DNA of 64,000 bases from Antitrichia curtipendula (Eukaryota > Streptophyta > Bryopsida > Hypnales > Leucodontaceae), in contig OX579639.1 of NCBI GenBank assembly GCA_951230915.1, positions 14,632,001 through 14,696,000 on the forward strand. Direction: 5' to 3'. The position numbers and the translations under genes are program-made. A model generated the notes under the pieces. It saw only the letters and a program-made list of their open reading frames with translations. It made no database searches and was not told where the DNA came from. Position 1 is the stretch's first letter; the number at the start of each line of letters is the position of its first letter. Of the stretch, positions 1-64,000 are shown in pieces.

Positions 1-240
1 GGCCCTCGGGCGGACAGGGTGTCGGGCTCGCGGACGCGATTATGCTGACGAGATCGCGCGGTCGGATCTTGCGGACGGGATCGTGCAGACAAGCACGTGC
101 GGACGGGATGTCCGCGCGATCCCGTCCGCACGGTCTACCCGTCCGATTTTGGGCCGTCCGATTTGCATGTACGCGTCCGCATTGCTTGGTCCGCCTTCGG
201 ACGCCATAAATATTGCGGCGGACGGCTCATTCCTCACAAT
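1..240. repeat. GC-rich CGGACG array, truncated by window start
   Basis: Dense repeats of CGGACG, GCGGACGGGATC and their reverse complements sit in otherwise AT-rich DNA. The same motif makes up the arrays near 4860-5520 and 33690-33828. A CAGGGTGTCGG string at 15-25 resembles an hAT terminus (compare CAGGGTTGTC at 4832). The array lies just upstream of the gene starting at 488, so it could be promoter DNA or the subterminal region of another element whose edge is near position 15. Confidence 0.6.
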
Positions 241-487
241 CGTTTCCCTTGTGGAGTAGGTGATCCAGTGCCTCTCAGTGGCTCTATGCGCCCCTTTCGT
301 TTTGGTGCGTGAACGATTGTGCTCGGATACTAAATTGCACCAAATTATTTTGGTGATTACTTGGTTTTGAAGGCCTTGTTAACAATTTCACCTCGTTTCA
401 TTGGCAAGTGTCAAACATTTTGTTCAGTTGTTCTAAAGATTCATGTGAACTTTGTCATCAAATCATTTCATTTTAATCAAGGTTATC

Positions 488-1585
488 ATGCCTCGCAATA
501 GTAGTTCAAGGTCCAGTAACAAAGGCAAATCCCAGGACATGAACTTGGGAGATTGGGCAAATCCAATGTGTGTAGCTGAACCTGGATGGAAAGAAGAGCC
601 CAAGAAGATTTGGGACTGCACAATGTGCAAAAAGTACGTCAAAATGACGCACCTCTCCAAAATGTGGTCACAAGAAAGAGCAGACAAACAAGTTCGACGT
701 TGGGAAGGACAAATTTCCACGTGCGAGAGCCAACACTTTGTGCACCGATACGAGGAAGTAACGCGGTGCGCTAAGCTACCTGACTCCAAACCAAATGTTA
801 TGAATTATTCCAACATGGCCATGGTTTGGGCAGAGATTGTACTCCACAAAGATGTAGACTGGCACACAATTTACGGGAAAAATGTTGACAATATGAAGCG
901 CACTGACGTTGTTATTTATACGAGTTGGACTCAACCGATCGATTGTATGCGAATGTGGTCCAATCGAGGGCAGTTTGGATTTCCGCCAGTTGTATTGTCG
1001 GATGCTGAGGATGAATGGTCGGACGATGATGATGTAGAAGACAATCCAGCACCCGTAACATTTACAGTGGGACATGAGCGTCAAGAAGCTCGGGAAGACA
1101 TCAAGTTCAATCAACAAATGCAAGAAGCTATGCGTAGAAGCATGGAGGATCGGGGTCAACAATACGGGCATGACAGGTCCTACCAACATGATCGTACTGC
1201 ATCTGGTTCACAAGATGGTCAAAGGGTCTTACACTACACTAACGACCCCCGAGGTACTTATTACAACCCAAAAAGAAGCCATGGAACCACACATGATTTT
1301 GGATCTAGCCAAAGAGGCTCCCAATACTTGTCCGGATCTACTACGGGTGGTTCATATGAGCGTCACACAGGCTCTCGTCATGTCAAACCAAGGCAAGGAA
1401 GGTCTCAGCACCGTGATGTAGTTCCTCCTTCAACTTTTGGAGGTCCTTACTATGGAAATCCCAATCAAGGAGCTACGCCAAGCGACTATGGATGCACTTG
1501 GGGCGGAGGACCATATCTTGGCACTTATGGATCCGGTTCCACACCACCAAAACGTAGAGATGACATCCATTCAGATTCCGAGTAA
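488..1585 (+). CDS. Orphan Cys/His-motif protein with acidic stretch and Gln/Gly-rich tail
   Basis: I do not recognise this 365-aa protein. The frame is open from 452, but I chose the ATG at 488 because the product then opens MPRNSSSRSS, a basic Ser-rich start like that of the neighbouring kinase-like protein (MPRPKK). Visible features are a C-x2-C pair (C44, C47) followed by C79, H83 and H86, which could bind zinc, then an acidic Asp/Glu run around residues 185-200. A long Gln/Arg/Gly/Tyr-rich low-complexity tail follows. It has no introns. It is separated from the convergent kinase-like gene by 1.6 kb of AT-rich DNA, and a CGGACG array lies upstream as for the kinase gene. It could be an element-encoded DNA-binding accessory protein or a host gene; the sequence does not decide. 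Confidence 0.55.
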   Translation: MPRNSSSRSSNKGKSQDMNLGDWANPMCVAEPGWKEEPKKIWDCTMCKKYVKMTHLSKMWSQERADKQVRRWEGQISTCESQHFVHRYEEVTRCAKLPDSKPNVMNYSNMAMVWAEIVLHKDVDWHTIYGKNVDNMKRTDVVIYTSWTQPIDCMRMWSNRGQFGFPPVVLSDAEDEWSDDDDVEDNPAPVTFTVGHERQEAREDIKFNQQMQEAMRRSMEDRGQQYGHDRSYQHDRTASGSQDGQRVLHYTNDPRGTYYNPKRSHGTTHDFGSSQRGSQYLSGSTTGGSYERHTGSRHVKPRQGRSQHRDVVPPSTFGGPYYGNPNQGATPSDYGCTWGGGPYLGTYGSGSTPPKRRDDIHSDSE

Positions 1586-3174
1586 AGTAGGTAGAGCTAT
1601 TTTAGTTGTTGTCTCACAATCGAGTGGGCCTTGGAATCTTTTGCCATTGGATTATGGAGTGTGGCAATCATAGTACAAAAATATCGGCATCTCGGCGAAT
1701 AGCATTTACGTACTAAAATACTTTGATGTAAATATATTGTATTAAAATGTATTTGGATGTTAGTACTTGGTATCATCATAGCGGTATCGTTCAAGTATCA
1801 ATTGTATTGCTTTTCAATATAAAACATATTTGCGTACGATGAAATTCTATTATCATTATCCCCTAAATGTTTTTGACTATGTTTTCACCAAAAACGCTCC
1901 AAAACTGCCATTTCTAATACTAGTGTCAAATTTTAGAAATAAAACATTCTTGGACACATATAACCATAGGATCTTGTAGTAAACTTGTTTAAGAAGATGT
2001 GGAAAAAATTTCAGAATTTTCCACCATGTGGATTGCAAGATAATAGTGTTTGAATTGACAAAAATCCTTTTTTTGTCCCTGCAAAAAAACGGGCAGCTGC
2101 CCTTCACAAGGTCACATTTGTATGAAAAAATGTCCAAAATGGTGGTTACTCTTTGGGTTTATTCTTGAAGTCAAGTTGGCTACATGCTTGAAAATTTTCA
2201 GATCATTTGGAATTGTACAACATATAGGAAAAAAATAGTAAATAGGAAGAGGTAGAGAATGATTCAAAACACTAAATTGTGAAGAATTTATTTATGGAAT
2301 TGAAAAATGCCAATCCAACGGTTGTAATGTTGTAATAAACAATCTACACCCAATGTTTTTATTTTTTTTCAAAAATATTGAAAATTGAGTTAAATAAAAG
2401 ACTTCAAAGTTTATTTTAGAGTTGAAATTCCATAACTACCCTTAAACTAAGAATCCTCATAACTTTTGACTCATAGATCTAAATGGAATGATTAAAAGCT
2501 TTCCATATACATATAAATCTAAAGAACCAATTTCAATTTTTATTTTCTTAAAAAGTGATTTTTGAAGAAGTTTTTTCGCTGCCCATGCTGCCCGCCAAGG
2601 ACTGAACACGACATATCATGCAATAGCTTTTTACCCATGTAGTCAAAATTTATGAAAATTGTTGGGCCTTAAAGCTACTCCTCGGGCACGTGTTGTATGA
2701 AAATTTCAAAGAAAAAAAATATAAATTCCATTTGTAGTGAGTTGCCCAAAATCGCTATGTTGCCAAAAAAACCACTTTGGTCTTTTAGGGGTTATATGTG
2801 TTCAACATTGATTATACAATTTTGAATCCAACCATACCAAGCTAACATCCATCAACAATAATTGTTGCATTGCACTTCTCATCCAAGGATTTCAAGCAAA
2901 ACATATGATGAATGCATAAATAGATGGTAGACATTGGACATTGGAAGTTTCAAAACACACAAACATTTCAAAACTTTATATGAATTATAAGGGTGCACAT
3001 ATATTGGCATACATTGATGGTGCATATATATACTAGATAGTTTGCAAACAATCATGCAAATTTATGTACTCGCCTCTACATTTACCTAATACTTCTATAG
3101 TTCTATCACTTCTATGTCGTTCACTAACACCATAGACACTAATATGAGTGACGGAAGTGTTCATCCGGAATAGG
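1586..3174. other. AT-rich intergenic region
   Basis: This lies between two convergent genes. I see poly(A/T) runs and short stop-rich frames, no convincing coding segment, no tandem array and no recognisable termini. Confidence 0.5.
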
Positions 3175-4623
3175 CTAGTTGTAATTATTGGTAAATCGAT
3201 GAATGATTTTGGACAAGCTACTGCGAGAATCAATCACCGAATCACAAAGGCGCTCCAAGTAAAGGTGAAAAATCTTTGCCAAATCCTCATGGCTAATTTT
3301 TGTATGTCCTTCATTTTCCCGATGTAAGCTCACATAGTCCGCTGACATGCAACCATTGTTGATGGCTTGAGCTATTCGACCAACCGCATATTCTTCCGAT
3401 TTACGTGATAAAACCGGTATCGTTGACACATTCGCATCTCTTCTATGCAAGTATGCAATAGAAGGGTCCACCCACCACCTCTTTTTCAAGGTCTCAGTCC
3501 GCTCACTCTGAGAGGTGAACATGTACAAGGACTTCATTGGTTCATTACGTAAAGTAGTCATGCCCCAATCGCAAACTCCAATATAAACATGTGACTCATC
3601 ATTGGGAAAGTGAAACATAATGTTGTCCAGTGAAAGATCATTGTGCAAATGTCCAGCGCTGTGCACTGCATTCATGAGGTGCACCAATGCCCATGCAAGC
3701 TCTGTGCGCTTCTTCCTCCAACGACCAAGAAAAAAAGCTTTGGTCACCTCTTCCGGGGTCGGTTGAGAATAAGCCAACCGAATGCCAATGTTATTGGGAT
3801 ATTCCTTATCCAATTTTAACATTTGCTTCAATGTTCCGCCATTCCACCAATACAAGTACCCTTCATTTTGCGTTGCATGAACAGCAGAAAACCGGATAAC
3901 TCCATCATGTGGAATTCTCACTACCATTGACTTGTTTTGGTGTTCCAACCTTGCGAGCGGAGATCGTAAGCGTTGTTGATGAGATACCTTCGCTGCAAAC
4001 TCCCAAAATGTAGGTATCTCACGACATCCTTCAATTTGGACCCTTCGAATTGTTGCGTATCCACCCCTCAGGATTTGATCATCTTGTGGAATCACCCTTG
4101 CTATTTCCGGAAGCGCTAAGACATGTCGTCGCCCACGTTGCAACTCCACAACTCCCTCATCACTATTCCACCAACCCATTGAACCTCGCCTATTTCGATT
4201 CTTTGCAAAAGGGGCACACTGGCAAACAAACAAGGCTGCCCTCAAAATGACCTGTTCAAAAGCGCCATCACCGACTCGGTGTTGCTTTCTGTACTTCTCT
4301 AAGATCACCTTTGTATTCCACAATGTATCATGGACCTTGTTCTTCAAAAATTGTTGAAAGCCCTTACTCTCCATTTCATGAATCCAGTAGGGTACGTTTA
4401 AAGCATCCGTGAACTTTTGTACCATATCTCCCTTGAATTTATCTGGGCACTCGTCTTCATACCTCGCATATTTGGTATACAACAACACAGTGGTTTCCGA
4501 CTCATAAAATTTGACAATGCACTCAATGAGAAATGCTTTGCAAGCGAGAGAGGGAGCGTCCATACTCGCCTCACTGTCCGGCTTCACTCGTTTGTCCTTC
4601 GCAGCCTTCTTTGGTCTCGGCAT
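3175..4623 (-). CDS. Protein-kinase-like protein, intronless, 482 aa
   Basis: The frame starts further up (4671), but the ATG at 4623 gives a basic MPRPKKAAKDKR start and is preferred. About 180 residues of unrecognised N-terminal sequence precede a kinase-like fold. I see a degenerate glycine loop GGYATIRRV (about 187-195), a FAAKVS strand with a candidate ATP-binding lysine (K212), a catalytic-loop motif HNDLSLDNIM (D329, N334) and a DWG in place of DFG (352-354). The key Lys, Asp, Asn and metal-binding Asp are present, so activity is possible, although the activation segment and C-lobe are short and divergent. It has no introns. It reads away from the hAT terminus at 4832, and the GC-rich array just upstream is probably the hAT's left end rather than its own promoter. 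Confidence 0.6.
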   Translation of the reverse strand: MPRPKKAAKDKRVKPDSEASMDAPSLACKAFLIECIVKFYESETTVLLYTKYARYEDECPDKFKGDMVQKFTDALNVPYWIHEMESKGFQQFLKNKVHDTLWNTKVILEKYRKQHRVGDGAFEQVILRAALFVCQCAPFAKNRNRRGSMGWWNSDEGVVELQRGRRHVLALPEIARVIPQDDQILRGGYATIRRVQIEGCREIPTFWEFAAKVSHQQRLRSPLARLEHQNKSMVVRIPHDGVIRFSAVHATQNEGYLYWWNGGTLKQMLKLDKEYPNNIGIRLAYSQPTPEEVTKAFFLGRWRKKRTELAWALVHLMNAVHSAGHLHNDLSLDNIMFHFPNDESHVYIGVCDWGMTTLRNEPMKSLYMFTSQSERTETLKKRWWVDPSIAYLHRRDANVSTIPVLSRKSEEYAVGRIAQAINNGCMSADYVSLHRENEGHTKISHEDLAKIFHLYLERLCDSVIDSRSSLSKIIHRFTNNYN

Positions 4624-4859
4624 CGTGATGAAATCACATTTAGAAGTGCACTTGCAATTTCTAATCCACAAGGCAATATACGATTTGCCAAATGATCATA
4701 CACAAAATGTAGAAAAAAAAAGCAACAAGTATCCCTTAGAAATCACACTCTTATCTTCCCTTAGAAAGAAGCCAATGGAGGATAAACCACCAAGCTCTCT
4801 GCTCTCTCTTGCATGACACAAGGGGGAAGATCAGGGTTGTCACATTGGGCGCCCCAAGG

Positions 4860-5520
4860 TCACCGGACGTCCCGGACGGACGGACGGACGGTTCGGACAC
4901 TTCGGGCGTCGAATTTTTTCCAATTAAAAAAAATTAAAATGATTTACCTTCATTCCGTGACGTGTCAATCCACGCTGGAACCTGGGCGCGGACGCTGAGG
5001 GCGGTGACGTATGGTGCGGGCGGTAACGTCGTTGCTTGGGCGCGGACTGGGATGGGCGGAAACTTTCCAACGTCGGGCGGGGTCGTATCTGTTAGGGCGG
5101 GGACGTTTTCTCTTGGGCGCGGACGTAGTCGGGCGGAAACTTATACTGTCAAGGCGCGAACTGCTAAGAGGTAGCGGGGACGTAATACCCTGGGCGCGGA
5201 CGTAGTCGGGCGGGAACTTATTCTGTCGGGGCGCAAACTGCTAAGAGGTAGTGGGGACGTAATACCCCGGGCGCGGACTCAATCGGGCGGTAACTTAAAG
5301 TTGTTGTGCGCGGACGTCTGGGTCCAAGCAGAGACGTTATCGTTCGGGCGCAAACATTGAAGGGCGGTAACTTATAATTTCAGGGCGCGGACTCTGTTGG
5401 GGTGGGGACTTGCAGAAAGTGGGCACGGACTCAGTTGGGCGCGGGCGTTTATTTCCTGGGCGCAGACGCGTGTGTGCGGGCGGATACCTTGATATTCTGG
5501 GCGTGGACACAGTCTATTTT
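4860..5520. repeat. GGGCGCGGACG subterminal array, left end of the hAT
   Basis: More than a dozen copies of GGGCGCGGACG and variants (GGGCGGAAACTT, GGGCGGTAACTT) are spaced roughly every 25-45 bases, after a CGGACGGACGGACGG run at 4872-4890. The matching array at 33690-33828 lies at the other side of the hAT transposase. Clustered subterminal repeats are transposase-binding sites in known hAT elements, which is the likeliest role. Confidence 0.65.
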
Positions 5521-6316
5521 CGTAACTTGTTTCTATTTTTTGCAGAACGGTAAGCATACAATTTCAAATTAGATCATGTACAAAAAATAACCCAAGAAGA
5601 TAACTTACGGACTCCAACATTTTCATGTTTCGGACTTCCGGCATGAGGACATTTGAGGTTTGGAAATGATTGATTGAAAATGATCGAGATTTTCCGGAAA
5701 TTTTGAAAAGAAGAATCTTAACCAATCATTTCCAAATTAGATTTTTGATGTTAAAAATAGGCCGCAAATTTAGTTTTCCAAAAATATAAACTACTGAAAT
5801 CAGGAACTTACTTAGGGCTCATTTACCTCCACAGTATTATCGACATAATAATTAGTTGCCTTGGACATTTACTTAGGACTTAACCAATTCATGGGTCTCT
5901 ATGATAAGAAAGTTAGAAGTTTCAACTTTCAAAAGTAAAATTTAATAATAAGTTATTTGCAATATGTCAAATAAAGATTGCAATTTGCAAAACACAAACT
6001 CACAAAGCATGTAGTATTCCATGTGGTTTGCAAGCGCATTTAACATGCATGACACATTAAAAAAATAAGACGCATGCTCTCATCATTGTGATAACTAGAA
6101 ATACTTATAGATTTCATGCATTGCAAAATAAAATAACAATACAACCATGACACGCTGACTACATGGCTAAAAATATAAATGTATACTAAATATCTAGCCA
6201 TATACTTCCTTGACAAATGGACTTTTGTGCTGGTTATCAAAAGAACATTCCAACCCTTTCTCTTCATCCTGCATCTTTCTTTCAAGTGCTTGAATTGTCT
6301 TCAAGATCTGGTGTTG
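5521..6316. other. hAT 3' region left of the E1 insertion
   Basis: AT-rich DNA. If E1 and one target-site copy are removed, the minus-strand frame coming from 26090-25872 joins this segment and ends at a TGA at 6284-6282. The last residues of the hAT-side reading frame may therefore lie here. Another minus frame, a charged and helical-looking stretch (about 6290-6220) ending at a TAG, is also possible. Nothing else is recognisable. Confidence 0.35.
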
Positions 6317-6325
6317 GTTGCGTTG
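6317..6325. repeat. Target-site duplication of E1, left copy (GTTGCGTTG)
   Basis: Nine bases, repeated exactly at 25863-25871 on the other side of E1. A 9-bp duplication is the hallmark of Mutator-like elements. Confidence 0.85.
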
Positions 6326-6392
6326 CAGGAATGCTAGAATGTGAGCAGTGAGCAGTGAGCAATGAGCAGTGCAGTGTGAGTAGTGAGCAGTG
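6326..6392 (+). repeat. E1 left terminal inverted repeat with GAGCAGT heptamers
   Basis: It begins CAGGAATGCTAGAATG and continues as GTGAGCAGT/GAGCAAT heptamers. The complement of the right end begins CAACGACGCTAGAATG and runs into the same heptamers. E2 ends have the same plan (TGCTATTTTG plus GAGCGTA/GAGCATA heptamers). Confidence 0.8.
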
Positions 6393-7347
6393 AAATTTTT
6401 TATTTATTTATGTGTGGTACCCTATGACCACGGGATTTGGGGGTATAAAGATGTGAAATTTGACTGAGTGTGGCGCCCAAATCCGTGGAAAAAAATAAAT
6501 TGCTGGCGAAAGTGGGATTCTAAATCGTAGAAATCAATCTTTCAAAGTACTCGAATAAAATGAATGGATGATAGATTGATAAAGATGAATGTTCTCTGAA
6601 CAAGGATGAATGAAATATTCTTGAAAAAAATTTAAAAAAATTAAATTATGAGTGGGACATGATTGTTGCCCCTTTTTAATATTTTGGGCAGAATTCACAC
6701 ATAAATTTGGAGTGCCAAAAGGGTTCTTCGGTACCGAGGAACCCTACTGGCCTCTAAAAAAATTTGGAGAGCTAAAAGGCCTCTTTGGTACCGAGGAGGC
6801 CTTTTGACCCTCCAAATTTTTTTGAAGCACAAAAGGGTTTTTCGGTACGGAAGAACCCTTTTGGCACTCCAAATTTTCTTCGGAAGTTCAACGTATTGTT
6901 TGTTAAAGCTACAATTTTAAAAGGGCCATGCAAAATGTATCCTCAAAACAAGTTAAAGTTTTTTTGATGAGTTCACGTGAGTTGAGCTCTACCTCAACCC
7001 CACCTCAACACAAGTCACTTTTTTTTTGTTGTGTTGAGGTTGTCTTCAAGTGCGTAATTTTCTCTAAACTGATTTGAATAAACAATATGAACAAAGTCTG
7101 TAGATAGAAAGAGATATGATTAAATGTAATGTATAAATTTCTAAAAACACAAAAAAGGCATTATGACGATGGTATATGAGAGAATTGGCAAATGATATCA
7201 AGCCCACTGAAAGAGGCCAATATCAGTGAAGTTCCAAAGACATCAAAACAATGTAAGACAATTAGAGAATATGAAGTACCAAAATAAAGTGTAGTGGCCC
7301 TTTTAGTCTCACTACATGGAAGTAAACAAAGCGTACAATGAAAAAAG
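6393..7347. other. E1 left subterminal region
   Basis: Non-coding apart from the hairpins at 6700-6880. A string GGTACCCTATGACCACGG at 6416-6433 resembles the CCTATGACCGTGG strings near the ends of E2, a possible family-wide subterminal motif. Confidence 0.45.
6700..6880. repeat. Nested hairpins centred on GGTACC
   Basis: Three successive inverted repeats of about 30 bases each fold around TTCGGTACCGAGG, TTTGGTACCGAGG and TTCGGTACGGAAG. The whole segment is also an imperfect palindrome, since GGAGTGCCAAAAGGGTTC at the left pairs with its complement at 6854-6874. The core motif recurs in the 137-bp satellite of this element and near its right end. Confidence 0.75.
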
Positions 7348-7712
7348 TCAAGATTTGGAAACACAGTCTGAACTGCTACCACACATAGAAGATGCCTCAC
7401 TAGAAGTGGCACTAGAACTGCTCTCAGTGCTGCCATTGGAAGTAACAACAATAACCTCCTTTGCCTCATAGTCAATATATCTATGCACATTCGGATCATA
7501 TCGAGGTAAAATTGGGACTTCCGTAGGACTATCCACATTCGCAAGGTCGATGGCCATTGCCTCAATGTAACATGGTAAAGACAACGGACTTGGAGGACTG
7601 GGAAAAAAGTCTACCAACCTGCAGAGATGGAAAACAATGACATGAAATTAATTATTACTTCTGAAGGAAATAAAGTTAAAATAGAAGCAAATGAAAAAAG
7701 GGTAGGACTTAC

Positions 7713-8756
7713 GTACACATGCGATTCTTCGCAATCCTCTTTGTAGGTCTTTCCTTCGCGGTGCCTTTTGGGGCTGGTGGTTCCTTTCGTTTTTTGCCCA
7801 TGGAGCCCTCGGAGGAAACTGCAGTAGAGAGTGGAACTAGAACAGCCTCAAAGATTTCCTCATCGGACTCGAGTGCAATGAGGTGACGTCCACTTCGACG
7901 GCAAGCGTGAACGCTGGAGCCTAAAAAATACAAATACGTCGCATAAAAATCAAAACAAATTGCTGAAGGGTAGAAATAATCATAAATTAGAAACAAATGA
8001 AGAGTGAAGATTGTACCAGTTGATGCATTGCAATCCAACACCACATCCCCAGGTTTGGAAAAGCTCTCAATAAGAAGTTGCACAAGAACAGGGTCTTTTT
8101 CTCGAGCTCCTCTCCACATTTTGTCCCCGTTCTTTAAGGCCGTAGTCAAGCTAGTGTAGTTGTAAAGGGCACATTGCCCAACAATATCAGTGCCCAAATT
8201 ACTGAGGTCTCGATTGACTTCAATGGAGAATTGGGACTGAACTGGATTGTCAAAGTATGACTCCTTCACGTAGAGGATAATCCAAAACCGCTTAGTCTGG
8301 AAAAGAAAAATACAAAATCAGGAGGAGATAAATCATTAACATCCATATGAAGTAAAGATACAGAATGCAAAGGATAAAAGGAGAAACCCATGGAATGGAA
8401 AGGCTTAAAATTATTACCGTGCAACTGTGGTTTCTGAAAGATGTGAGTAGCATATTGTTGACGCCCCACCAATCATACAACGTTGTGAAACCGTAAGCTT
8501 CTGCAAGACCATCCGTTGCTTGTCGGACCTCTGGAATATCAAGGTGGAAAAGCATAACCGCCCCATCATCTTGCAGTGTACTACAAGCCACCTCAAAAAT
8601 GGATTCCGGCCAATCCTCTGCTAGTGTATTCCATGTGGGGACCGAAGCTCCCATATCTGGGATTGGAAGACCATCTGGCACATCTGCCACGATAAGATCA
8701 AGGCAAGCCTCTCTCTTGAGCACACCACCAAGGAGTTGTTGACGACCACGCCCCAT
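7713..8756 (-). CDS. Exons of the beta-class DNA-methyltransferase-like domain (E1)
   Basis: Exons 8756-8418, 8296-8017 and 7920-7713. DLIVADVPDGLP occupies the place of the catalytic DPPY motif, followed by the acidic and aromatic landmarks of the fold. WRGAREKDPVLVQLLIES and VVLDCNASTG-SSVHACRRSG then match the motif X to motif I region of N6_N4 methylases (canonical VLDPFAGSGTT...A..LGR..IGIE.D), ending GRHLIALESD. The order IV then I makes it beta-class. The catalytic tetrapeptide is DVPD, not (D/N/S)PP(Y/F/W), so activity is uncertain. MT-A70 (METTL3-type) enzymes lack this arrangement. Confidence 0.65.
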
Positions 8757-11580
8757 CTATGCAAGTACCAACAACAAGAAAAAGATCTTTAGAACATGTA
8801 CTAGCACATGAAATAGAATATAACAAAGAGCCGAAAGAAATACAAAAGAGTATTAGGGCCAAACCTTCTGAGCAAATGTCAAGATCTGCGTGAACTCAGG
8901 AGAGGGTTGCTTATTGAGGACCATGAACTGCATGATAGAGTGAACCGAAGTCTTCAAAAGACGGACTTTGGAATTTACACCATGTGTGTCAATGCGTTTA
9001 GCAGTCTTCTCATAAAGCTAAGATGGTGCAAAAATCTCCGTGGACATTGAAAGCAACTCCGGGGGACAATGTCTTGGACTAATAAACCTGCCAGGGTTAA
9101 TGGGGTCCACAGAAATAGTCTCTGAAGCACTCCCAACAACAACTGCTTCTCCCTCACCCTTGCCTTTTGAAGTACTGCCCTTTGTCTCCTTGGTCTCAAT
9201 TGTCTTCTTGGTCCCCACAAATTCCTTAGTTACCTTTCTTCCTGTCTTGCTAGTTTTCTTCATCTCTATCTCGGACTGGGGGTCATCACTCATATCTGCA
9301 TCGGAATCCTCTGCAGGCACTTGGGTTGAGGATGACTGAAGCGCCTTCTCAGCTTCTTCTTCACTTGGGACAAATTTCTTTGGGCATTCCAAATACCATG
9401 GATATGCTGTGTGCTCGATAGAATTAAACCCACGTACCTGCCCAGGTGTAAACATGTATGCATCCTTCAAAGTTTTCTCCAACCAACCCCCAAATAATTT
9501 TGGGAAAGACTTCTTGTCAATTGCTTTCTTCCCAAGGAGTTCTCTTTTGAAATACCTTCAATAAAGAGAAATGCAATGTTAGAGAAGAATATGTGAAATA
9601 CAATTGTTTCAAAAATTTAAGGGCTTGAAGTTTCATGTAAGCCATTAAAAGGGTCAGAGCACAATACAATCTAGTTACTATGTCGTCCATTAATGAAGTT
9701 TCAAAACCAACCAACTAAGATCAAAACATGAAGGTCAGGTTTGAAAACTGAATGAAGTTAGAAAACCAATCCAACAAAACACAGCCATGGACTACCAACA
9801 ATTGCATACATGAATAACTTCAAAGCAATTAATATTACCAAAATCTCAATTTAGAAAGAAACCCCGTGACCAAAAAAACAATGCAAAGAGTCACCAGAAT
9901 AGCCTCCTCGTTACCGAAGAGGTCATTTCATATCTAGCTTCCGTGCCAGCGTCTGTGAGCGTCTACCCAGGCTTTTTAAAACTCACCACAAAAGCTTCCG
10001 GCGGAGCGTTCGTGACATGTCCGACAAAGTAGACATATTGTATTATCTAAATAGCAATAAGTACCGGAGCCTTGGTCACTTCAAAGCAACAAAATCTAAC
10101 ATTTGAACCACATTGGATAGCAAGAAAGTTAACTTGGTAAGGTAATTGAAGATTTTACCGGTACTGCAGACGCTGCATTGCTCTCTTAGCTCCGTCTTGT
10201 GAAAGAAACAGCTTGGATCGAGAGTATTCCACTGACTTGCGGAAATAGAAATAAAATGCGTGATCCCACAAAATAATGCGGTATTTTTCAATGTACTCTT
10301 CAATTTCGTCCACATCATCTCTTGCTCTCTAGTCCACCATAATTTCCTCTGACTTCATTGTTTCGTTCACAGCTTGAACCGTAACAAACTCCAACTACAA
10401 GCGTGTATAATAAACGAATTAGTTACAATACAAGTACAAGTAGCTTCACATACTATTGAGCGACATAGATCGGATGGCTTTGTTAAAGAAACGTCTCAAT
10501 TCAAATAGCTCACCTGAGCCCAGAAAGCAGCCTTGGTTAACCACGCTTCTAGTTTCTTGTTAGTGACACCAGCTGTTGGAAACCGCAACGCTACACGGTT
10601 CAAATCTCCGGAATTCCACCAATTCAACTACTTGACCTTGAACTGGGGTTCAACAATTGTCGATGAAATCTTCTGGAGTTTCTCAAGTGACATCTCAGGC
10701 TTCTCAAACTGGCTCCAATGGTAATATATCTAGAATTCAAATATGAAGGATTCATTTGTTAATAGCGTAAATGGAAACTTGTTTTCATTTTCGAGATTAA
10801 TTCATTTTCAGTCAAGTCCAATCAATTTCAATTTCATGAATCAAATATAGACAAAGAAATATACTAAAACAACAATCACCCATTATTTACTCAATTCTTG
10901 GTGTACAGAAGAAACTCACACTTCCTTGAAGGATATTGCAATTGCATAGAGTGCACATTCACCATGATAAGAATTTGACAATAAATTGAGGGAAGGTGAG
11001 GACAAAGTGGTTTGCTTACCACTTCCAGGAACTGGGGGCCATGCTTGGGATTTACCACGCCTATCATCTTGTCAAACTTTGTACGGTAGGACTTCACTCT
11101 GGCTTGTGAGGCAGTTTCCATTGCATCGTGTATGCCACGAGCAGTACGGTCTACCTTTGCGGTCTTCTCCATGTACAATCTAGCAGCTTCATCCGCAGCG
11201 GCGGAGACATCTTGCTGCATATATGACGTCAAAAATTAGATTCCACTCCATGAAGAATGGGAAATACTTCAAAATAACAAATTGGTGAGAAAACAATTCT
11301 TACCCGGTTCAAGAATTTGATAAAGACATCTGATGTTAACAGATACCATGGATACGGCTTTGGTTGAGTCTCATAGGCTTTGTACTCATCCGCTGTGAGT
11401 AACTCTTTAAAATCAGATAACTTTAATACCCCATACAAACTTACGCGATGCAGTTTGTGTACAAGGTTTGTTTTAACATGCGCATTCTCCGTAGACCTGG
11501 GAAATTATGAAAATTAGATAGAGGTTCACTCAAAGCCGATTACACAAAATCAACTTAGAAGATAAATCATATTTACATAC

Positions 11581-12350
11581 TTGTTTACATCGTTCATTGC
11601 ATTCAGAAGAATGCCAGTACTGCCCTTTGATGTGAGGAGTATAGTATCCACCGAAAAATGCCATTCCGCCTCATCTGAATGCAATCGTGAAATATACTTA
11701 CTCCAAGCTTGGAACCTATGGTTTCCATCCCAGATGAAGAACATATGGCCGGAAAGAGAAGACAAGTGCACATTAAAAGATAATTGCTTTTCAAATGCAT
11801 CGTTCTCCTTTAGCCAGTGAAAATCCCAACTCTCCATAATTTCGTCCGTGACAAGCTGAGATTTCCCAGCATCATTTGATATGGATACATAGAATACTTG
11901 GTCACCTTCCCGATATCCATGTACAAACTCTGCCTCTAAACGCCTAACATCGGAGTGTAGAAGTGGTCGGACTAGTGGCAAAGGAATCATCCGACAAAGT
12001 GGAATTCTCAAGTGAGAAGAATCGACTAGCTTGAACCGCAACTCCTGTATTATTGATATGGAATCAAGCTTCTCCTTCACTCTGAAGGCATTCTCTGCCT
12101 CATCAATGCTGAGTCCAACCATCATGTCAGTTGTCAAACTCTCCTCATGGATTGTTGTAGTCTCATCCTCCACAGGTAACAAGCTTTGAGATTCAACTAC
12201 ACCGTCCTTCCGGAGTTCCTCGGACGTGCCATCGCCTTTAACTCCAACATTCTCGTCTCCGACACTTTGCATCGTCTCAAACTGCGGAGAACCTACATCT
12301 CCGACATTCTGCAAAGGAACAATCTCGGACTCCATGTTCTCGACGTCCAT
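11581..12350 (-). CDS. Exon with ParB/sulfiredoxin-like motif (E1)
   Basis: The exon encodes 256 residues. The first 70 are acidic and Ser/Thr-rich. The second half contains GHMFFIWDGNHRFQAW (about residues 201-216 of the exon), matching GKMFFVWDGNHRLAAW in E2. It resembles the G-H-R-R-x-x-A box of ParB/Srx-fold proteins, where this turn binds a nucleotide. In bacteria this domain often precedes an N6/N4 DNA methylase in one polypeptide, the same order as here. The assignment rests on this motif and the gene context; the rest of the domain is too diverged to call by eye. Confidence 0.6.
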
Positions 12351-12574
12351 CTGCCAAATGAATCAAAGCAGCCATTTAAAACACAGATACTACACGAAGT
12401 CACCTGTAATCCAATCTGAAACATTTAGAGCGAAAGCTTACCTCAAATTCATCGCCCAAGGAAAGAGACTCGCATGCACCAACTTCATCATCTCCCATCT
12501 ACAGAATTATCCAAACGTTAACAGTAAAAGATAAATCAAGAAAGGAAAAGTATCAGCACAAGTATCAGAAACAA

Positions 12575-15130
12575 ACTTCATAAGCCCTGAGCGGCAGTTT
12601 TGGTACCGAGGAGCGCTCAACCCAAGTCGCCAAAATCTAACAAACATCGGGGACGCTCTATCCCCATGTGCAAATTATCGAGAGCTTCCACACCAGCCTG
12701 ACGCAAAACAAATTTGAAAGAGCCCCAAACAGCCATTTCGGTACAGAGGAGCGCTGAGCACATGAAGCCAAATTTAACGAGCATTGGAGATGCACTGACC
12801 CAAGAGCAAATTATCGAGAGTGTCCACACCAGCCTGACGCGAAACAAATTTGAAAGAGCCCCAGTCGGCCATTTCGGTACCGAGGAGCGCTGAGCACATG
12901 AAGCCAAAGTCTAACGCGCACCGGGGCCGCATTGTCCCAAGTGCAAATTAATGAGAGTGTCCAGACAAGCCTATCGGAAACAAATTTCAGAGAGCCCTAG
13001 ACGGCCATTTCGGTACCAAGGAGTGCTGAGCACATGAAGCCAAATTTAACGAGCATCGGGGACGCACTGACCCAAGTGCAAATTATCGAGAGTGTCCACA
13101 CCAGCCTGACGCGAAAGAAATTTGAAAGAGCCCAGACGGCAGTTTCGGTACCGAGGAGCGCTCAGCCCAAGTAGCCAAAATCTAACGAACACCAGGGACG
13201 CTCTGTTCCCATGTGCAAACTATCGAGAGTGTCTACACCAGCCTGACGCGAAACAAATTTGAAAGAGCCCCTGATGGCCATTTTGGTACCGAGGAGTGCT
13301 AAGCGCACAAGTAGCAAAAATTTGACACGCCCCGGGCACGCTCTGTCTCCGAGTGCAAAAATCTGTACTGTCCACGAAACCTCTGTCGCGAAAGAAATTT
13401 CAGGAGCCCAAGACGGTAGTTTCGGTACCGAGGAGCTCTGAGCACATGAAGCAAAAATCTAACGTGCACCGGGGACGCACTTACCCTAAGCGCAAAATCT
13501 TTACTGTCATCACAAGCTCTGCCTAGATTCAAATTTCGAGAGCCCTGGATGCCAGTTTCGGTACCGAGGAGCGCTGAGCAAATGAGGCCAAAATTTAACA
13601 CGCACCAGGGACGCACTGACCCAAGTGGAAATTATCGAGAAAGACCGCACAACCTCTGCCGCGAAACAAATTTCAAAGGGCCCCAGATGGCAATTTCGGT
13701 ACCGAAGACGCTAAGCACAAGTAGCCAAAATCTGACACGCTCCGCGCACGCTCTGTCCCCGAGTGCAAATTATCGAGAACCCAAACCAACCCTGCCCCGA
13801 AACAAATTTCAAGAGCCCCAGACAACCATTTCGGTACCGAGGAGCGCTGAGCACATGCAGCCAAATTTTACGCGCACTGCAGACGCATTGACCCCCAAGT
13901 GCAAAATTTGTCGTGACCAAACAGCGTCTGCCTAAAATCATATTTCAAGAGCTTCAGATGGCCGTTTTGGTACCGAGCAGCGCTCAGCCCATGAAGCCAA
14001 AGTCTTACGCGTACAAACACAAATTGACCCCAAGTGCAATATATCAAGAGTATCCACACCAGCCTTGCCGCGAAACAAATTTTGGGATCCCCAGACTTCC
14101 GTTTTAGTACCCAGGAGCGGTGAGCAAATGAAGCCAAAATTTAACGCCCACCGCGGACGCACTGACCCAAGTGCAAATTATCGAGAGAGACCGCACAACC
14201 TCTGTTGCGAAAGAAATTAGAAAGAGCCCAGACGGCAGTTTCGGTACCGAAAAGCAATAAGCCCAAGTAGCCAAAATCTAACGAACACCGGGGACGCTTT
14301 GTCCCCGAGTGCAAATTATCGACAGTGACCGCACAACCTCTGCCGCGAAATAAAATTCGAAGAGCCCCAGACAGCAGTTTCGGTACCGAGGAAAGCTAAG
14401 CCCAAGTAGTCAAAATCTAATGAACACCGGGGACGCTCTATCCCCATCTGCAAATTATCGAGAATCCAAACCAGCCCTGCCCCAAAACGAATTTCGGGAG
14501 CCCCAGATGGCAGTTTTGGTACCGAGGACGCTAAGCACAAGTAGCGAAAATCTGACACGCTTCGGGCACGCTCTGTCCCCGAGTGCAAAATCTGTACTGT
14601 CTACACAACCTCTATCGCGAAAGAAATTCCAGGAGCCCAAGACGGTAGTTTCGGTACCGAGGAGCTCTGAGCACATGAAGCCAAAATCTAACGCGCACCG
14701 GGGAGGCGGGGACGCACTTACCTCAATTGCAATTTATTGAGAGTGACTGCACAACCTCTGCCGAGAAACAAATTTCAAGAGCCCCAGATGGCAGTTTAGG
14801 TACCGTGGAGAGCTGAGCATAAGAAGCCGAAAACTAATGCGCACCCTTAAGCAATGTCCCCGTCTCCAAAATCTGGAGTGTCCGCACAACCTTGTTGACA
14901 AACAAATGTCACAAGCCCTCAGTGGTAGTTTCAGAATCAGGGAGCGCTGAGTGAAAAAGCTCAAGAACGAACGCCCACTGAGGTTGCAATGTCCCCCTCC
15001 CCAAATTTTAGAGTGCCTACAGAACTATGTCGAGAAACAAATTTCACAAGCCCGAGGTGGCAATTTCGGTATGGAGGAGCACTGAGCAAAAGCAGTGAAG
15101 AACTAAGGCCTACCGGCGACGCACTGTCCC
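12575..15130. repeat. 137-bp satellite array, about 19 units
   Basis: The landmark TTTCGGTACCGAGGAGC(G)CTGAGC recurs about every 135-140 bases from about 12600 to 15070. Each unit also carries a GGGGACGCACTGACCC box, a GTGCAAATTATCGAGAGTG box and a CGAAACAAATTTCAAAGAGC box. Units diverge more towards 15000. The array fills most of the first intron of the minus-strand cargo gene, and its GGTACC core is the same as in the terminal hairpins of this element. The many short open frames here are artefacts of repetition. Confidence 0.9.
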
Positions 15131-15145
15131 CCTCCCCAAATTCTC

Positions 15146-15285
15146 AATATGAATTTGATCTTACCTAAAATCAGTAAAGACAGTGATCATACCTCAAATC
15201 GCACTAAACCCTAAATTCTCAATACAAATTTGATCTTACCTAAAATCAGTAAAGACAGTGATCATACCTCAAATCGCAAATGTGG
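15146..15285. repeat. Tandem duplication of about 73 bp
   Basis: The string beginning TTCTCAATA(T/C)GAATTTG and ending CATACCTCAAATCGCA occurs twice in direct tandem with almost no change, at the edge of the satellite array. Confidence 0.8.
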
Positions 15286-17074
15286 TTGTTTTTCTGTGGC
15301 ACGAATGAGCAGCTTGAAGACGGAATTGCTCCCCTCGACAGTCAAGCTAGAGGCAGAAACAATGATTCCTCTCAGAGGCCACGGGGAACCCGAGGCGGAA
15401 CTCCTTCACCGTAAACCCTCAAGGGTGAAATTATCCGTCCATCCCGAATATGCACATCTACCGCGATTGGGTTCGGCCCCTTAAACCAGACCAATATCTG
15501 TCCGGGGTCATCGATTTCCATGTTCCCTTACTTGTTCAAATGTTAAACTAATTTCATTATCCCCTCAACATCTGGATTCATCTCCAGATTTGACGATTTA
15601 AGCAAATCCACTATGAACTACAATTCGGGTACCCAATATTTTGGAATCGGTATTCAAATGAAAGCTATAGATTTTGATTTTTAAATCCTATCTGTGATGT
15701 TAGATCCTCAATTTTTTTGAGTATATGTTAGAATGGATTTAAAATGAGGTTATCTTCATATGGTGATTTATTGAAGTTTATGTGACCCTTGCATCATCGA
15801 CCTCATTTTTGGACATCTAATCTTCAGCTAATGTCAATGATAATTGACCACTTGACATACTTCCACATTTGTAGCTTTAGAAACACATATATTCTAGTAA
15901 CACCAAATCCAACAAGTTCTGCAACACAAAGCTCGACTTGATTTTGTGAATATATTTATTTTCTACTTGAATTTTTTCCACTTCATGTTCAAAGCTTTAA
16001 ATTCGTAAAGTGGACATTTTAGGTTACATTTCTGGGAGAAAAATGTATACTTATCTATTTACCTTATAGTAATAATAAGAAAAAAGTACAAGATATTAGA
16101 AAAATCTAAAATATTAACAATTTCTCGATGGAATTCTATTGCAAAAATCTTAATTGTGAGATTGTGGTAGAAAGAAAACTAAACTAAACCATCCAAAAAC
16201 AAATGATTAATTCGGAAAATTCCACTGAGAAATGAATCCTCAGAAAAATGAATCCCCAAAAAAATTGTTTATAAATATCACTAATAAATTTTAGGACATT
16301 GTTACCTGTCCAAAAAATAACCGTTGTCCTCCAAAGGGGCAATGGTTTTTTAGGGGTTAAGCACTTAATCCTAAGTGTATCTATAGAGTATAATAATGTA
16401 TCTTATTTCTGAAATTAGCAATCAGTTGATATGGTCCAAATTCACGGCATTCAAACTACATCATCTCAAATAAGTTTAAAAGGAAATCCTACCTTAAGAT
16501 TTTTAATAAGTTTTCAGTTCTTCTGAAGAGATTCCTCTCACATGGCTAAGGTCTTCAAAGGTTAATTTGACAATCACAACTACTTTGGCTCGATACACAA
16601 ACTCTTTAACTTGACTACACAATCATTTTTGTAGACTACACAGCCATGTTTTAGACAAATGCGGTTCTAATGAGCTAAACAAGATCCCAAATTAAGAGTT
16701 TTTGTTGGTGGCAAATGCCAACCATACAACAGCGTACATCTATATGCAATTGTCGATTAGTCCTTTAGGGGATAGGTGGAGGTATGCAATCACTTTATTT
16801 TAAGATCTCCACCACTTGGCGTCCACTCATTTACAAGACATTATTATTTTCATAGCGTCTCCATATATCAAGAAGAGGAACTCACGCAATTGTAAAGGGA
16901 GTTCACTATGAAAGGGGTAGCACTCCAGCAATAGCCGTTTAATCCATAATATCTATAGAAAAAGGAAGATTTACCAAAATAATAGGCTGCCAACTAAAGA
17001 TGTCCGAACAATTCCTTTCACTAATATCATCAATAACCAAGACATAAAAGAAAGCTATGGAAATTACAACTCAC
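15286..17074. other. Remainder of the large first intron of the E1 cargo gene
   Basis: 15290-15480 is more GC-rich and looks like a transcribed leader or alternative first exon on the minus strand, but I cannot show a start codon. 15480-17030 is AT-rich without recognisable coding or repeat structure. Confidence 0.4.
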
Positions 17075-17431
17075 CTCTGGATATTGGTCAGATGCACTTC
17101 TTTGCCACCCAGGTAATTGAGTCAATGATTCGAACTCCTCTTCTTCAGCACCATTGGGTTGCCCTCCTCCATTTTCAGAGTGAATTGAAGAGTCAAACTG
17201 TGATTCTAACAAACCAATCCTTGAATTCTCATTGAGCCTACCACGCTCAAGATTGCCCCCGTCCATTGTAGACCCACTACCGAGCCTATCGAACGTAGCA
17301 ATCAAAGATGTTCCCCTCGCTTCTCCAAACCTGGTCTGATATTGTCTGGCCATTCTAGACCTCTCAAGTTGTTTTCTACTAGAAAACCTCAGACCTCTCC
17401 TGCGTGTCCTTCTTTTTGGCCCTTCTCGCAT
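17075..17431 (-). CDS. First exon: basic Arg-rich N-terminal segment (E1)
   Basis: 119 residues starting MREGPKRRTRRRG and ending at a good donor (CCAGAG|GTGAGT). The block KRRTRRRGLRFSSRKQLERS aligns with KRRKRQALYFTDQKRLKKS at the equivalent place in E2. It looks like a nuclear-localisation or DNA-contact region, followed by a Gly/Asn/Glu-rich stretch. It ends in phase 0, and the next acceptable acceptor on this strand (at 12499-12500) is also phase 0. Confidence 0.6.
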
Positions 17432-17986
17432 TACTTCCTACCTATATGGCCACTACCATTGTCCCATATAACTACTTACATCATCTGCTAATTCTTGATC
17501 TTTCACTTTTATGTTATATATTTCCATGTAACTGACTTCTTACTGATCACTGTGACCAACTTATTCTCACTAATTGAACTGGTACGCCGCCAAAACACTT
17601 TTTTTCAAACTTAATACATCAATGCCTGACTATATTTTGAATGTCCTTGCCATCTCACTAGTTTGATATTTGAGATGTTATCAGTAAAAACTATATTTTC
17701 GTAACGACATTTTTTGTACGCCTCTGACAGCCGCCCACAGAACATCCATGATTTAAATGTCCTTATTGCGCTTTTATTAAAATCAAAATTCACCAAGATA
17801 CGGAATCATCCTAAATCGCCCTGTACCTTCTTTCTTAGTACTGTCATTTGTTTCTTTTTAATCGCTCCATAGAGTTCGACCTTCTAAACAATTCCATAAA
17901 TCATGAGTATGCTACATTCTCTACAAGACAAGTCCTCCCAACAAAACACGACATTATTGCAATCCAATACTCTGTACTCAATCTTT
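17432..17986. promoter_or_regulatory. Divergent intergenic region of E1
   Basis: 555 bases separate the start codons of the cargo gene (minus) and the transposase gene (plus). The same arrangement is present in E2 (52962-53781). It must hold both promoters; no clear TATA box can be assigned by eye. Confidence 0.5.
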
Positions 17987-20562
17987 ATGGCCATGGCCTC
18001 CATTCACGGTGAAGACGGCTCTGTTCCTTTGTCACTTCCTGTGGATGATGATGGTGTCGTATGGATCTCCGAGGCAATGCTCTCCAAACGCTTTGGATTA
18101 CTTAGAACGTCCATGTGGTTAGAGGAGGAAGTTTATGATGCTCAAGGTGTAGAAGTAGTTTCAATAGTATTGCAGAAAAAAAGAGTTAAGGATACAGAGC
18201 TAACCTGGAGACTCCCGCCTGGAAAATTCAAAGTACTTGGATATCCAATGGACAGTTCTTCGATTCTTACTCTAGAGTCTAGGATGCCCACTATCCACTC
18301 ATCTTTTCCAGCTTCTGTCAAGCTTGAAGGCTTTGATAATGACACCGTTCTTTTGAGTGAGTCATCTGATGACGATGTCCTTCCTAGAAAAAGAGTTCTA
18401 GAGTATTCTTTTCTCTCTCCAATCAATTAAACCGTTCTAGAACATGGAGAGAGCGGATCGCACTCCTTCTTGAGCTTGCCCTTGCCAAATTGCCGACCGC
18501 CTTTACCTCGCTCTAAGGAAATGTTTTCTGTTCTTGAGTGCCTTAGGCAGTTGCAAAGTAGACCACGAATGACCTGAAGTTTCTAGATCTAGATACTCTA
18601 AGTTGCGAAAAGGTCAAGTACCTTCCACCGGAATTTAATGGAAATGTGCTTTTTGAGCTCCCTCCTCTTCCTTCTTCTACTTCTACATCTATAGCTCGCC
18701 AAATGGAAGGCATGGATAAACGTTTCGATGGACATGCATGGACCAGAACTTACACGACTAATATTGTAAATGATTTTGGTCTCACCTTTCGATCTTCTAG
18801 CTGTGTTGGTCACCTGCAGTGTAAGAACAACGCCTACCCAAGGTTGCAACGTAGCGGCTCACATAACGAAACAGAGTGGGAGGGCCTTTCGCTGCACGTC
18901 TTTCCTCTTGGAGACATCCCTCCCCCTACCTCGACCCTAGTTTGTCGGGTCTGTAAGTCTCCTCCATCTTGCCTTGAATCATGTCCGTGTAGGATGTATT
19001 ACGTCGTCAACAAAACTGGTATTGGTAGGGCCTGCATCCATATAGGTACATACCGACATCCTATTGCTAAAGGCACTTGCCACGAATCCGTTGAGAGAGT
19101 CATTGAGCTTGTAAATAATGAAGTCTCTAAAACCCCTACTGTAAAAAACTCCGCCATTGCTCTAGCTGCTAGTAAGGAGTTTTTGTCAAATGAGATCTTT
19201 GTACTTGACCGGGAGGGCACACCCGAAACGCTTCATGGAGAATCCCTAGTCAGGGTTATGGAGAGGTTTCGGATTCTTAGTTCTCCGAACATCAGAAACG
19301 CTATCTCTTCCTTTCGACCTACTACTAATGGGGGGCCACTCGATAGTATTATCAAACTCAAGTTGAAGAGTCCCTACGCATATATCCAAGACAGTGTCTT
19401 TCCAGGGCAAGGTAAAGAGAAGGTGTACCTGTTCAAGATGTCGGAAGAAGGCCCGGGCAGCGGTGTCGACCTCGTCAAATGTATGCAACCTGGTGGAGAC
19501 CTCCAAAACTCTTGGATCATGTTTGACCACGTCAAACAAGTAAAGGGCTGGACTATAATGGCCGCCCATGTCTATGACTCCGAGTACTGTCGTGTAATGA
19601 GCATCGCCGTCTGTGATATGCAAAGCGAGGATGTCGAATCCCAGAAGTTGATGTGGCAGTCGTTGAACAAGTTGATGGAACGCCACGGAATCCCGAATAC
19701 TAACTTCAAGGGCTTCATGGCGGACAACGCCCAAGCAAATTGGAATGCCGTTCGCGTCATCTACGGGAATGGCGACCCAATAGTGAAGATGGTGGACAAA
19801 GAAAGATCATGTCTCCTTCATTGGGTGACATCCCTAAACAGACACACCAATAAGCTTATCAAACCTGAGTTTCGCGAACAACATGTCCGCCTCTGCAGAC
19901 AATACAAAGACGCCAAGACATCTGAAGAGGCGGAAGAACTTTACCTCGGCATCAAAGGTTGGTGGCTCTCATCGCGTGCGGTGTCTGAAGATGCAGTGCG
20001 TGAATTGGACGATTGGTTGGGTTTCTGGCACTTCCGTTATCGTCAGTGGGGAGGCTTCATGGACATGGTACAACCCTAGAATCTTTAGCCCTAATTTCTA
20101 ACCCTGATTTCGTTGCTGTTGTTTCGCTTGTTAACCCTAACTCTAAACTACTCATTTTTTTCCATTTCAGTTACTATCGTATTAAAGTCTAGGATGTATG
20201 CCGTGCATTACAGAGTTTGGACATTGAATAATTGGCGGAAATGCCATCCTGCAACCTCGCAGAGACAGTGCACAACAAGTGGTTGCAAATGTCAGGCAAC
20301 AGGGGGACTTGCCTCTATGTAGCTACAACGGACGACATGATGCGCGCTATGATGCAATCCACCAATTATTGGGCATTTCTTCAGGGTCACGCATCCGACA
20401 CTGGGCCCCACCTCGACGAGCTTTGTCTTCGGGCTGCCAGGCGGTCGAGCGACCCAATAAAGATTGCTGCCGCAATTAGCATGCTTCCTGGGGCAAATAG
20501 ATTCACCACTAGGGTTCCCCATTTGGAAGGTGAAGAGGTCTTTGTATCAACCAAACGAAAGC

Positions 20563-20567
20563 TAGAT
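20563..20567. repeat. 5-bp target duplication TAGAT, left copy
   Basis: TAGAT precedes the TG at 20568 and is repeated at 23990-23994 after the terminal CA. The homologous codons in E2 are contiguous, which confirms the insertion site. Confidence 0.85.
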
Positions 20568-20842
20568 TGTAACGTTACGGAACATCCGGAAACCAAACCT
20601 AATACATAAAAGAGAGGTAAATAGGAGGAAAACTTTGAAATTTTTGCATAGGTGTAGAAACTTAGACGCTAGAAACCTAAATTAGAAAAGATCTCATTTG
20701 AAGGAATGCTAAAATCGTAATTAGGTTAAAAACAGTGTTCCGAAACTAGTAGCCGGATAGCCGGAAGTTCCGGATCGTAGGGTTTCCGGCTAGGGAACTT
20801 ACGGGAACTCCACCGGGTCGGGAACTTAGGGTTTCCTGCCGC

Positions 20843-20850
20843 TATATAAA
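20843..20850 (+). promoter_or_regulatory. TATA box of the 3.4 kb retroelement
   Basis: TATATAAA in a GC-rich context (CCGCTATATAAACCCCGCC), 136 bases before the first ATG at 20986. A pyrimidine-rich stretch about 25-35 bases downstream could hold the transcription start. Confidence 0.65.
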
Positions 20851-20985
20851 CCCCGCCGCCATTCTCATTCGGTCTCTTTTCTCTGCGGCATTTTTGCGAG
20901 TACGTTTAGTGAGAGAAAGAGTAGTGAGATAAGATCAAGATAGGAAGCGGAAGTGAGGTCGGTGTAGTTCCAGAAGACTGTCAGG

Positions 20986-22892
20986 ATGGCGGAAACTCCA
21001 GTCCGGAAACCGGCGGTGACTGCCCAGACTGTCAGCCCCGTGATCCCGTTCGATACGGATCGTCATCGGGAGTTGAAGGAAGTTTTAGAGGTCATGGGCT
21101 GTGTCAGATTCCTACACCGCCCGTGGGATTTGAAGAGTGAGGGGATGATTGAGGAACTCCTTTATGGAGTTCCCAATCAGTACGAGTTGACGGTGAGGGG
21201 CCGCCCGAGAGCTTGGACGCAAGAGCTCTGGGCCGGAACGTACTTCGCCGTTAACAGGGGCTAGGATGGGCTGGACGGACGGAGAAGTTCGCGGCGGAAA
21301 GATTCTGGAACTCCGCGGATCCAAAGGAGGGATACGCGGCGATGGATTGCGTTTACGCCCAGGATCAGCAACTCTTAGAGTTCCTGATTCCCATCCTGTA
21401 TTCGGAGAAGTCCAGCCGGGTAACCATCACGGTGGCAAACACCATCTTCGGAGCTCTAGGAAATAGGATAAACCCGCCTCCAAGACCGGTGAACTGGGGT
21501 GGACTTATTCACACCATTGTGGATAAGTTGGCAAATGGGATTGCGGGACGGAAGTCCAGCCACATTAGCCCATACTTGTTTCACTTGTACCACCGGATGG
21601 AGACCCTGAGCGAGCCGGAGCAGCTGATGTACAAGAAAGGGGAAAACCTCCTCAAGTACGGACTGAAACCGGAACCACAGCCAGAGGAGCCGGAATCAGA
21701 GGAGGAAGACATTCCGGAGGAGACCCAGACCACACCGGAGAAGGCCGGACCCAGCAGGCGGAAGTCCACTGATCGAGGCTCACGGGGGAAACAAGTGGCG
21801 GAAGGTTCCGTCTAACCGGAAAGTCCGCACCCAAACACGGATCCGGTCGAGAGCGCCATTCATTGGCTACGAACGACGAGGACGGTAAACGACCGGATGG
21901 CGGCAGTACTTCAAGACGTCTGCAATACGCTAGGAGTGAAGGACGAAAGGGAGATCTTAGCCGCCATCACACGAAGACCAAATCCGGAGGACGTCAAGGT
22001 TCTGTACAACCAGATCCGGAGTCTTCAGGAGGAACGGGATCAGTTCCGGAGCCAACACCAGTGGTCGGAACGGGAGATGCACATCGCGAACCGGAAGGCG
22101 ACGGAGGCGATGGCCCTAGTGCGGAAGCTGGGAGAACTGGTCGACCTTCCATCCAGCACCATCTCTAGGGCGCAACTCTGGAACTCCCAGATGGTGGCCC
22201 AAGGACACATCACCGGAACAAAGGTGGTGCTCATTCTGACGGATTTCGAGGCCCGGATGGAGGGAGTGCTCAAGGAGATGCGGCAGCTGATCGGAAGCCT
22301 CGACCCAAACCTGCTTGACCAAGCGATGTTCGCGGATCTTCCGGGAGGAGAGTTCCAAAAGACTCAAGGAGCCGGAACTTCAACGGAAAGGAGGAATCCG
22401 GAAATCCCCACTCACGTGGTGACTTATCCGGAAGTCACTACACCGAAGGACTCAGGCACGCAGACCACTGTCCAGGAGGGGTCAACTGGAAGACAGGCGG
22501 CGGTAAATCTGTTTCCGCCTCTCCAGCTGACGGAGACGGAAGCTGAGGCCATAGCAGCAGCAAGTGTCCGAAATCTTGCCCGGACCGATCCGGATAGGTT
22601 TATGCATATGCAGAACACTCCGCCACCAGCGAATCCGGGCAACACCGTCATCAATCTGACGGAGACAAAGACGACACGGCAGCAACACATGAGGATCAAG
22701 GAGCCGCTCGAGATCGAGGAGACGGAAGAGGAATTTGCGGAGTCTCACTCCCAATCGGATGAGACGGATTCTGATCCGCCTCAGATCCAGACTCGATCGC
22801 CAACGAAGAGGACTCCACCAAAGGCGACTGCCCGGAAGTCCACTCCAGCGAATCTTAGGGCCGGGCCGTCGACGAAGAAGCCCCGCAAATGA
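20986..22892 (+). pseudogene. Gag-like coiled-coil protein of the 3.4 kb retroelement
   Basis: Three pieces form one protein of about 630 residues. 20986-21264 (MAETPVRK...) shifts frame near 21262 into an open stretch continuing through 21342-21815, where a single TAA (21813-21815) separates it from 21897-22892 in the same frame. The N-terminal third is globular (FLIPILYSE, NWGGLIHTIVDKLANGI), the middle is Glu/Pro-rich, and then comes a helical segment (IRSLQEERDQFRSQHQWSER). The tail is basic and Ser/Thr/Pro-rich. There is no zinc knuckle, protease or reverse transcriptase, so gag-like is a guess from context and size. Confidence 0.5.
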
Positions 22893-25029
22893 CTAGTGCG
22901 GGTTGCAGCCTTTTTAGTTAGGATTTTGTCTTATTAGTTATTTCCGGAAAACGGGTAACTCGGACTGTGGGCCCCTAGTTCCGGACTTTTAGGTTGTCAA
23001 CGGATTTCTGTTTTAGCTAGAACGGTTATTAGAACCGTTAGCCGGATTTATAGTTGGCCGTTGGCCGGGTTTTGTGTGGGCCTTTTGGCCGCTTTTTGTT
23101 TGCTTTTAAGGGCAGGCCGGCTTGTTGGCCTGTCATTCCCTTTCTTGTCATTTAATCGGAGCTTACCGGAGATCAATTTGATCATCTCTTTGCGTATCGC
23201 GTTGATGATTGAGTCGTACACTAGTTTGTGAGTGAGAGTGTGTGAGAGGGAGTCCGGATTCTTGGGTTGACGGATACATATGCTGTGACGGAAGAACTTT
23301 AGACGTGTGAAAGAGGAGCTGTGCGTGGTGCCTTTAATTTGCTGGAACGGTGATCCGGTGGAAGCCTGTTACGGGTGAGGGTGCGAGTCCGGAAGTCCAG
23401 GGAGGATTCCGTGCGGAGATAAGCAACCGCTAGAGGAATTATCCCAGCCATTGGAAGGTCTGCCAACCTCCGGAGCACTCGAGAGTTAAGAAGTCAACAC
23501 TACAATCCAGAAAGTCTGGATCTGTCGTTGTAGTAAGGTGGATCTAACCGGGCCTTGTGTGACCTACTTTCCGGATACGTCATCCGGAAGATTGTGAGGG
23601 TACGGATTCTCCCTTTGCTATTACCGTATAATTCTTGGGTGTTTGTTTTGTTTGTTACGGATAGAGAGTGTGAACCAGGAGTGGCGAGTCCCTGCCCCTC
23701 GGAAAGATTAATAGTGGACCCCCTGAGGGTGAAACAGGGGTATCTAAAACCAGTTACTTAAGAGAGTCTGAATCAGATTCCGGAATAGGACGGATCCGGA
23801 TTGGAATCCGGAAAATAGTAGTTTCCGGAAGATAGCAATAGATTATACGGATTGCTTGGGGTGTTTTGGGAAGTGATCCGGATACCCAAAACTTGCAACA
23901 ACATAGTAGAATTCCCTGGGACGATAACTTGTGTCATCTTACCACATTTTTGTGTTAAAGATACTTACGCGCTAACTACGCGAGCGACATAGATCTTCCG
24001 CCCGGATCAGAAGAGGACTTCCACTGCCATGACAAAGTTAACTTCTTCCACCTCCGTGTTCATACCCGTTCAACGCGAGCCCGAACTGACGCTGGGACTT
24101 CTAACGTCATCGCCACTCCAACCGAATCTCCATCGTCCTATCTTCTGCATGCGACTTCTATTCTTGAGACAGAGTGCAATCCATTGCAATGGCACATTGC
24201 ATGTTGCAAGAAGGTCAGGAAGAAATGTCACAGCGTTCAAGTGGGGCAGAAGAAAAAGTGCGGTGCACTTGTCTGCAAAGATAGGAAGAATGGTACTCTT
24301 GCACCAACTTATAATGGTCGCATGACTGAGTATGGAAGTCGGGCAATCATCATTTTTGATTTCTGGTTTTGTCCCGATGATATCTTGCGTTGCGTTCACG
24401 GATCTAAACTCAAGTGGGTGTATGACTGGCCCATTCTTCCAATGATTTGGCCTGTTGCCCGTGGCACCAATCTAACGAAGGGCAAGATCCTCGTTCTAGA
24501 AGAGGGAGGCTTCCAACTACAAACGAAGGACTTCAACATGTCTCATCAGCCCCTCCCCCATAACTCACTTGCATTAGTTGTTGCTGACATTGTGAGTCCA
24601 AGTCCGTCAGACGGTGCTTCCCATCCTACCAAGCGATATGGCAGGACCATCAAGCGGTATGAAGGTGCCCCTACTGTAGACCACCGCAACAAGTGGAAAA
24701 CAGCCCGAAATGTTAAGGCTATTGTGAAGAACGTGACGCCAATTCCATATCCCGGTTATGGAAGAATCATCACCTTGGATACAGGTATCCATCTTAAACA
24801 AAAGACATATATTGTTGCTCTATGTGACTTTTCGTCTTGCACGTGTGAAGATTTTGTTACAATGAGCACTGGAGCATTGGGCAAAAGAAAAGCGTGGGTG
24901 AACTGCAAACACTTGTATTATGTCTACCGATTCCTGTGCAAAGCAAACTCTGAGGACGACAAGTACATTCATGCACCAAGTCTTAGCTTCAATGAAGTAC
25001 AAACCCTACTCCGCCATAGTAATCTCTAA

Positions 25030-25794
25030 GTTTTTGTTTTCTTGATCATAATAGTCTTGGCAAGTTATTGCCCCTTTTTATTGTTTATGTCTGAAATTAC
25101 ACAAGAATTTGGTACCGAGGAGGCCTTTGGGCTTTCACAATGACCTTGTGAAGTTCAGTGGATATTTTTGTTTATGGTAAAATTTTATTAGGGCATAAAT
25201 AATGTATCTTTTGACAGAGGACCCTACTTTTCCCATTCTTGGGACAAAACAAAAGTAATGAAAAGTATATATATTCCCCTCCAAAAATGGGCCTAGTAGG
25301 CTCTTTGGTACAAAAGACAGTTATATCCATTCTTTGAAATCTTGTAGTTCACTGATTAATCTTCTGCGACAAAGTCTAGATTTTTTAATGTAATATCTAT
25401 TGGGTTACCTCAACCCAAGGCTCCCTTTTTGTACCCACTCAAGTTCATGTGGTTCATTGAGTTATTTTTACAACAATGGATGAAATTCTTACTCCATACC
25501 AAAAACCTCGTACATCCAAAAATTCTGTACATCTACAAAATATATCATCCAAAAATGTTCATCGACTCGGTGACATTCAGTAGTTAGTTCCATTTTGAAG
25601 TTGGAGTACAGACGTTTTCAAAATTCAACATTTTTTTTTATGTGAGGGAATTTCATCGCCCATTAGCAACTGGAAAATCATGGAATACATTTCTAAACCA
25701 CGGTATTGGGTTACAAAAATTCCTTTTTTAGTAAAATCAAAATATTTTTTTTATAAATTTTTCAAAATTTGAATATTTGAGGTCAACTTTGACC
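25030..25794. other. E1 right subterminal region
   Basis: AT-rich and non-coding. TTTGGTACCGAGGAGGCC at 25109-25126 and GGCTCTTTGGTAC near 25300 repeat the GGTACC motif of the left hairpins and the satellite. Confidence 0.55.
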
Positions 25795-25862
25795 TCACTG
25801 CTCACTGCTCATTGCTCATTGCTCATTGCTCACTGCTCAAAACTCGCATTCTAGCGTCGTTG
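25795..25862 (-). repeat. E1 right terminal inverted repeat
   Basis: CACTGCTCACTGCTCATTGC heptamers lead to CTCGCATTCTAGCGTCGTTG at the tip, the complement of the left-end plan. The 9-bp duplication GTTGCGTTG follows immediately at 25863-25871. Confidence 0.8.
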
Positions 25863-28800
25863 GTTGCGTTGCATTATTCAAACGACTTGATCTACGGACT
25901 TCCTGGCCAGAAGGCCCCGCTCGATGAGCAGTTGGAATATGCACATTAGCATCTTCTGGTGCCTCATCACAGTCGCGATTTGCATTGTTGTCATCTTCGT
26001 CGTCTACACCATCAAAATCAAATGGATCTTCGACAGCATCTGAGGTCTGATAGCCCTCGACCTCGGAATTTTCATTTTGAAGCTCAGTGACTATTCTTCC
26101 ACGTCCACGATATCTGGGTACAAACCTCTTGTGTCGTTCGCAGCAGGGTCTGTGCCATCAGCCTCTACAGCCGGTCCTCTTCGACCTCCGGAAATCACAG
26201 ATGGTGTGGTCGTCAAAGTGGGGTCCGGAGTGTCCGTTCGGGTGAACGGTTCTATCAATACTCCATGGCATGTCACTCCTATTCCCCGGATAGGGTTTGT
26301 AGGGGGGGTTGACGATGATGCTCTGCTAGTGTTCTTTCCTCCGCGAGAACCACGAAAACGCGACACATATTCACCCATGGCGGGGTCACAAGGGATTTGA
26401 GGGGGTCTTCCACCTCTAGTAGTATTCGAAATGTTCTCCACCGTCACTTCAGCATTCCCTATAGAGCCTAATCCTTCTCCAAAATGTATGGAGGTAGGAT
26501 TTGGAGTTCTAGTAGCAGATGGAATAGACCGTTGCACCTCTCGGCCTCGTCCATGACCAATTATAGGAGCCGCAAAAAAAGGCGGGAGTGCAACACTAAA
26601 TTGTGTTTGAAGAATGTCATCATTTTCCACACGCTCAGGGTCAAAACGCCTTCCAAAACCAATGTGCCGTTCATTTGTTGCATCTATACGAGCCATTCTC
26701 GTACCTCCGATGTTTGTAGCATGGTGCCTTGTTTCGGATATATTGTCACCGGCTTGGCCTCCCACCCTGCCAAGTCTCCTACTACCGTTGCCATTATGGG
26801 CAGACCCATCATTATTTTGAGTTGTACGATTCCCCAAATTCCCTCCATTCCCATCATTGGAGTCGTCTCTATTCCCTCCATTGCTTCCTGGACGGGGGTG
26901 ATTGTTGTTGTTGTCATCGTCGGAGGGGAGATCATCATTGCCAGGAATTGCTGCATTGGCTTCTTCACCCTCGAAAGAAGAAGAGATTCGTTGACCAACA
27001 TACGCTCCACCAACGCCTTCGTTTGGAACAGGAGGAGGTGAAAGGTTGCGGCAAGGACCGAGCCCCCAATGATTTTCAGGAATATTGTCATCGAGATCTG
27101 GTCCAACCCCGTAGTAATTCCTCGCTTCCTCAAGGTGATCGGCCCCTTCTCCCCACAAATCTACATTTGCCCGGAATGGCGTAGGGGCCCTAGGCATTTC
27201 CATCTCTTTGTCTTCCGCATCTTCTGCTTGCATTGCAGCAAATGCTCGATTAGGTTCGTTCACCGGGACGGGGCCAAGAGCATCTGGATCGGAATCCTCC
27301 GAGAGCACATTTACGTCATACCAACGAACTAGATCGGCCCTTGGTCTCTGACAAAGGACACGGCTATTGGTATAGATGTATACCAAAGCTTCGGCCTTAT
27401 CCACTGTCAAGCGATTTCTACTCCTGTTGTGGACAAAGGAATACATACTCCAATTCCTTTCACAAGACGTTGCCGAACATGTAAGGGATAGAACACGCTC
27501 TGCTATTTTGGACAAGGCCCGATCTGGGATCCGGTGCCACCATTGGTGGGGAAGCAAACTGCTCTCACGAATGTTGGGTGTTTCGTCAGGACTGTATGGT
27601 CCAGTACCCTCTTCGTATTCACTCAGTTAGTTCCTCCATGACGACATCAAAACGCACACCCACCACATCTTTTAATTTGTGGACAACCCGATACAATGCA
27701 CGCAGCGCAGTTTCGTCTTCTTTAAGCTGCGGATGGTCCCTGATGTATGGATTCAACAACGCACCTGCATAGTGAAGATTAGTAAATCCGAATTTCCATC
27801 TTTTTTTGAAGGTTATCTCCAACTCGTTAGCTAAGACGTCGGGTAGGTTGAAGGGTGGCTCTCTCAGTGAAAACATGTGTGCCCTCAAATTGTGCATTGT
27901 AAGCCACGCCTTGCCTATGGCTGGTTCTCGGCCATCAAATACATGCAAGGCCTTCAGCACGTCTTCCACTATGAACACATAATCTCTGCATTGTTGCCAA
28001 AAACCCAGCTCTCTAATAGTGTGGACCACAGAGCCTGCAATGGTAGCCGATTGCGGACCATTTGGTACATCCCGTAATCCCGCCATGTAATTCTGAACAC
28101 GTGGATGTAGTATCAAGGCCTCTGTGAGCTCCCAATTTGTCACTTGAGACTCGTAGAATTATTTTTTTGGAAATTTGCAATTTAAAGTTAAGAAAAATAT
28201 ACAAAAAAACATAAAAAGAGTGTAGAATCAAAATAGGATTGTAACATACCCATTATAGTATTTGGTCTAGATTTGTGTTTAGACTTAGAATCCCACCAAA
28301 CCGGGCCCAAAAATAGGTAGAAAGAACGAAACGGGTGGATTTGTAGGATTCAAGTCACATAGGCCCAAAAGGGATAAATCCCACCATGAATATGGCAATT
28401 CATGGCTAAATCGGTCCGAGGGATCCACAACGAGGCCACTAGGTCGGGTCCTAGAGTTAGGTTTAGAAATTCTCCAAACCCCGATTGTTAGTATGCAGGA
28501 GTCACTGACGCAAGACCGGGCCGTGGAGGAATCTACAGCCCAAGGATGGTGTCCTAGGGTAAATCCCATGCCAAGAGTCCAACGACGAAATCGATTCGCC
28601 AAGATTCTTCTATCTGCAAAAGATTCCCGCACCATCAATAAACTCAAGGAGATGACCAATTCATCTCCACTAACCAATTGTGCCAGGTACGGAAACGCAC
28701 CTGCACATCTTTCATATGACCCCATGAGAGGTCCTGTGGAAAATCTCGTCATCTTCCGACTTGCAAAAGAACCTTTTGCGGGTGGTCAACCCTGGTAACC

Positions 28801-29399
28801 TCCAACGGGAATTTCATGGAAATTACCCAGGTTGCCAGAAAATCTCACTAAAAATTAAACTAGCTTGTTTTATGTTAATAATGCGCTCCGTGAAGTTTCG
28901 CGACATTCCGATAGCGGCAAGTACCCGAACCGGCGAGATTCCTCGAGAATTAATCACGTGGCGGGGTCCCCGCCACGTTGACCAGCATTCCGAGACCATA
29001 CAACGGCAAAACAAAGTCAACCAAGAGTCTTTTCTGACTCCCTCACACCTACCGGAGACCCTAATCTATTTACATTTCTCAAAATAGGAGACCCCCAATA
29101 TCTAGGATTTTACCACGGTTTAGTTTTTTAAACTAAATTAGCCTACGATGGTTTTTTGTCCTCGGTACGGGGGGAAGGTGCTTTCGGACTAAACACGGCA
29201 ATCTGGAGCCAATGGCGCAATCCGTTTGACGATTGGAGTAATTCTCCAAAAGTTAGGAGGTTGGTCCAACGTAGATAGGTAAAAGTAGTTTTTTAGGGAT
29301 TAGGATGAAAATCTTTGAAGATGAGGATGAAAATCCAAGTTGATAAGGTTACTTTAGAGCTCTTGAGGGGAAGGTAGGGCCTTGGAAACCTATTTAAGG

Positions 29400-30650
29400 T
29401 CCCCATTTTTCTCTCAAGATCACCCCCAATTCTTGTTTTGGGTCCGTGGGTCCAACTTATGTTGGGATTTTTGGCGTTTTAGCCAAGAAACCTCTACGGT
29501 GTTTTTGGAGCACTTTTGGCTCCGGTTGTTGTTATATTTCAAGCTTTGAAGGTCCTTGGGGGTCCTTCTACCTTGCCTTGTACACACTTCGTGTGTGTTT
29601 GTGTATACTCTTGTGTTATTTGGAAGTCTTTCTATCTTTGGAGTATCCTTGTGAACTAACTTATTGTTGAAAGTCTTTTGTCATTGTACTAACCTTAGAG
29701 CAACCCCCCACCGTACCTTGGCGATGTCGCTTTGGGGGGCCTTTAGTCTTTGAGTGTTGCCTTGTTACTAATTCCCTTATGATTCTTTGAGTTCTATGCG
29801 TGTTGTGGGAACTATTTAGAAACTAACCTTGTCCTTCTCTTCTCGGCATTGTAGTGGTTCCCCCCCGGGACGGCGAAGCTTTGACTTTGTAAAGTGTATT
29901 TTCTAAGTGGTTGTCCCCACCTTCTTCTAACTTCTCTCGTGTTGGGTGGACCCCCCCTTGGAACGGCGAAGCTTCGAATTAAGGAAGTCCTGTAGTTTGT
30001 GTTAAAACGGTTCGGACGGCAAAGCTTCAAACCCGGAGTGATACAAGTCCTAGAGTTGGTGTTAAACCCAACTCTACGGCAAAGCGTTGAACCTCCTCAG
30101 GCCTTAGTTCCAAAGTCTAGTTTCCAAGACCTTTTTGGAAACGTCCAGAGTTTAGCTTCCAAGAGATTTAGTGTTGTCAAGTTCCGAATTATCCGGAGTG
30201 TTTTAAATCTTTTCCCTAGTATAGTAAAAATCCAAGTCCCTTTAGTTAGCAAAAATTCCATTTCCTTGGTTAGCAAAAATTTTGTCTCCATTAGTCTAGT
30301 AAAAATCAGTTCCTTAGTTAATCCAGAAAAAAATCCAATCTTAAAAAACCGAAAACCAGAACCAGACCCCATTCAGTCACGGGGTTGAGTTCAGTCAGTC
30401 ACCAGGGCTAGGGTTCAGTCAGTCATCGGGTTTGGGGCTCAGTCACCAGAGTTGGGGGTTCAGTCACCGGGGTTGGGGTCTCAGTCACGGGCGGGCTCCA
30501 AGCTGGGCAGGGAGTTGGGTTCCGGCTGGTCCAGGGAGTTGGGTTCCGAGCTAGTCCAAGGAGTTGGGTTCCGAGCTGGTCCAGGGAGTTGGGGAGTCGG
30601 GGCCCTTGTGGGATCTCTTAATTCGGTCTAGGTAAAAGAGTCAAAAACTA
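29400..30650 (+). repeat. LTR-related fragment with GGCGAAGCTT blocks
   Basis: Blocks such as GGGACGGCGAAGCTTTGACT repeat at about 29870, 29965 and 30020 and match the minus strand of the gypsy LTR at 36780-37000 (CAAAGCTTCGCCGTGCGGG). A 25-30 base TTCAGTCACCGGGGTTGGGG/GGTCCAGGGAGTTGGG tandem region follows at 30370-30600, comparable to the 57-bp minisatellite of that LTR. It is probably a diverged relative of the gypsy LTR in the opposite orientation; boundaries not found. Confidence 0.5.
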
Positions 30651-31374
30651 GGGGTCAAGCTAAATTGAAAAAAAAGAAAAAAAACTTGATTACAAGAAAA
30701 AATAAGGGAAGGGGGGAGAAGAGAAGCCGCACGTCCCGGGATATCAACGAGAACCTGCATACAAAAGAAACTCACATACTATCTCTCTCTCCACACCAAT
30801 TCGAACTAGCAAGAATGGAGGAGGATTAGGGGGAAATGGAATGAAATAGGAGAGGTGGTGAGAGAGATGATAAATAGTAACCTAGGAATAGCTAAAGTAG
30901 GTGTTAGGAGGGAAATCTCGAGAATTCATAGTGACCATTAGGAAGTAGGATTAGAATGACACGAAGACAAGGTTGTGTAAGAGGTTAGGAGGGACATTAA
31001 AACTTCTTGGGGTTTGAATCTATAGTTGTAAGACACCCCATCAAAGCTTAGGTAGAATAGTGTTAGTGTAGAAAGAGAGAAAGGGAAAGAAAAAGAGAGA
31101 GAAGAAAGGAGGAGGGAAAGAAAGAGGTTAGATTGCACGGGTCCTAATTTTCGAAACATAAGTGGTGAAATTGGGAAAGGTCCCACCACCCAAGGGCCAC
31201 CATGGAGTATGGGAATGTACGCACGAATGCGGACGAGCATATTTCCGACACCGGAAGTGACGAGGTGAGTTCTTGAATCCATACTTGGTGTTGTGTTTTT
31301 TCCTCTTTAGCATTGATCTCTTTAATTAGCCCTTTCCACGTGAAAAGTACACCGTGATAAGAAAAGATAAAAAT

Positions 31375-31790
31375 TAGAAATAGGAGTAAAAATTTAGAGT
31401 TAAAAATTAGGAGTAAAACTTTAGAGTTAAAATTAGGAGTAAAAATTTCAAGTTAAAAATTAGGAGTAAAAATTTCGAATTAAAATTAGGAGTAGAAATT
31501 TAGAGTTAAAAATTAGGAGTACAAATTTCGAGTTAAATTTAGGAGTAAAAATTAGGAGTTAAAAATAGGAGTAAACATTTAGAATTAAATTTAGGAGTAA
31601 ACATTTAGAGTTAAATTTAGGAGTAAAAATTAGGAGTAAAAATTAGGAGTAAACATTTAGAGTTAAATTTAGGAGTAAAAATTAGGAGTTAAGATTAGGA
31701 GTAAACATTTAGAGTTAAATTCAGGAGTAAAAATTTAGAGTTACAATTAGGAGTAAAAATCTAGAGTTATATTTAGAAGTCAGGAATTAA
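31375..31790. repeat. AT-rich minisatellite (AATTAGGAGTAAAAATTTAGAGTTAA)
   Basis: About 14 or more imperfect tandem copies of alternating AATTAGGAGTAAAA and ATTTAGAGTTAAA half-units of 13-15 bases, with no coding capacity. Confidence 0.9.
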
Positions 31791-33689
31791 AGGAAAAGGC
31801 TTAAGCTTAGGGTTAGCCGTAAGGTTGAAACTTCCGGGAGAAGTGTCAACCCTCCAAAAATTAGTATTCAACACTTATGGAAGGAACATAAAGGTTCCCC
31901 GCTCACGTAGTTAGGGACGTTAGAAATGACACCAACTATCCAGCCAACCCTACACATAGGATAGACAGTTAAAGAGGTAGGAATTACTAATCACGTTTGC
32001 TCATCACAGTCAGCTTGCGGGTTATACATGCAATTCTAATAGTATTCGCTGCCATCCACGACACTCAGAAAACGTTAGCACAAAAGATCCATTGCTTGGA
32101 AGGCACAGTGGACCGCGCTCACAACACCCCCTTATATTTAAAAAGGTGGATAAAGGCATAGAACCTGGTCGGTGTTTGCCCGATTACCAAGAAGGGTAAT
32201 ATTGCGCCCACAGCCTCCAGTGCAGTCCTCAATAGAACCAACGATTGCATCATCAGGAAGCTACAAGCAAAGCGGGTTTGGGCAAGCACTAAGAGCTGCT
32301 TGTTTGGACTCAACTTACGAAAAGTGGACATTGTTGCATGATGGGCCCTAATGTATTGGCACAGGTGTTTTGCCCGGGCAATTAAGTTCTTGAAACCGGG
32401 GAGTTTGGCCCAATCTTCCAACAACAAATCTAGTGTATGCACCACACAACCCTGCTTGAAGATATGTGGGTACGTGGAAATGACATCCTTCATTGCTCCA
32501 AGCATGTTTTTGGCGTTGTCCGTACAAATTTGGGTTACATATTTAGGACCCACCTTGTCGATGAAGGCTTTCACTTGGTCTGCTATGTACGTCATGGTCT
32601 TCAGTTGCCCAGACGTGTCTATGGATCCCAAAAACACATCACCAGTGGGACAAGACATCATGACGTTCATTAGGGGCCGACAATTGACGTTGTTCCAACC
32701 ATCGGTGCATAGCGTGACCCCATAATTCTTCACAGCAAAGGCCGTTTTTGCTTTGATCTCGTTCTCAATTTGCAATCTCTTGGGTTCAATCAAATGGGTC
32801 ATGAACTGATGGTACGAAGGTGGACTGTATTCAAAGCGCGCTACAGAGGTTGCCCTCACCACCACGATGAATGCTGGATTCCTCGCCACATTGAATGGCA
32901 CATTCGCTTCATAGAAAAAACTTGCCCATTTTTCATCCAAGTCCTTCCTCTTTGCCATATTCATAGCATCCTCCATGCATTGTTGACGTACTGGTCCAGA
33001 TCTTGTTGAATTTGAGGCAGCGCGGCTCATAGATCGTTGATTCGTTGCGGAGGCTCAAATGATTCGGATGGATGACTACCATTTGTCTGCCCTCCCCCCG
33101 TTACTTCATTTTGAGTGGACTGGCTTGAACTCGCTATGGGACCAACTATGCTTGGAGCAATCGGATCTGGCTGCATGCCTTCCACGTTTTCAACCATCAT
33201 TCGTTGAGGAACAAAGTTTGCACAGTTGGCAAATCGATGCCACACAGCCCGAGGCATTTGGGGACACAAAGATTTATCCGACTTGTTTTTGAACCCAAAA
33301 TGCGCAAAAGCCCGCTCACGTTTGTAGCTAAATGTGTTGTTGCAGAAGAGGCAAGTCACTTTACTTCCATCATCTGAAAAATCGTACCACGGTTCCCACT
33401 CCCTCGTTTGTTTTCGTAAGGTATCCATTACAACCCCGGGTAAGAGCAAAATAGGATGTTTCAACAAGGGTTCAGGATTCTTCAATGTCTTCAAGGAATA
33501 CGTGCCAGTAACAATTGTTAGCGCCGATCGTCCGCTTGAACTGATTTTGACATCACCCCAGCAGAAAACCGGGGCAGTCCTCCACCCACTATCTCAATCA
33601 ACCCAGGAACTCAAAATGAACACCTGGAAAGAAGCACGGGTGGAAGACAAAGGGCCTCTTGCTGCCCCCTCTGCTTTTATACAATATCA

Positions 33690-33828
33690 TTGTAGTGGCG
33701 GGGACCTAGTCAGTACAGGCAGGGACTTGTCGCATGGGCGCGAACGTTGTTGGGCTTGGGCGCGATGCAAACAATCCGGGCGCGGACGTGAGAAGGTCAG
33801 GCGTGGACGCAGGGCATGGGCGGGGACG
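33690..33828. repeat. CGGACG-type subterminal array, right side of the hAT
   Basis: Contains GGCGGGGAC, GGGCGCGAACG, GGGCGCGGACG and GGGCGGGGACG, the same motif family as 4860-5520. It lies upstream of the hAT transposase start and is cut at 33828 by the gypsy LTR. Confidence 0.65.
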
Positions 33829-36800
33829 TGTGAGTGTTTTAATCTCCCCCCTTCAGAGGTAAAACGTGCACACGGATTCTAGCGGCATAGAAAGTAATCT
33901 CTAGGGGATGAATTTAAACGTAGTGTTCTTTGGCCTTCCAAGCAATGGACACTTTGTTATGTTGATTTTACCTAATTTAAATGCTTCAAAACACACTAAT
34001 AGTTAAGAAATAAAGGTTGTTAAGGGTTAATTAAATGCGATTAAACTTCTAACTAAACTAAAATTCTACCTATTCTAAATCAAAGAATACCATTTGCCCT
34101 TCCCGAAATGGTAAAGCAAGCTGGATTTTGATATTCCTAGCAAAAGTTATGCATGGATGAAATTTGGTCCTAATTCTATTCTAAAAACTTCATCCGTCAA
34201 CTAAAAATAGCAAAATAATGTGAAATAAATCTAAATTTCAGGGTTAAAAGGTTGATTAAGTTAACTAATGGAATTTTTGAGAAAAAACTTAATTTAAACC
34301 TATTTTCGGAATTCTCATCCCAAGTTAGGTTAAATCTTTATCCACACTTTTATTCTTTCAAATTAAAGTAGTTTAAAAAGTAAAAGGTGGATTTGGAATC
34401 TTAAAAAGATTCTCTAAAAGATTATGGTTTCCAAAGATTCCCTAGTTGTTCCTTGAGAATATTCCTAATTGTTCTTTAATTAAGCCTAATTCTAAGTTAT
34501 TATTCTAATTTTAGTGATTTTCTATAGTTTTATGGTTTTTATGGGTAAAGTGATAAATTATTTTTTTATAATGGTAAAAAGTAAGAATTTTGGATTTCTA
34601 GGTAAAAACTTATGAATGAATGAAAATTCCCCTTAGTTGGATGGAATTTGGTTTCAATAAGTTTTATGTAGAATTTAAGGGATAAATTAGGGTTTAATTC
34701 CCCCAATTATTCCAATATTCCCTAGATTCCTAAATTATGTTAGATTTCTTTTGAAATTCTTTTGGATGAAATTACTATTTCGGTTTCCAAATTCACTCAA
34801 AGTTAATCTAATTATTACTGCCACGGTTATAGTTAAGTTTTGTAAGTTTTTCCAATGATTTTAAATTCTAACTAGCTATCGGATTCCTAATTTTGTTAAT
34901 TTTAGTTTTCTAATCTGATTTTTAAAAGAATGAAAGCAAAAGAGAAAACAAAAGACAAGTTTTGAAATTCATACCTCAGTATCGAGAATGTCGATCGTCC
35001 CATCATCGCAAAACACCATCATAATTGTCTCCTTGAAATTCTCCATTGTCTTTCATGTATTTGGAAGAAATCTTAGTATTATTGTTTCTAAACCTATCTA
35101 AAAAGTCCAAGTTTGTTAGTTTTAGCAATTTAAAACTAATCTTTTGATTTTAGGAAATTAGATTAAATGAAAATTTTAATTCAATTTCCCAAGTTTCAAT
35201 GAATAGTAGTTTTATTCTATTGCCAATTGTTTAATAGTTATTTTGTTAAATATTCCAAGATATTAGTTGGTGTTTGTTTGTATCTATTTGGCTTATTAGG
35301 CCTAATAAAACAAAACTCAAACAACAAAACAACAACTAATTTGTCTTTGGAATCCTAATTAATAACTAAAATCAACCGAATGAATAGTAATCTAATAAAG
35401 TAAGCTAAAATAATCAAAACAAATCTATCGATGAATAGTAAAAGGAATTTTGCAATCCAAACAATCTAACGTCAATAGTAAGATGCTAATCGAAAAGAAT
35501 AGAATAATCAAAACAATCCAAAATTCAATAGTAAGATACTAACGAAAAGAATAGAATAATCAAAACAATCCAAATTTCAATAGTAAGATACTAACGAAAA
35601 GAATAGAATAATCAAAACAATCCAAATTTCAATAGTAAGATACTAACCTTAATCCCTTTTATTCTTCGTCTTCCCTTGTTAACCTTCTTATGATCTCGCT
35701 TTCTTCCACTTCTTATGATGTTGTTGTTGTGTTGAATTCTTGGCGATGGTGTTTTGAGAGATTTAAGAACCGAGGCGAATGTTAGTTCAAAATCCTTAGT
35801 GTTCAAATTTTCCAAAATTTGCAAAAAAATTGGTAGCGTGGCAACAACCACCTATGCTTTTAGAATTAAGTTTTTGTCTATGATGATCTTACCACGATTG
35901 TGAGTTTTGAAATTTCCAAGGTTTGGACTTCCCCCGAGTTCTCAAACTCCAACACAACCCTGGACCGTCCTGGACAGACCCGAGAGTTCCCTTGAATGGA
36001 CAGAATTTTCTCCTGACCACCCCCCCCAAGTTTTCGACTGCCAAGCCTTCCTTGCTATCGTTGTCCCGTTCAGCTCGTCTGGTTTCCCAATCAGTTCGTC
36101 TTGGTCCCCAGTCAGCTCGTCTGGTCCCCGGTCAGCTCGTCTTGGTCCCGTCGATTTGCTCTGCCGGTCCAGTTCCTCTGGTTCCCAGTCAGCTTGTCTT
36201 GGTCCCGTCGATTTGCTCTGCTGGTCCAGTTCCTCTGGTTCCCAGTCAGCTTGTCTTGGTCCCGTCGATTTGCTCTGCCGGTCCAGTTCCTCTGGTTCCC
36301 AGTCAGCTCGTCTTGGTCCTGTCGATTTGCTCTGCCGGTCCAGCTCCTTGTTGGGCGTTTTCAGGAAGTTCCCGGAGTTCCCGGTCTTGGTTACTGGTCG
36401 TTCCTTACGGTCGGGTTATCAGCCCTTGCCGACCTGTATACTGTCCAACTGAACTGAATTTTTCCGAAATCAAAAGAAAGACTAGTATTGATTAAATCTT
36501 AATTTGAATAATTTCTGAGATACTTTCTCTTAATCAAACACACCTTAAAAATCAATGGAAAGTTAGCATTCTAGTTTCGATGCAAAGAAAGAATTGACAA
36601 TAAAGATGAAGGAATTTTATGAATCTCTATGACAATTGTGAAATCTAATAACTTATCAAAATCAAAGCAATAAATGGTAAGTGTGGAAGCCAAATACCTC
36701 CAATCACGTGCGCCAAACAAAAGAGAAATTAATCAACGAGTTTTGGACTTTAAATAAGGTTCAAAAGAATCTTATTTTGTGATTCCAAGTCAACGGTTCG

Positions 36801-37197
36801 CCGTATGAGGTAAATCTAAGTTTCAAATGGCAAATTTTAACTTTTAAGGGCCAAAGCTTCGCCGTACGGGGGCAACCTCAGGACAAACGGAGCGATTCAA
36901 GTAAATCTTAAGTTTCAAGTACCCGTTTCCAGGTTTCAAAAAGTCAAAGCTTCGCCGTGCGGGAGCAACCCCAGGACAAACGGAGCTTCTTAAGCCAATT
37001 TAAGTATTTCGAAAGTTAGATTCTAAAGGAGGTACACATGAAAGTGTTTAACCGAACATTAGAAACGAATCTTCCGAAATTTCAAGTCAAAGTCAATCAA
37101 TTAACTGCTAAAGGAGGTACACATGAAAGTATTTAACCGAACATTAGCAATTAAACCTCAAATTCTGTTATACAACGAACTTTGAGTAGGAAATTAG
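33829..37197 (-). repeat. Left (3') LTR, at least 3.37 kb
   Basis: Matches 47025-48281 and 61993-64000 almost base for base. The right boundary is not visible because the other copy leaves the window at the base equivalent to 37197; the LTR may be longer. It carries the uninterrupted E2 target GTATTATTGT at 35076-35085. It contains a 57-bp minisatellite and blocks with CTTCGCCGTACGGGGGCAACC. It has no convincing ORF. Confidence 0.85.
36130..36352. repeat. 57-bp minisatellite in the left LTR, 4 units
   Basis: Units contain CAGTCAGCTCGTCTTGGTCC, CGATTTGCTCTGCCGG and CCAGTTCCTCTGGTTCC. The right LTR (about 63046-63155) has two units, which explains its 114-base shorter length. The open frames here are repeat artefacts. 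Confidence 0.9.
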
Positions 37198-40000
37198 TCT
37201 AAAATACTTTTGGCAAGGTCAAGCCTCGCCGCTTTAAGTATTTAGTACCAAATGCGTTCACGTGCTACAATGGATTAGTATTCAAGTAATCTTAAGCAAA
37301 GAATCAAAGTTTTGGGGCTTTCAACCTCCAAATTCAAAAGGAAAGCAATATGTTTTAAAGGGACCCTCTAGTCCTTCAAAACACAAGAGAATTAGTGAAG
37401 AGTACAAAGAATCTAGAAGGAATTAGCCAATTTTTGGCTTAAAAGTGTTCCAACAACGTGTTGGTAGCACAGCGGAGCAACAATAAAGAAATGAAAATAA
37501 GGTTTGGTCTGACAACGTGTCAGTACCAAGAAGATGAGAGTGAGGGTATAAAAATGAGGGTACCGACAACCTCGAGGGGAGGCCTTTTATACTCGAGCCA
37601 AGCCCTCCCCGGTAAGTTGTCGGTTAAAAAACGTTTAATGAACTACCTAACTAAATTCTAAACTACTATGAGATATTTTGCATTTAATCTTTGTTTAATA
37701 GGAAGGAAGGTCCTCAAGCAAGTTCCTTGAAGGCTTTAATTAGCCTTGAAATCTTGCCTAAATCAAATCCTTGATTGTCCCCAAAGATTTTATGAAAAAT
37801 AACCCTAATTAACCTAGATATTTTGCAATTTTAATCCTAGGTCAATTCCAAATATTCTTAGTTTAATCTAAATTGGCTTTTAAAGGAAAGATTTGACATC
37901 TTAGCTAAATCCAATCTTCGATTTTCACCAAGATATTTTGTTAATTAACCTCGAATTACTACAAATTACTCTAAAAAAGTCAAACTAAGAGCTGACCCTA
38001 TCTATCTTTTAGGGAAAAATTCCAATTTGAAAACCGATTGCGCCATCGCGTTTAGAAGACCCCAATTAGTCTAGAAGGACCCCTACCCCCTTCTTCCAGG
38101 CTGTAAATATTCGTTAAAACCACTAACGGTAATTCTAAAGAAAAGTCAAAATCCCAACTAATGGAATTTGAGTTTTCCGAGAAAACTAACTAGCTAGGGT
38201 TGCTTGGAAGGTTTGTGTTAGTAAGAAAACATTCCTTGTTTGCGACATTCGGACACCGCTAGCTCCTAGCTCGCCGGTCAACTCGCCGTCGTGTTGTAAA
38301 TTCTTGTTAAATTTGATGTCGATGCCGATTCGGGTACTTCTGACTATCAGAAAGTCTTCAAACTTGACAGGTCCCTTATCTAATATACAAAACTCTAATC
38401 TAATTTTTAGTGAGATTTTTCCGCACTCTGGGTAATTTCTAAGAAATTACCATCAGTTTCAAAGGCGGTTGACTTCCCATGGAGTCATCGTGGAGTTTTG
38501 TAAAATCCCGAAACTTTTGGGCAATCTTTTGGGAAGTGTCCAAAGGCCAAGGGCAAAACCAAACCTCCCATAAGGATGCTAATTTTAGCAATTCCTTAAT
38601 AATTTTCGCCCGGGAGAAATTATTCTGGTACCGGGGTTGTTGTGGATGATTAGCTCCGCTGTTGATCTCTTGGCATGCTTTTACCCTAAAAGCACCTTTC
38701 TGTAAGCTCCAATCACCTCGCCCTTCTTCTACTTTGCATTCTGATTCATATTCTTCAACATTTATAGGTCTTCATGTAACTAATCCATGTTTTATATGAA
38801 TTGGATCAAGATACTTCTAAACCTTGATATAGACTCTTGCACTTTAGTCAGGATGTCACATGTATTCACACGTCAAGTGTTACATGGACAAGACACTAGA
38901 ACTGGCTAACTCTCACTTCATCACATCTCTCTAATACGTTAATATGGACTCTAAGACACTGAACTTAAGACATAAACATAGAAAAGCATAGTATTTTGTG
39001 CTTTCCATGAATTAGAAAGGTTCCTCACTAATCTGGTAGGGACTTCTACCAAACTCCTCTCAACTATTAATTCATGCTGTTTTGCGTGAATTAACACTAA
39101 AACCTAACAGTAAATTGCGAAAAATAAATCCAAAGCTTCAAGTGCTAACTTGAGGGCTCACATATGGCGGCCATCTGCGGTACGATTGCAAATCGTGAGA
39201 GTCCCAGACTTGCTTACGCTTATCCATTGGGCAACACGGTCAAAATCTTGCTCAAGCATTTGATCAAATTAAATTTGGTCAAAGTTTTGCCAATGTGAAT
39301 GGAGGTAACTCTCAAATTAGTACTATGCTCAAGGTGACTCACCCTTATAAGGTTCCAGACTGGACAATGATGCACTAAAATGTTTAAATCTGGCTAGACT
39401 GACAACTAGCTAGATTATGTCAAAAGCCAAGGGTTAGGGCACAATGGCTATTCATTTTAGTTCCGGACTATGATGCTCCAAAATTAAAATAAGGTTTGTT
39501 TATAATTTCCTCCCGAGGGGAAAATCATTCGACGCACCAAAGTCTTTTATAATTTCCGCCCAAGGGGGAAATTATTTTGGACACATATTTCTGTGAAATT
39601 GCAAGTAGAAAGTACCAGAATCTTGAGTAAATCTTACTCAAGTATGGATATGGACACCAAAAATAGTGAACACTATTTCGAGTTGGTGTTCCATGAATAA
39701 TTTGTATCATCATGAAAATTCCATCGGAAATTCACTGACACATGATTTATGGGTTTAAGACAAGTCTACGGATCCACTTTCCAAATTGGACTATTGATGT
39801 GCTTCTTAAAAGATTTGACATCAGACTCTATGACTCTAAGCATGGTTCATTAAATTTATCTTGTAATTTTCTTGTGATATCCGTCTCAATCGGAGTTGAT
39901 TTGGATTTTAAAAGATGAGAAAAGAAAAAACAAAAACAAAAAGGCAAGTAGTCTAGACCTCAATGCTAGGAGCTTTACTTGAAAAGTGTCCCCAGCCGTG
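37198..40000. other. Non-coding region right of the recognisable left LTR
   Basis: No gene seen. It may still be LTR to an unknown point. A CT-rich tract following CA at about 38717-38740 is a possible minus-strand polypurine tract, which would make the LTR about 4.9 kb. ATAATTTCCGCCC/GGGGGAAATTATT strings recur near 38600, 39505 and 39550. Confidence 0.35.
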
Positions 40001-40009
40001 GTAATCGGT

Positions 40010-40230
40010 GATCATTCCTGCCTTGTCACTAGTTCAGGGGTGGGAGGCGCCCTGGCGACGGTCCACAGTTCGAACCCTCGTCGCCAGCGGTGTAAACTAC
40101 GGCCCGAAAAGGTAACGTGCCATCGAGTTCCGACGGTTTGGAGACGTCCGTTGGTCTCTGCTGGTTGTAGAAATACCGCTCCTTTCTCCTGACTGTATGC
40201 AGTGTTTTTATTTTTGTTTTATTTTTGAAA
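40010..40230 (+). repeat. Possible tRNA-derived SINE
   Basis: TAGTTCAGGGGTG (40030-40042) resembles a pol III A box, and AGTTCGAACCC (40067-40077) a B box. They are spaced as in tRNA genes. About 130 bases downstream the sequence ends in a T-rich tail (TTTTTATTTTTGTTTTATTTTT). No intact cloverleaf is formed. Target duplications were not found. Confidence 0.35.
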
Positions 40231-40580
40231 GAGGGACCTGGTTACAATGACTGTTACTGCGTACCGCCAGACTTGAGAAGTCTAGTTGGCCTAATTTGTG
40301 GTAAAACTACCAACACCCATTATAACAGTAACTGTCATATATACCTCCAAACTAGATGTTTGGATGATCCGATCTCGAAGTTTTTTGAAAACTATATTTT
40401 TAAATTCTGCGAAAGGGCCTGGTTACAAGGAGTATTACTGCGTATCGCCAGACTTAAAAAGTCCAGTTGGCCTAATTCGTGGTATAAATACCAACACCCG
40501 TTATAACAATAATGTCTTGTATACCTCCAAACTATGATGTTTGGATGATCCAATCTCGAAGTTTTCTGAAAACTATGGAC
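40228..40580. repeat. Tandem duplication, two units of about 180 bp
   Basis: GG(A)CCTGGTTACAA ... CGCCAGACTT ... GTTGGCCTAATT ... CCAACACCC ... GATGTTTGGATGATCC ... GAAAACTAT occurs twice with moderate divergence. Confidence 0.85.
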
Positions 40581-40598
40581 TGTAGGTAACCACTGTTC

Positions 40599-41372
40599 CT
40601 ACAATAAGTCAAAGAAAGTAGTAAGCTGACTCATTACTTCTAAGACATAAAGTGACCACCGTTCCCGCGGAAGGACTCGTAAGGGTCCTCGTACAGTGAG
40701 TACGTGACCACCTTCCGACGGTTGGCGTGTAATGTTGATGACTTCATCTAAATTTGCGAATTGTCCTTCAAACATGACTCTATGGCCTGGTTGAAGGACC
40801 TCTACATTCTCTAGATAAATCACCAAAGATCTGGCCCTTGGTGGCCAGGATCCGGGAAACTCTTGAATCGGTGGAACTCGCTCGAGTGGTGTATCACGTC
40901 CCGGCTGTTGCTGCTCCTCTCGAGATCTTCGGCGTGTATTCGGTAACTGAGAAAGTTGGATTGGTTCATGTGTATTTGGATCCGCTGTGGATTGTTGTGT
41001 TCGCTCCTATCTAGATTCAATCAATGGTAACAAATCTTGTAAATGTGGATCTTCAGTGGGCGCTCGCGCTTGCTCCTCCGATGATCTCGTCCTAAATTCT
41101 TCTAGTGGATCGGTTGTTGGCTCTTCTAAGGGCTGAAAAGTAAATTTGTCGCTTGATGGTTGTGTAAAATGCTCCTGGAGTGGCTCTGGTTCTTGTGGGG
41201 GTTGAAGTGACTCGGAATCAACCAGAAGTGCTGAACTTGACCTTGCCGGAGGATCTTCGCGCTCCAATGGCGGTACTGGATTTGACCTATCTGGGCTCTT
41301 CGTTGAAGTAGCGGTTTCTTCATAGATGGGTGTCAGCGGCAATGCATTTCTAGCATTACTATCCTGACTCAT
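40599..41372 (-). pseudogene. Pro/Glu-rich gag-like fragment with one in-frame stop
   Basis: One minus frame from MSQDSNARNALPLTPIYEE (41372) to a stop at 40599, interrupted by a single TAG at 41009-41007. The N-terminal half is Pro/Ser/Glu-rich like the start of many plant gypsy Gag proteins. The end (VMFEGQFANLDEVINITRQP) is more ordered. It lies downstream of pol in the direction of transcription, the wrong place for gag of the same element, so it may belong to a second rearranged element. Function not established. Confidence 0.4.
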
Positions 41373-41434
41373 GATTCCTAAACTAATTTTCCTACGTTAA
41401 TTTTGAAGTTTGGTTTTTTCTAAACTAAAAATCT

Positions 41435-41541
41435 GATGATGATGTTGGCCCACGAATCTCCCGTCTATGCGAGCGTAAGGCTAATTGTTGATGATGATGT
41501 TGGCCCACGAATCTCCCAACTATGCGAGCGTAAGGCTGAAA
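41435..41541. repeat. Short tandem duplication (about 65-bp spacing)
   Basis: GATGATGATGTTGGCCCACG ... CTATGCGAGCGTAAGGCT occurs twice in succession. It lies between the gag-like frame and the candidate LTR edge at 42590. Confidence 0.8.
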
Positions 41542-42571
41542 TAATACGACATGGATTCAACCGGGATCTACCGGGTTCTCGTCGCTAAGAATTTGACTAT
41601 GGATCCGGGTGCATTTCACACTCTACCAGATCCTAATCATGAACTAACTAATGAATAGCCAAAGGCTGGAACTAAACTAAAATTTTGAGTTGAGATAGCA
41701 ATATAGCAAAATGAATACTAGTGTCAAGCTAAGAGATCTTCTCTGGCTTTATACTAGAGTTGAAGTATCAAAGTAGCATGATTCAAGCCTAGTGATGGAT
41801 TACATTGCTGCCCCAATGCTTTTTCTTTACGCTAGTCCAGATGTCACATGCAACCATCTTTAGCAGCTTCACGTGTAAGGCTGATACCCAAGAAACAGCC
41901 TCAGGGACCAAGACCACTTAACTGTGAAGGATTACGTCTTAAAGTAAGCCCGAGGGGATTGGGTAGCTTGTTCGTGAAGACTAATACTAAAATTACCTAC
42001 ACCTTCCATTCTGTGTTCACAACCACTACTAGGCGAAAGTTAATTGAAAATCAAAAAATCAATTAAAGCAAATAAAGCAAATAGTAATAAAGAAAATATC
42101 GAACTTAGTAGCTTTAGTAATTGATGGATTAACACCGCTGCCCCGATGTCTTTTCTTTTACGTTGGACTAGAAAATCACTACCCTAATTTCCTAACCTTC
42201 ACAACCAACTAAAAGGATAAAATAGAACTTTGAAAATAATTAAAGAAAATTGAAAGCAATTAGAACTTGATTTGATAGGTAAGGACTTAAACATTGCTCG
42301 CGCTTCAATGTTTAATTTTATGCTAATTGAGGAAATTGCTGCACCGACTTCCTAATTTCGCAACCTAGCTACCAAAAATGTGAAAAATGGAAAGGTTACA
42401 TAACAATGTGGGATCCAATTGACCACCACAGATGCACCTACATGTGGGTTATCTTCAACATGGTCGCCACTTCAAATTGAAGATTTTAAAACAGAGCTTT
42501 TAAAATGAGGACTTACCTAAGTAGTTGATGATGAGTAATCAGCAGAAGCGCCGAACTTATCCTAGCTTGAC

Positions 42572-43330
42572 GCCAAGTTGCACCAAAATGTGATAGGTGA
42601 CCTAATGTGCGATGGTTTGAACTTGTGTATAAAAGACACACAAACTGATCAAGACACACAAACTGATCAAGACACACAAACTGATCAGGACACACAAACT
42701 GATCAGGACACACAAACTGATCAAGACACTATTGGTTAGGAATACCTTGGAAATGCTCAACTTGATCACTTTAGTAAATCAAAGCATAACATTTGTTTTC
42801 AACAACTTTAAATTAAAACAAAACTTGTAAACTTAAAAGAAAAACAATAAATAAAGAAAAGAAGTTTTAAGTGATAGATTTTACCTGGTTATGTTATCTG
42901 GTGGATCATACCTCTTTGGCCGTCCATTATTGGAGGACCAATGGAGTATGCTTAGTTTAGGACATGGTGGGCACTAAGACGCCTTTATTTTTACATGATT
43001 TCCGGGATAGTGGCTTTTGATAGGTCCTGTTAACTTCTATGCGAAGCTAAATTGGTTACCTCAATTATTTGCCTACTACTTCCTTTTTTTAAGGTTCCAC
43101 CAGTATGAAACCCAAGGTAAAAGATTAGATACTTTAGCTCTAATCTAGAAATCAAAACCATGAATTGTAAAATTCAAGGTTTTGCCGGAAATCATAACCA
43201 TAATGCCTCTTCCAAATATTAGGATTCTAAAACTTAGCAATTAAAAGCAAACAAAACAAAACAAGACAATGAAAATTCAAAAAGCAAATTGTAAAAGATA
43301 TGAGAAGAACTAAAAGGAGTACCTGGTTTG
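42572..43330 (-). other. Second LTR-like edge, low confidence
   Basis: GTTGCACCAAAATGTGATAGG at 42578-42598 has the same layout as GCACCAAAAATGTGAG at the real LTR/primer-site junction (47015-47030): a CACCA, a short A run, then TGTGA. If real, 42590 rightwards would be an LTR of another minus-strand element whose gag-like frame is 41372-40599. I cannot match the preceding bases to a tRNA, and no second copy is in the window. Confidence 0.3.
42635..42724. repeat. 18-bp tandem repeat, 5 units (GACACACAAACTGATCAR)
   Basis: Five exact-length units differing only at the last base (A or G), followed by a partial sixth. Preceded by TGTATAAAA. Confidence 0.95.
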
Positions 43331-46300
43331 TTATACTTGATATTCTTTGCATCTACTTCCGTTTGTTCGGGTGGGGAACACCGAGCCATCTAAATTCTTT
43401 AATTGAAGAGAATTGTTGATGAAGGCTTCTTCAATGATGTATGGGCCAGTCCATAGAGCATCAAATTTTCCGGGAAATTCGAGTTTCCGGGCATCTTGGA
43501 CCATAACCCACATACCTGGTTCAAGAGAACGTACTTTGTTTCGTTTGTCGAATGCCACCTTCCGACGTCTTTGTATGGTCTCCACATGTTGCAAAGCCAA
43601 TCTCCGAGATTCACTGAGTGCCTCCAGTTGTTCTAAGCGTTCTCGTAGAGAACTCGTATCGTCCATACGTGCGTCGATAGCAATTCGTAATGACTGTACT
43701 TCAAATTCAATTGGTAAAATGGCTTCAATTCCGTACATTAAGGCGAAAGGAGTAGTCCGAGTAGTGACCTTATATGTAGTACGATAAGCCCATAATGCTG
43801 CTTGTAACTTGACATCCCAATCTCGTTTATTGTCAGTAACAGTCTTGCGGAGGATTCGGACCAATGTTTGATTCACTCGTTCGGTGTGACCATTGGTTTG
43901 GGGGTGATAGGGCGTAGTCTTTCGGTGATTAATTTGAAACATATTGGTCATCAACTCAATAGTTTCGTTGAGAAAATGTGATCCTCGATCACTCACCAAG
44001 ATCTTTGGGCAACCGAAGCGAGAGATGATGTTCTCATAGAGAAAAAGCGCCGTCTGTTTTCCATCTGCAGTTTTTACTGCTTTGGCCTCTGCCCATTTGG
44101 TCAAATATTCCGTAGCAACGATGATATATTGATTACGCCGTGACGAAATTGAGGCAAATGGTCCAATATAGTCAATTCCCCATTTTTCTAATGGGGCAAT
44201 GGGTAGTGATGGATGGAGAGGCAAGTCCAATCGCATGTCATTGCGTGCATATCTCTGACATGCATCACATCCCTTAGTGTGGTCTTTGGCGTTTGCAAAC
44301 AAGGTCGGCCAAAAGTATCCTGCTTGGAGAATCTTTTGAGCAGTTAATCGGCCTGAGAAATGGCCTCCACATGCCCCACCATGGCATGCTTCCAATATAG
44401 ATGCCACTTCATCATAAGATACACAACGTCGAAGGATTCCGTCAACACCTCGCCGGTATAATTTGCCGGCCATTATTGCAAAGTGGGTACTATTAACCCG
44501 GATCTTCCGACGTTCGTTCTTATCTAAACCATCAGGATATTGCTGAGAATTTAGAAATTGAGCAATATGCTCGTACCAAGTAGGTACCGATCGTACTGCA
44601 AATAGTTGATCATCAGGAAATTCATCATTAATATCTTCAGTTCCCACTTCTATGGATAACCGTGATAAATGATCGGCCCGAAGGTGTTTCTTTCCGGGCT
44701 TAAATTCCACCGTATAATCAAATTCTGAAAGTAGTAGTACCCATCGCGCGAGCCTACCGCTTAAGTCAAGTTTGTTAATCAGATACTTAATAGCCATATG
44801 ATCAACAAAAAAAACTATCTGGTTCATTAGGAGGTAGTGTCGAAATTTTTTAATGGAGAATATCATCGCAAGACATTCCCTTTCGGTAGTAGTATAATTG
44901 CGTTCGGCGGATGTTAATTGTCGACTGGCAAACACGATCGGATGTTCGTGATTTGTATCATCCACCACCTGGCATAACGTACTGCCCACGGCTACTGCAG
45001 ATGCGTCACAGTATATGTGGAATGGACGATTCCAATCCGGAGCTCTTAAAACGGGGGCAGTGGTTAACCTTCTCTTAAGCTCATCATAACTGCTTTGACA
45101 TTCTGGAGTCCAGTCAAATTTAACAGCCTTTTTGGTTAAATTTGTGAGAGGTAATGTCTGGGTGGCATAATCCTCTATAACATCACGGTAATATCCCGTA
45201 TGTCCTAAGACTCGTTGTATACCTTTGACGTCAGTAGGAGGAGGAAGCTTGACGATGACTTCTACCTTTTCAGGGTCGGCCATTTTCCCGTCTTTGAACA
45301 CTACAAATCCTAATAAAACTCCCCTTTTAACTCCTAAAAACAATTTGGCAGGATTTAATGCTATCCCTGTCTGTTTACATCGAATGAGGCACTCCCGTAC
45401 TAAAGAAAGATACTCTTTACTGGTAGACTAGGTGCTAAAATCATCAATGTAAACAGTCATAGATTTATGGAGCAGATCCGAAAAAGCAAAACTCATGACT
45501 CTTTGGAATGCAGAGGGTGCATTGCAAAGGCCGAATGGCATTACCTTGTAGATGAAAGTTCCCCATGGGGTGATAAAGGCTGTTTTCGACCAGTCCTCAG
45601 GAGCGATCGAGATTTGGTTATAACCTGAGTATCCATCCATGAAAGTGAAAAGTTCGTTTCCCGCTACCTCGTCCACTATAGTATTAATGAATGGAAGAGG
45701 GAAATGATCTTTTCGGGTGTGCTTGTTCAATTGTCGATAATCTATGCACACTCGAAGTTTACCATTTTTCTTCTTTATCAATACCATCGGTGAAACCCAA
45801 TCAGTAATTTCTATGGGTTGGATGAATTGGGCTTGAAGTAATCGTTCGATTTCGGCTTTGACTACAAGTTGCAAGGACGGGTTCATCCGTCTTTGCCTTT
45901 GTCTAATAGGCAAAGTTCCCGGTATTACTGGAATGGTGTGTTCAACGATATGAGTGGGAATTCCTTGAAGGTCTAAATAGGACTATGCAAATACATCTCG
46001 GTATTCCATAATCAAAGACTTGTAGGCTTGTAATTCTTCTCCTTCGAGATGGATTCCCACCTTTATGAGCTTGGATTCCTCTCCTGGAAATGAGACATCT
46101 ATCTCTTTCCAGTCAGAAGTCTGGACATGAACCGGATCGGTTGGTCCATGATACCAGTCATTAGGTACTGATGGATATGTAATCACATCAGACCCTATCT
46201 GCAAGCCTTCAGCGGTCTTGCGTACGTATAATGGTGGTAAAAGGGCTTCTTCTAGCAAGATGGAGTCCCAGTCTATGTTCTGAGTACCATCTATCTCCAG

Positions 46301-46768
46301 AAGGCAAGCTTCCTCAAAAGGAATGTCGTCCACTAATGGCACGAGTCCTTGTTCGTTTTCATTTTCCAAAAGATTTTCATGTTCCCGTTCCAAAATTGGT
46401 GGAGTTATAATTGGTTTGCCTTCAATCAATGGAGGCAATAGCGAGTCCTTAGGAACGGATAACAAATTTGTTTCATCTTTAGGAACTTTAAAGTACTCTG
46501 GTCCTGACGTGAGTGGTGTTCTGATTTGATTACCATTATCTAGTAAAAGTGAACCTAATCCAACCGTACAGGGCGAGGATACTTTAGTGACCGATCCAAG
46601 CAAATCACGAATATAATTGAAAGGGTTATAAGGGTTACTTACTTCTCTTGAAATGTGAAAGCTAGGTACTACTGGAGGGCTGTTGAATCTTGATAATATT
46701 GAGCTGCTTCCTATTCCTACTTTAGTATTCCAACCTAATGTTGCGGGAGAATGCCGTAGTAGGATCAT
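43331..46768 (-). pseudogene. Ty3/gypsy pol (reverse transcriptase, RNase H, integrase) with two stops
   Basis: One continuous minus frame of about 1,145 codons. The pre-RT linker ends YRDVFA and is followed by a TAG (45985-45983) where plant gypsy elements normally have Trp (TGG). The reverse transcriptase has VCIDYRQLNKHT, FMDGYSGYNQI, PFGLCNAPSAFQ and YIDD. It is interrupted by TAG (45430-45428) just after YIDDFST, where CAG is likely. RNase H has IYCDASAVAVGS and TTTERECLAMIFSIKKFRHYL. Integrase has the HHCC finger (ending CDACQR), the D,D-35-E core (GIDYIGPF, SDRGSHF, HPQTNGHTERVN) and a GPY/F-type C-terminus (LWTGPYIIEE). No gag or protease precedes it. Both breaks are single transitions. 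Confidence 0.9.
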
Positions 46769-47001
46769 GGTTGACGTCGCACCACACTTGTCTTGAAATT
46801 CTGTAAAAATTCTAGTGCTAAGTTAGTAAAATAAATCTAAATAAATGCCTAATTAAGTCTAGATTCCTTTCAAAAGAGATAATTCTAGACTTTTAGATGA
46901 CACATCAAAATGTGTTTGACGGTTAAGTGATTTCCTAAAAACAAACAACTATTAGATAGCTAAAGTGACTGCCTAAGTAGTGCACTAGTTGAGAACTAGA
47001 C

Positions 47002-47020
47002 ACTCCCGGCAGACGCACCA
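47002..47020 (-). other. Primer-binding site for tRNA-Gly(UCC)
   Basis: The plus strand reads ACTCCCGGCAGACGCACCA, identical to the 3' end including CCA of the plant tRNA-Gly(UCC) as I recall it (acceptor GCGTCTG/CAGACGC). The minus strand therefore carries the complementary primer-binding site. It is four bases from the end of the 5' LTR (47025). Confidence 0.75.
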
Positions 47021-47024
47021 AAAA

Positions 47025-48281
47025 TGTGAGTGTTTTAATCTCCCCCCTTCAGAGGTAAAACGTGCACACGGATTCTAGCGGCATAGAAAGTAATCTCTAG
47101 GGGATGAATTTAAACGTAGTGTTCTTTGGCCTTCCAAGCAATGGACACTTTGTTATGTTGATTTTACCTAATTTAAATGCTTCAAAACACACTAATAGTT
47201 AAGAAATAAAGGTTGTTAAGGGTTAATTAAATGCGATTAAACTTCTAACTAAACTAAAATTCTACCTATTCTAAATCAAAGAATACCATTTGCCCTTCCC
47301 GAAATGGTAAAGCAAGCTGGATTTTGATATTCCTAGCAAAAGTTATGCATGGATGAAATTTGGTCCTAATTCTATTCTAAAAACTTCATCCGTCAACTAA
47401 AAATAGCAAAATAATGTGAAATAAATCTAAATTTCAGGGTTAAAAGGTTGATTAAGTTAACTAATGGAATTTTTGAGAAAAAACTTAATTTAAACCTATT
47501 TTCGGAATTCTCATCCCAAGTTAGGTTAAATCTTTATCCACACTTTTATTCTTTCAAATTAAAGTAGTTTAAAAAGTAAAAGGTGGATTTGGAATCTTAA
47601 AAAGATTCTCTAAAAGATTATGGTTTCCAAAGATTCCCTAGTTGTTCCTTGAGAATATTCCTAATTGTTCTTTAATTAAGCCTAATTCTAAGTTATTATT
47701 CTAATTTTAGTGATTTTCTATAGTTTTATGGTTTTTATGGGTAAAGTGATAAATTATTTTTTTATAATGGTAAAAAGTAAGAATTTTGGATTTCTAGGTA
47801 AAAACTTATGAATGAATGAAAATTCCCCTTAGTTGGATGGAATTTGGTTTCAATAAGTTTTATGTAGAATTTAAGGGATAAATTAGGGTTTAATTCCCCC
47901 AATTATTCCAATATTCCCTAGATTCCTAAATTACGTTAGATTTCTTTTGAAATTCTTTTGGATGAAATTACTATTTCGGTTTCCAAATTCACTCAAAGTT
48001 AATCTAATTATTACTGCCACGGTTATAGTTAAGTTTTGTAAGTTTTTCCAATGATTTTAAATTCTAACTAGCTATCGGATTCCTAATTTTGTTAATTTTA
48101 GTTTTCTAATCTGATTTTTAAAAGAATGAAAGCAAAAGAGAAAACAAAAGACAAGTTTTGAAATTCATACCTCAGTATCGAGAATGTCGATCGTCCCATC
48201 ATCGCAAAACACCATCATAATCGTCTCCTCGAAATTCTCCATTGTCTTTCATGTATTTGGAAGAAATCTTAGTATTATTGT
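47025..48281 (-). repeat. Right (5') LTR, part 1, up to the E2 insertion
   Basis: Near-identical to 33829-35085; I see only three differences in 1,257 bases, all C/T. It ends at the E2 target GTATTATTGT. Confidence 0.9.
48272..48281. repeat. Target-site duplication of E2, left copy (GTATTATTGT)
   Basis: Ten bases repeated at 61993-62002. The intact left LTR has this sequence once (35076-35085), so the empty site is directly visible. Nine or ten bases fits a MULE. Confidence 0.95.
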
Positions 48282-48353
48282 GGGGATTGCTATTTTGCGT
48301 GCGTAGAGATGCGAGCGTAGAGCGTAGAGCATAGATTTGCGAGCATAGAGCGT
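48282..48353 (+). repeat. E2 left terminal inverted repeat with GAGCGTA heptamers
   Basis: TGCTATTTTGCGTGCG is shared with the right end; AGAGCGTAGAGCATAG heptamer runs follow. Confidence 0.85.
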
Positions 48354-49152
48354 TAAAAGGTAGTTAATTTTTGGAATGCGAGCGATAAAGTAAAAGTCAT
48401 AGAACATTTTAAGGGTGAATACTCTTAAAATCTTTAATAATGACAGACCTATGACCGTGGAATGAATTGCAGGAATGTAGTGCAGAGGGGTTTTATTTTG
48501 TCAGTACACGTACCATCAAGAAGATGACAGACGCAAGTATCGGAAACAAGGTCCTATAACCGTGCTGATAAGGATTGTAAGAGGTGAGAAGATATGATAT
48601 CTGTGGTTCTGGAGCAAGAAGAAGAATAGAAGGGAAGCCGAGTGAGAGTGAGGAGATATTGTTTAGGAGATTGCAAGAGTTAGGGAGAGTACATGATGGA
48701 GAATGGGTGCGAAAGAGTGAGGAAGAGCACCTACCGTGGTGGTAGACGAACAGATTTTCGTGTGGTTTAGCTTATGGGTAGGGTTTAGAAGGCGGAAGCA
48801 AACAATTTACGGTGCGAAGACATGGTGGGTTTAGGGTTTAGGGTGATTCCGAAACACTTGGAAGATAGACGTAGTTGGCCGCAACAGCGGAAATGTGTTT
48901 AGGGATTCAGAAAACGAGGAAGGCTTAGATATGAGACAGACATTTAATGAATAGGGTAGAAATTCATGTCATGCACTTACATGATTAGTTGGAAATACTC
49001 CAAGAACTTCTATTGGATTTGATTATGGAGCAAGTTTAAAACAACAACAACTCCTTGTGCAGAAACTCTGGCGGTGGTCCTTCAAGTCTCACCGCCTTCT
49101 TTTTAAAGTAGGGGAGAGGATCACATTGTGATAATAGGACTATTTATACTCA
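48354..49152. other. E2 left subterminal region
   Basis: Non-coding. Contains CCTATGACCGTGG (about 48428) and CCTATAACCGTGC (about 48554), related to GGCCATAGGG/CCGTGG strings at the right end (61690-61835) and to 6416-6433 in E1. Two TTTAGGG units at about 48830-48843 are too few to be telomeric. Confidence 0.45.
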
Positions 49153-52100
49153 CTATGCACCGTAGTGTTTAAGTAGCAGAATCTGTAGAACCTGTTTTAC
49201 CTCATTCCAGCTGAAACTAGGAGCGTGCGTAAAGATATGTACCTCGGGATCTAACTTACAAACTATGACGAATATGTAGTACAGGTGCTTACAGTACGTC
49301 CATGCTCCTCGCTTGCCAAGTGACTTTTGTGACATGTCTTTGAATGATGGGCAGTCGCAGCTTGGGAATTGACCAATCGTCAGCAAATACCTAGAGACCT
49401 TAGAAATATTTCTAGACTCTAATGTAACAATGCAGTCGAGAGCTGGAGGAGGAACCATCAGAATACTGCAGATCTCCCCAACAATAGACAAAGCAAAGGC
49501 GCAGTTGTTGTGGTGCTTCGTTGTTGGAGCGGTAGGGTTCATTCGAATGTTTTTCCCGTATCGCTTGGTGGGGTGATCTGAAGGATTTGGAGGAGAAGGA
49601 TAGTTGCTGAGGTTTACGGAAATTCCTTCTGCAAACAACTTTCGAGGGGATAGCTCCACGCGCTCCATGAAGTTAAATCCGGCATTTTCGAGAGTTAGAA
49701 TCTCTTTCCTTGTCAAGTTTGTGCCCATTTTAACAGGCCAAACATCAGGAACTATAGGTTTAGAAACTACCCATTTCCGCCGAGTTCCATTGACACAGCG
49801 ATTGATGTCATCATTGCAAAAAAAAAACTGCATATTTTCCAATCTGACCTTCTTGTAATTGTCCATCAAGCCGGTGTAAGTTGGGGCAGGTGTACTTCGA
49901 TTGTCCTGCACAATCCTTGCCACACATTTCTTTTTAGTCTTGGCCTGCAGAGCAAAGCAAGCTTTCGCAGACGTCCTCGGGAGTCTTGCAATATGCCACT
50001 GCCGCTCATCGCAAACGGTCTCCTGAATTGATTTCACATGCTGTGTTGGAGAATGAGTCAATGGTGACTTGAGTGGGGGAGTAGTGCCTTCTCCTGGTCG
50101 AAGTTCAAATTCTGACTGAGGTTCCTCAGCAGTGAGATCAACAATCTCCGGATTGAGCCGTTGGGCCTTGCGCCTTGGGCGGGAGACACTAATCTTGTCG
50201 GGGCGGTGCGAGTCGAATTCTGATCCCGGAGGGAGATCTGCCTTTCTCTTCAAGGAAACAAAAATTTCCTCCCCTTCTAGATGAGGATCACGTGTGCAGA
50301 AGACGTCAACACCAGGCATATTGGCGAAGGCGGCATGAAGAACCTTTGAATTTCCGGATCGTTGAGCAGTGCGTTGAGTAGCACGAAGACGAAGTTCTTC
50401 TTTCCCCGGACCAGTACCTGACTTTTCACCCTTCAGGAATTGATAGTAAGCAACAACCTGCATGAATGCTCTGACCATATCATCGACAGAAGCAACATAT
50501 AAGTCACTGCCTCTTTTGCCAGACTGTTGCAGCCACTTGTTGTGAATTGACTCCGCCAAATTACATGAGGGCATCTTTGCCAATTCGGTTGGTGACAGGT
50601 CCTGCACGCAATTCTACATGATGAGTGTTGAAACAAGGAATATGAACTCAAACCATTTGGTGAATAGAAAGGAAGAGACTAAAGAACCAGCACTACTGAG
50701 GAGTAGTGCCGATATCGGCATCTTGAGTGCACGGTGAACGAAAGGAAGAGATTAAAGAACTAGCACTACTGAGGAGTAGTGCTGATATCGGCATCCTGAG
50801 TGCACGGTGTGCAAAACGAAGAGAAGAAACGAGTGAACGCCGCACTTACCAATTCCATGAATCCTCCCCACTGACGGTAACGAAAATGCCAGAATGCTAG
50901 CCATAAGTCGAGTCTTGGAAGTCCTTCATCAGTTGAAGCACCAGATGATAACCACCATGCACGGATGGCCAAATATCTACTTTGAGCTTCTTCCAATGAT
51001 ACCGAGTTCTTATATTGTTTACAAAGGCGTCGATGTTGATCCTGTAGGTCTGCTCTGATATCTGCCTTGGTGTGTTTCTCCAGTGATTGCATCCAATGAA
51101 AAAGGCAAGTCCTCTCGCGGTTGATCATAGGGATTGCTGAGTCACCAGAACCGTACACAATACGTATTGCATTCCAGTTTGCCTGTGCACTGTCAGCCAT
51201 GAATCCTTTAAAATTTGGATTAGTAACATCATGCCTAGCAGACATAGCATTCAGATTTTTCCAAAACACTTGTTGAGCTGCCACATCTTCAGATTGCATG
51301 TCGCAAATAGCAATCGTCATGACGCGGCAGTATGTGGAGTCATACACGTGACAAGCCATTGTGGTCCAAGACTTCACCCGTTTGACATGGTCGAACATCA
51401 TCCACGCGTTTTCCAAATCACCTCCGGGTTGCATATGCCTCACCAAGTCGACTCCACTTCCAGAGCCCAACTCCGCCATCTTAAAAATGAAGACCTTGTC
51501 AGAGTCCGTGCCTTGTCCCGGAAACCTGTTCTCCTGGATGAAGGCCCAGTTGCTGACCCCTCTCAGTTTGGTGATGCTATCAAGGACTCCAAAACGACGG
51601 AGGTATCGAAAAGTGGTTACCTCGTTTCTGATACTGGGAGATGACATTTGCTTAAATTTGTCCAGGACAGGGATCAGTTCCTCTATTGCTAGAGTCTTTT
51701 GAGACACACCTTCCGGACATAAAAGTAGTTCGCCAAGGTACTCCTTACTCGCCTCAAGGACAATGGCAGAGTTTGTTGCTGATGGAGTCTTTTCTACATG
51801 TTCACCAATAAGACTACGAAGTTTGGCAGCTGACTCTCGATAATTTCCTTGTTTCACAGGATGTGAATGGAATCCGAGATGGATACAAGCACGGGTCATG
51901 TGACTGGGGCCGTAAACGTAATATATCTTAGCAGGGCAACTATCTAGGCAAGTAGGCTTAACCAGGCAGAAGGCATAGACAACGGTAGAATTAGAGGGGG
52001 GATCAGATTCGGGAACAAAGGCAGAGGAAGCAAGAGCGTCCCACTCAGTTTCATTTGACGTAGACAAACGATTCGGCCGACTTATATATTCGCAAGCGGT

Positions 52101-52961
52101 ATTCGTGCATCGTAGATGTCCCAAGCAATTGGACAATCTGAAAGAAAGTTGAGATGCTGACTTAATATGCGTAGTAGCTGTTCGAGTCCAAGCGTGTCCG
52201 TCATCCTTTTTATCCATGCCATGCAGTTGTCCGGCCTTGGTGGATAGCGGATACTTCCGCATCGGTGGGAGCTCAAAGATAATATCACCATTAAAATCCG
52301 GGGGCAGATATTCTACTTTCTCTATCGTAATTGAATTGTAATCTAACTTGCTAAGAATTGACCTAGCGCCCTTGGTTGTATTCAACTAGTGTAGGCAGGA
52401 GACGATACTTTCAGCATGTGGCAAGGGAGGCTTGGAAGTGGATGGACCTAAGTGACGGGAGGAACCAGACTCAAGAACGGAAGGTGCATGTACGAGCGTG
52501 GGTCCTATAAGGTTGGGAGTAGTAAAGTCTGGCTTTGAAGGGACGCAATCACTATCAGAATCATCACTAAGAAGCAGGACTGGACCATCGCCATGCTCTA
52601 ATTTGACATTCCGAAGCATTGGAGTGACTACTGATGTTGTGGAAGAACGTCTCGCTGAAGAATCGACTGCATTGTCCTTCATTCCATACACGCGGTAGTT
52701 TCCAGGTGACAATGACCAGACCTCACCGCCAAGAGAGTCACACGACATCTGCGCTACAGTGTGAGTGACTTGCCTCGAACCTGGGTCAATAATGTCCAAA
52801 TCTAAATGCAAAGTACCTTCCACAATCTGGAACCTAGAAGCCAAACGAGAACCTGTAACTCTAGCGAGGCCATCCTCCTCTACAACAAAAGAAATCGGCA
52901 CTGCCAATCCATCTCCTCGAATTAGAACCGTATTGAGGATGGCATCCTCCAAAGTAGACAT
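49153..52961 (-). pseudogene. E2 MULE-type transposase with SWIM finger, one in-frame stop
   Basis: Exon 1 52961-50850 and exon 2 50613-49153, joined across a 236-base GT-AG intron (GAATTG|GTAAGT ... ATGTAG|AATTGC) in phase 0. About 1,190 codons. Start chosen at MSTLEDAIL (52961), which aligns with MAMASIHGED in E1. The N-terminal 190 residues form a domain shared with E1, followed by a linker with a TAG at 52388-52386. The core has MFDHVKRVKSWTTMACHVYD, AICDMQSEDV and GFMADSAQANWNAI, then CLFHWMQSLEKHTK. The C-terminal SWIM finger is CDCPSF...CKHLYYIF. Catalyses excision and insertion of the element; the 10-bp duplication is its footprint. Apart from the TAG the gene is intact, so it decayed little. 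Confidence 0.88.
50671..50814. repeat. 72-bp tandem duplication with GATATC palindrome in the transposase intron
   Basis: Two units starting GGAAGAGA(C/T)TAAAGAAC. The first contains the perfect 14-base palindrome TGCCGATATCGGCA (50707-50720), the second TGCTGATATCGGCA. The duplication lies wholly inside the intron. Confidence 0.85.
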
Positions 52962-53781
52962 GGCAATCCTAAATCTGAAAGAGGGAATACAACAGACATG
53001 CAAAACAAGGAAATGAAAAATGTCGCTACCGAATTCCTTGAATAAGAAACGTAGTGCTTGACGACTACGTCAATTTAGTCATTTCATTTAATAACCAAAG
53101 ACATGCCACCATTTAGTAGTATAAGAAAGCATTGTATTACTGAACCGAATTTGGTGGTACACGTTCCATTCAAATAGTATCCGTTCCTAGTTACAAAGGA
53201 CATTGTTGGATCTGCAGCCAGTTGGAACCGGCGGCATATCTGTAGATCCTGCACAGACAACAGAGTGTCTCATTAGACTAAATTCTCTGAGTATGCGTGG
53301 TTATAAAAGCAGTCCTTGAAATTATTATTAAAAAGGCAATTAGTCTATGAATAGCTACAACTACTGCACACGTAATTAGAAGCAAGTAGGCTCTTAACTA
53401 GTAAATCTTCCATAAATTGACCTCCCTCCAGACAACCGTCAATTGAAGTGTCAGAATATTTAAACCGCGAATTGGTGGCGGGACCAACTCTTAAGAACGG
53501 CAACTGCCTTTACGATATTCATTTTCATAATAAATCAGTCATGACGGCGCCATGAGATTGAATATACCAAGCTGTCATTAGTGGACATCGGCCCGTGAGA
53601 ATGGCGACATGCCATTGGTGTTTCTAACATGATCCCTAACATCCCGTGGGGCTGTAGAACTTGTTATTATGGCGCAAGCACTTGAAATAATACCAACATA
53701 GGTATTATGATACATATATAGAACTAGGGTAATAAGTATTGCGGGGAGTGGAGCTGACAATCAATTCCTACGTCCTTCAGA
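52962..53781. promoter_or_regulatory. Divergent intergenic region of E2
   Basis: 820 bases between the start codons of the transposase (minus) and cargo (plus) genes, the same layout as 17432-17986 in E1. No assignable TATA box. Nothing else recognisable. Confidence 0.5.
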
Positions 53782-54109
53782 ATGCCGAAGAGACGAAAAC
53801 GACAAGCTTTGTATTTTACAGATCAGAAGCGTTTGAAGAAGTCTCGGATTATGAGGGAGTTGCGGTCACATTGTCGCATAGCTGATGTAGGAGAGACAGT
53901 TAGAGTCCTTCAATTTGGTAGCAAAGAACCATTAGATAGCGAACTGCAGGGTCTTCCATCAGCTAGCCTTACAGAAATTGCAGAGGAGACGATGGGGGCA
54001 GAACTTCCAGAGAAGTCCTCCCCAGCTAGTAGCGCAAGTGGAAGCTCTCCTGATGAGTGTGCCTTGGATCGTGGCAAGCGATCGAGTAGAAAGGGCACTA
54101 GAGAGCAAG
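53782..54109 (+). CDS. First exon: basic N-terminal segment (E2)
   Basis: Starts MPKRRKRQALYFTDQKRLKK; the Lys/Arg pattern aligns with the E1 exon 17431-17075. The second half is acidic and Ser-rich. The donor GAGCAAG|GTATTG leaves phase 1, met by the acceptor at 55864 which supplies two bases. If unspliced, the frame runs on to a stop at 54210 with a hydrophobic stretch (FFVGFLSSLLVIFKV) that I think is intron. Confidence 0.6.
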
Positions 54110-54879
54110 GTATTGTGACGATGAAATTTTTTGTTGGTTTCCTCTCATCACTGTTGGTGATTTTTAAGGTGTTATCACAAGCATCTTCTGCAAACGCATT
54201 GCAAGCGTGAGTTGCTAGAGGGTTTACCACCTCGGGAAGACAACCCGCGTCATATTTGAAGTAGTAAGGACATTTAGCGATATTTGACAGCTTTGTAGGA
54301 TCTCAAACGCTAAAGATGGTTGCCGGAGAAGTAACTTCTAATTCAAAATGCTAGTACAAGAGAGGCCGAGAGAGTGATTAATGACATTGGAAGTTTCAGG
54401 AGTTGAGTAATTAGTGGGATTGTGAATTAAGTGGAGTTGAGTTTCTTGTCTATCGGGAGACGTCGGAATTTATTCTAGAGTTCGCCAATCCTGGTCTTAT
54501 TGGCCCGTAAGCACTAACCAAAAAAGAAAGGATGTTATTCGCGGGGCTTCATAAACAATTGCGCATAGACACGCATGGAGAATTGAATTAATTCATGATA
54601 GACACGCTTCCAGTGAAAATATCAACAAGGAAAGAAAAAACGAAAACTAGTGGGAATATATTTTTGGTTTTTTGTCGGGAGTGATTTCACATGGCTGGTT
54701 CCTATTGAAGCAACACCGTCTACGAAAAAACTCGTATCTGTCCAGGAGCCACGATCTGAGCAAGGCATCAGGGTTCCGTTTAGCGGCAGGTTGAACTAGT
54801 CGGCCAGGGCATGCAATTCTCGGACGGCGTTGACGATTGGGTTCGGGATTCGATTTGGCAACACTCGCTAGGATTTCGA

Positions 54880-55580
54880 AACTCGTCTTTGCTGTCGACC
54901 TCGGTACTCTTTTGCTCTTGGACGCCACACAGGTTTATGCTCGGACACACAGCCAGGGATCAAAACTCCTTAGCTTTCGGGTCTTGAAGTTGTTCAAGCT
55001 TTGAACACCGGTAGGGTTTCAGTAGTCTTCTGCTCTCGGATTCGGTACTGTTAATGCTCGGACACAACCTAGAGTCTCGGAATTTTTTAGCTCTCGAATG
55101 TCGCAAATGTTAGTGCTTGCATACAAGCCAGGGATCAGTGGTCTTGAACTCTTATCTCCGCGACTTGTTCAAGCTTGGAAACACGCTAGGGTCTCGGTAC
55201 TCCTTTGCTCTTCGTTCCCTTACTTCTTTTTTGTTGGACACACGCCAGGGTCTCGGTACTCTCTTGCTCTCGGATCCAGTACTTAATTCTGCTTGGACAC
55301 ACACCAGGTTCTCGGTACTCCTTTGCTCTCGGATCCAATACTTCATTCTGCTTTTTATGCTTGGACACACGCCAGATCCTGGTACTCTTTTGCCCGCGGG
55401 TCCGTTTCTTCTTTCTGCTTGGATACAAGCCAGGGACAGGTTCTCTATTGCTATCGGACCCGGTCCCGTTTCACGCTTTGACAAATCCCAGGGATAAATC
55501 CTCCTTTGCTCTCAGATCGGGTACTTGTCAACGTTTGGATACTGGTCAGGAAGCTCACCAGATTCTAATACTCCGCAACA
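54880..55580. repeat. Minisatellite of about 59-65 bp, roughly 11 units, in the first intron of the E2 cargo gene
   Basis: Repeating boxes are GGTCTCGGTACTCCTTTGCT, CTCGGATCC and TGCTTGGACACACGCCAGG. It occupies the same intron as the 137-bp satellite of E1. Its complement contains GTACCGAG, the core of the E1 satellite, although the units are otherwise unrelated. Confidence 0.88.
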
Positions 55581-56059
55581 TTCCAAGTTGGGATAATCGA
55601 TAGATTTACGTTTCTCCAGTCCTGTTTAGGGTGCTCGCGAGAATTTCGTCCGATTTGCTAGACATTCACTTTAGGGATTTCAATCTTCATTTGCAAGCCT
55701 TTGATTTTATTGAAGGAGTCAACCAAGGCGATACATTTGGCTCGTTTCATACTACTCGGTCAAGTTTGCAGTTACGATTCACTATTTTCTTGTTTAATTT
55801 GCTGTCCATTCCACCGTTTACTTTTGTGAATTCACTGAAGCCTCACGAGAATGTTGGATTCCAGCAGGTTCTGCCAAGATGGACAATCAAGGCGCAAATT
55901 CGTCACCGACCAGCACAGACAAAGCGGAACTGGAGTGGCAAAAAAAGCGCAATGAGGAGGAAGGAACGGACACCACAGGAGGTAAAATTCCCAAGCTTGG
56001 TGCATGTTTTGTCAACACTCTTATGTGCAATGAATTGCATTTGTCCTCATAAAAAAGAA

Positions 56060-56545
56060 GCACTTCCTTGGAGGCGCTGCCAATGTCGGCACCACCTCCA
56101 ACGGGGCGCTGCGGATTAGCAAAGCCCCCCTTTGGAGGTGGTACCGATGTCGGCACTGCCTCCAAGGAGGCGCTTCAAAAAATGAAGCACCTCCTTGGAG
56201 GCAGTGCCGATATCGACACCACCTCCAAGGGGGGGCTTTGCTAATCCGCAGCGCCCCCTTGGAGGTGGTGCTGACGCCGGTAGCGCTTCCAAGGAGGCGC
56301 TTCAAAAAATGAAGCCCCCCCTTGGAGGCGCTGCCGACATCGGCAGTGTCTCCATGGCGGGGCTGCGGATTTTCAAAGCCACTCCATGGGGGCAGTGCCG
56401 ATATCGGCACCACCTCCAAGGGGGGGCTTTGCAAATCCGCAGCGCCCCCTTGGAGGTGGTGCCGATGTCGGCACTGCCCCCATGGGGGGGCTGCGGATTT
56501 ACAAAGCAACCTCGTGGAGGTGGTGCCGACGTCTGCATTGTCTCG
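56060..56545. repeat. Palindrome array (TGCCGATATCGGCA and CCTCCAAGG) in an E2 cargo intron
   Basis: Alternating direct and inverted copies of a module joining (GGCA)GTGCCGATRTCGGCACCACC, CTCCAAGGGGGGGCTTTG and GCGGATT, about nine times. A perfect TGCCGATATCGGCA is at 56396-56409. The intron runs 55982-56604. Strong cruciform potential. Open frames in all six frames here are artefacts. Confidence 0.88.
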
Positions 56546-56766
56546 ATAGGGGCTTCACAGAGCGAGCTCTTCTCAAATCCGCTGTTTTTTTGTCCTTGGT
56601 GCAGCACAATCCGCGGACATGACCGATCCTGGAAGGGTGTCGGTGCGAGATAGGCTGCAATCCTCGTCGCAGCCAGAAATTCATGAGTCGGGTGCGAATC
56701 CTAAACCTGGTTCTGTGAGGTTATGTTGTTTCTTCGCCTTTGGCTAACGATAATTGTTTCACAGAG

Positions 56767-57377
56767 GAAGTGGGTGATGAGGATGTTGAGGCATCCCAAC
56801 ATACTGATGAAGCAGAAAAAGCGTCAATGGAGATGACCACCGAGGAGCTTGGGAGGGAAATGGACAAGATGGTTGTTTGGGAGTCGGTGAATACGAACGT
56901 TGTCTTGGAAATGCTGCGATTCACACCAAGGGAGAAGTCTAAGCTCAACATCCCGCTCTGTTGAATGAAAGCTCTGGCTGCTGTTCGACCCTACCTGAAG
57001 AACGACGTGATGGCACTGGGTGCACATTTTGTAAGTACAGGATACATGGACGGGCACGGTGTTTTCTATGTCGCCTTGCAGGACAACGAGGGCAAAACGC
57101 TGGACGTGACAGACAAGGATTTGGCCAGTTGGAGTCCGTTATGGGTTGAGGCAAATGAGAATTTCGAGAAGGAGCTTCAGAAGGAAGACGCCTGGAAGCA
57201 ATTCTCGGGAAAGATGTTCTTCGTTTGGGATGGCAACCATCGGCTCGCGGCCTGGCTGCCAATAATTAACAAAGACCATGGAGACGATCCGTCATGGCAT
57301 TATGCGGTTGAATCAATTGTTCTGGAGGTGGAAGGCCAGATTGGGCCACTCCTCACCGCGTTGCACCAAGTGAACTG
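56767..57377 (+). CDS. Exon with ParB/sulfiredoxin-like motif (E2)
   Basis: Encodes an acidic helix (EEVGDEDVEAS...), then LNIPLC, a TGA (56962-56964), then a domain containing GKMFFVWDGNHRLAAW near the equivalent of residue 340. The alignment with E1 is continuous across the TGA (E1 reads IPLCRMIPL), so the stop is a recent nonsense change. WDGNHR resembles the nucleotide-binding turn of ParB/Srx-fold domains. Confidence 0.62.
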
Positions 57378-57750
57378 GTAATCCACGAGCCCGGCCCTTT
57401 TCTCTTGCTCGTTTACTATGAAGTATGTGTGCTCTTGTGTTCTTACTCTCAACTGCTGAAACAGGAGAAACCAGACCTGCCATGTGAAGTTAAACCTTGT
57501 ACACAAACTCTATCGGCTTCAGAGTATAGCTGGCCAGCCATTGTGCTATTACGAGAATCTAATTACCACTGAAGAGCTAGATGACGCCGAAAAGAAGCAG
57601 AGGTCAAAGACCTGAACATGGTACACGTTAACGCTTGACGGGCTCATAAGCGTTCTCTATCAGGTACGGCCCTTTATCATGCTTGATGATTTGGGACTTT
57701 TTCGCTGTTTGGTGATGTCTTTTTCTTGGCATGAGACTCTTAAAATGGAG

Positions 57751-57836
57751 TGCCGATATCGGCACCCCTCTCAGTGGTTCACTATGCTCAGCTGTCTGGG
57801 ACACCACTGAAGGGGCTGCCGATGTCGGCACTCCAA
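57751..57836. repeat. Inverted pair of GATATC/GATGTC palindromes in an E2 cargo intron
   Basis: GAGTGCCGATATCGGCACCCC (from about 57749) faces GCTGCCGATGTCGGCACTCC (from about 57815), separated by about 45 bases that themselves pair imperfectly (CTCAGTGGTTC and CACCACTGAAG). It lies in intron 57664-57970. Confidence 0.8.
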
Positions 57837-59520
57837 ATCCAGTACACTTGCTGCCTTCTGCTTCGTACTACCACTGCAATAGACGGGTTGAGGATTTCAA
57901 TGTTTTGAAACATAATTCTTACACTTCTCCAAAATTTACTCTTTCTGTCGCCTTGTCCATTGTCTTGCAGCAAGAGTTAGGTGAGGTAGTAGCTTACGCC
58001 ACCAGGAAATTCAAGGAAAAGTATCCGGAGAAATCAAGTGAATGGACTACGGGGAAGCTGTACGATGTCATTGGGAAGGCCGTGGATAAAGTGAAGAAGG
58101 ATATGTCATCTGATGTGAAGAAACAACTCCCCATTGCTGACCCAAGGCAAACTCCGCAGTTCCTGGAACAAGTTAGGATTCATTATGAGAACCGAGAAGA
58201 CGACCCGGAGATGTCCCAAGAGAAGTTGTGGTATCTTTCTACCTCGGTCATGGACGCGGCAGTGAAGGTGAAATGGCTGGAGCGGTGGAACAAACCTGCC
58301 TCGCTTCGTGAAGCAATGAGGTTCCCGAAAAGCAAGTTCCCGGATCATGCATTTCCCGACTAGCTTCACAAGGCCACCTGGTGGGCTCAGGTACAATGTC
58401 TCCCTGTTCTGTTATTTTCATTGACTTGATGCTGTCGTCTAGGAGTTATCACTAATTCCCTGTTGTAGTTGGCAAGTTTGGTGCAGGAATTGTTCGATGC
58501 GACTCTTTCTGAGCTGGATGTCACAATCAATTATCAACCGCCTGGGGAAAGTCCAATTCCTTGCGTTGCTGATTATGTGGAGCAAAATCGTATCCAGCTT
58601 TGGGATACAGCATTCTCCCATGTCTTTGATGGCAAAGGAGTTCACAAGAATCATCCTCCTGAGTTTCAGGTTGGTCTTGACAAGGCTGTTGCGAGGGTTC
58701 TCTACCGGTATTTCAAGTTCGTGTTGTATGCAAGAAACGCCACATCAAAGATGCCGTCATTCTTTCCAAGCTACTTGGACAAGCGTGCCGAGAATTGTAT
58801 GATCTCGGATGAGATCACGAGAAAGTGGAAGAAAGAGCACTGGGAAGTTTGTGGGTGGTATATTGACTGCCCCTTGAACAATCCTCCGCACTTTAAGATT
58901 GATTTGAGGAACACGGTGCAACCCAATTTGGCTGGGCTGAAGACGGTTCACGATACTCCGCGTAAAGATGCGCCTGCTAAGAAGACAAGGGGCTCAAAGA
59001 GGAAAGCAGAGGAAGAAGCAAAGAAGAAGGCTGCCTCAAATGCTGCAGCCGCTCTGGAGAGTGATGTTATGGCTTCGGGGAGTGCCAAGAAGACTGCGGT
59101 TCCAGCCCTGGGTGAAGATACGAAAATGGAGGCGATGGAGGTTGTTCTTCCCAGGCCTTCGCAGCTCACTCCTAGTGGTGCTCGTAATCCGCATGTTCCT
59201 TCTCTTCCTGGCCTCTTTAGCCCACTGTCGTTTATAACGCACAAGCTCAAGAGCGCAGTCGCCTCTCGGGTATCGGCTTTGGCGTCAGGATCTTCTGTCA
59301 AATCCAGTGTCTGTGTACAGAATACCAGCCTCTCTCAGATTATGGAGGCTCTCCCGGAGGTGCACATTTGTCTTGACGCGGTGAACAAGTTTGTTCTCAA
59401 GGTTTGTCTTTATACTCACCACATTTCTTTCACTAATTCCTGTGCGTTTAGAGGCAGACGGGACTCTGTGGTACTTCTGTTAAGTATGAATTAATCAATT
59501 CTACCTTCTGTAATCTCCAG

Positions 59521-60524
59521 GTCAAGGAAGAAGACGGTGAAAAGGCTTTGAATAAGTCTTGTCCGCACAGTGGTTTTGATTTGATTCATGTCGATATCAA
59601 GGATGGCCTCTGGGTTCCGTCCATTTCGGTAAACCCCGGCGATGTCCCTGCCTGGAATGCATACTCGGAGCAACACACTGAAAGTCTTTTTGAGTTTGCG
59701 GAACACTTTCTTCACGGTGCGGGTGCAATTCTATTGTTTGTGCCAGATGTTCCAAAGATCCAAACCGATGTGTTGTCCTATGCACATGGCTACAACTTCA
59801 TTCTGCATCGAGAGTGGTGGGGAATTAATGACCTGCCCTCTGCGTCGTTTTACAATTCAACGTATAAGGTAACTACTGTTTCAAATCAATACTTCATTTC
59901 ACTGCATTCTACAGTTTCTCCTGGTTCTAATTCAATTCCACTATAATGTCCATTTTCAGAGTAGAGGATTCCGTATTCAGCTCTTCATTCACCGTGCCAT
60001 GGATACTAGCGAATTCATGATTGCGAGCGACCAAGCACTAGTGGAGTTCGGAATGGGAGTTGCTGAAACTGACGTGTTGTTCAATTTCACTACGGCGGTC
60101 ACTCAATCCATGAATGGATCTGTTCCGTGGAGAGGCGCCCGTGAGAAGGACCCAGTTTTCCTTCAAATGTTGATTGAGGCTTTTACGATGCCTGGATCCG
60201 TCATCCTGGATGCATCCGCTTCTCTTGGTAAGTAGTCTTTTCTATCGTGATGCTTCTCCTGGTAAATTGTCTTTCCTCTCATTTTTCGAGTCATTTCTAA
60301 ATGTAAATTGCTTCATCCGAATTCAGGTAACTCTGTTCAAGCTTGCAAAGCTATTGGACGACACATTGTAGCCCTCGAAGACGATATTGAGATCTTTCGG
60401 GCTAAGTTGGAGCACTTAGACCAGGTTGAAGCTATACCTCCAATTCCACTTGAAGCTTCCGAGACTCCAGCAGAGATTGCACTGGACGTCCCTATTCGGC
60501 ATATCACGAAAAAGAACAGATTCA
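59521..60524 (+). CDS. Exons of the beta-class DNA-methyltransferase-like domain (E2)
   Basis: Exons 59521-59868, 59960-60227 and 60327-60524. HVDIKDGLWVP stands at motif IV (the catalytic position, normally DPPY). WWGINDLPSASFYNSTYK, then PWRGAREKDPVFLQMLIEAF and VILDASASLG-NSVQACKAIG with GRHIVALEDD, form motifs X-I. Introns fall at the same codons as in E1. The catalytic tetrapeptide differs from E1 (DIKD against DVPD), so neither is canonical. It may be a non-catalytic SAM-binding or DNA-binding module. Confidence 0.62.
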
Positions 60525-60824
60525 GTAAGTACGTTTTCTACTTGATTCTAATTTGTTTCATTTTCCTGTTTGTGATCAGTTCACTAACATAAACTCGTTT
60601 GTCTCAGAGTGATTTCCTTACTACATTCTCCGGACAGAGACTATTTTATGGCGCCGTGGGACGCAGAAGTTGCTGTGTTGCAGGCGGTAGGATCTTCTCC
60701 AACCTCCACGTCCACTGGTAGATGTTCTGGTAGACCCGTCCGTCTTTTTATTGATGACGAGGCCGATGTTGATATGGAACCAAGACCAGTATCATCTGGC
60801 AGTTTTTCCACTTTCTCGTTTTGA

Positions 60825-61924
60825 TAATTTCATTGTCTACCGGATTTATTGTTATAATTCTTTTTACACACATTCATTTTGTGCTTTCCTTTGTAATGTT
60901 CAAAGTGTGTATATATCAGTGAATGGTTTATCTTAACATCCATTCGTTGTGTATTTGAATGTGGTTGTCTAACTGATCAGCTTAAATACATCAATTCTCC
61001 GAAGTATTTGTGGCTTGGCCTACACTCTCAATGACTTGGGAATAGATAGACATATTAAGCACTAAACCTCGAACCCTCCTAAATTTGAGGAAGTTCTGCA
61101 TGCGAAGTCTCCCTGATTTCATTCGTAACCCGTTTATTAATCAATTTGTTCATAAACTTGTTGCAGTCTGTTTGCTCTATCATTGTTGAATGCATTCAGA
61201 TTATAATTTTCATGAATGGATGTTTTTTTAGTACATTTTTTTCATCTCTATGACGTGAATAAATCCTCGATAGTTTCCATTTTTTTCTTCAACTGTTGGA
61301 GACACACTCCATAAAGGCCTAAACTTGTTTCTACTTCAAAAGTGGAAATCCCAGAAAATATACAAATGTTGATGCCCTCAATGTGATTGCTTGTTCCTAA
61401 CTGGGAATCCAAAAAAATATAGAATTGGTTAGCCGACGAAGTTGTTTATGTTTCAAGCTTGGGAATTCAAAAAAATACACAACTGTTGAAGCCCCCCAAA
61501 GTGTTTTCTGGTTTCAATATGGATTTCTACAATAATTTCCAAATTTCTCCTTCAACTATTGGAGGCACACTCATGTTTGCAGTTTTTTAAGGAATATGAA
61601 ATGTTCTATTTTTGTTAATGGTGTGATTATATCCAAAGATAACTTACTTTCTTTTAAGGAACTCTTCCCATGGCCTCAGGGTAACAATGGCCATAGGGTG
61701 TCCACGGCCATAGGGCACCTACGCAATTCCGAAAATAACCCGTCTCTGTTTGCCATTTGATCACCCTGTGCCGCCTATTACCGTGGTCAATTGTTTCTCA
61801 CATTCGACTAACCTCACGGCTATAGGGCCCTACTTTTGTACAACTACTTTTATTTTTACTTTATGTTTAACTTAGAATCTATCTTTTACTTTTACTTTTA
61901 TAGAATATGCCCATTTTAGGGGAC
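60825..61924. other. E2 right subterminal region
   Basis: Non-coding. 61280-61580 has a degenerate repeat of about 70-75 bases (AACTGTTGGAGACACACTCC ... GGGAATTCAAAAAAATA). 61670-61835 carries several GGCCATAGGG and CCGTGG strings matching the left subterminal region. Confidence 0.5.
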
Positions 61925-61992
61925 CCTAGGCTCGCAAAACTACGCTCACCGCTCTATGCTCTATGCTCACCGCACGCAAAATAGCATCGTCC
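61925..61992 (-). repeat. E2 right terminal inverted repeat
   Basis: GCTCTATGCTCTATGCTCACC heptamers (complement of GAGCATA) precede CGCACGCAAAATAGCATCG at the tip. Confidence 0.85.
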
Positions 61993-62002
61993 GTATTATT
62001 GT

Positions 62003-64000
62003 TTCTAAACCTATCTAAAAAGTCCAAGTTTGTTAGTTTTAGCAATTTAAAACTAATCTTTTGGTTTTAGGAAATTAGATTAAATGAAAATTTTAATTCA
62101 ATTTCCCAAGTTTCAATGAATAGTAGTTTTATTCTATTGCCAATTGTTTAATAGTTATTTTGTTAAATATTCCAAGATATTAGTTGGTGTTTGTTTGTAT
62201 CTATTTGGCTTATTAGGCCTAATAAAACAAAACTCAAACAACAAAACAACAACTAATTTGTCTTTGGAATCCTAATTAATAACTAAAATCAACCGAATGA
62301 ATAGTAATCTAATAAAATAAGCTAAAATAATCAAAACAAATCTATCGATGAATAGTAAAAGGAATTTTGCAATCCAAACAATCTAACGTCAATAGTAAGA
62401 TGCTAATCGAAAAGAATAGAATAATCAAAACAATCCAAAATTCAATAGTAAGATACTAACGAAAAGAATAGAATAATCAAAACAATCCAAATTTCAATAG
62501 TAAGATACTAACGAAAAGAATAGAATAATCAAAACAATCCAAATTTCAATAGTAAGATACTAACCTTAATCCCTTTTATTCTTCGTCCTCCCTTGTTAAC
62601 CTTCTTATGATCTCGCTTTCTTCCACTTCTTATGATGTTGTTGTTGTGTTGAATTCTTGGCGATGGTGTTTTGAGAGATTTAAGAACCGAGGCGAATGTT
62701 AGTTCAAAATCCTTAGTGTTCAAATTTTCTAAAATTTGCAAAAAAATTGGTAGCGTGGCAATAACCGCCTATGCTTTTAGAATTAAGTTTTTGTCTATGA
62801 TGATCTTACCACGATTGTAAGTTTTGAAATTTCCAAGGTTTGGACTTCCCCCGAGTTCTCAAACTCCAACACAACCCTGGACCGTCTTGGACAGACCCAA
62901 GAGTTCCCTGGAATGGACAGAATTTTCTCCAGACCACCCCCCCCAAGTTTTCGACTGCCAAGCCTTCCTTGCTATCGTTGTCCCGTTCAGCTCGTCTGGT
63001 TTCCCAATCAGTTCGTCTTGGTCCCCGGTCAGCTCGTCTGGTCCCCGGTCAGCTCGTCTTGGTCCCGTCGATTTGCTCTGCCGGTCCAGTTCCTCTGGTT
63101 CCCAGTCAGCTCGTCTTGGTCCCGTCGATTTGCTCTGCCAGTTCAGCTCCTTGTTGGGCATTTTCAGGAAGTTCCCGGAGTTCCCGGTCTTGGTTACTGG
63201 TCGTTCCTTACGGTCGGGTTATCAGCCCTTGCCGACCTGTATACTGTCCAACTGAACTGAATTTTTCCGAAATCAAAAGAAAGACTAGTATTGATTAAAT
63301 CTTAATTTGAATAATTTCTGAGATACTTTCTCTTAATCAAACACACCTTAAAAATCAATGGAAAGTTAGCATTCTAGTTTCGATGCAAAGAAAGAATTGA
63401 CAATAAAGATGAAGGAATTTTATGAATCTCTATGACAATTGTGAAATCTAATAACTTATCAAAATCAAAGCAATAAATGGTAAGTGTGGAAGCCAAATAC
63501 CTCCAATCACGTGCGCCAAACAAAAGAGAAATTAATCAACGAGTTTTGGACTTTAAATAAGGTTCAAAAGAATCTTATTTTGTGATTCCAAGTCAACGGT
63601 TCGCCGTATGAGGTAAATCTAAGTTTCAAATGGCAAATTTTAACTTTTAAGGGCCAAAGCTTCGCCGTACGGGGGCAACCTCAGGACAAACGGAGCGATT
63701 CAAGTAAATCTTAAGTTTCAAGTACCCGTTTCCAGGTTTCAAAAAGTCAAAGCTTCGCCGTGCGGGAGCAACCCCAGGACAAACGGAGCTTCTTAAGCCA
63801 ATTTAAGTATTTCGAAAGTTAGATTCTAAAGGAGGTACACATGAAAGTGTTTAACCGAACATTAGAAACGAATCTTCCGAAATTTCAAGTCAAAGTCAAT
63901 CAATTAACTGCTAAAGGAGGTACACATGAAAGTGTTTAACCGAACATTAGCAATTAAACCTCAAATTCTGTTATACAACGAACTTTGAGTAGGAAATTAG
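62003..64000 (-). repeat. Right (5') LTR, part 2, runs off the window
   Basis: Continues the left LTR from 35086 to 37197, with the 57-bp minisatellite at about 63046-63155 in two units instead of four. Differences are scattered and mostly transitions. Confidence 0.9.

Follow-up and report, generated by a model that had tools for sequence, protein, structure and literature searches.

A ParB–methylase-like gene paired with the transposase in giant MULE-type transposons of Antitrichia curtipendula

Introduction

A window of 64,000 nucleotides of Antitrichia curtipendula DNA (contig OX579639.1, positions 14,632,001 to 14,696,000 of the forward strand) holds two large elements, E1 and E2, each with a transposase gene and a second gene (gene 2) that joins a ParB-like region to a DNA-methylase-like one. 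ParB proteins are DNA clamps, and ParB and beta-class methylases are typical of bacteria and phages. The locus raises the question of whether gene 2 serves the transposon and, if so, in which role. A first-pass annotation had described two related MULE transposons with 9-10 bp duplications and mirror-symmetric content, and had argued from the lasting pairing of the genes that the second serves the element.

Results

The limits of the two elements were set from the following features.

6326-25862: E1, whole MULE-type element, 19.5 kb; terminal inverted repeats 6333-6393 and 25795-25855, 82% over 61 bp; end register from phased heptads
6317-6325, + strand: putative left copy of the E1 target duplication (GTTGCGTTG), within a 15-bp identical stretch
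25863-25871, + strand: putative right copy of the E1 target duplication
6326-6400, + strand: terminal repeat at the left end of E1, with GAGC recurring in 7-bp phase; GAGC occurs 5 times within the first 100 bases
25788-25862, - strand: terminal repeat at the right end of E1, with GAGC recurring in 7-bp phase; 6 GAGC
48282-61992: E2, whole MULE-type element, 13.7 kb; limits given by the uninterrupted target site in the left LTR together with the 10-bp duplication
48272-48281, + strand: left copy of the E2 target duplication, GTATTATTGT
61993-62002, + strand: right copy of the E2 target duplication, GTATTATTGT
48282-48356, + strand: terminal repeat at the left end of E2; GAGC heptads in phase, 5 GAGC
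61918-61992, - strand: terminal repeat at the right end of E2; GAGC heptads in phase, 5 GAGC
33829-37197: left LTR of the retrotransposon that hosts E2, at least 3.3 kb; empty site for E2

Both elements ended in inverted repeats of 61 bp, with a complementarity of 82% in E1 and 80% in E2. The target site of E2 was single and uninterrupted in the other LTR (33829-37197) of the surrounding retrotransposon, and the two LTRs shared 99.4% identity in an alignment of 3255 bases, with 20 mismatches and 114 gap columns. Exact duplications of 10 bp flanked E2 and four of the ten copies read first elsewhere in the genome (c1, c5, c6, and c7), while the other six, in which at least one end lay outside the stretch or the end patterns were unmatched, had no scored duplication. 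E1 was flanked by a 15-bp identical stretch, read by eye. A target duplication of 15 bp was dropped for one of 9 bp (GTTGCGTTG, + strand), since the resulting tips put the terminal heptads in the register of the family; this assignment is not proven. With 10 bp in E2, c1, c5, c6, and c7 and 9 bp assigned in E1, the duplications lay within the MULE range of 8-11 bp. The GAGC heptads kept a common register at the 13 ends examined (7 elements), one word excepted; the tips of E2, c1, c5, c6, and c7 were set from their duplications, and in E1 and c9 the register depends on the choice of tip, which in c9 was picked by its first bases. The related ends and the empty site of E2 established both elements as real, as the first-pass annotation had held, and its duplication sizes agreed with ours, exactly for E2 and by putative assignment for E1.

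The transposase genes lay on opposite strands.

17900-25026, + strand: E1 transposase gene (17900-18430, 18562-20076, 20232-20606, 23959-25026), with an interruption of about 3.3 kb
20607-23958, + strand: stretch inside the E1 transposase gene, missing from E2; ORFs 21255-21815 and 21816-22892, of unassigned family
49156-53069, - strand: E2 transposase gene (ORFs 52386-53069, 50766-52385, 49153-50613)

The E1 and E2 transposases were 51% identical over 504 aa (BLASTP of ORFs). In E2 the protein combined a putative WRKY/GCM-like N-terminal fold, an IS256-like RNase H region, and a SWIM motif, and its frame was broken by an in-frame TAG at 52386-52388. The SWIM zinc motif CxCx(n)CxH was present in E1, in E2, and in seven of the ten copies, and was not found in the transposase models of c2, c4, and c10. 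The catalytic domain of the transposase was of the RNase H type and akin to that of IS256, and in it D332 and D398, two candidate acids of a DDE triad, were invariant across 55 transposase sequences. A Pfam search matched none of these 55 to MULE models and one to Transposase_mut (E 0.034). The assignment of E1 and E2 to the MULE type is supported.

Gene 2 ran divergently from the transposase gene, and the gene orders of E1 and E2 were mirror images of each other.

7714-12498, - strand: E1 ParB-methylase-like gene, 10-exon model with three in-frame TAG; the E1-like copy L039 shares this exon plan
12442-12498, 11581-12350, 11304-11496, 11020-11214, 10514-10729, - strand: exons 1-5 of E1 gene 2
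10159-10394, 8865-9555, 8418-8756, 8017-8296, 7714-7920, - strand: exons 6-10 of E1 gene 2
56764-60524, + strand: E2 ParB-methylase-like gene, 7-exon model with in-frame TGA, TGA, and TAG; start provisional; exon plan common to sister copies
56764-57377, 57465-57663, 57971-58390, 58469-59401, 59521-59868, 59960-60227, 60327-60524, + strand: exons of E2 gene 2
11562-12023, - strand: predicted ParB/Srx-fold domain of E1 (about residues 114-267 of ORF 11553-12362)
56764-57377, + strand: E2 exon with the predicted ParB/Srx domain and a DGNHR motif
7714-8756, - strand: exons of the E1 methylase-like domain; altered motif IV DVPDGL, motif I LDCNASTG
59521-60524, + strand: exons of the E2 methylase-like domain; altered motif IV DIKDGL, motif I LDASASLG

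The encoded protein had about 1000-1060 aa (models of 993 and 1061 aa) and combined a nucleotide-binding fold of the ParB/Srx type with a middle region, a basic linker, and a domain resembling beta-class DNA methylases. Between E1 and E2 the ParB exon was 44% identical over 137 aa and the methylase exons 35-42% (BLASTP of ORFs), in accordance with the homologous, diverged proteins and mirror symmetry described before. Structure modelling supported a ParB/Srx fold with a GxxR-like nucleotide motif. D-G-N-H was invariant in all 71 aligned ParB-domain sequences; the motif variants among the 23 gene 2 models were one NGNHR and one DGNPR.

The C-terminal domain is supported as methylase-like by sequence profiles, which showed beta-class homology and motif order: in E1 it matched Pfam N6_N4_Mtase (4.3e-8), and a four-sequence profile matched the PDB entry of CcrM (3e-7). 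Motif IV, located by its position and flanking residues, read [D/E]-x-x-[D/E]-[G/D]-L, and the aromatic residue of the D-P-P-[YFW] motif of active beta-class methylases was found in none of the 20 readable copies, all of which had an acidic residue instead; the count started from 23 models, of which L035, c2, and c7 were unreadable, left out the cut copy c8, and included the homologue L040 from another record. The usual first glycine of motif I was lost in the aligned copies, and the SAM-site region (motif I and the following acidic residue) was partly retained and conserved. The ParB and methylase likeness claimed for this protein thus stood, while the name "methylase" proved overstated. A functional N4-cytosine or N6-adenine methylase placing marks on the DNA of the transposon itself, as parts of PMC12477816 propose for algal relatives (the Ectocarpus Sola1 protein), would agree with the profile and the retained SAM-site region and seems improbable given the changes in motifs IV and I. 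The altered key motif hints that the protein may bind DNA rather than methylate it. Since the domain is still constrained, though less than the ParB part, it presumably has some function, which might be a non-canonical activity.

Both genes were present in all 19 copies read, ten chosen for a stop-free transposase exon and nine being the last of the copy list, eight of them from the group at 63-64% identity. In the unselected genome-wide count, 50 of 59, among the matches listed and including E2 itself, were paired in the right arrangement, and each of the wrong arrangements gave 0 of 59. The 63-64% group showed 0 of 21 paired in that count, which scored the best 150 ParB exons, because its ParB exon was too distant to be among them; the exon was present in all 11 copies of the group that were read. 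Among the matches listed, 27 ParB exons (at least 74% identity) had no transposase within 50 kb, and gene 2 copies without a nearby listed transposase therefore exist. A further subfamily carried both genes (one copy read, L038), and five additional E1-type gene pairs were found. That the second gene might be absent from most copies, the outcome that would have spoken against the first-pass annotation, was checked and was not the case.

The two genes diverged together (Mantel r 0.93, 0 of 5000 permutations, 11 elements, with c1 left out and c7 and c8 incomplete in gene 2), and both had the same nearest relative in 8 of 11 elements, the exceptions being E1, c4, and c7. The dN/dS of gene 2 was 0.09-0.15 for E2 against c2-c6, 0.22 for E2 against L037, and 0.17 for E1 against L039; that of the ParB part was 0.06-0.08 in the five E2/c pairs. 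Between c2/c3 and c5/c6, it was 0.17-0.18 for the transposase and 0.10-0.14 for gene 2. These ratios support purifying selection on gene 2 between lineages, and the values of 0.25-0.59 in eight pairs of very close copies reflect decay after insertion. Because the pairing was kept under such selection, gene 2 probably serves the transposon. E1 and E2 are best explained as belonging to a group of two-gene MULEs that is both large and diverse. Gene capture is frequent in MULEs, and the bacterial or phage character of both domains would suit a Pack-MULE-like passenger captured from a host or a bacterium; such an origin is very improbable for a gene present in every subfamily read, in one orientation, co-diverging and under purifying selection. 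Two coincidences of coding or repeat sequence, with no real family behind them, have a negligible probability: no support for them was found, and the genome-wide copies in the same arrangement and the empty site already refute them.

Neither window copy is intact, since each gene 2 model contains three in-frame stops and the E2 transposase its TAG. Both genes of the earlier description were recovered in E1 and E2, but with these stops and with an interrupted E1 transposase. Reassignment of TAG as a sense codon was considered, as several frames in the window end at TAG, and was rejected because c1 has ordinary residues at the stop positions of E2 gene 2 and because C>T changes are most frequent in CG and CHG contexts. 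C>T singletons were present at 12% of the CG sites, at 11% of the CHG sites, and at 2-3% of other sites; the elements therefore look like targets of host methylation.

Between the two genes of E1 lay a tandem array.

12553-15278, + strand: E1 tandem array (unit of about 136 bp) and 75-bp repeats

Large VANC-like arrays were rejected as a general feature: E1 alone had a strong one, those of E2, c1, and c4 were small, and several further copies had a weak array or none between the genes. The restriction of strong VANC-target-like arrays to E1 and the broken state of both window copies count against the role that we favour below, as do the dN/dS values of the closest copies, the ParB exons with no listed transposase nearby, and the constraint still seen on the methylase-like domain.

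Discussion

We tentatively favour, at a little under even chances, a trans-acting DNA-binding factor that would oppose CG/CHG silencing or otherwise control the element. The gene 2 protein would load on the element's own DNA as a ParB-like clamp, its methylase-like domain serving to bind DNA or SAM rather than to transfer methyl groups in the ordinary way, and would counter host CG/CHG silencing, or control the element otherwise, in a role like that of VANC of the Arabidopsis VANDAL MULEs. The GAGC heptads, phased at either end of the element, are candidate binding sites, and their reader may equally be the transposase.

The heptad register is also what would be expected of binding sites for transposition proteins. 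Gene 2 might encode an accessory factor that binds the ends, takes part in synapsis, guides the choice of target, or regulates cut-and-paste, with a MutB-like role and no link to silencing. The clamp nature of ParB proteins and the divergent, co-diverging genes between the same ends would fit, and second ORFs are known in MULEs according to passages of PMC6446971. This role is nevertheless rather unlikely, as the methylase-like domain has no obvious part in cut-and-paste and the putative WRKY/GCM-like module and the SWIM module of the transposase could themselves read the heptads.

A bolder form of the anti-silencing role, which we regard as doubtful but conceivable, is that a bacterial-type ParB-methylase turned into a catalytically silent, sequence-targeted clamp, which would read the element's repeats and clear CG/CHG methylation, as an independently evolved analogue of VANC that is spread over many subfamilies and probably occurs in numerous plant species. 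Might a transposon escape plant DNA methylation by means of an inactive methylase joined to a ParB clamp? If so, this would be a second anti-silencing route, unrelated to that of VANC, and it might also be put to use for editing methylation at chosen loci. In the E1/E2 group the ParB-methylase accessory gene is a core, selected gene of a very successful plant MULE group, and the catalytic motif is changed in every subfamily with a readable methylase-like domain.

The ParB domain was 11-17% identical to the N-terminal domains of bacterial ParB, Noc, and KorB and to sulfiredoxin. The methylase-like domain resembled CcrM and other beta-class N6/N4 methylases in a profile match over 205 positions and in motif I following motif IV, and differed in that the DPPY-type motif IV and FxGxG motif I were not retained.

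VANC is not known to carry a ParB or methylase domain, and its proposed likeness to gene 2 is one of role. As passages of PMC5735166 describe, it is a precedent for MULE-encoded anti-silencing, in elements that likewise pair a transposase with a second protein and whose targets often lie in tandem repeats. VANDALs are described as non-TIR in parts of PMC6446971, whereas the present group has terminal inverted repeats and falls outside that definition. The TET/JBP genes of fungal DNA transposons, as far as portions of PMC12730594 describe them, also encode a DNA-modification-type protein that possibly acts against silencing, but of an unrelated enzyme class and with unrelated transposases.

The closest system is Sola1-1_Ec32 of Ectocarpus, a 21.5-kb element described in sections of PMC12477816, whose ParB-like and N4/N6-methylase protein lies on the strand opposite the transposase. 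The same sections cite similar proteins for transposons of green and red algae and mention giant EnSpm elements with accessory genes in red algae. ParB-methylase accessory genes are thus already known from algal transposons of other superfamilies, and the earlier statement that no eukaryotic DNA transposon with one had been described does not hold. Compared by description only, Sola1-1_Ec32 shares with E1 and E2 the two domains in one protein, the orientation opposite the transposase, and the giant size of the DNA transposon; its protein has 1104 aa against the 993 and 1061 aa of our models. It belongs to the Sola1 superfamily of an alga rather than to the MULEs of a plant, whose genome here contains LEAFY-family matches, and an N4/N6 methylase is predicted as its product, whereas motif IV is altered in the E1/E2 group.

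Results

The transposon E1 (19.5 kb) had the same kind of ends as its relative E2, and self-comparison of the window placed the inverted ends at 6333-6393/25795-25855 in E1 and at 48288-48348/61926-61986 in E2. Two long direct repeats (33829-35085 = 47025-48281 and 35076-37197 = 61993-64000) were the two LTRs of one retrotransposon. E2 split the right LTR exactly at a 10-bp repeat, the left LTR contained that 10-mer once, and the joined right LTR was 99.4% identical to the left one over the portion within the window, with 114 gap columns and 20 mismatches among 3255 aligned bases (18 of the mismatches were transitions). This marks E2 (13.7 kb) as an exact insertion of recent date. The retrotransposon, with these nearly identical LTRs, was itself inserted recently. 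The neighboring features were as follows.

33829-37197, 47025-48281 and 62003-64000: LTR retrotransposon, LTRs of at least 3.3 kb
26094-27626, minus strand: hAT dimerisation domain, part of hAT remains
32119-33054, minus strand: DUF659, part of hAT remains

The hAT transposon remains (26091-33593, minus strand) adjoined the right end of E1, and a minisatellite of 13-bp units lay at 31338-31833. The Gypsy-type polyprotein frame of the host retrotransposon (43331-46822, minus strand) contained two in-frame TAG codons. Two ORFs gave weak matches below the Pfam cut-off, to zf-C3HC (449-1585, E 0.0028) and to a protein-kinase-like domain (3175-4695, E 1.1e-4).

ORF-by-ORF comparison showed that E1 and E2 carried the same two genes in mirror order, a transposase gene and a ParB-methylase-like gene (gene 2), which, together with the self-comparison, bore out the mirror-symmetric content and related ends described in the first-pass annotation. 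Splice models of gene 2 were built by hand and compared with splice-aware alignments of sister copies, in which the exons of c1, c4, c5 and c6 followed the same plan as those of E2, and the exons of L039 the plan of E1. The gene 2 models contained three TAG stops in E1 and TGA, TGA and TAG in E2, and the E2 transposase had a TAG at 52386. The close sister c1 had ordinary residues at the positions of the E2 gene 2 stops and damage of its own (two stops and two frameshifts). E1 and E2 are decaying family members. Models without a stop were obtained from c6 (one frameshift) and L034 (no frameshift), c2 had none within the stretch fetched, and those of the remaining other copies had 1-5 stops each. 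The E1 transposase gene also contained about 3.3 kb absent from E2 (20607-23958), with two ORFs in one frame and no assigned family, around which no clear target duplication was found.

In the genome searched (400 Mb, 303 contigs), the E1 transposase exon had at least 85 matches, the E2 ParB exon at least 150, and the E2 transposase exon at least 81, counted as at least 80 copies since two rows represented one copy. Profile searches of public records found 266 transposase and 761 ParB-exon proteins, so the group extends beyond one entry. Among the matches listed, the ParB exon lay upstream of and divergent from the transposase within 10 kb in 48, within 15 kb in 50 and within 50 kb in 53 of the 59 E2-like transposase copies (at least 74% identity, E2 included), and the three other gene arrangements occurred within 15 kb in none of the 59. 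A check for copies without the second gene found it present, and divergent from the transposase, in all 19 copies read (10 picked for an open transposase exon and 9 from the end of the list), with its middle missing in c7 and the fetched stretch stopping inside it in c2, c8 and L035. The identity matrices of the two proteins were correlated across 11 elements (Mantel r 0.93, reached by 0 of 5000 permutations): the two genes have travelled together. The proposal that the pairing has been kept over time was supported by the listed matches, the copies read and the matrices.

A further subfamily comprised at least 42 ParB exons with 63-67% identity to E2, 32 of them stop-free among the matches listed, and the one copy read contained the pair, with three stops in its gene 2 model.

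C1:24868424-24876828 of the searched genome (G000): L038, the copy read from this subfamily

This subfamily is probably a recent amplification; many of its ParB exons had a 272-aa open frame. Among the matches listed, five of the 12 most distant ParB exons had a divergent E1-type transposase 5.9-6.6 kb off, one had such a transposase at 22 kb, and six had none. In the region of L039 (C3:32.67-32.72 Mb), E1-type transposases and ParB exons, two of each, lay in opposite orientations within about 50 kb.

Selection was estimated as dN/dS (Nei-Gojobori, own script). Gene 2 gave 0.094-0.154 for E2 against c2-c6, 0.218 against L037 (ParB part 0.185), and 0.168 for E1 against L039. The ParB part gave 0.062-0.080 in five E2/c pairs, and the methylase part 0.153-0.255 in four of the five. 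Between c2/c3 and c5/c6, the values were 0.170-0.180 for the transposase and 0.102-0.136 for gene 2. Those of gene 2 were higher in very close pairs (c5/c6 0.569, ParB part 1.10; c2/c3 0.253; L030/L034/L036 0.37-0.54; L029/L033/L035 0.41-0.59), and the transposase was likewise raised in c2/c3 and c5/c6 (0.66-0.76), which is the decay of copies after insertion. Pairs with c4, a damaged copy (four frameshifts and five stops), gave 0.26-0.33 for the transposase, and dS was saturated in pairs with L038, which yielded no ratio. Along lineages, selection on gene 2 is about as strong as on the transposase.

The beta-class methylase-like domain recognized earlier belongs to a gene kept in the family, but its DPPY-type motif IV had been replaced. 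Placed by position and context, motif IV read [D/E]-x-x-[D/E]-[G/D]-L, and its fourth place was D or E in all 20 readable models (of 23, E1, E2 and L040 included and c8 left out) and aromatic in none. In motif I, the D and the last G were retained in most copies and the usual first G was not. The same changes were found in L040 (CADCWO010000058.1, 1-4691), a multi-exon homologue stop-free in the E1-based model; its contig, filed under an uncultured cyanobacterium bin, is presumably a eukaryotic contaminant. With both motifs altered, ordinary methyl transfer would be lost in the gene 2 protein. Active self-methylation of the element is a less likely function of gene 2 because of the altered motif IV.

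Both ends and exact 10-bp duplications were present in E2, c1, c5, c6 and c7. At 13 ends from seven elements, GAGC words occurred 3-6 times per 100 bases (shuffles averaged 0.25-0.71), spaced by 7 bp or a multiple and in a common register from the tip except for one c7 word. E1, E2 and c9 kept one heptad register despite differing sequences, the tips of E1 and c9 being placed by the analyst. The main alternative to an anti-silencing role of gene 2 is that of an accessory factor in transposition, with these heptads as its sites.

The LEAFY-family domain PF01698 was matched in the searched genome (best 1.8e-27) and in none of 14 control genomes, which, given where that family occurs, points to a streptophyte host. 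Singleton C>T changes in four near-identical copies affected 60/502 CG and 56/508 CHG sites, against 56/2142 CHH sites, the signature expected if the elements carry methylation of the plant type at CG and CHG.

Discussion

A protein joining a ParB-like domain to an N4/N6 methylase, encoded opposite the transposase, is described for the 21.5-kb transposon Sola1-1_Ec32 of Ectocarpus, and the same paper cites similar proteins from transposons of green and red algae (PMC12477816). In the portions of the open-licence literature consulted, neither a ParB-methylase protein in MULEs or land plants nor an altered methylase motif or selection data for such proteins was found, and both absences are weak evidence. 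The element has to be transcribed although its host appears to methylate it. Its second protein is under selection and joins a clamp fold of the ParB type to a methylase-like domain lacking the catalytic motif; these features fit a factor that would bind DNA and hold the element open. VANC, the anti-silencing protein of Arabidopsis VANDAL MULEs, is reported to keep VANDALs open (PMC5735166), and the likeness proposed for the gene 2 protein lies in this role.
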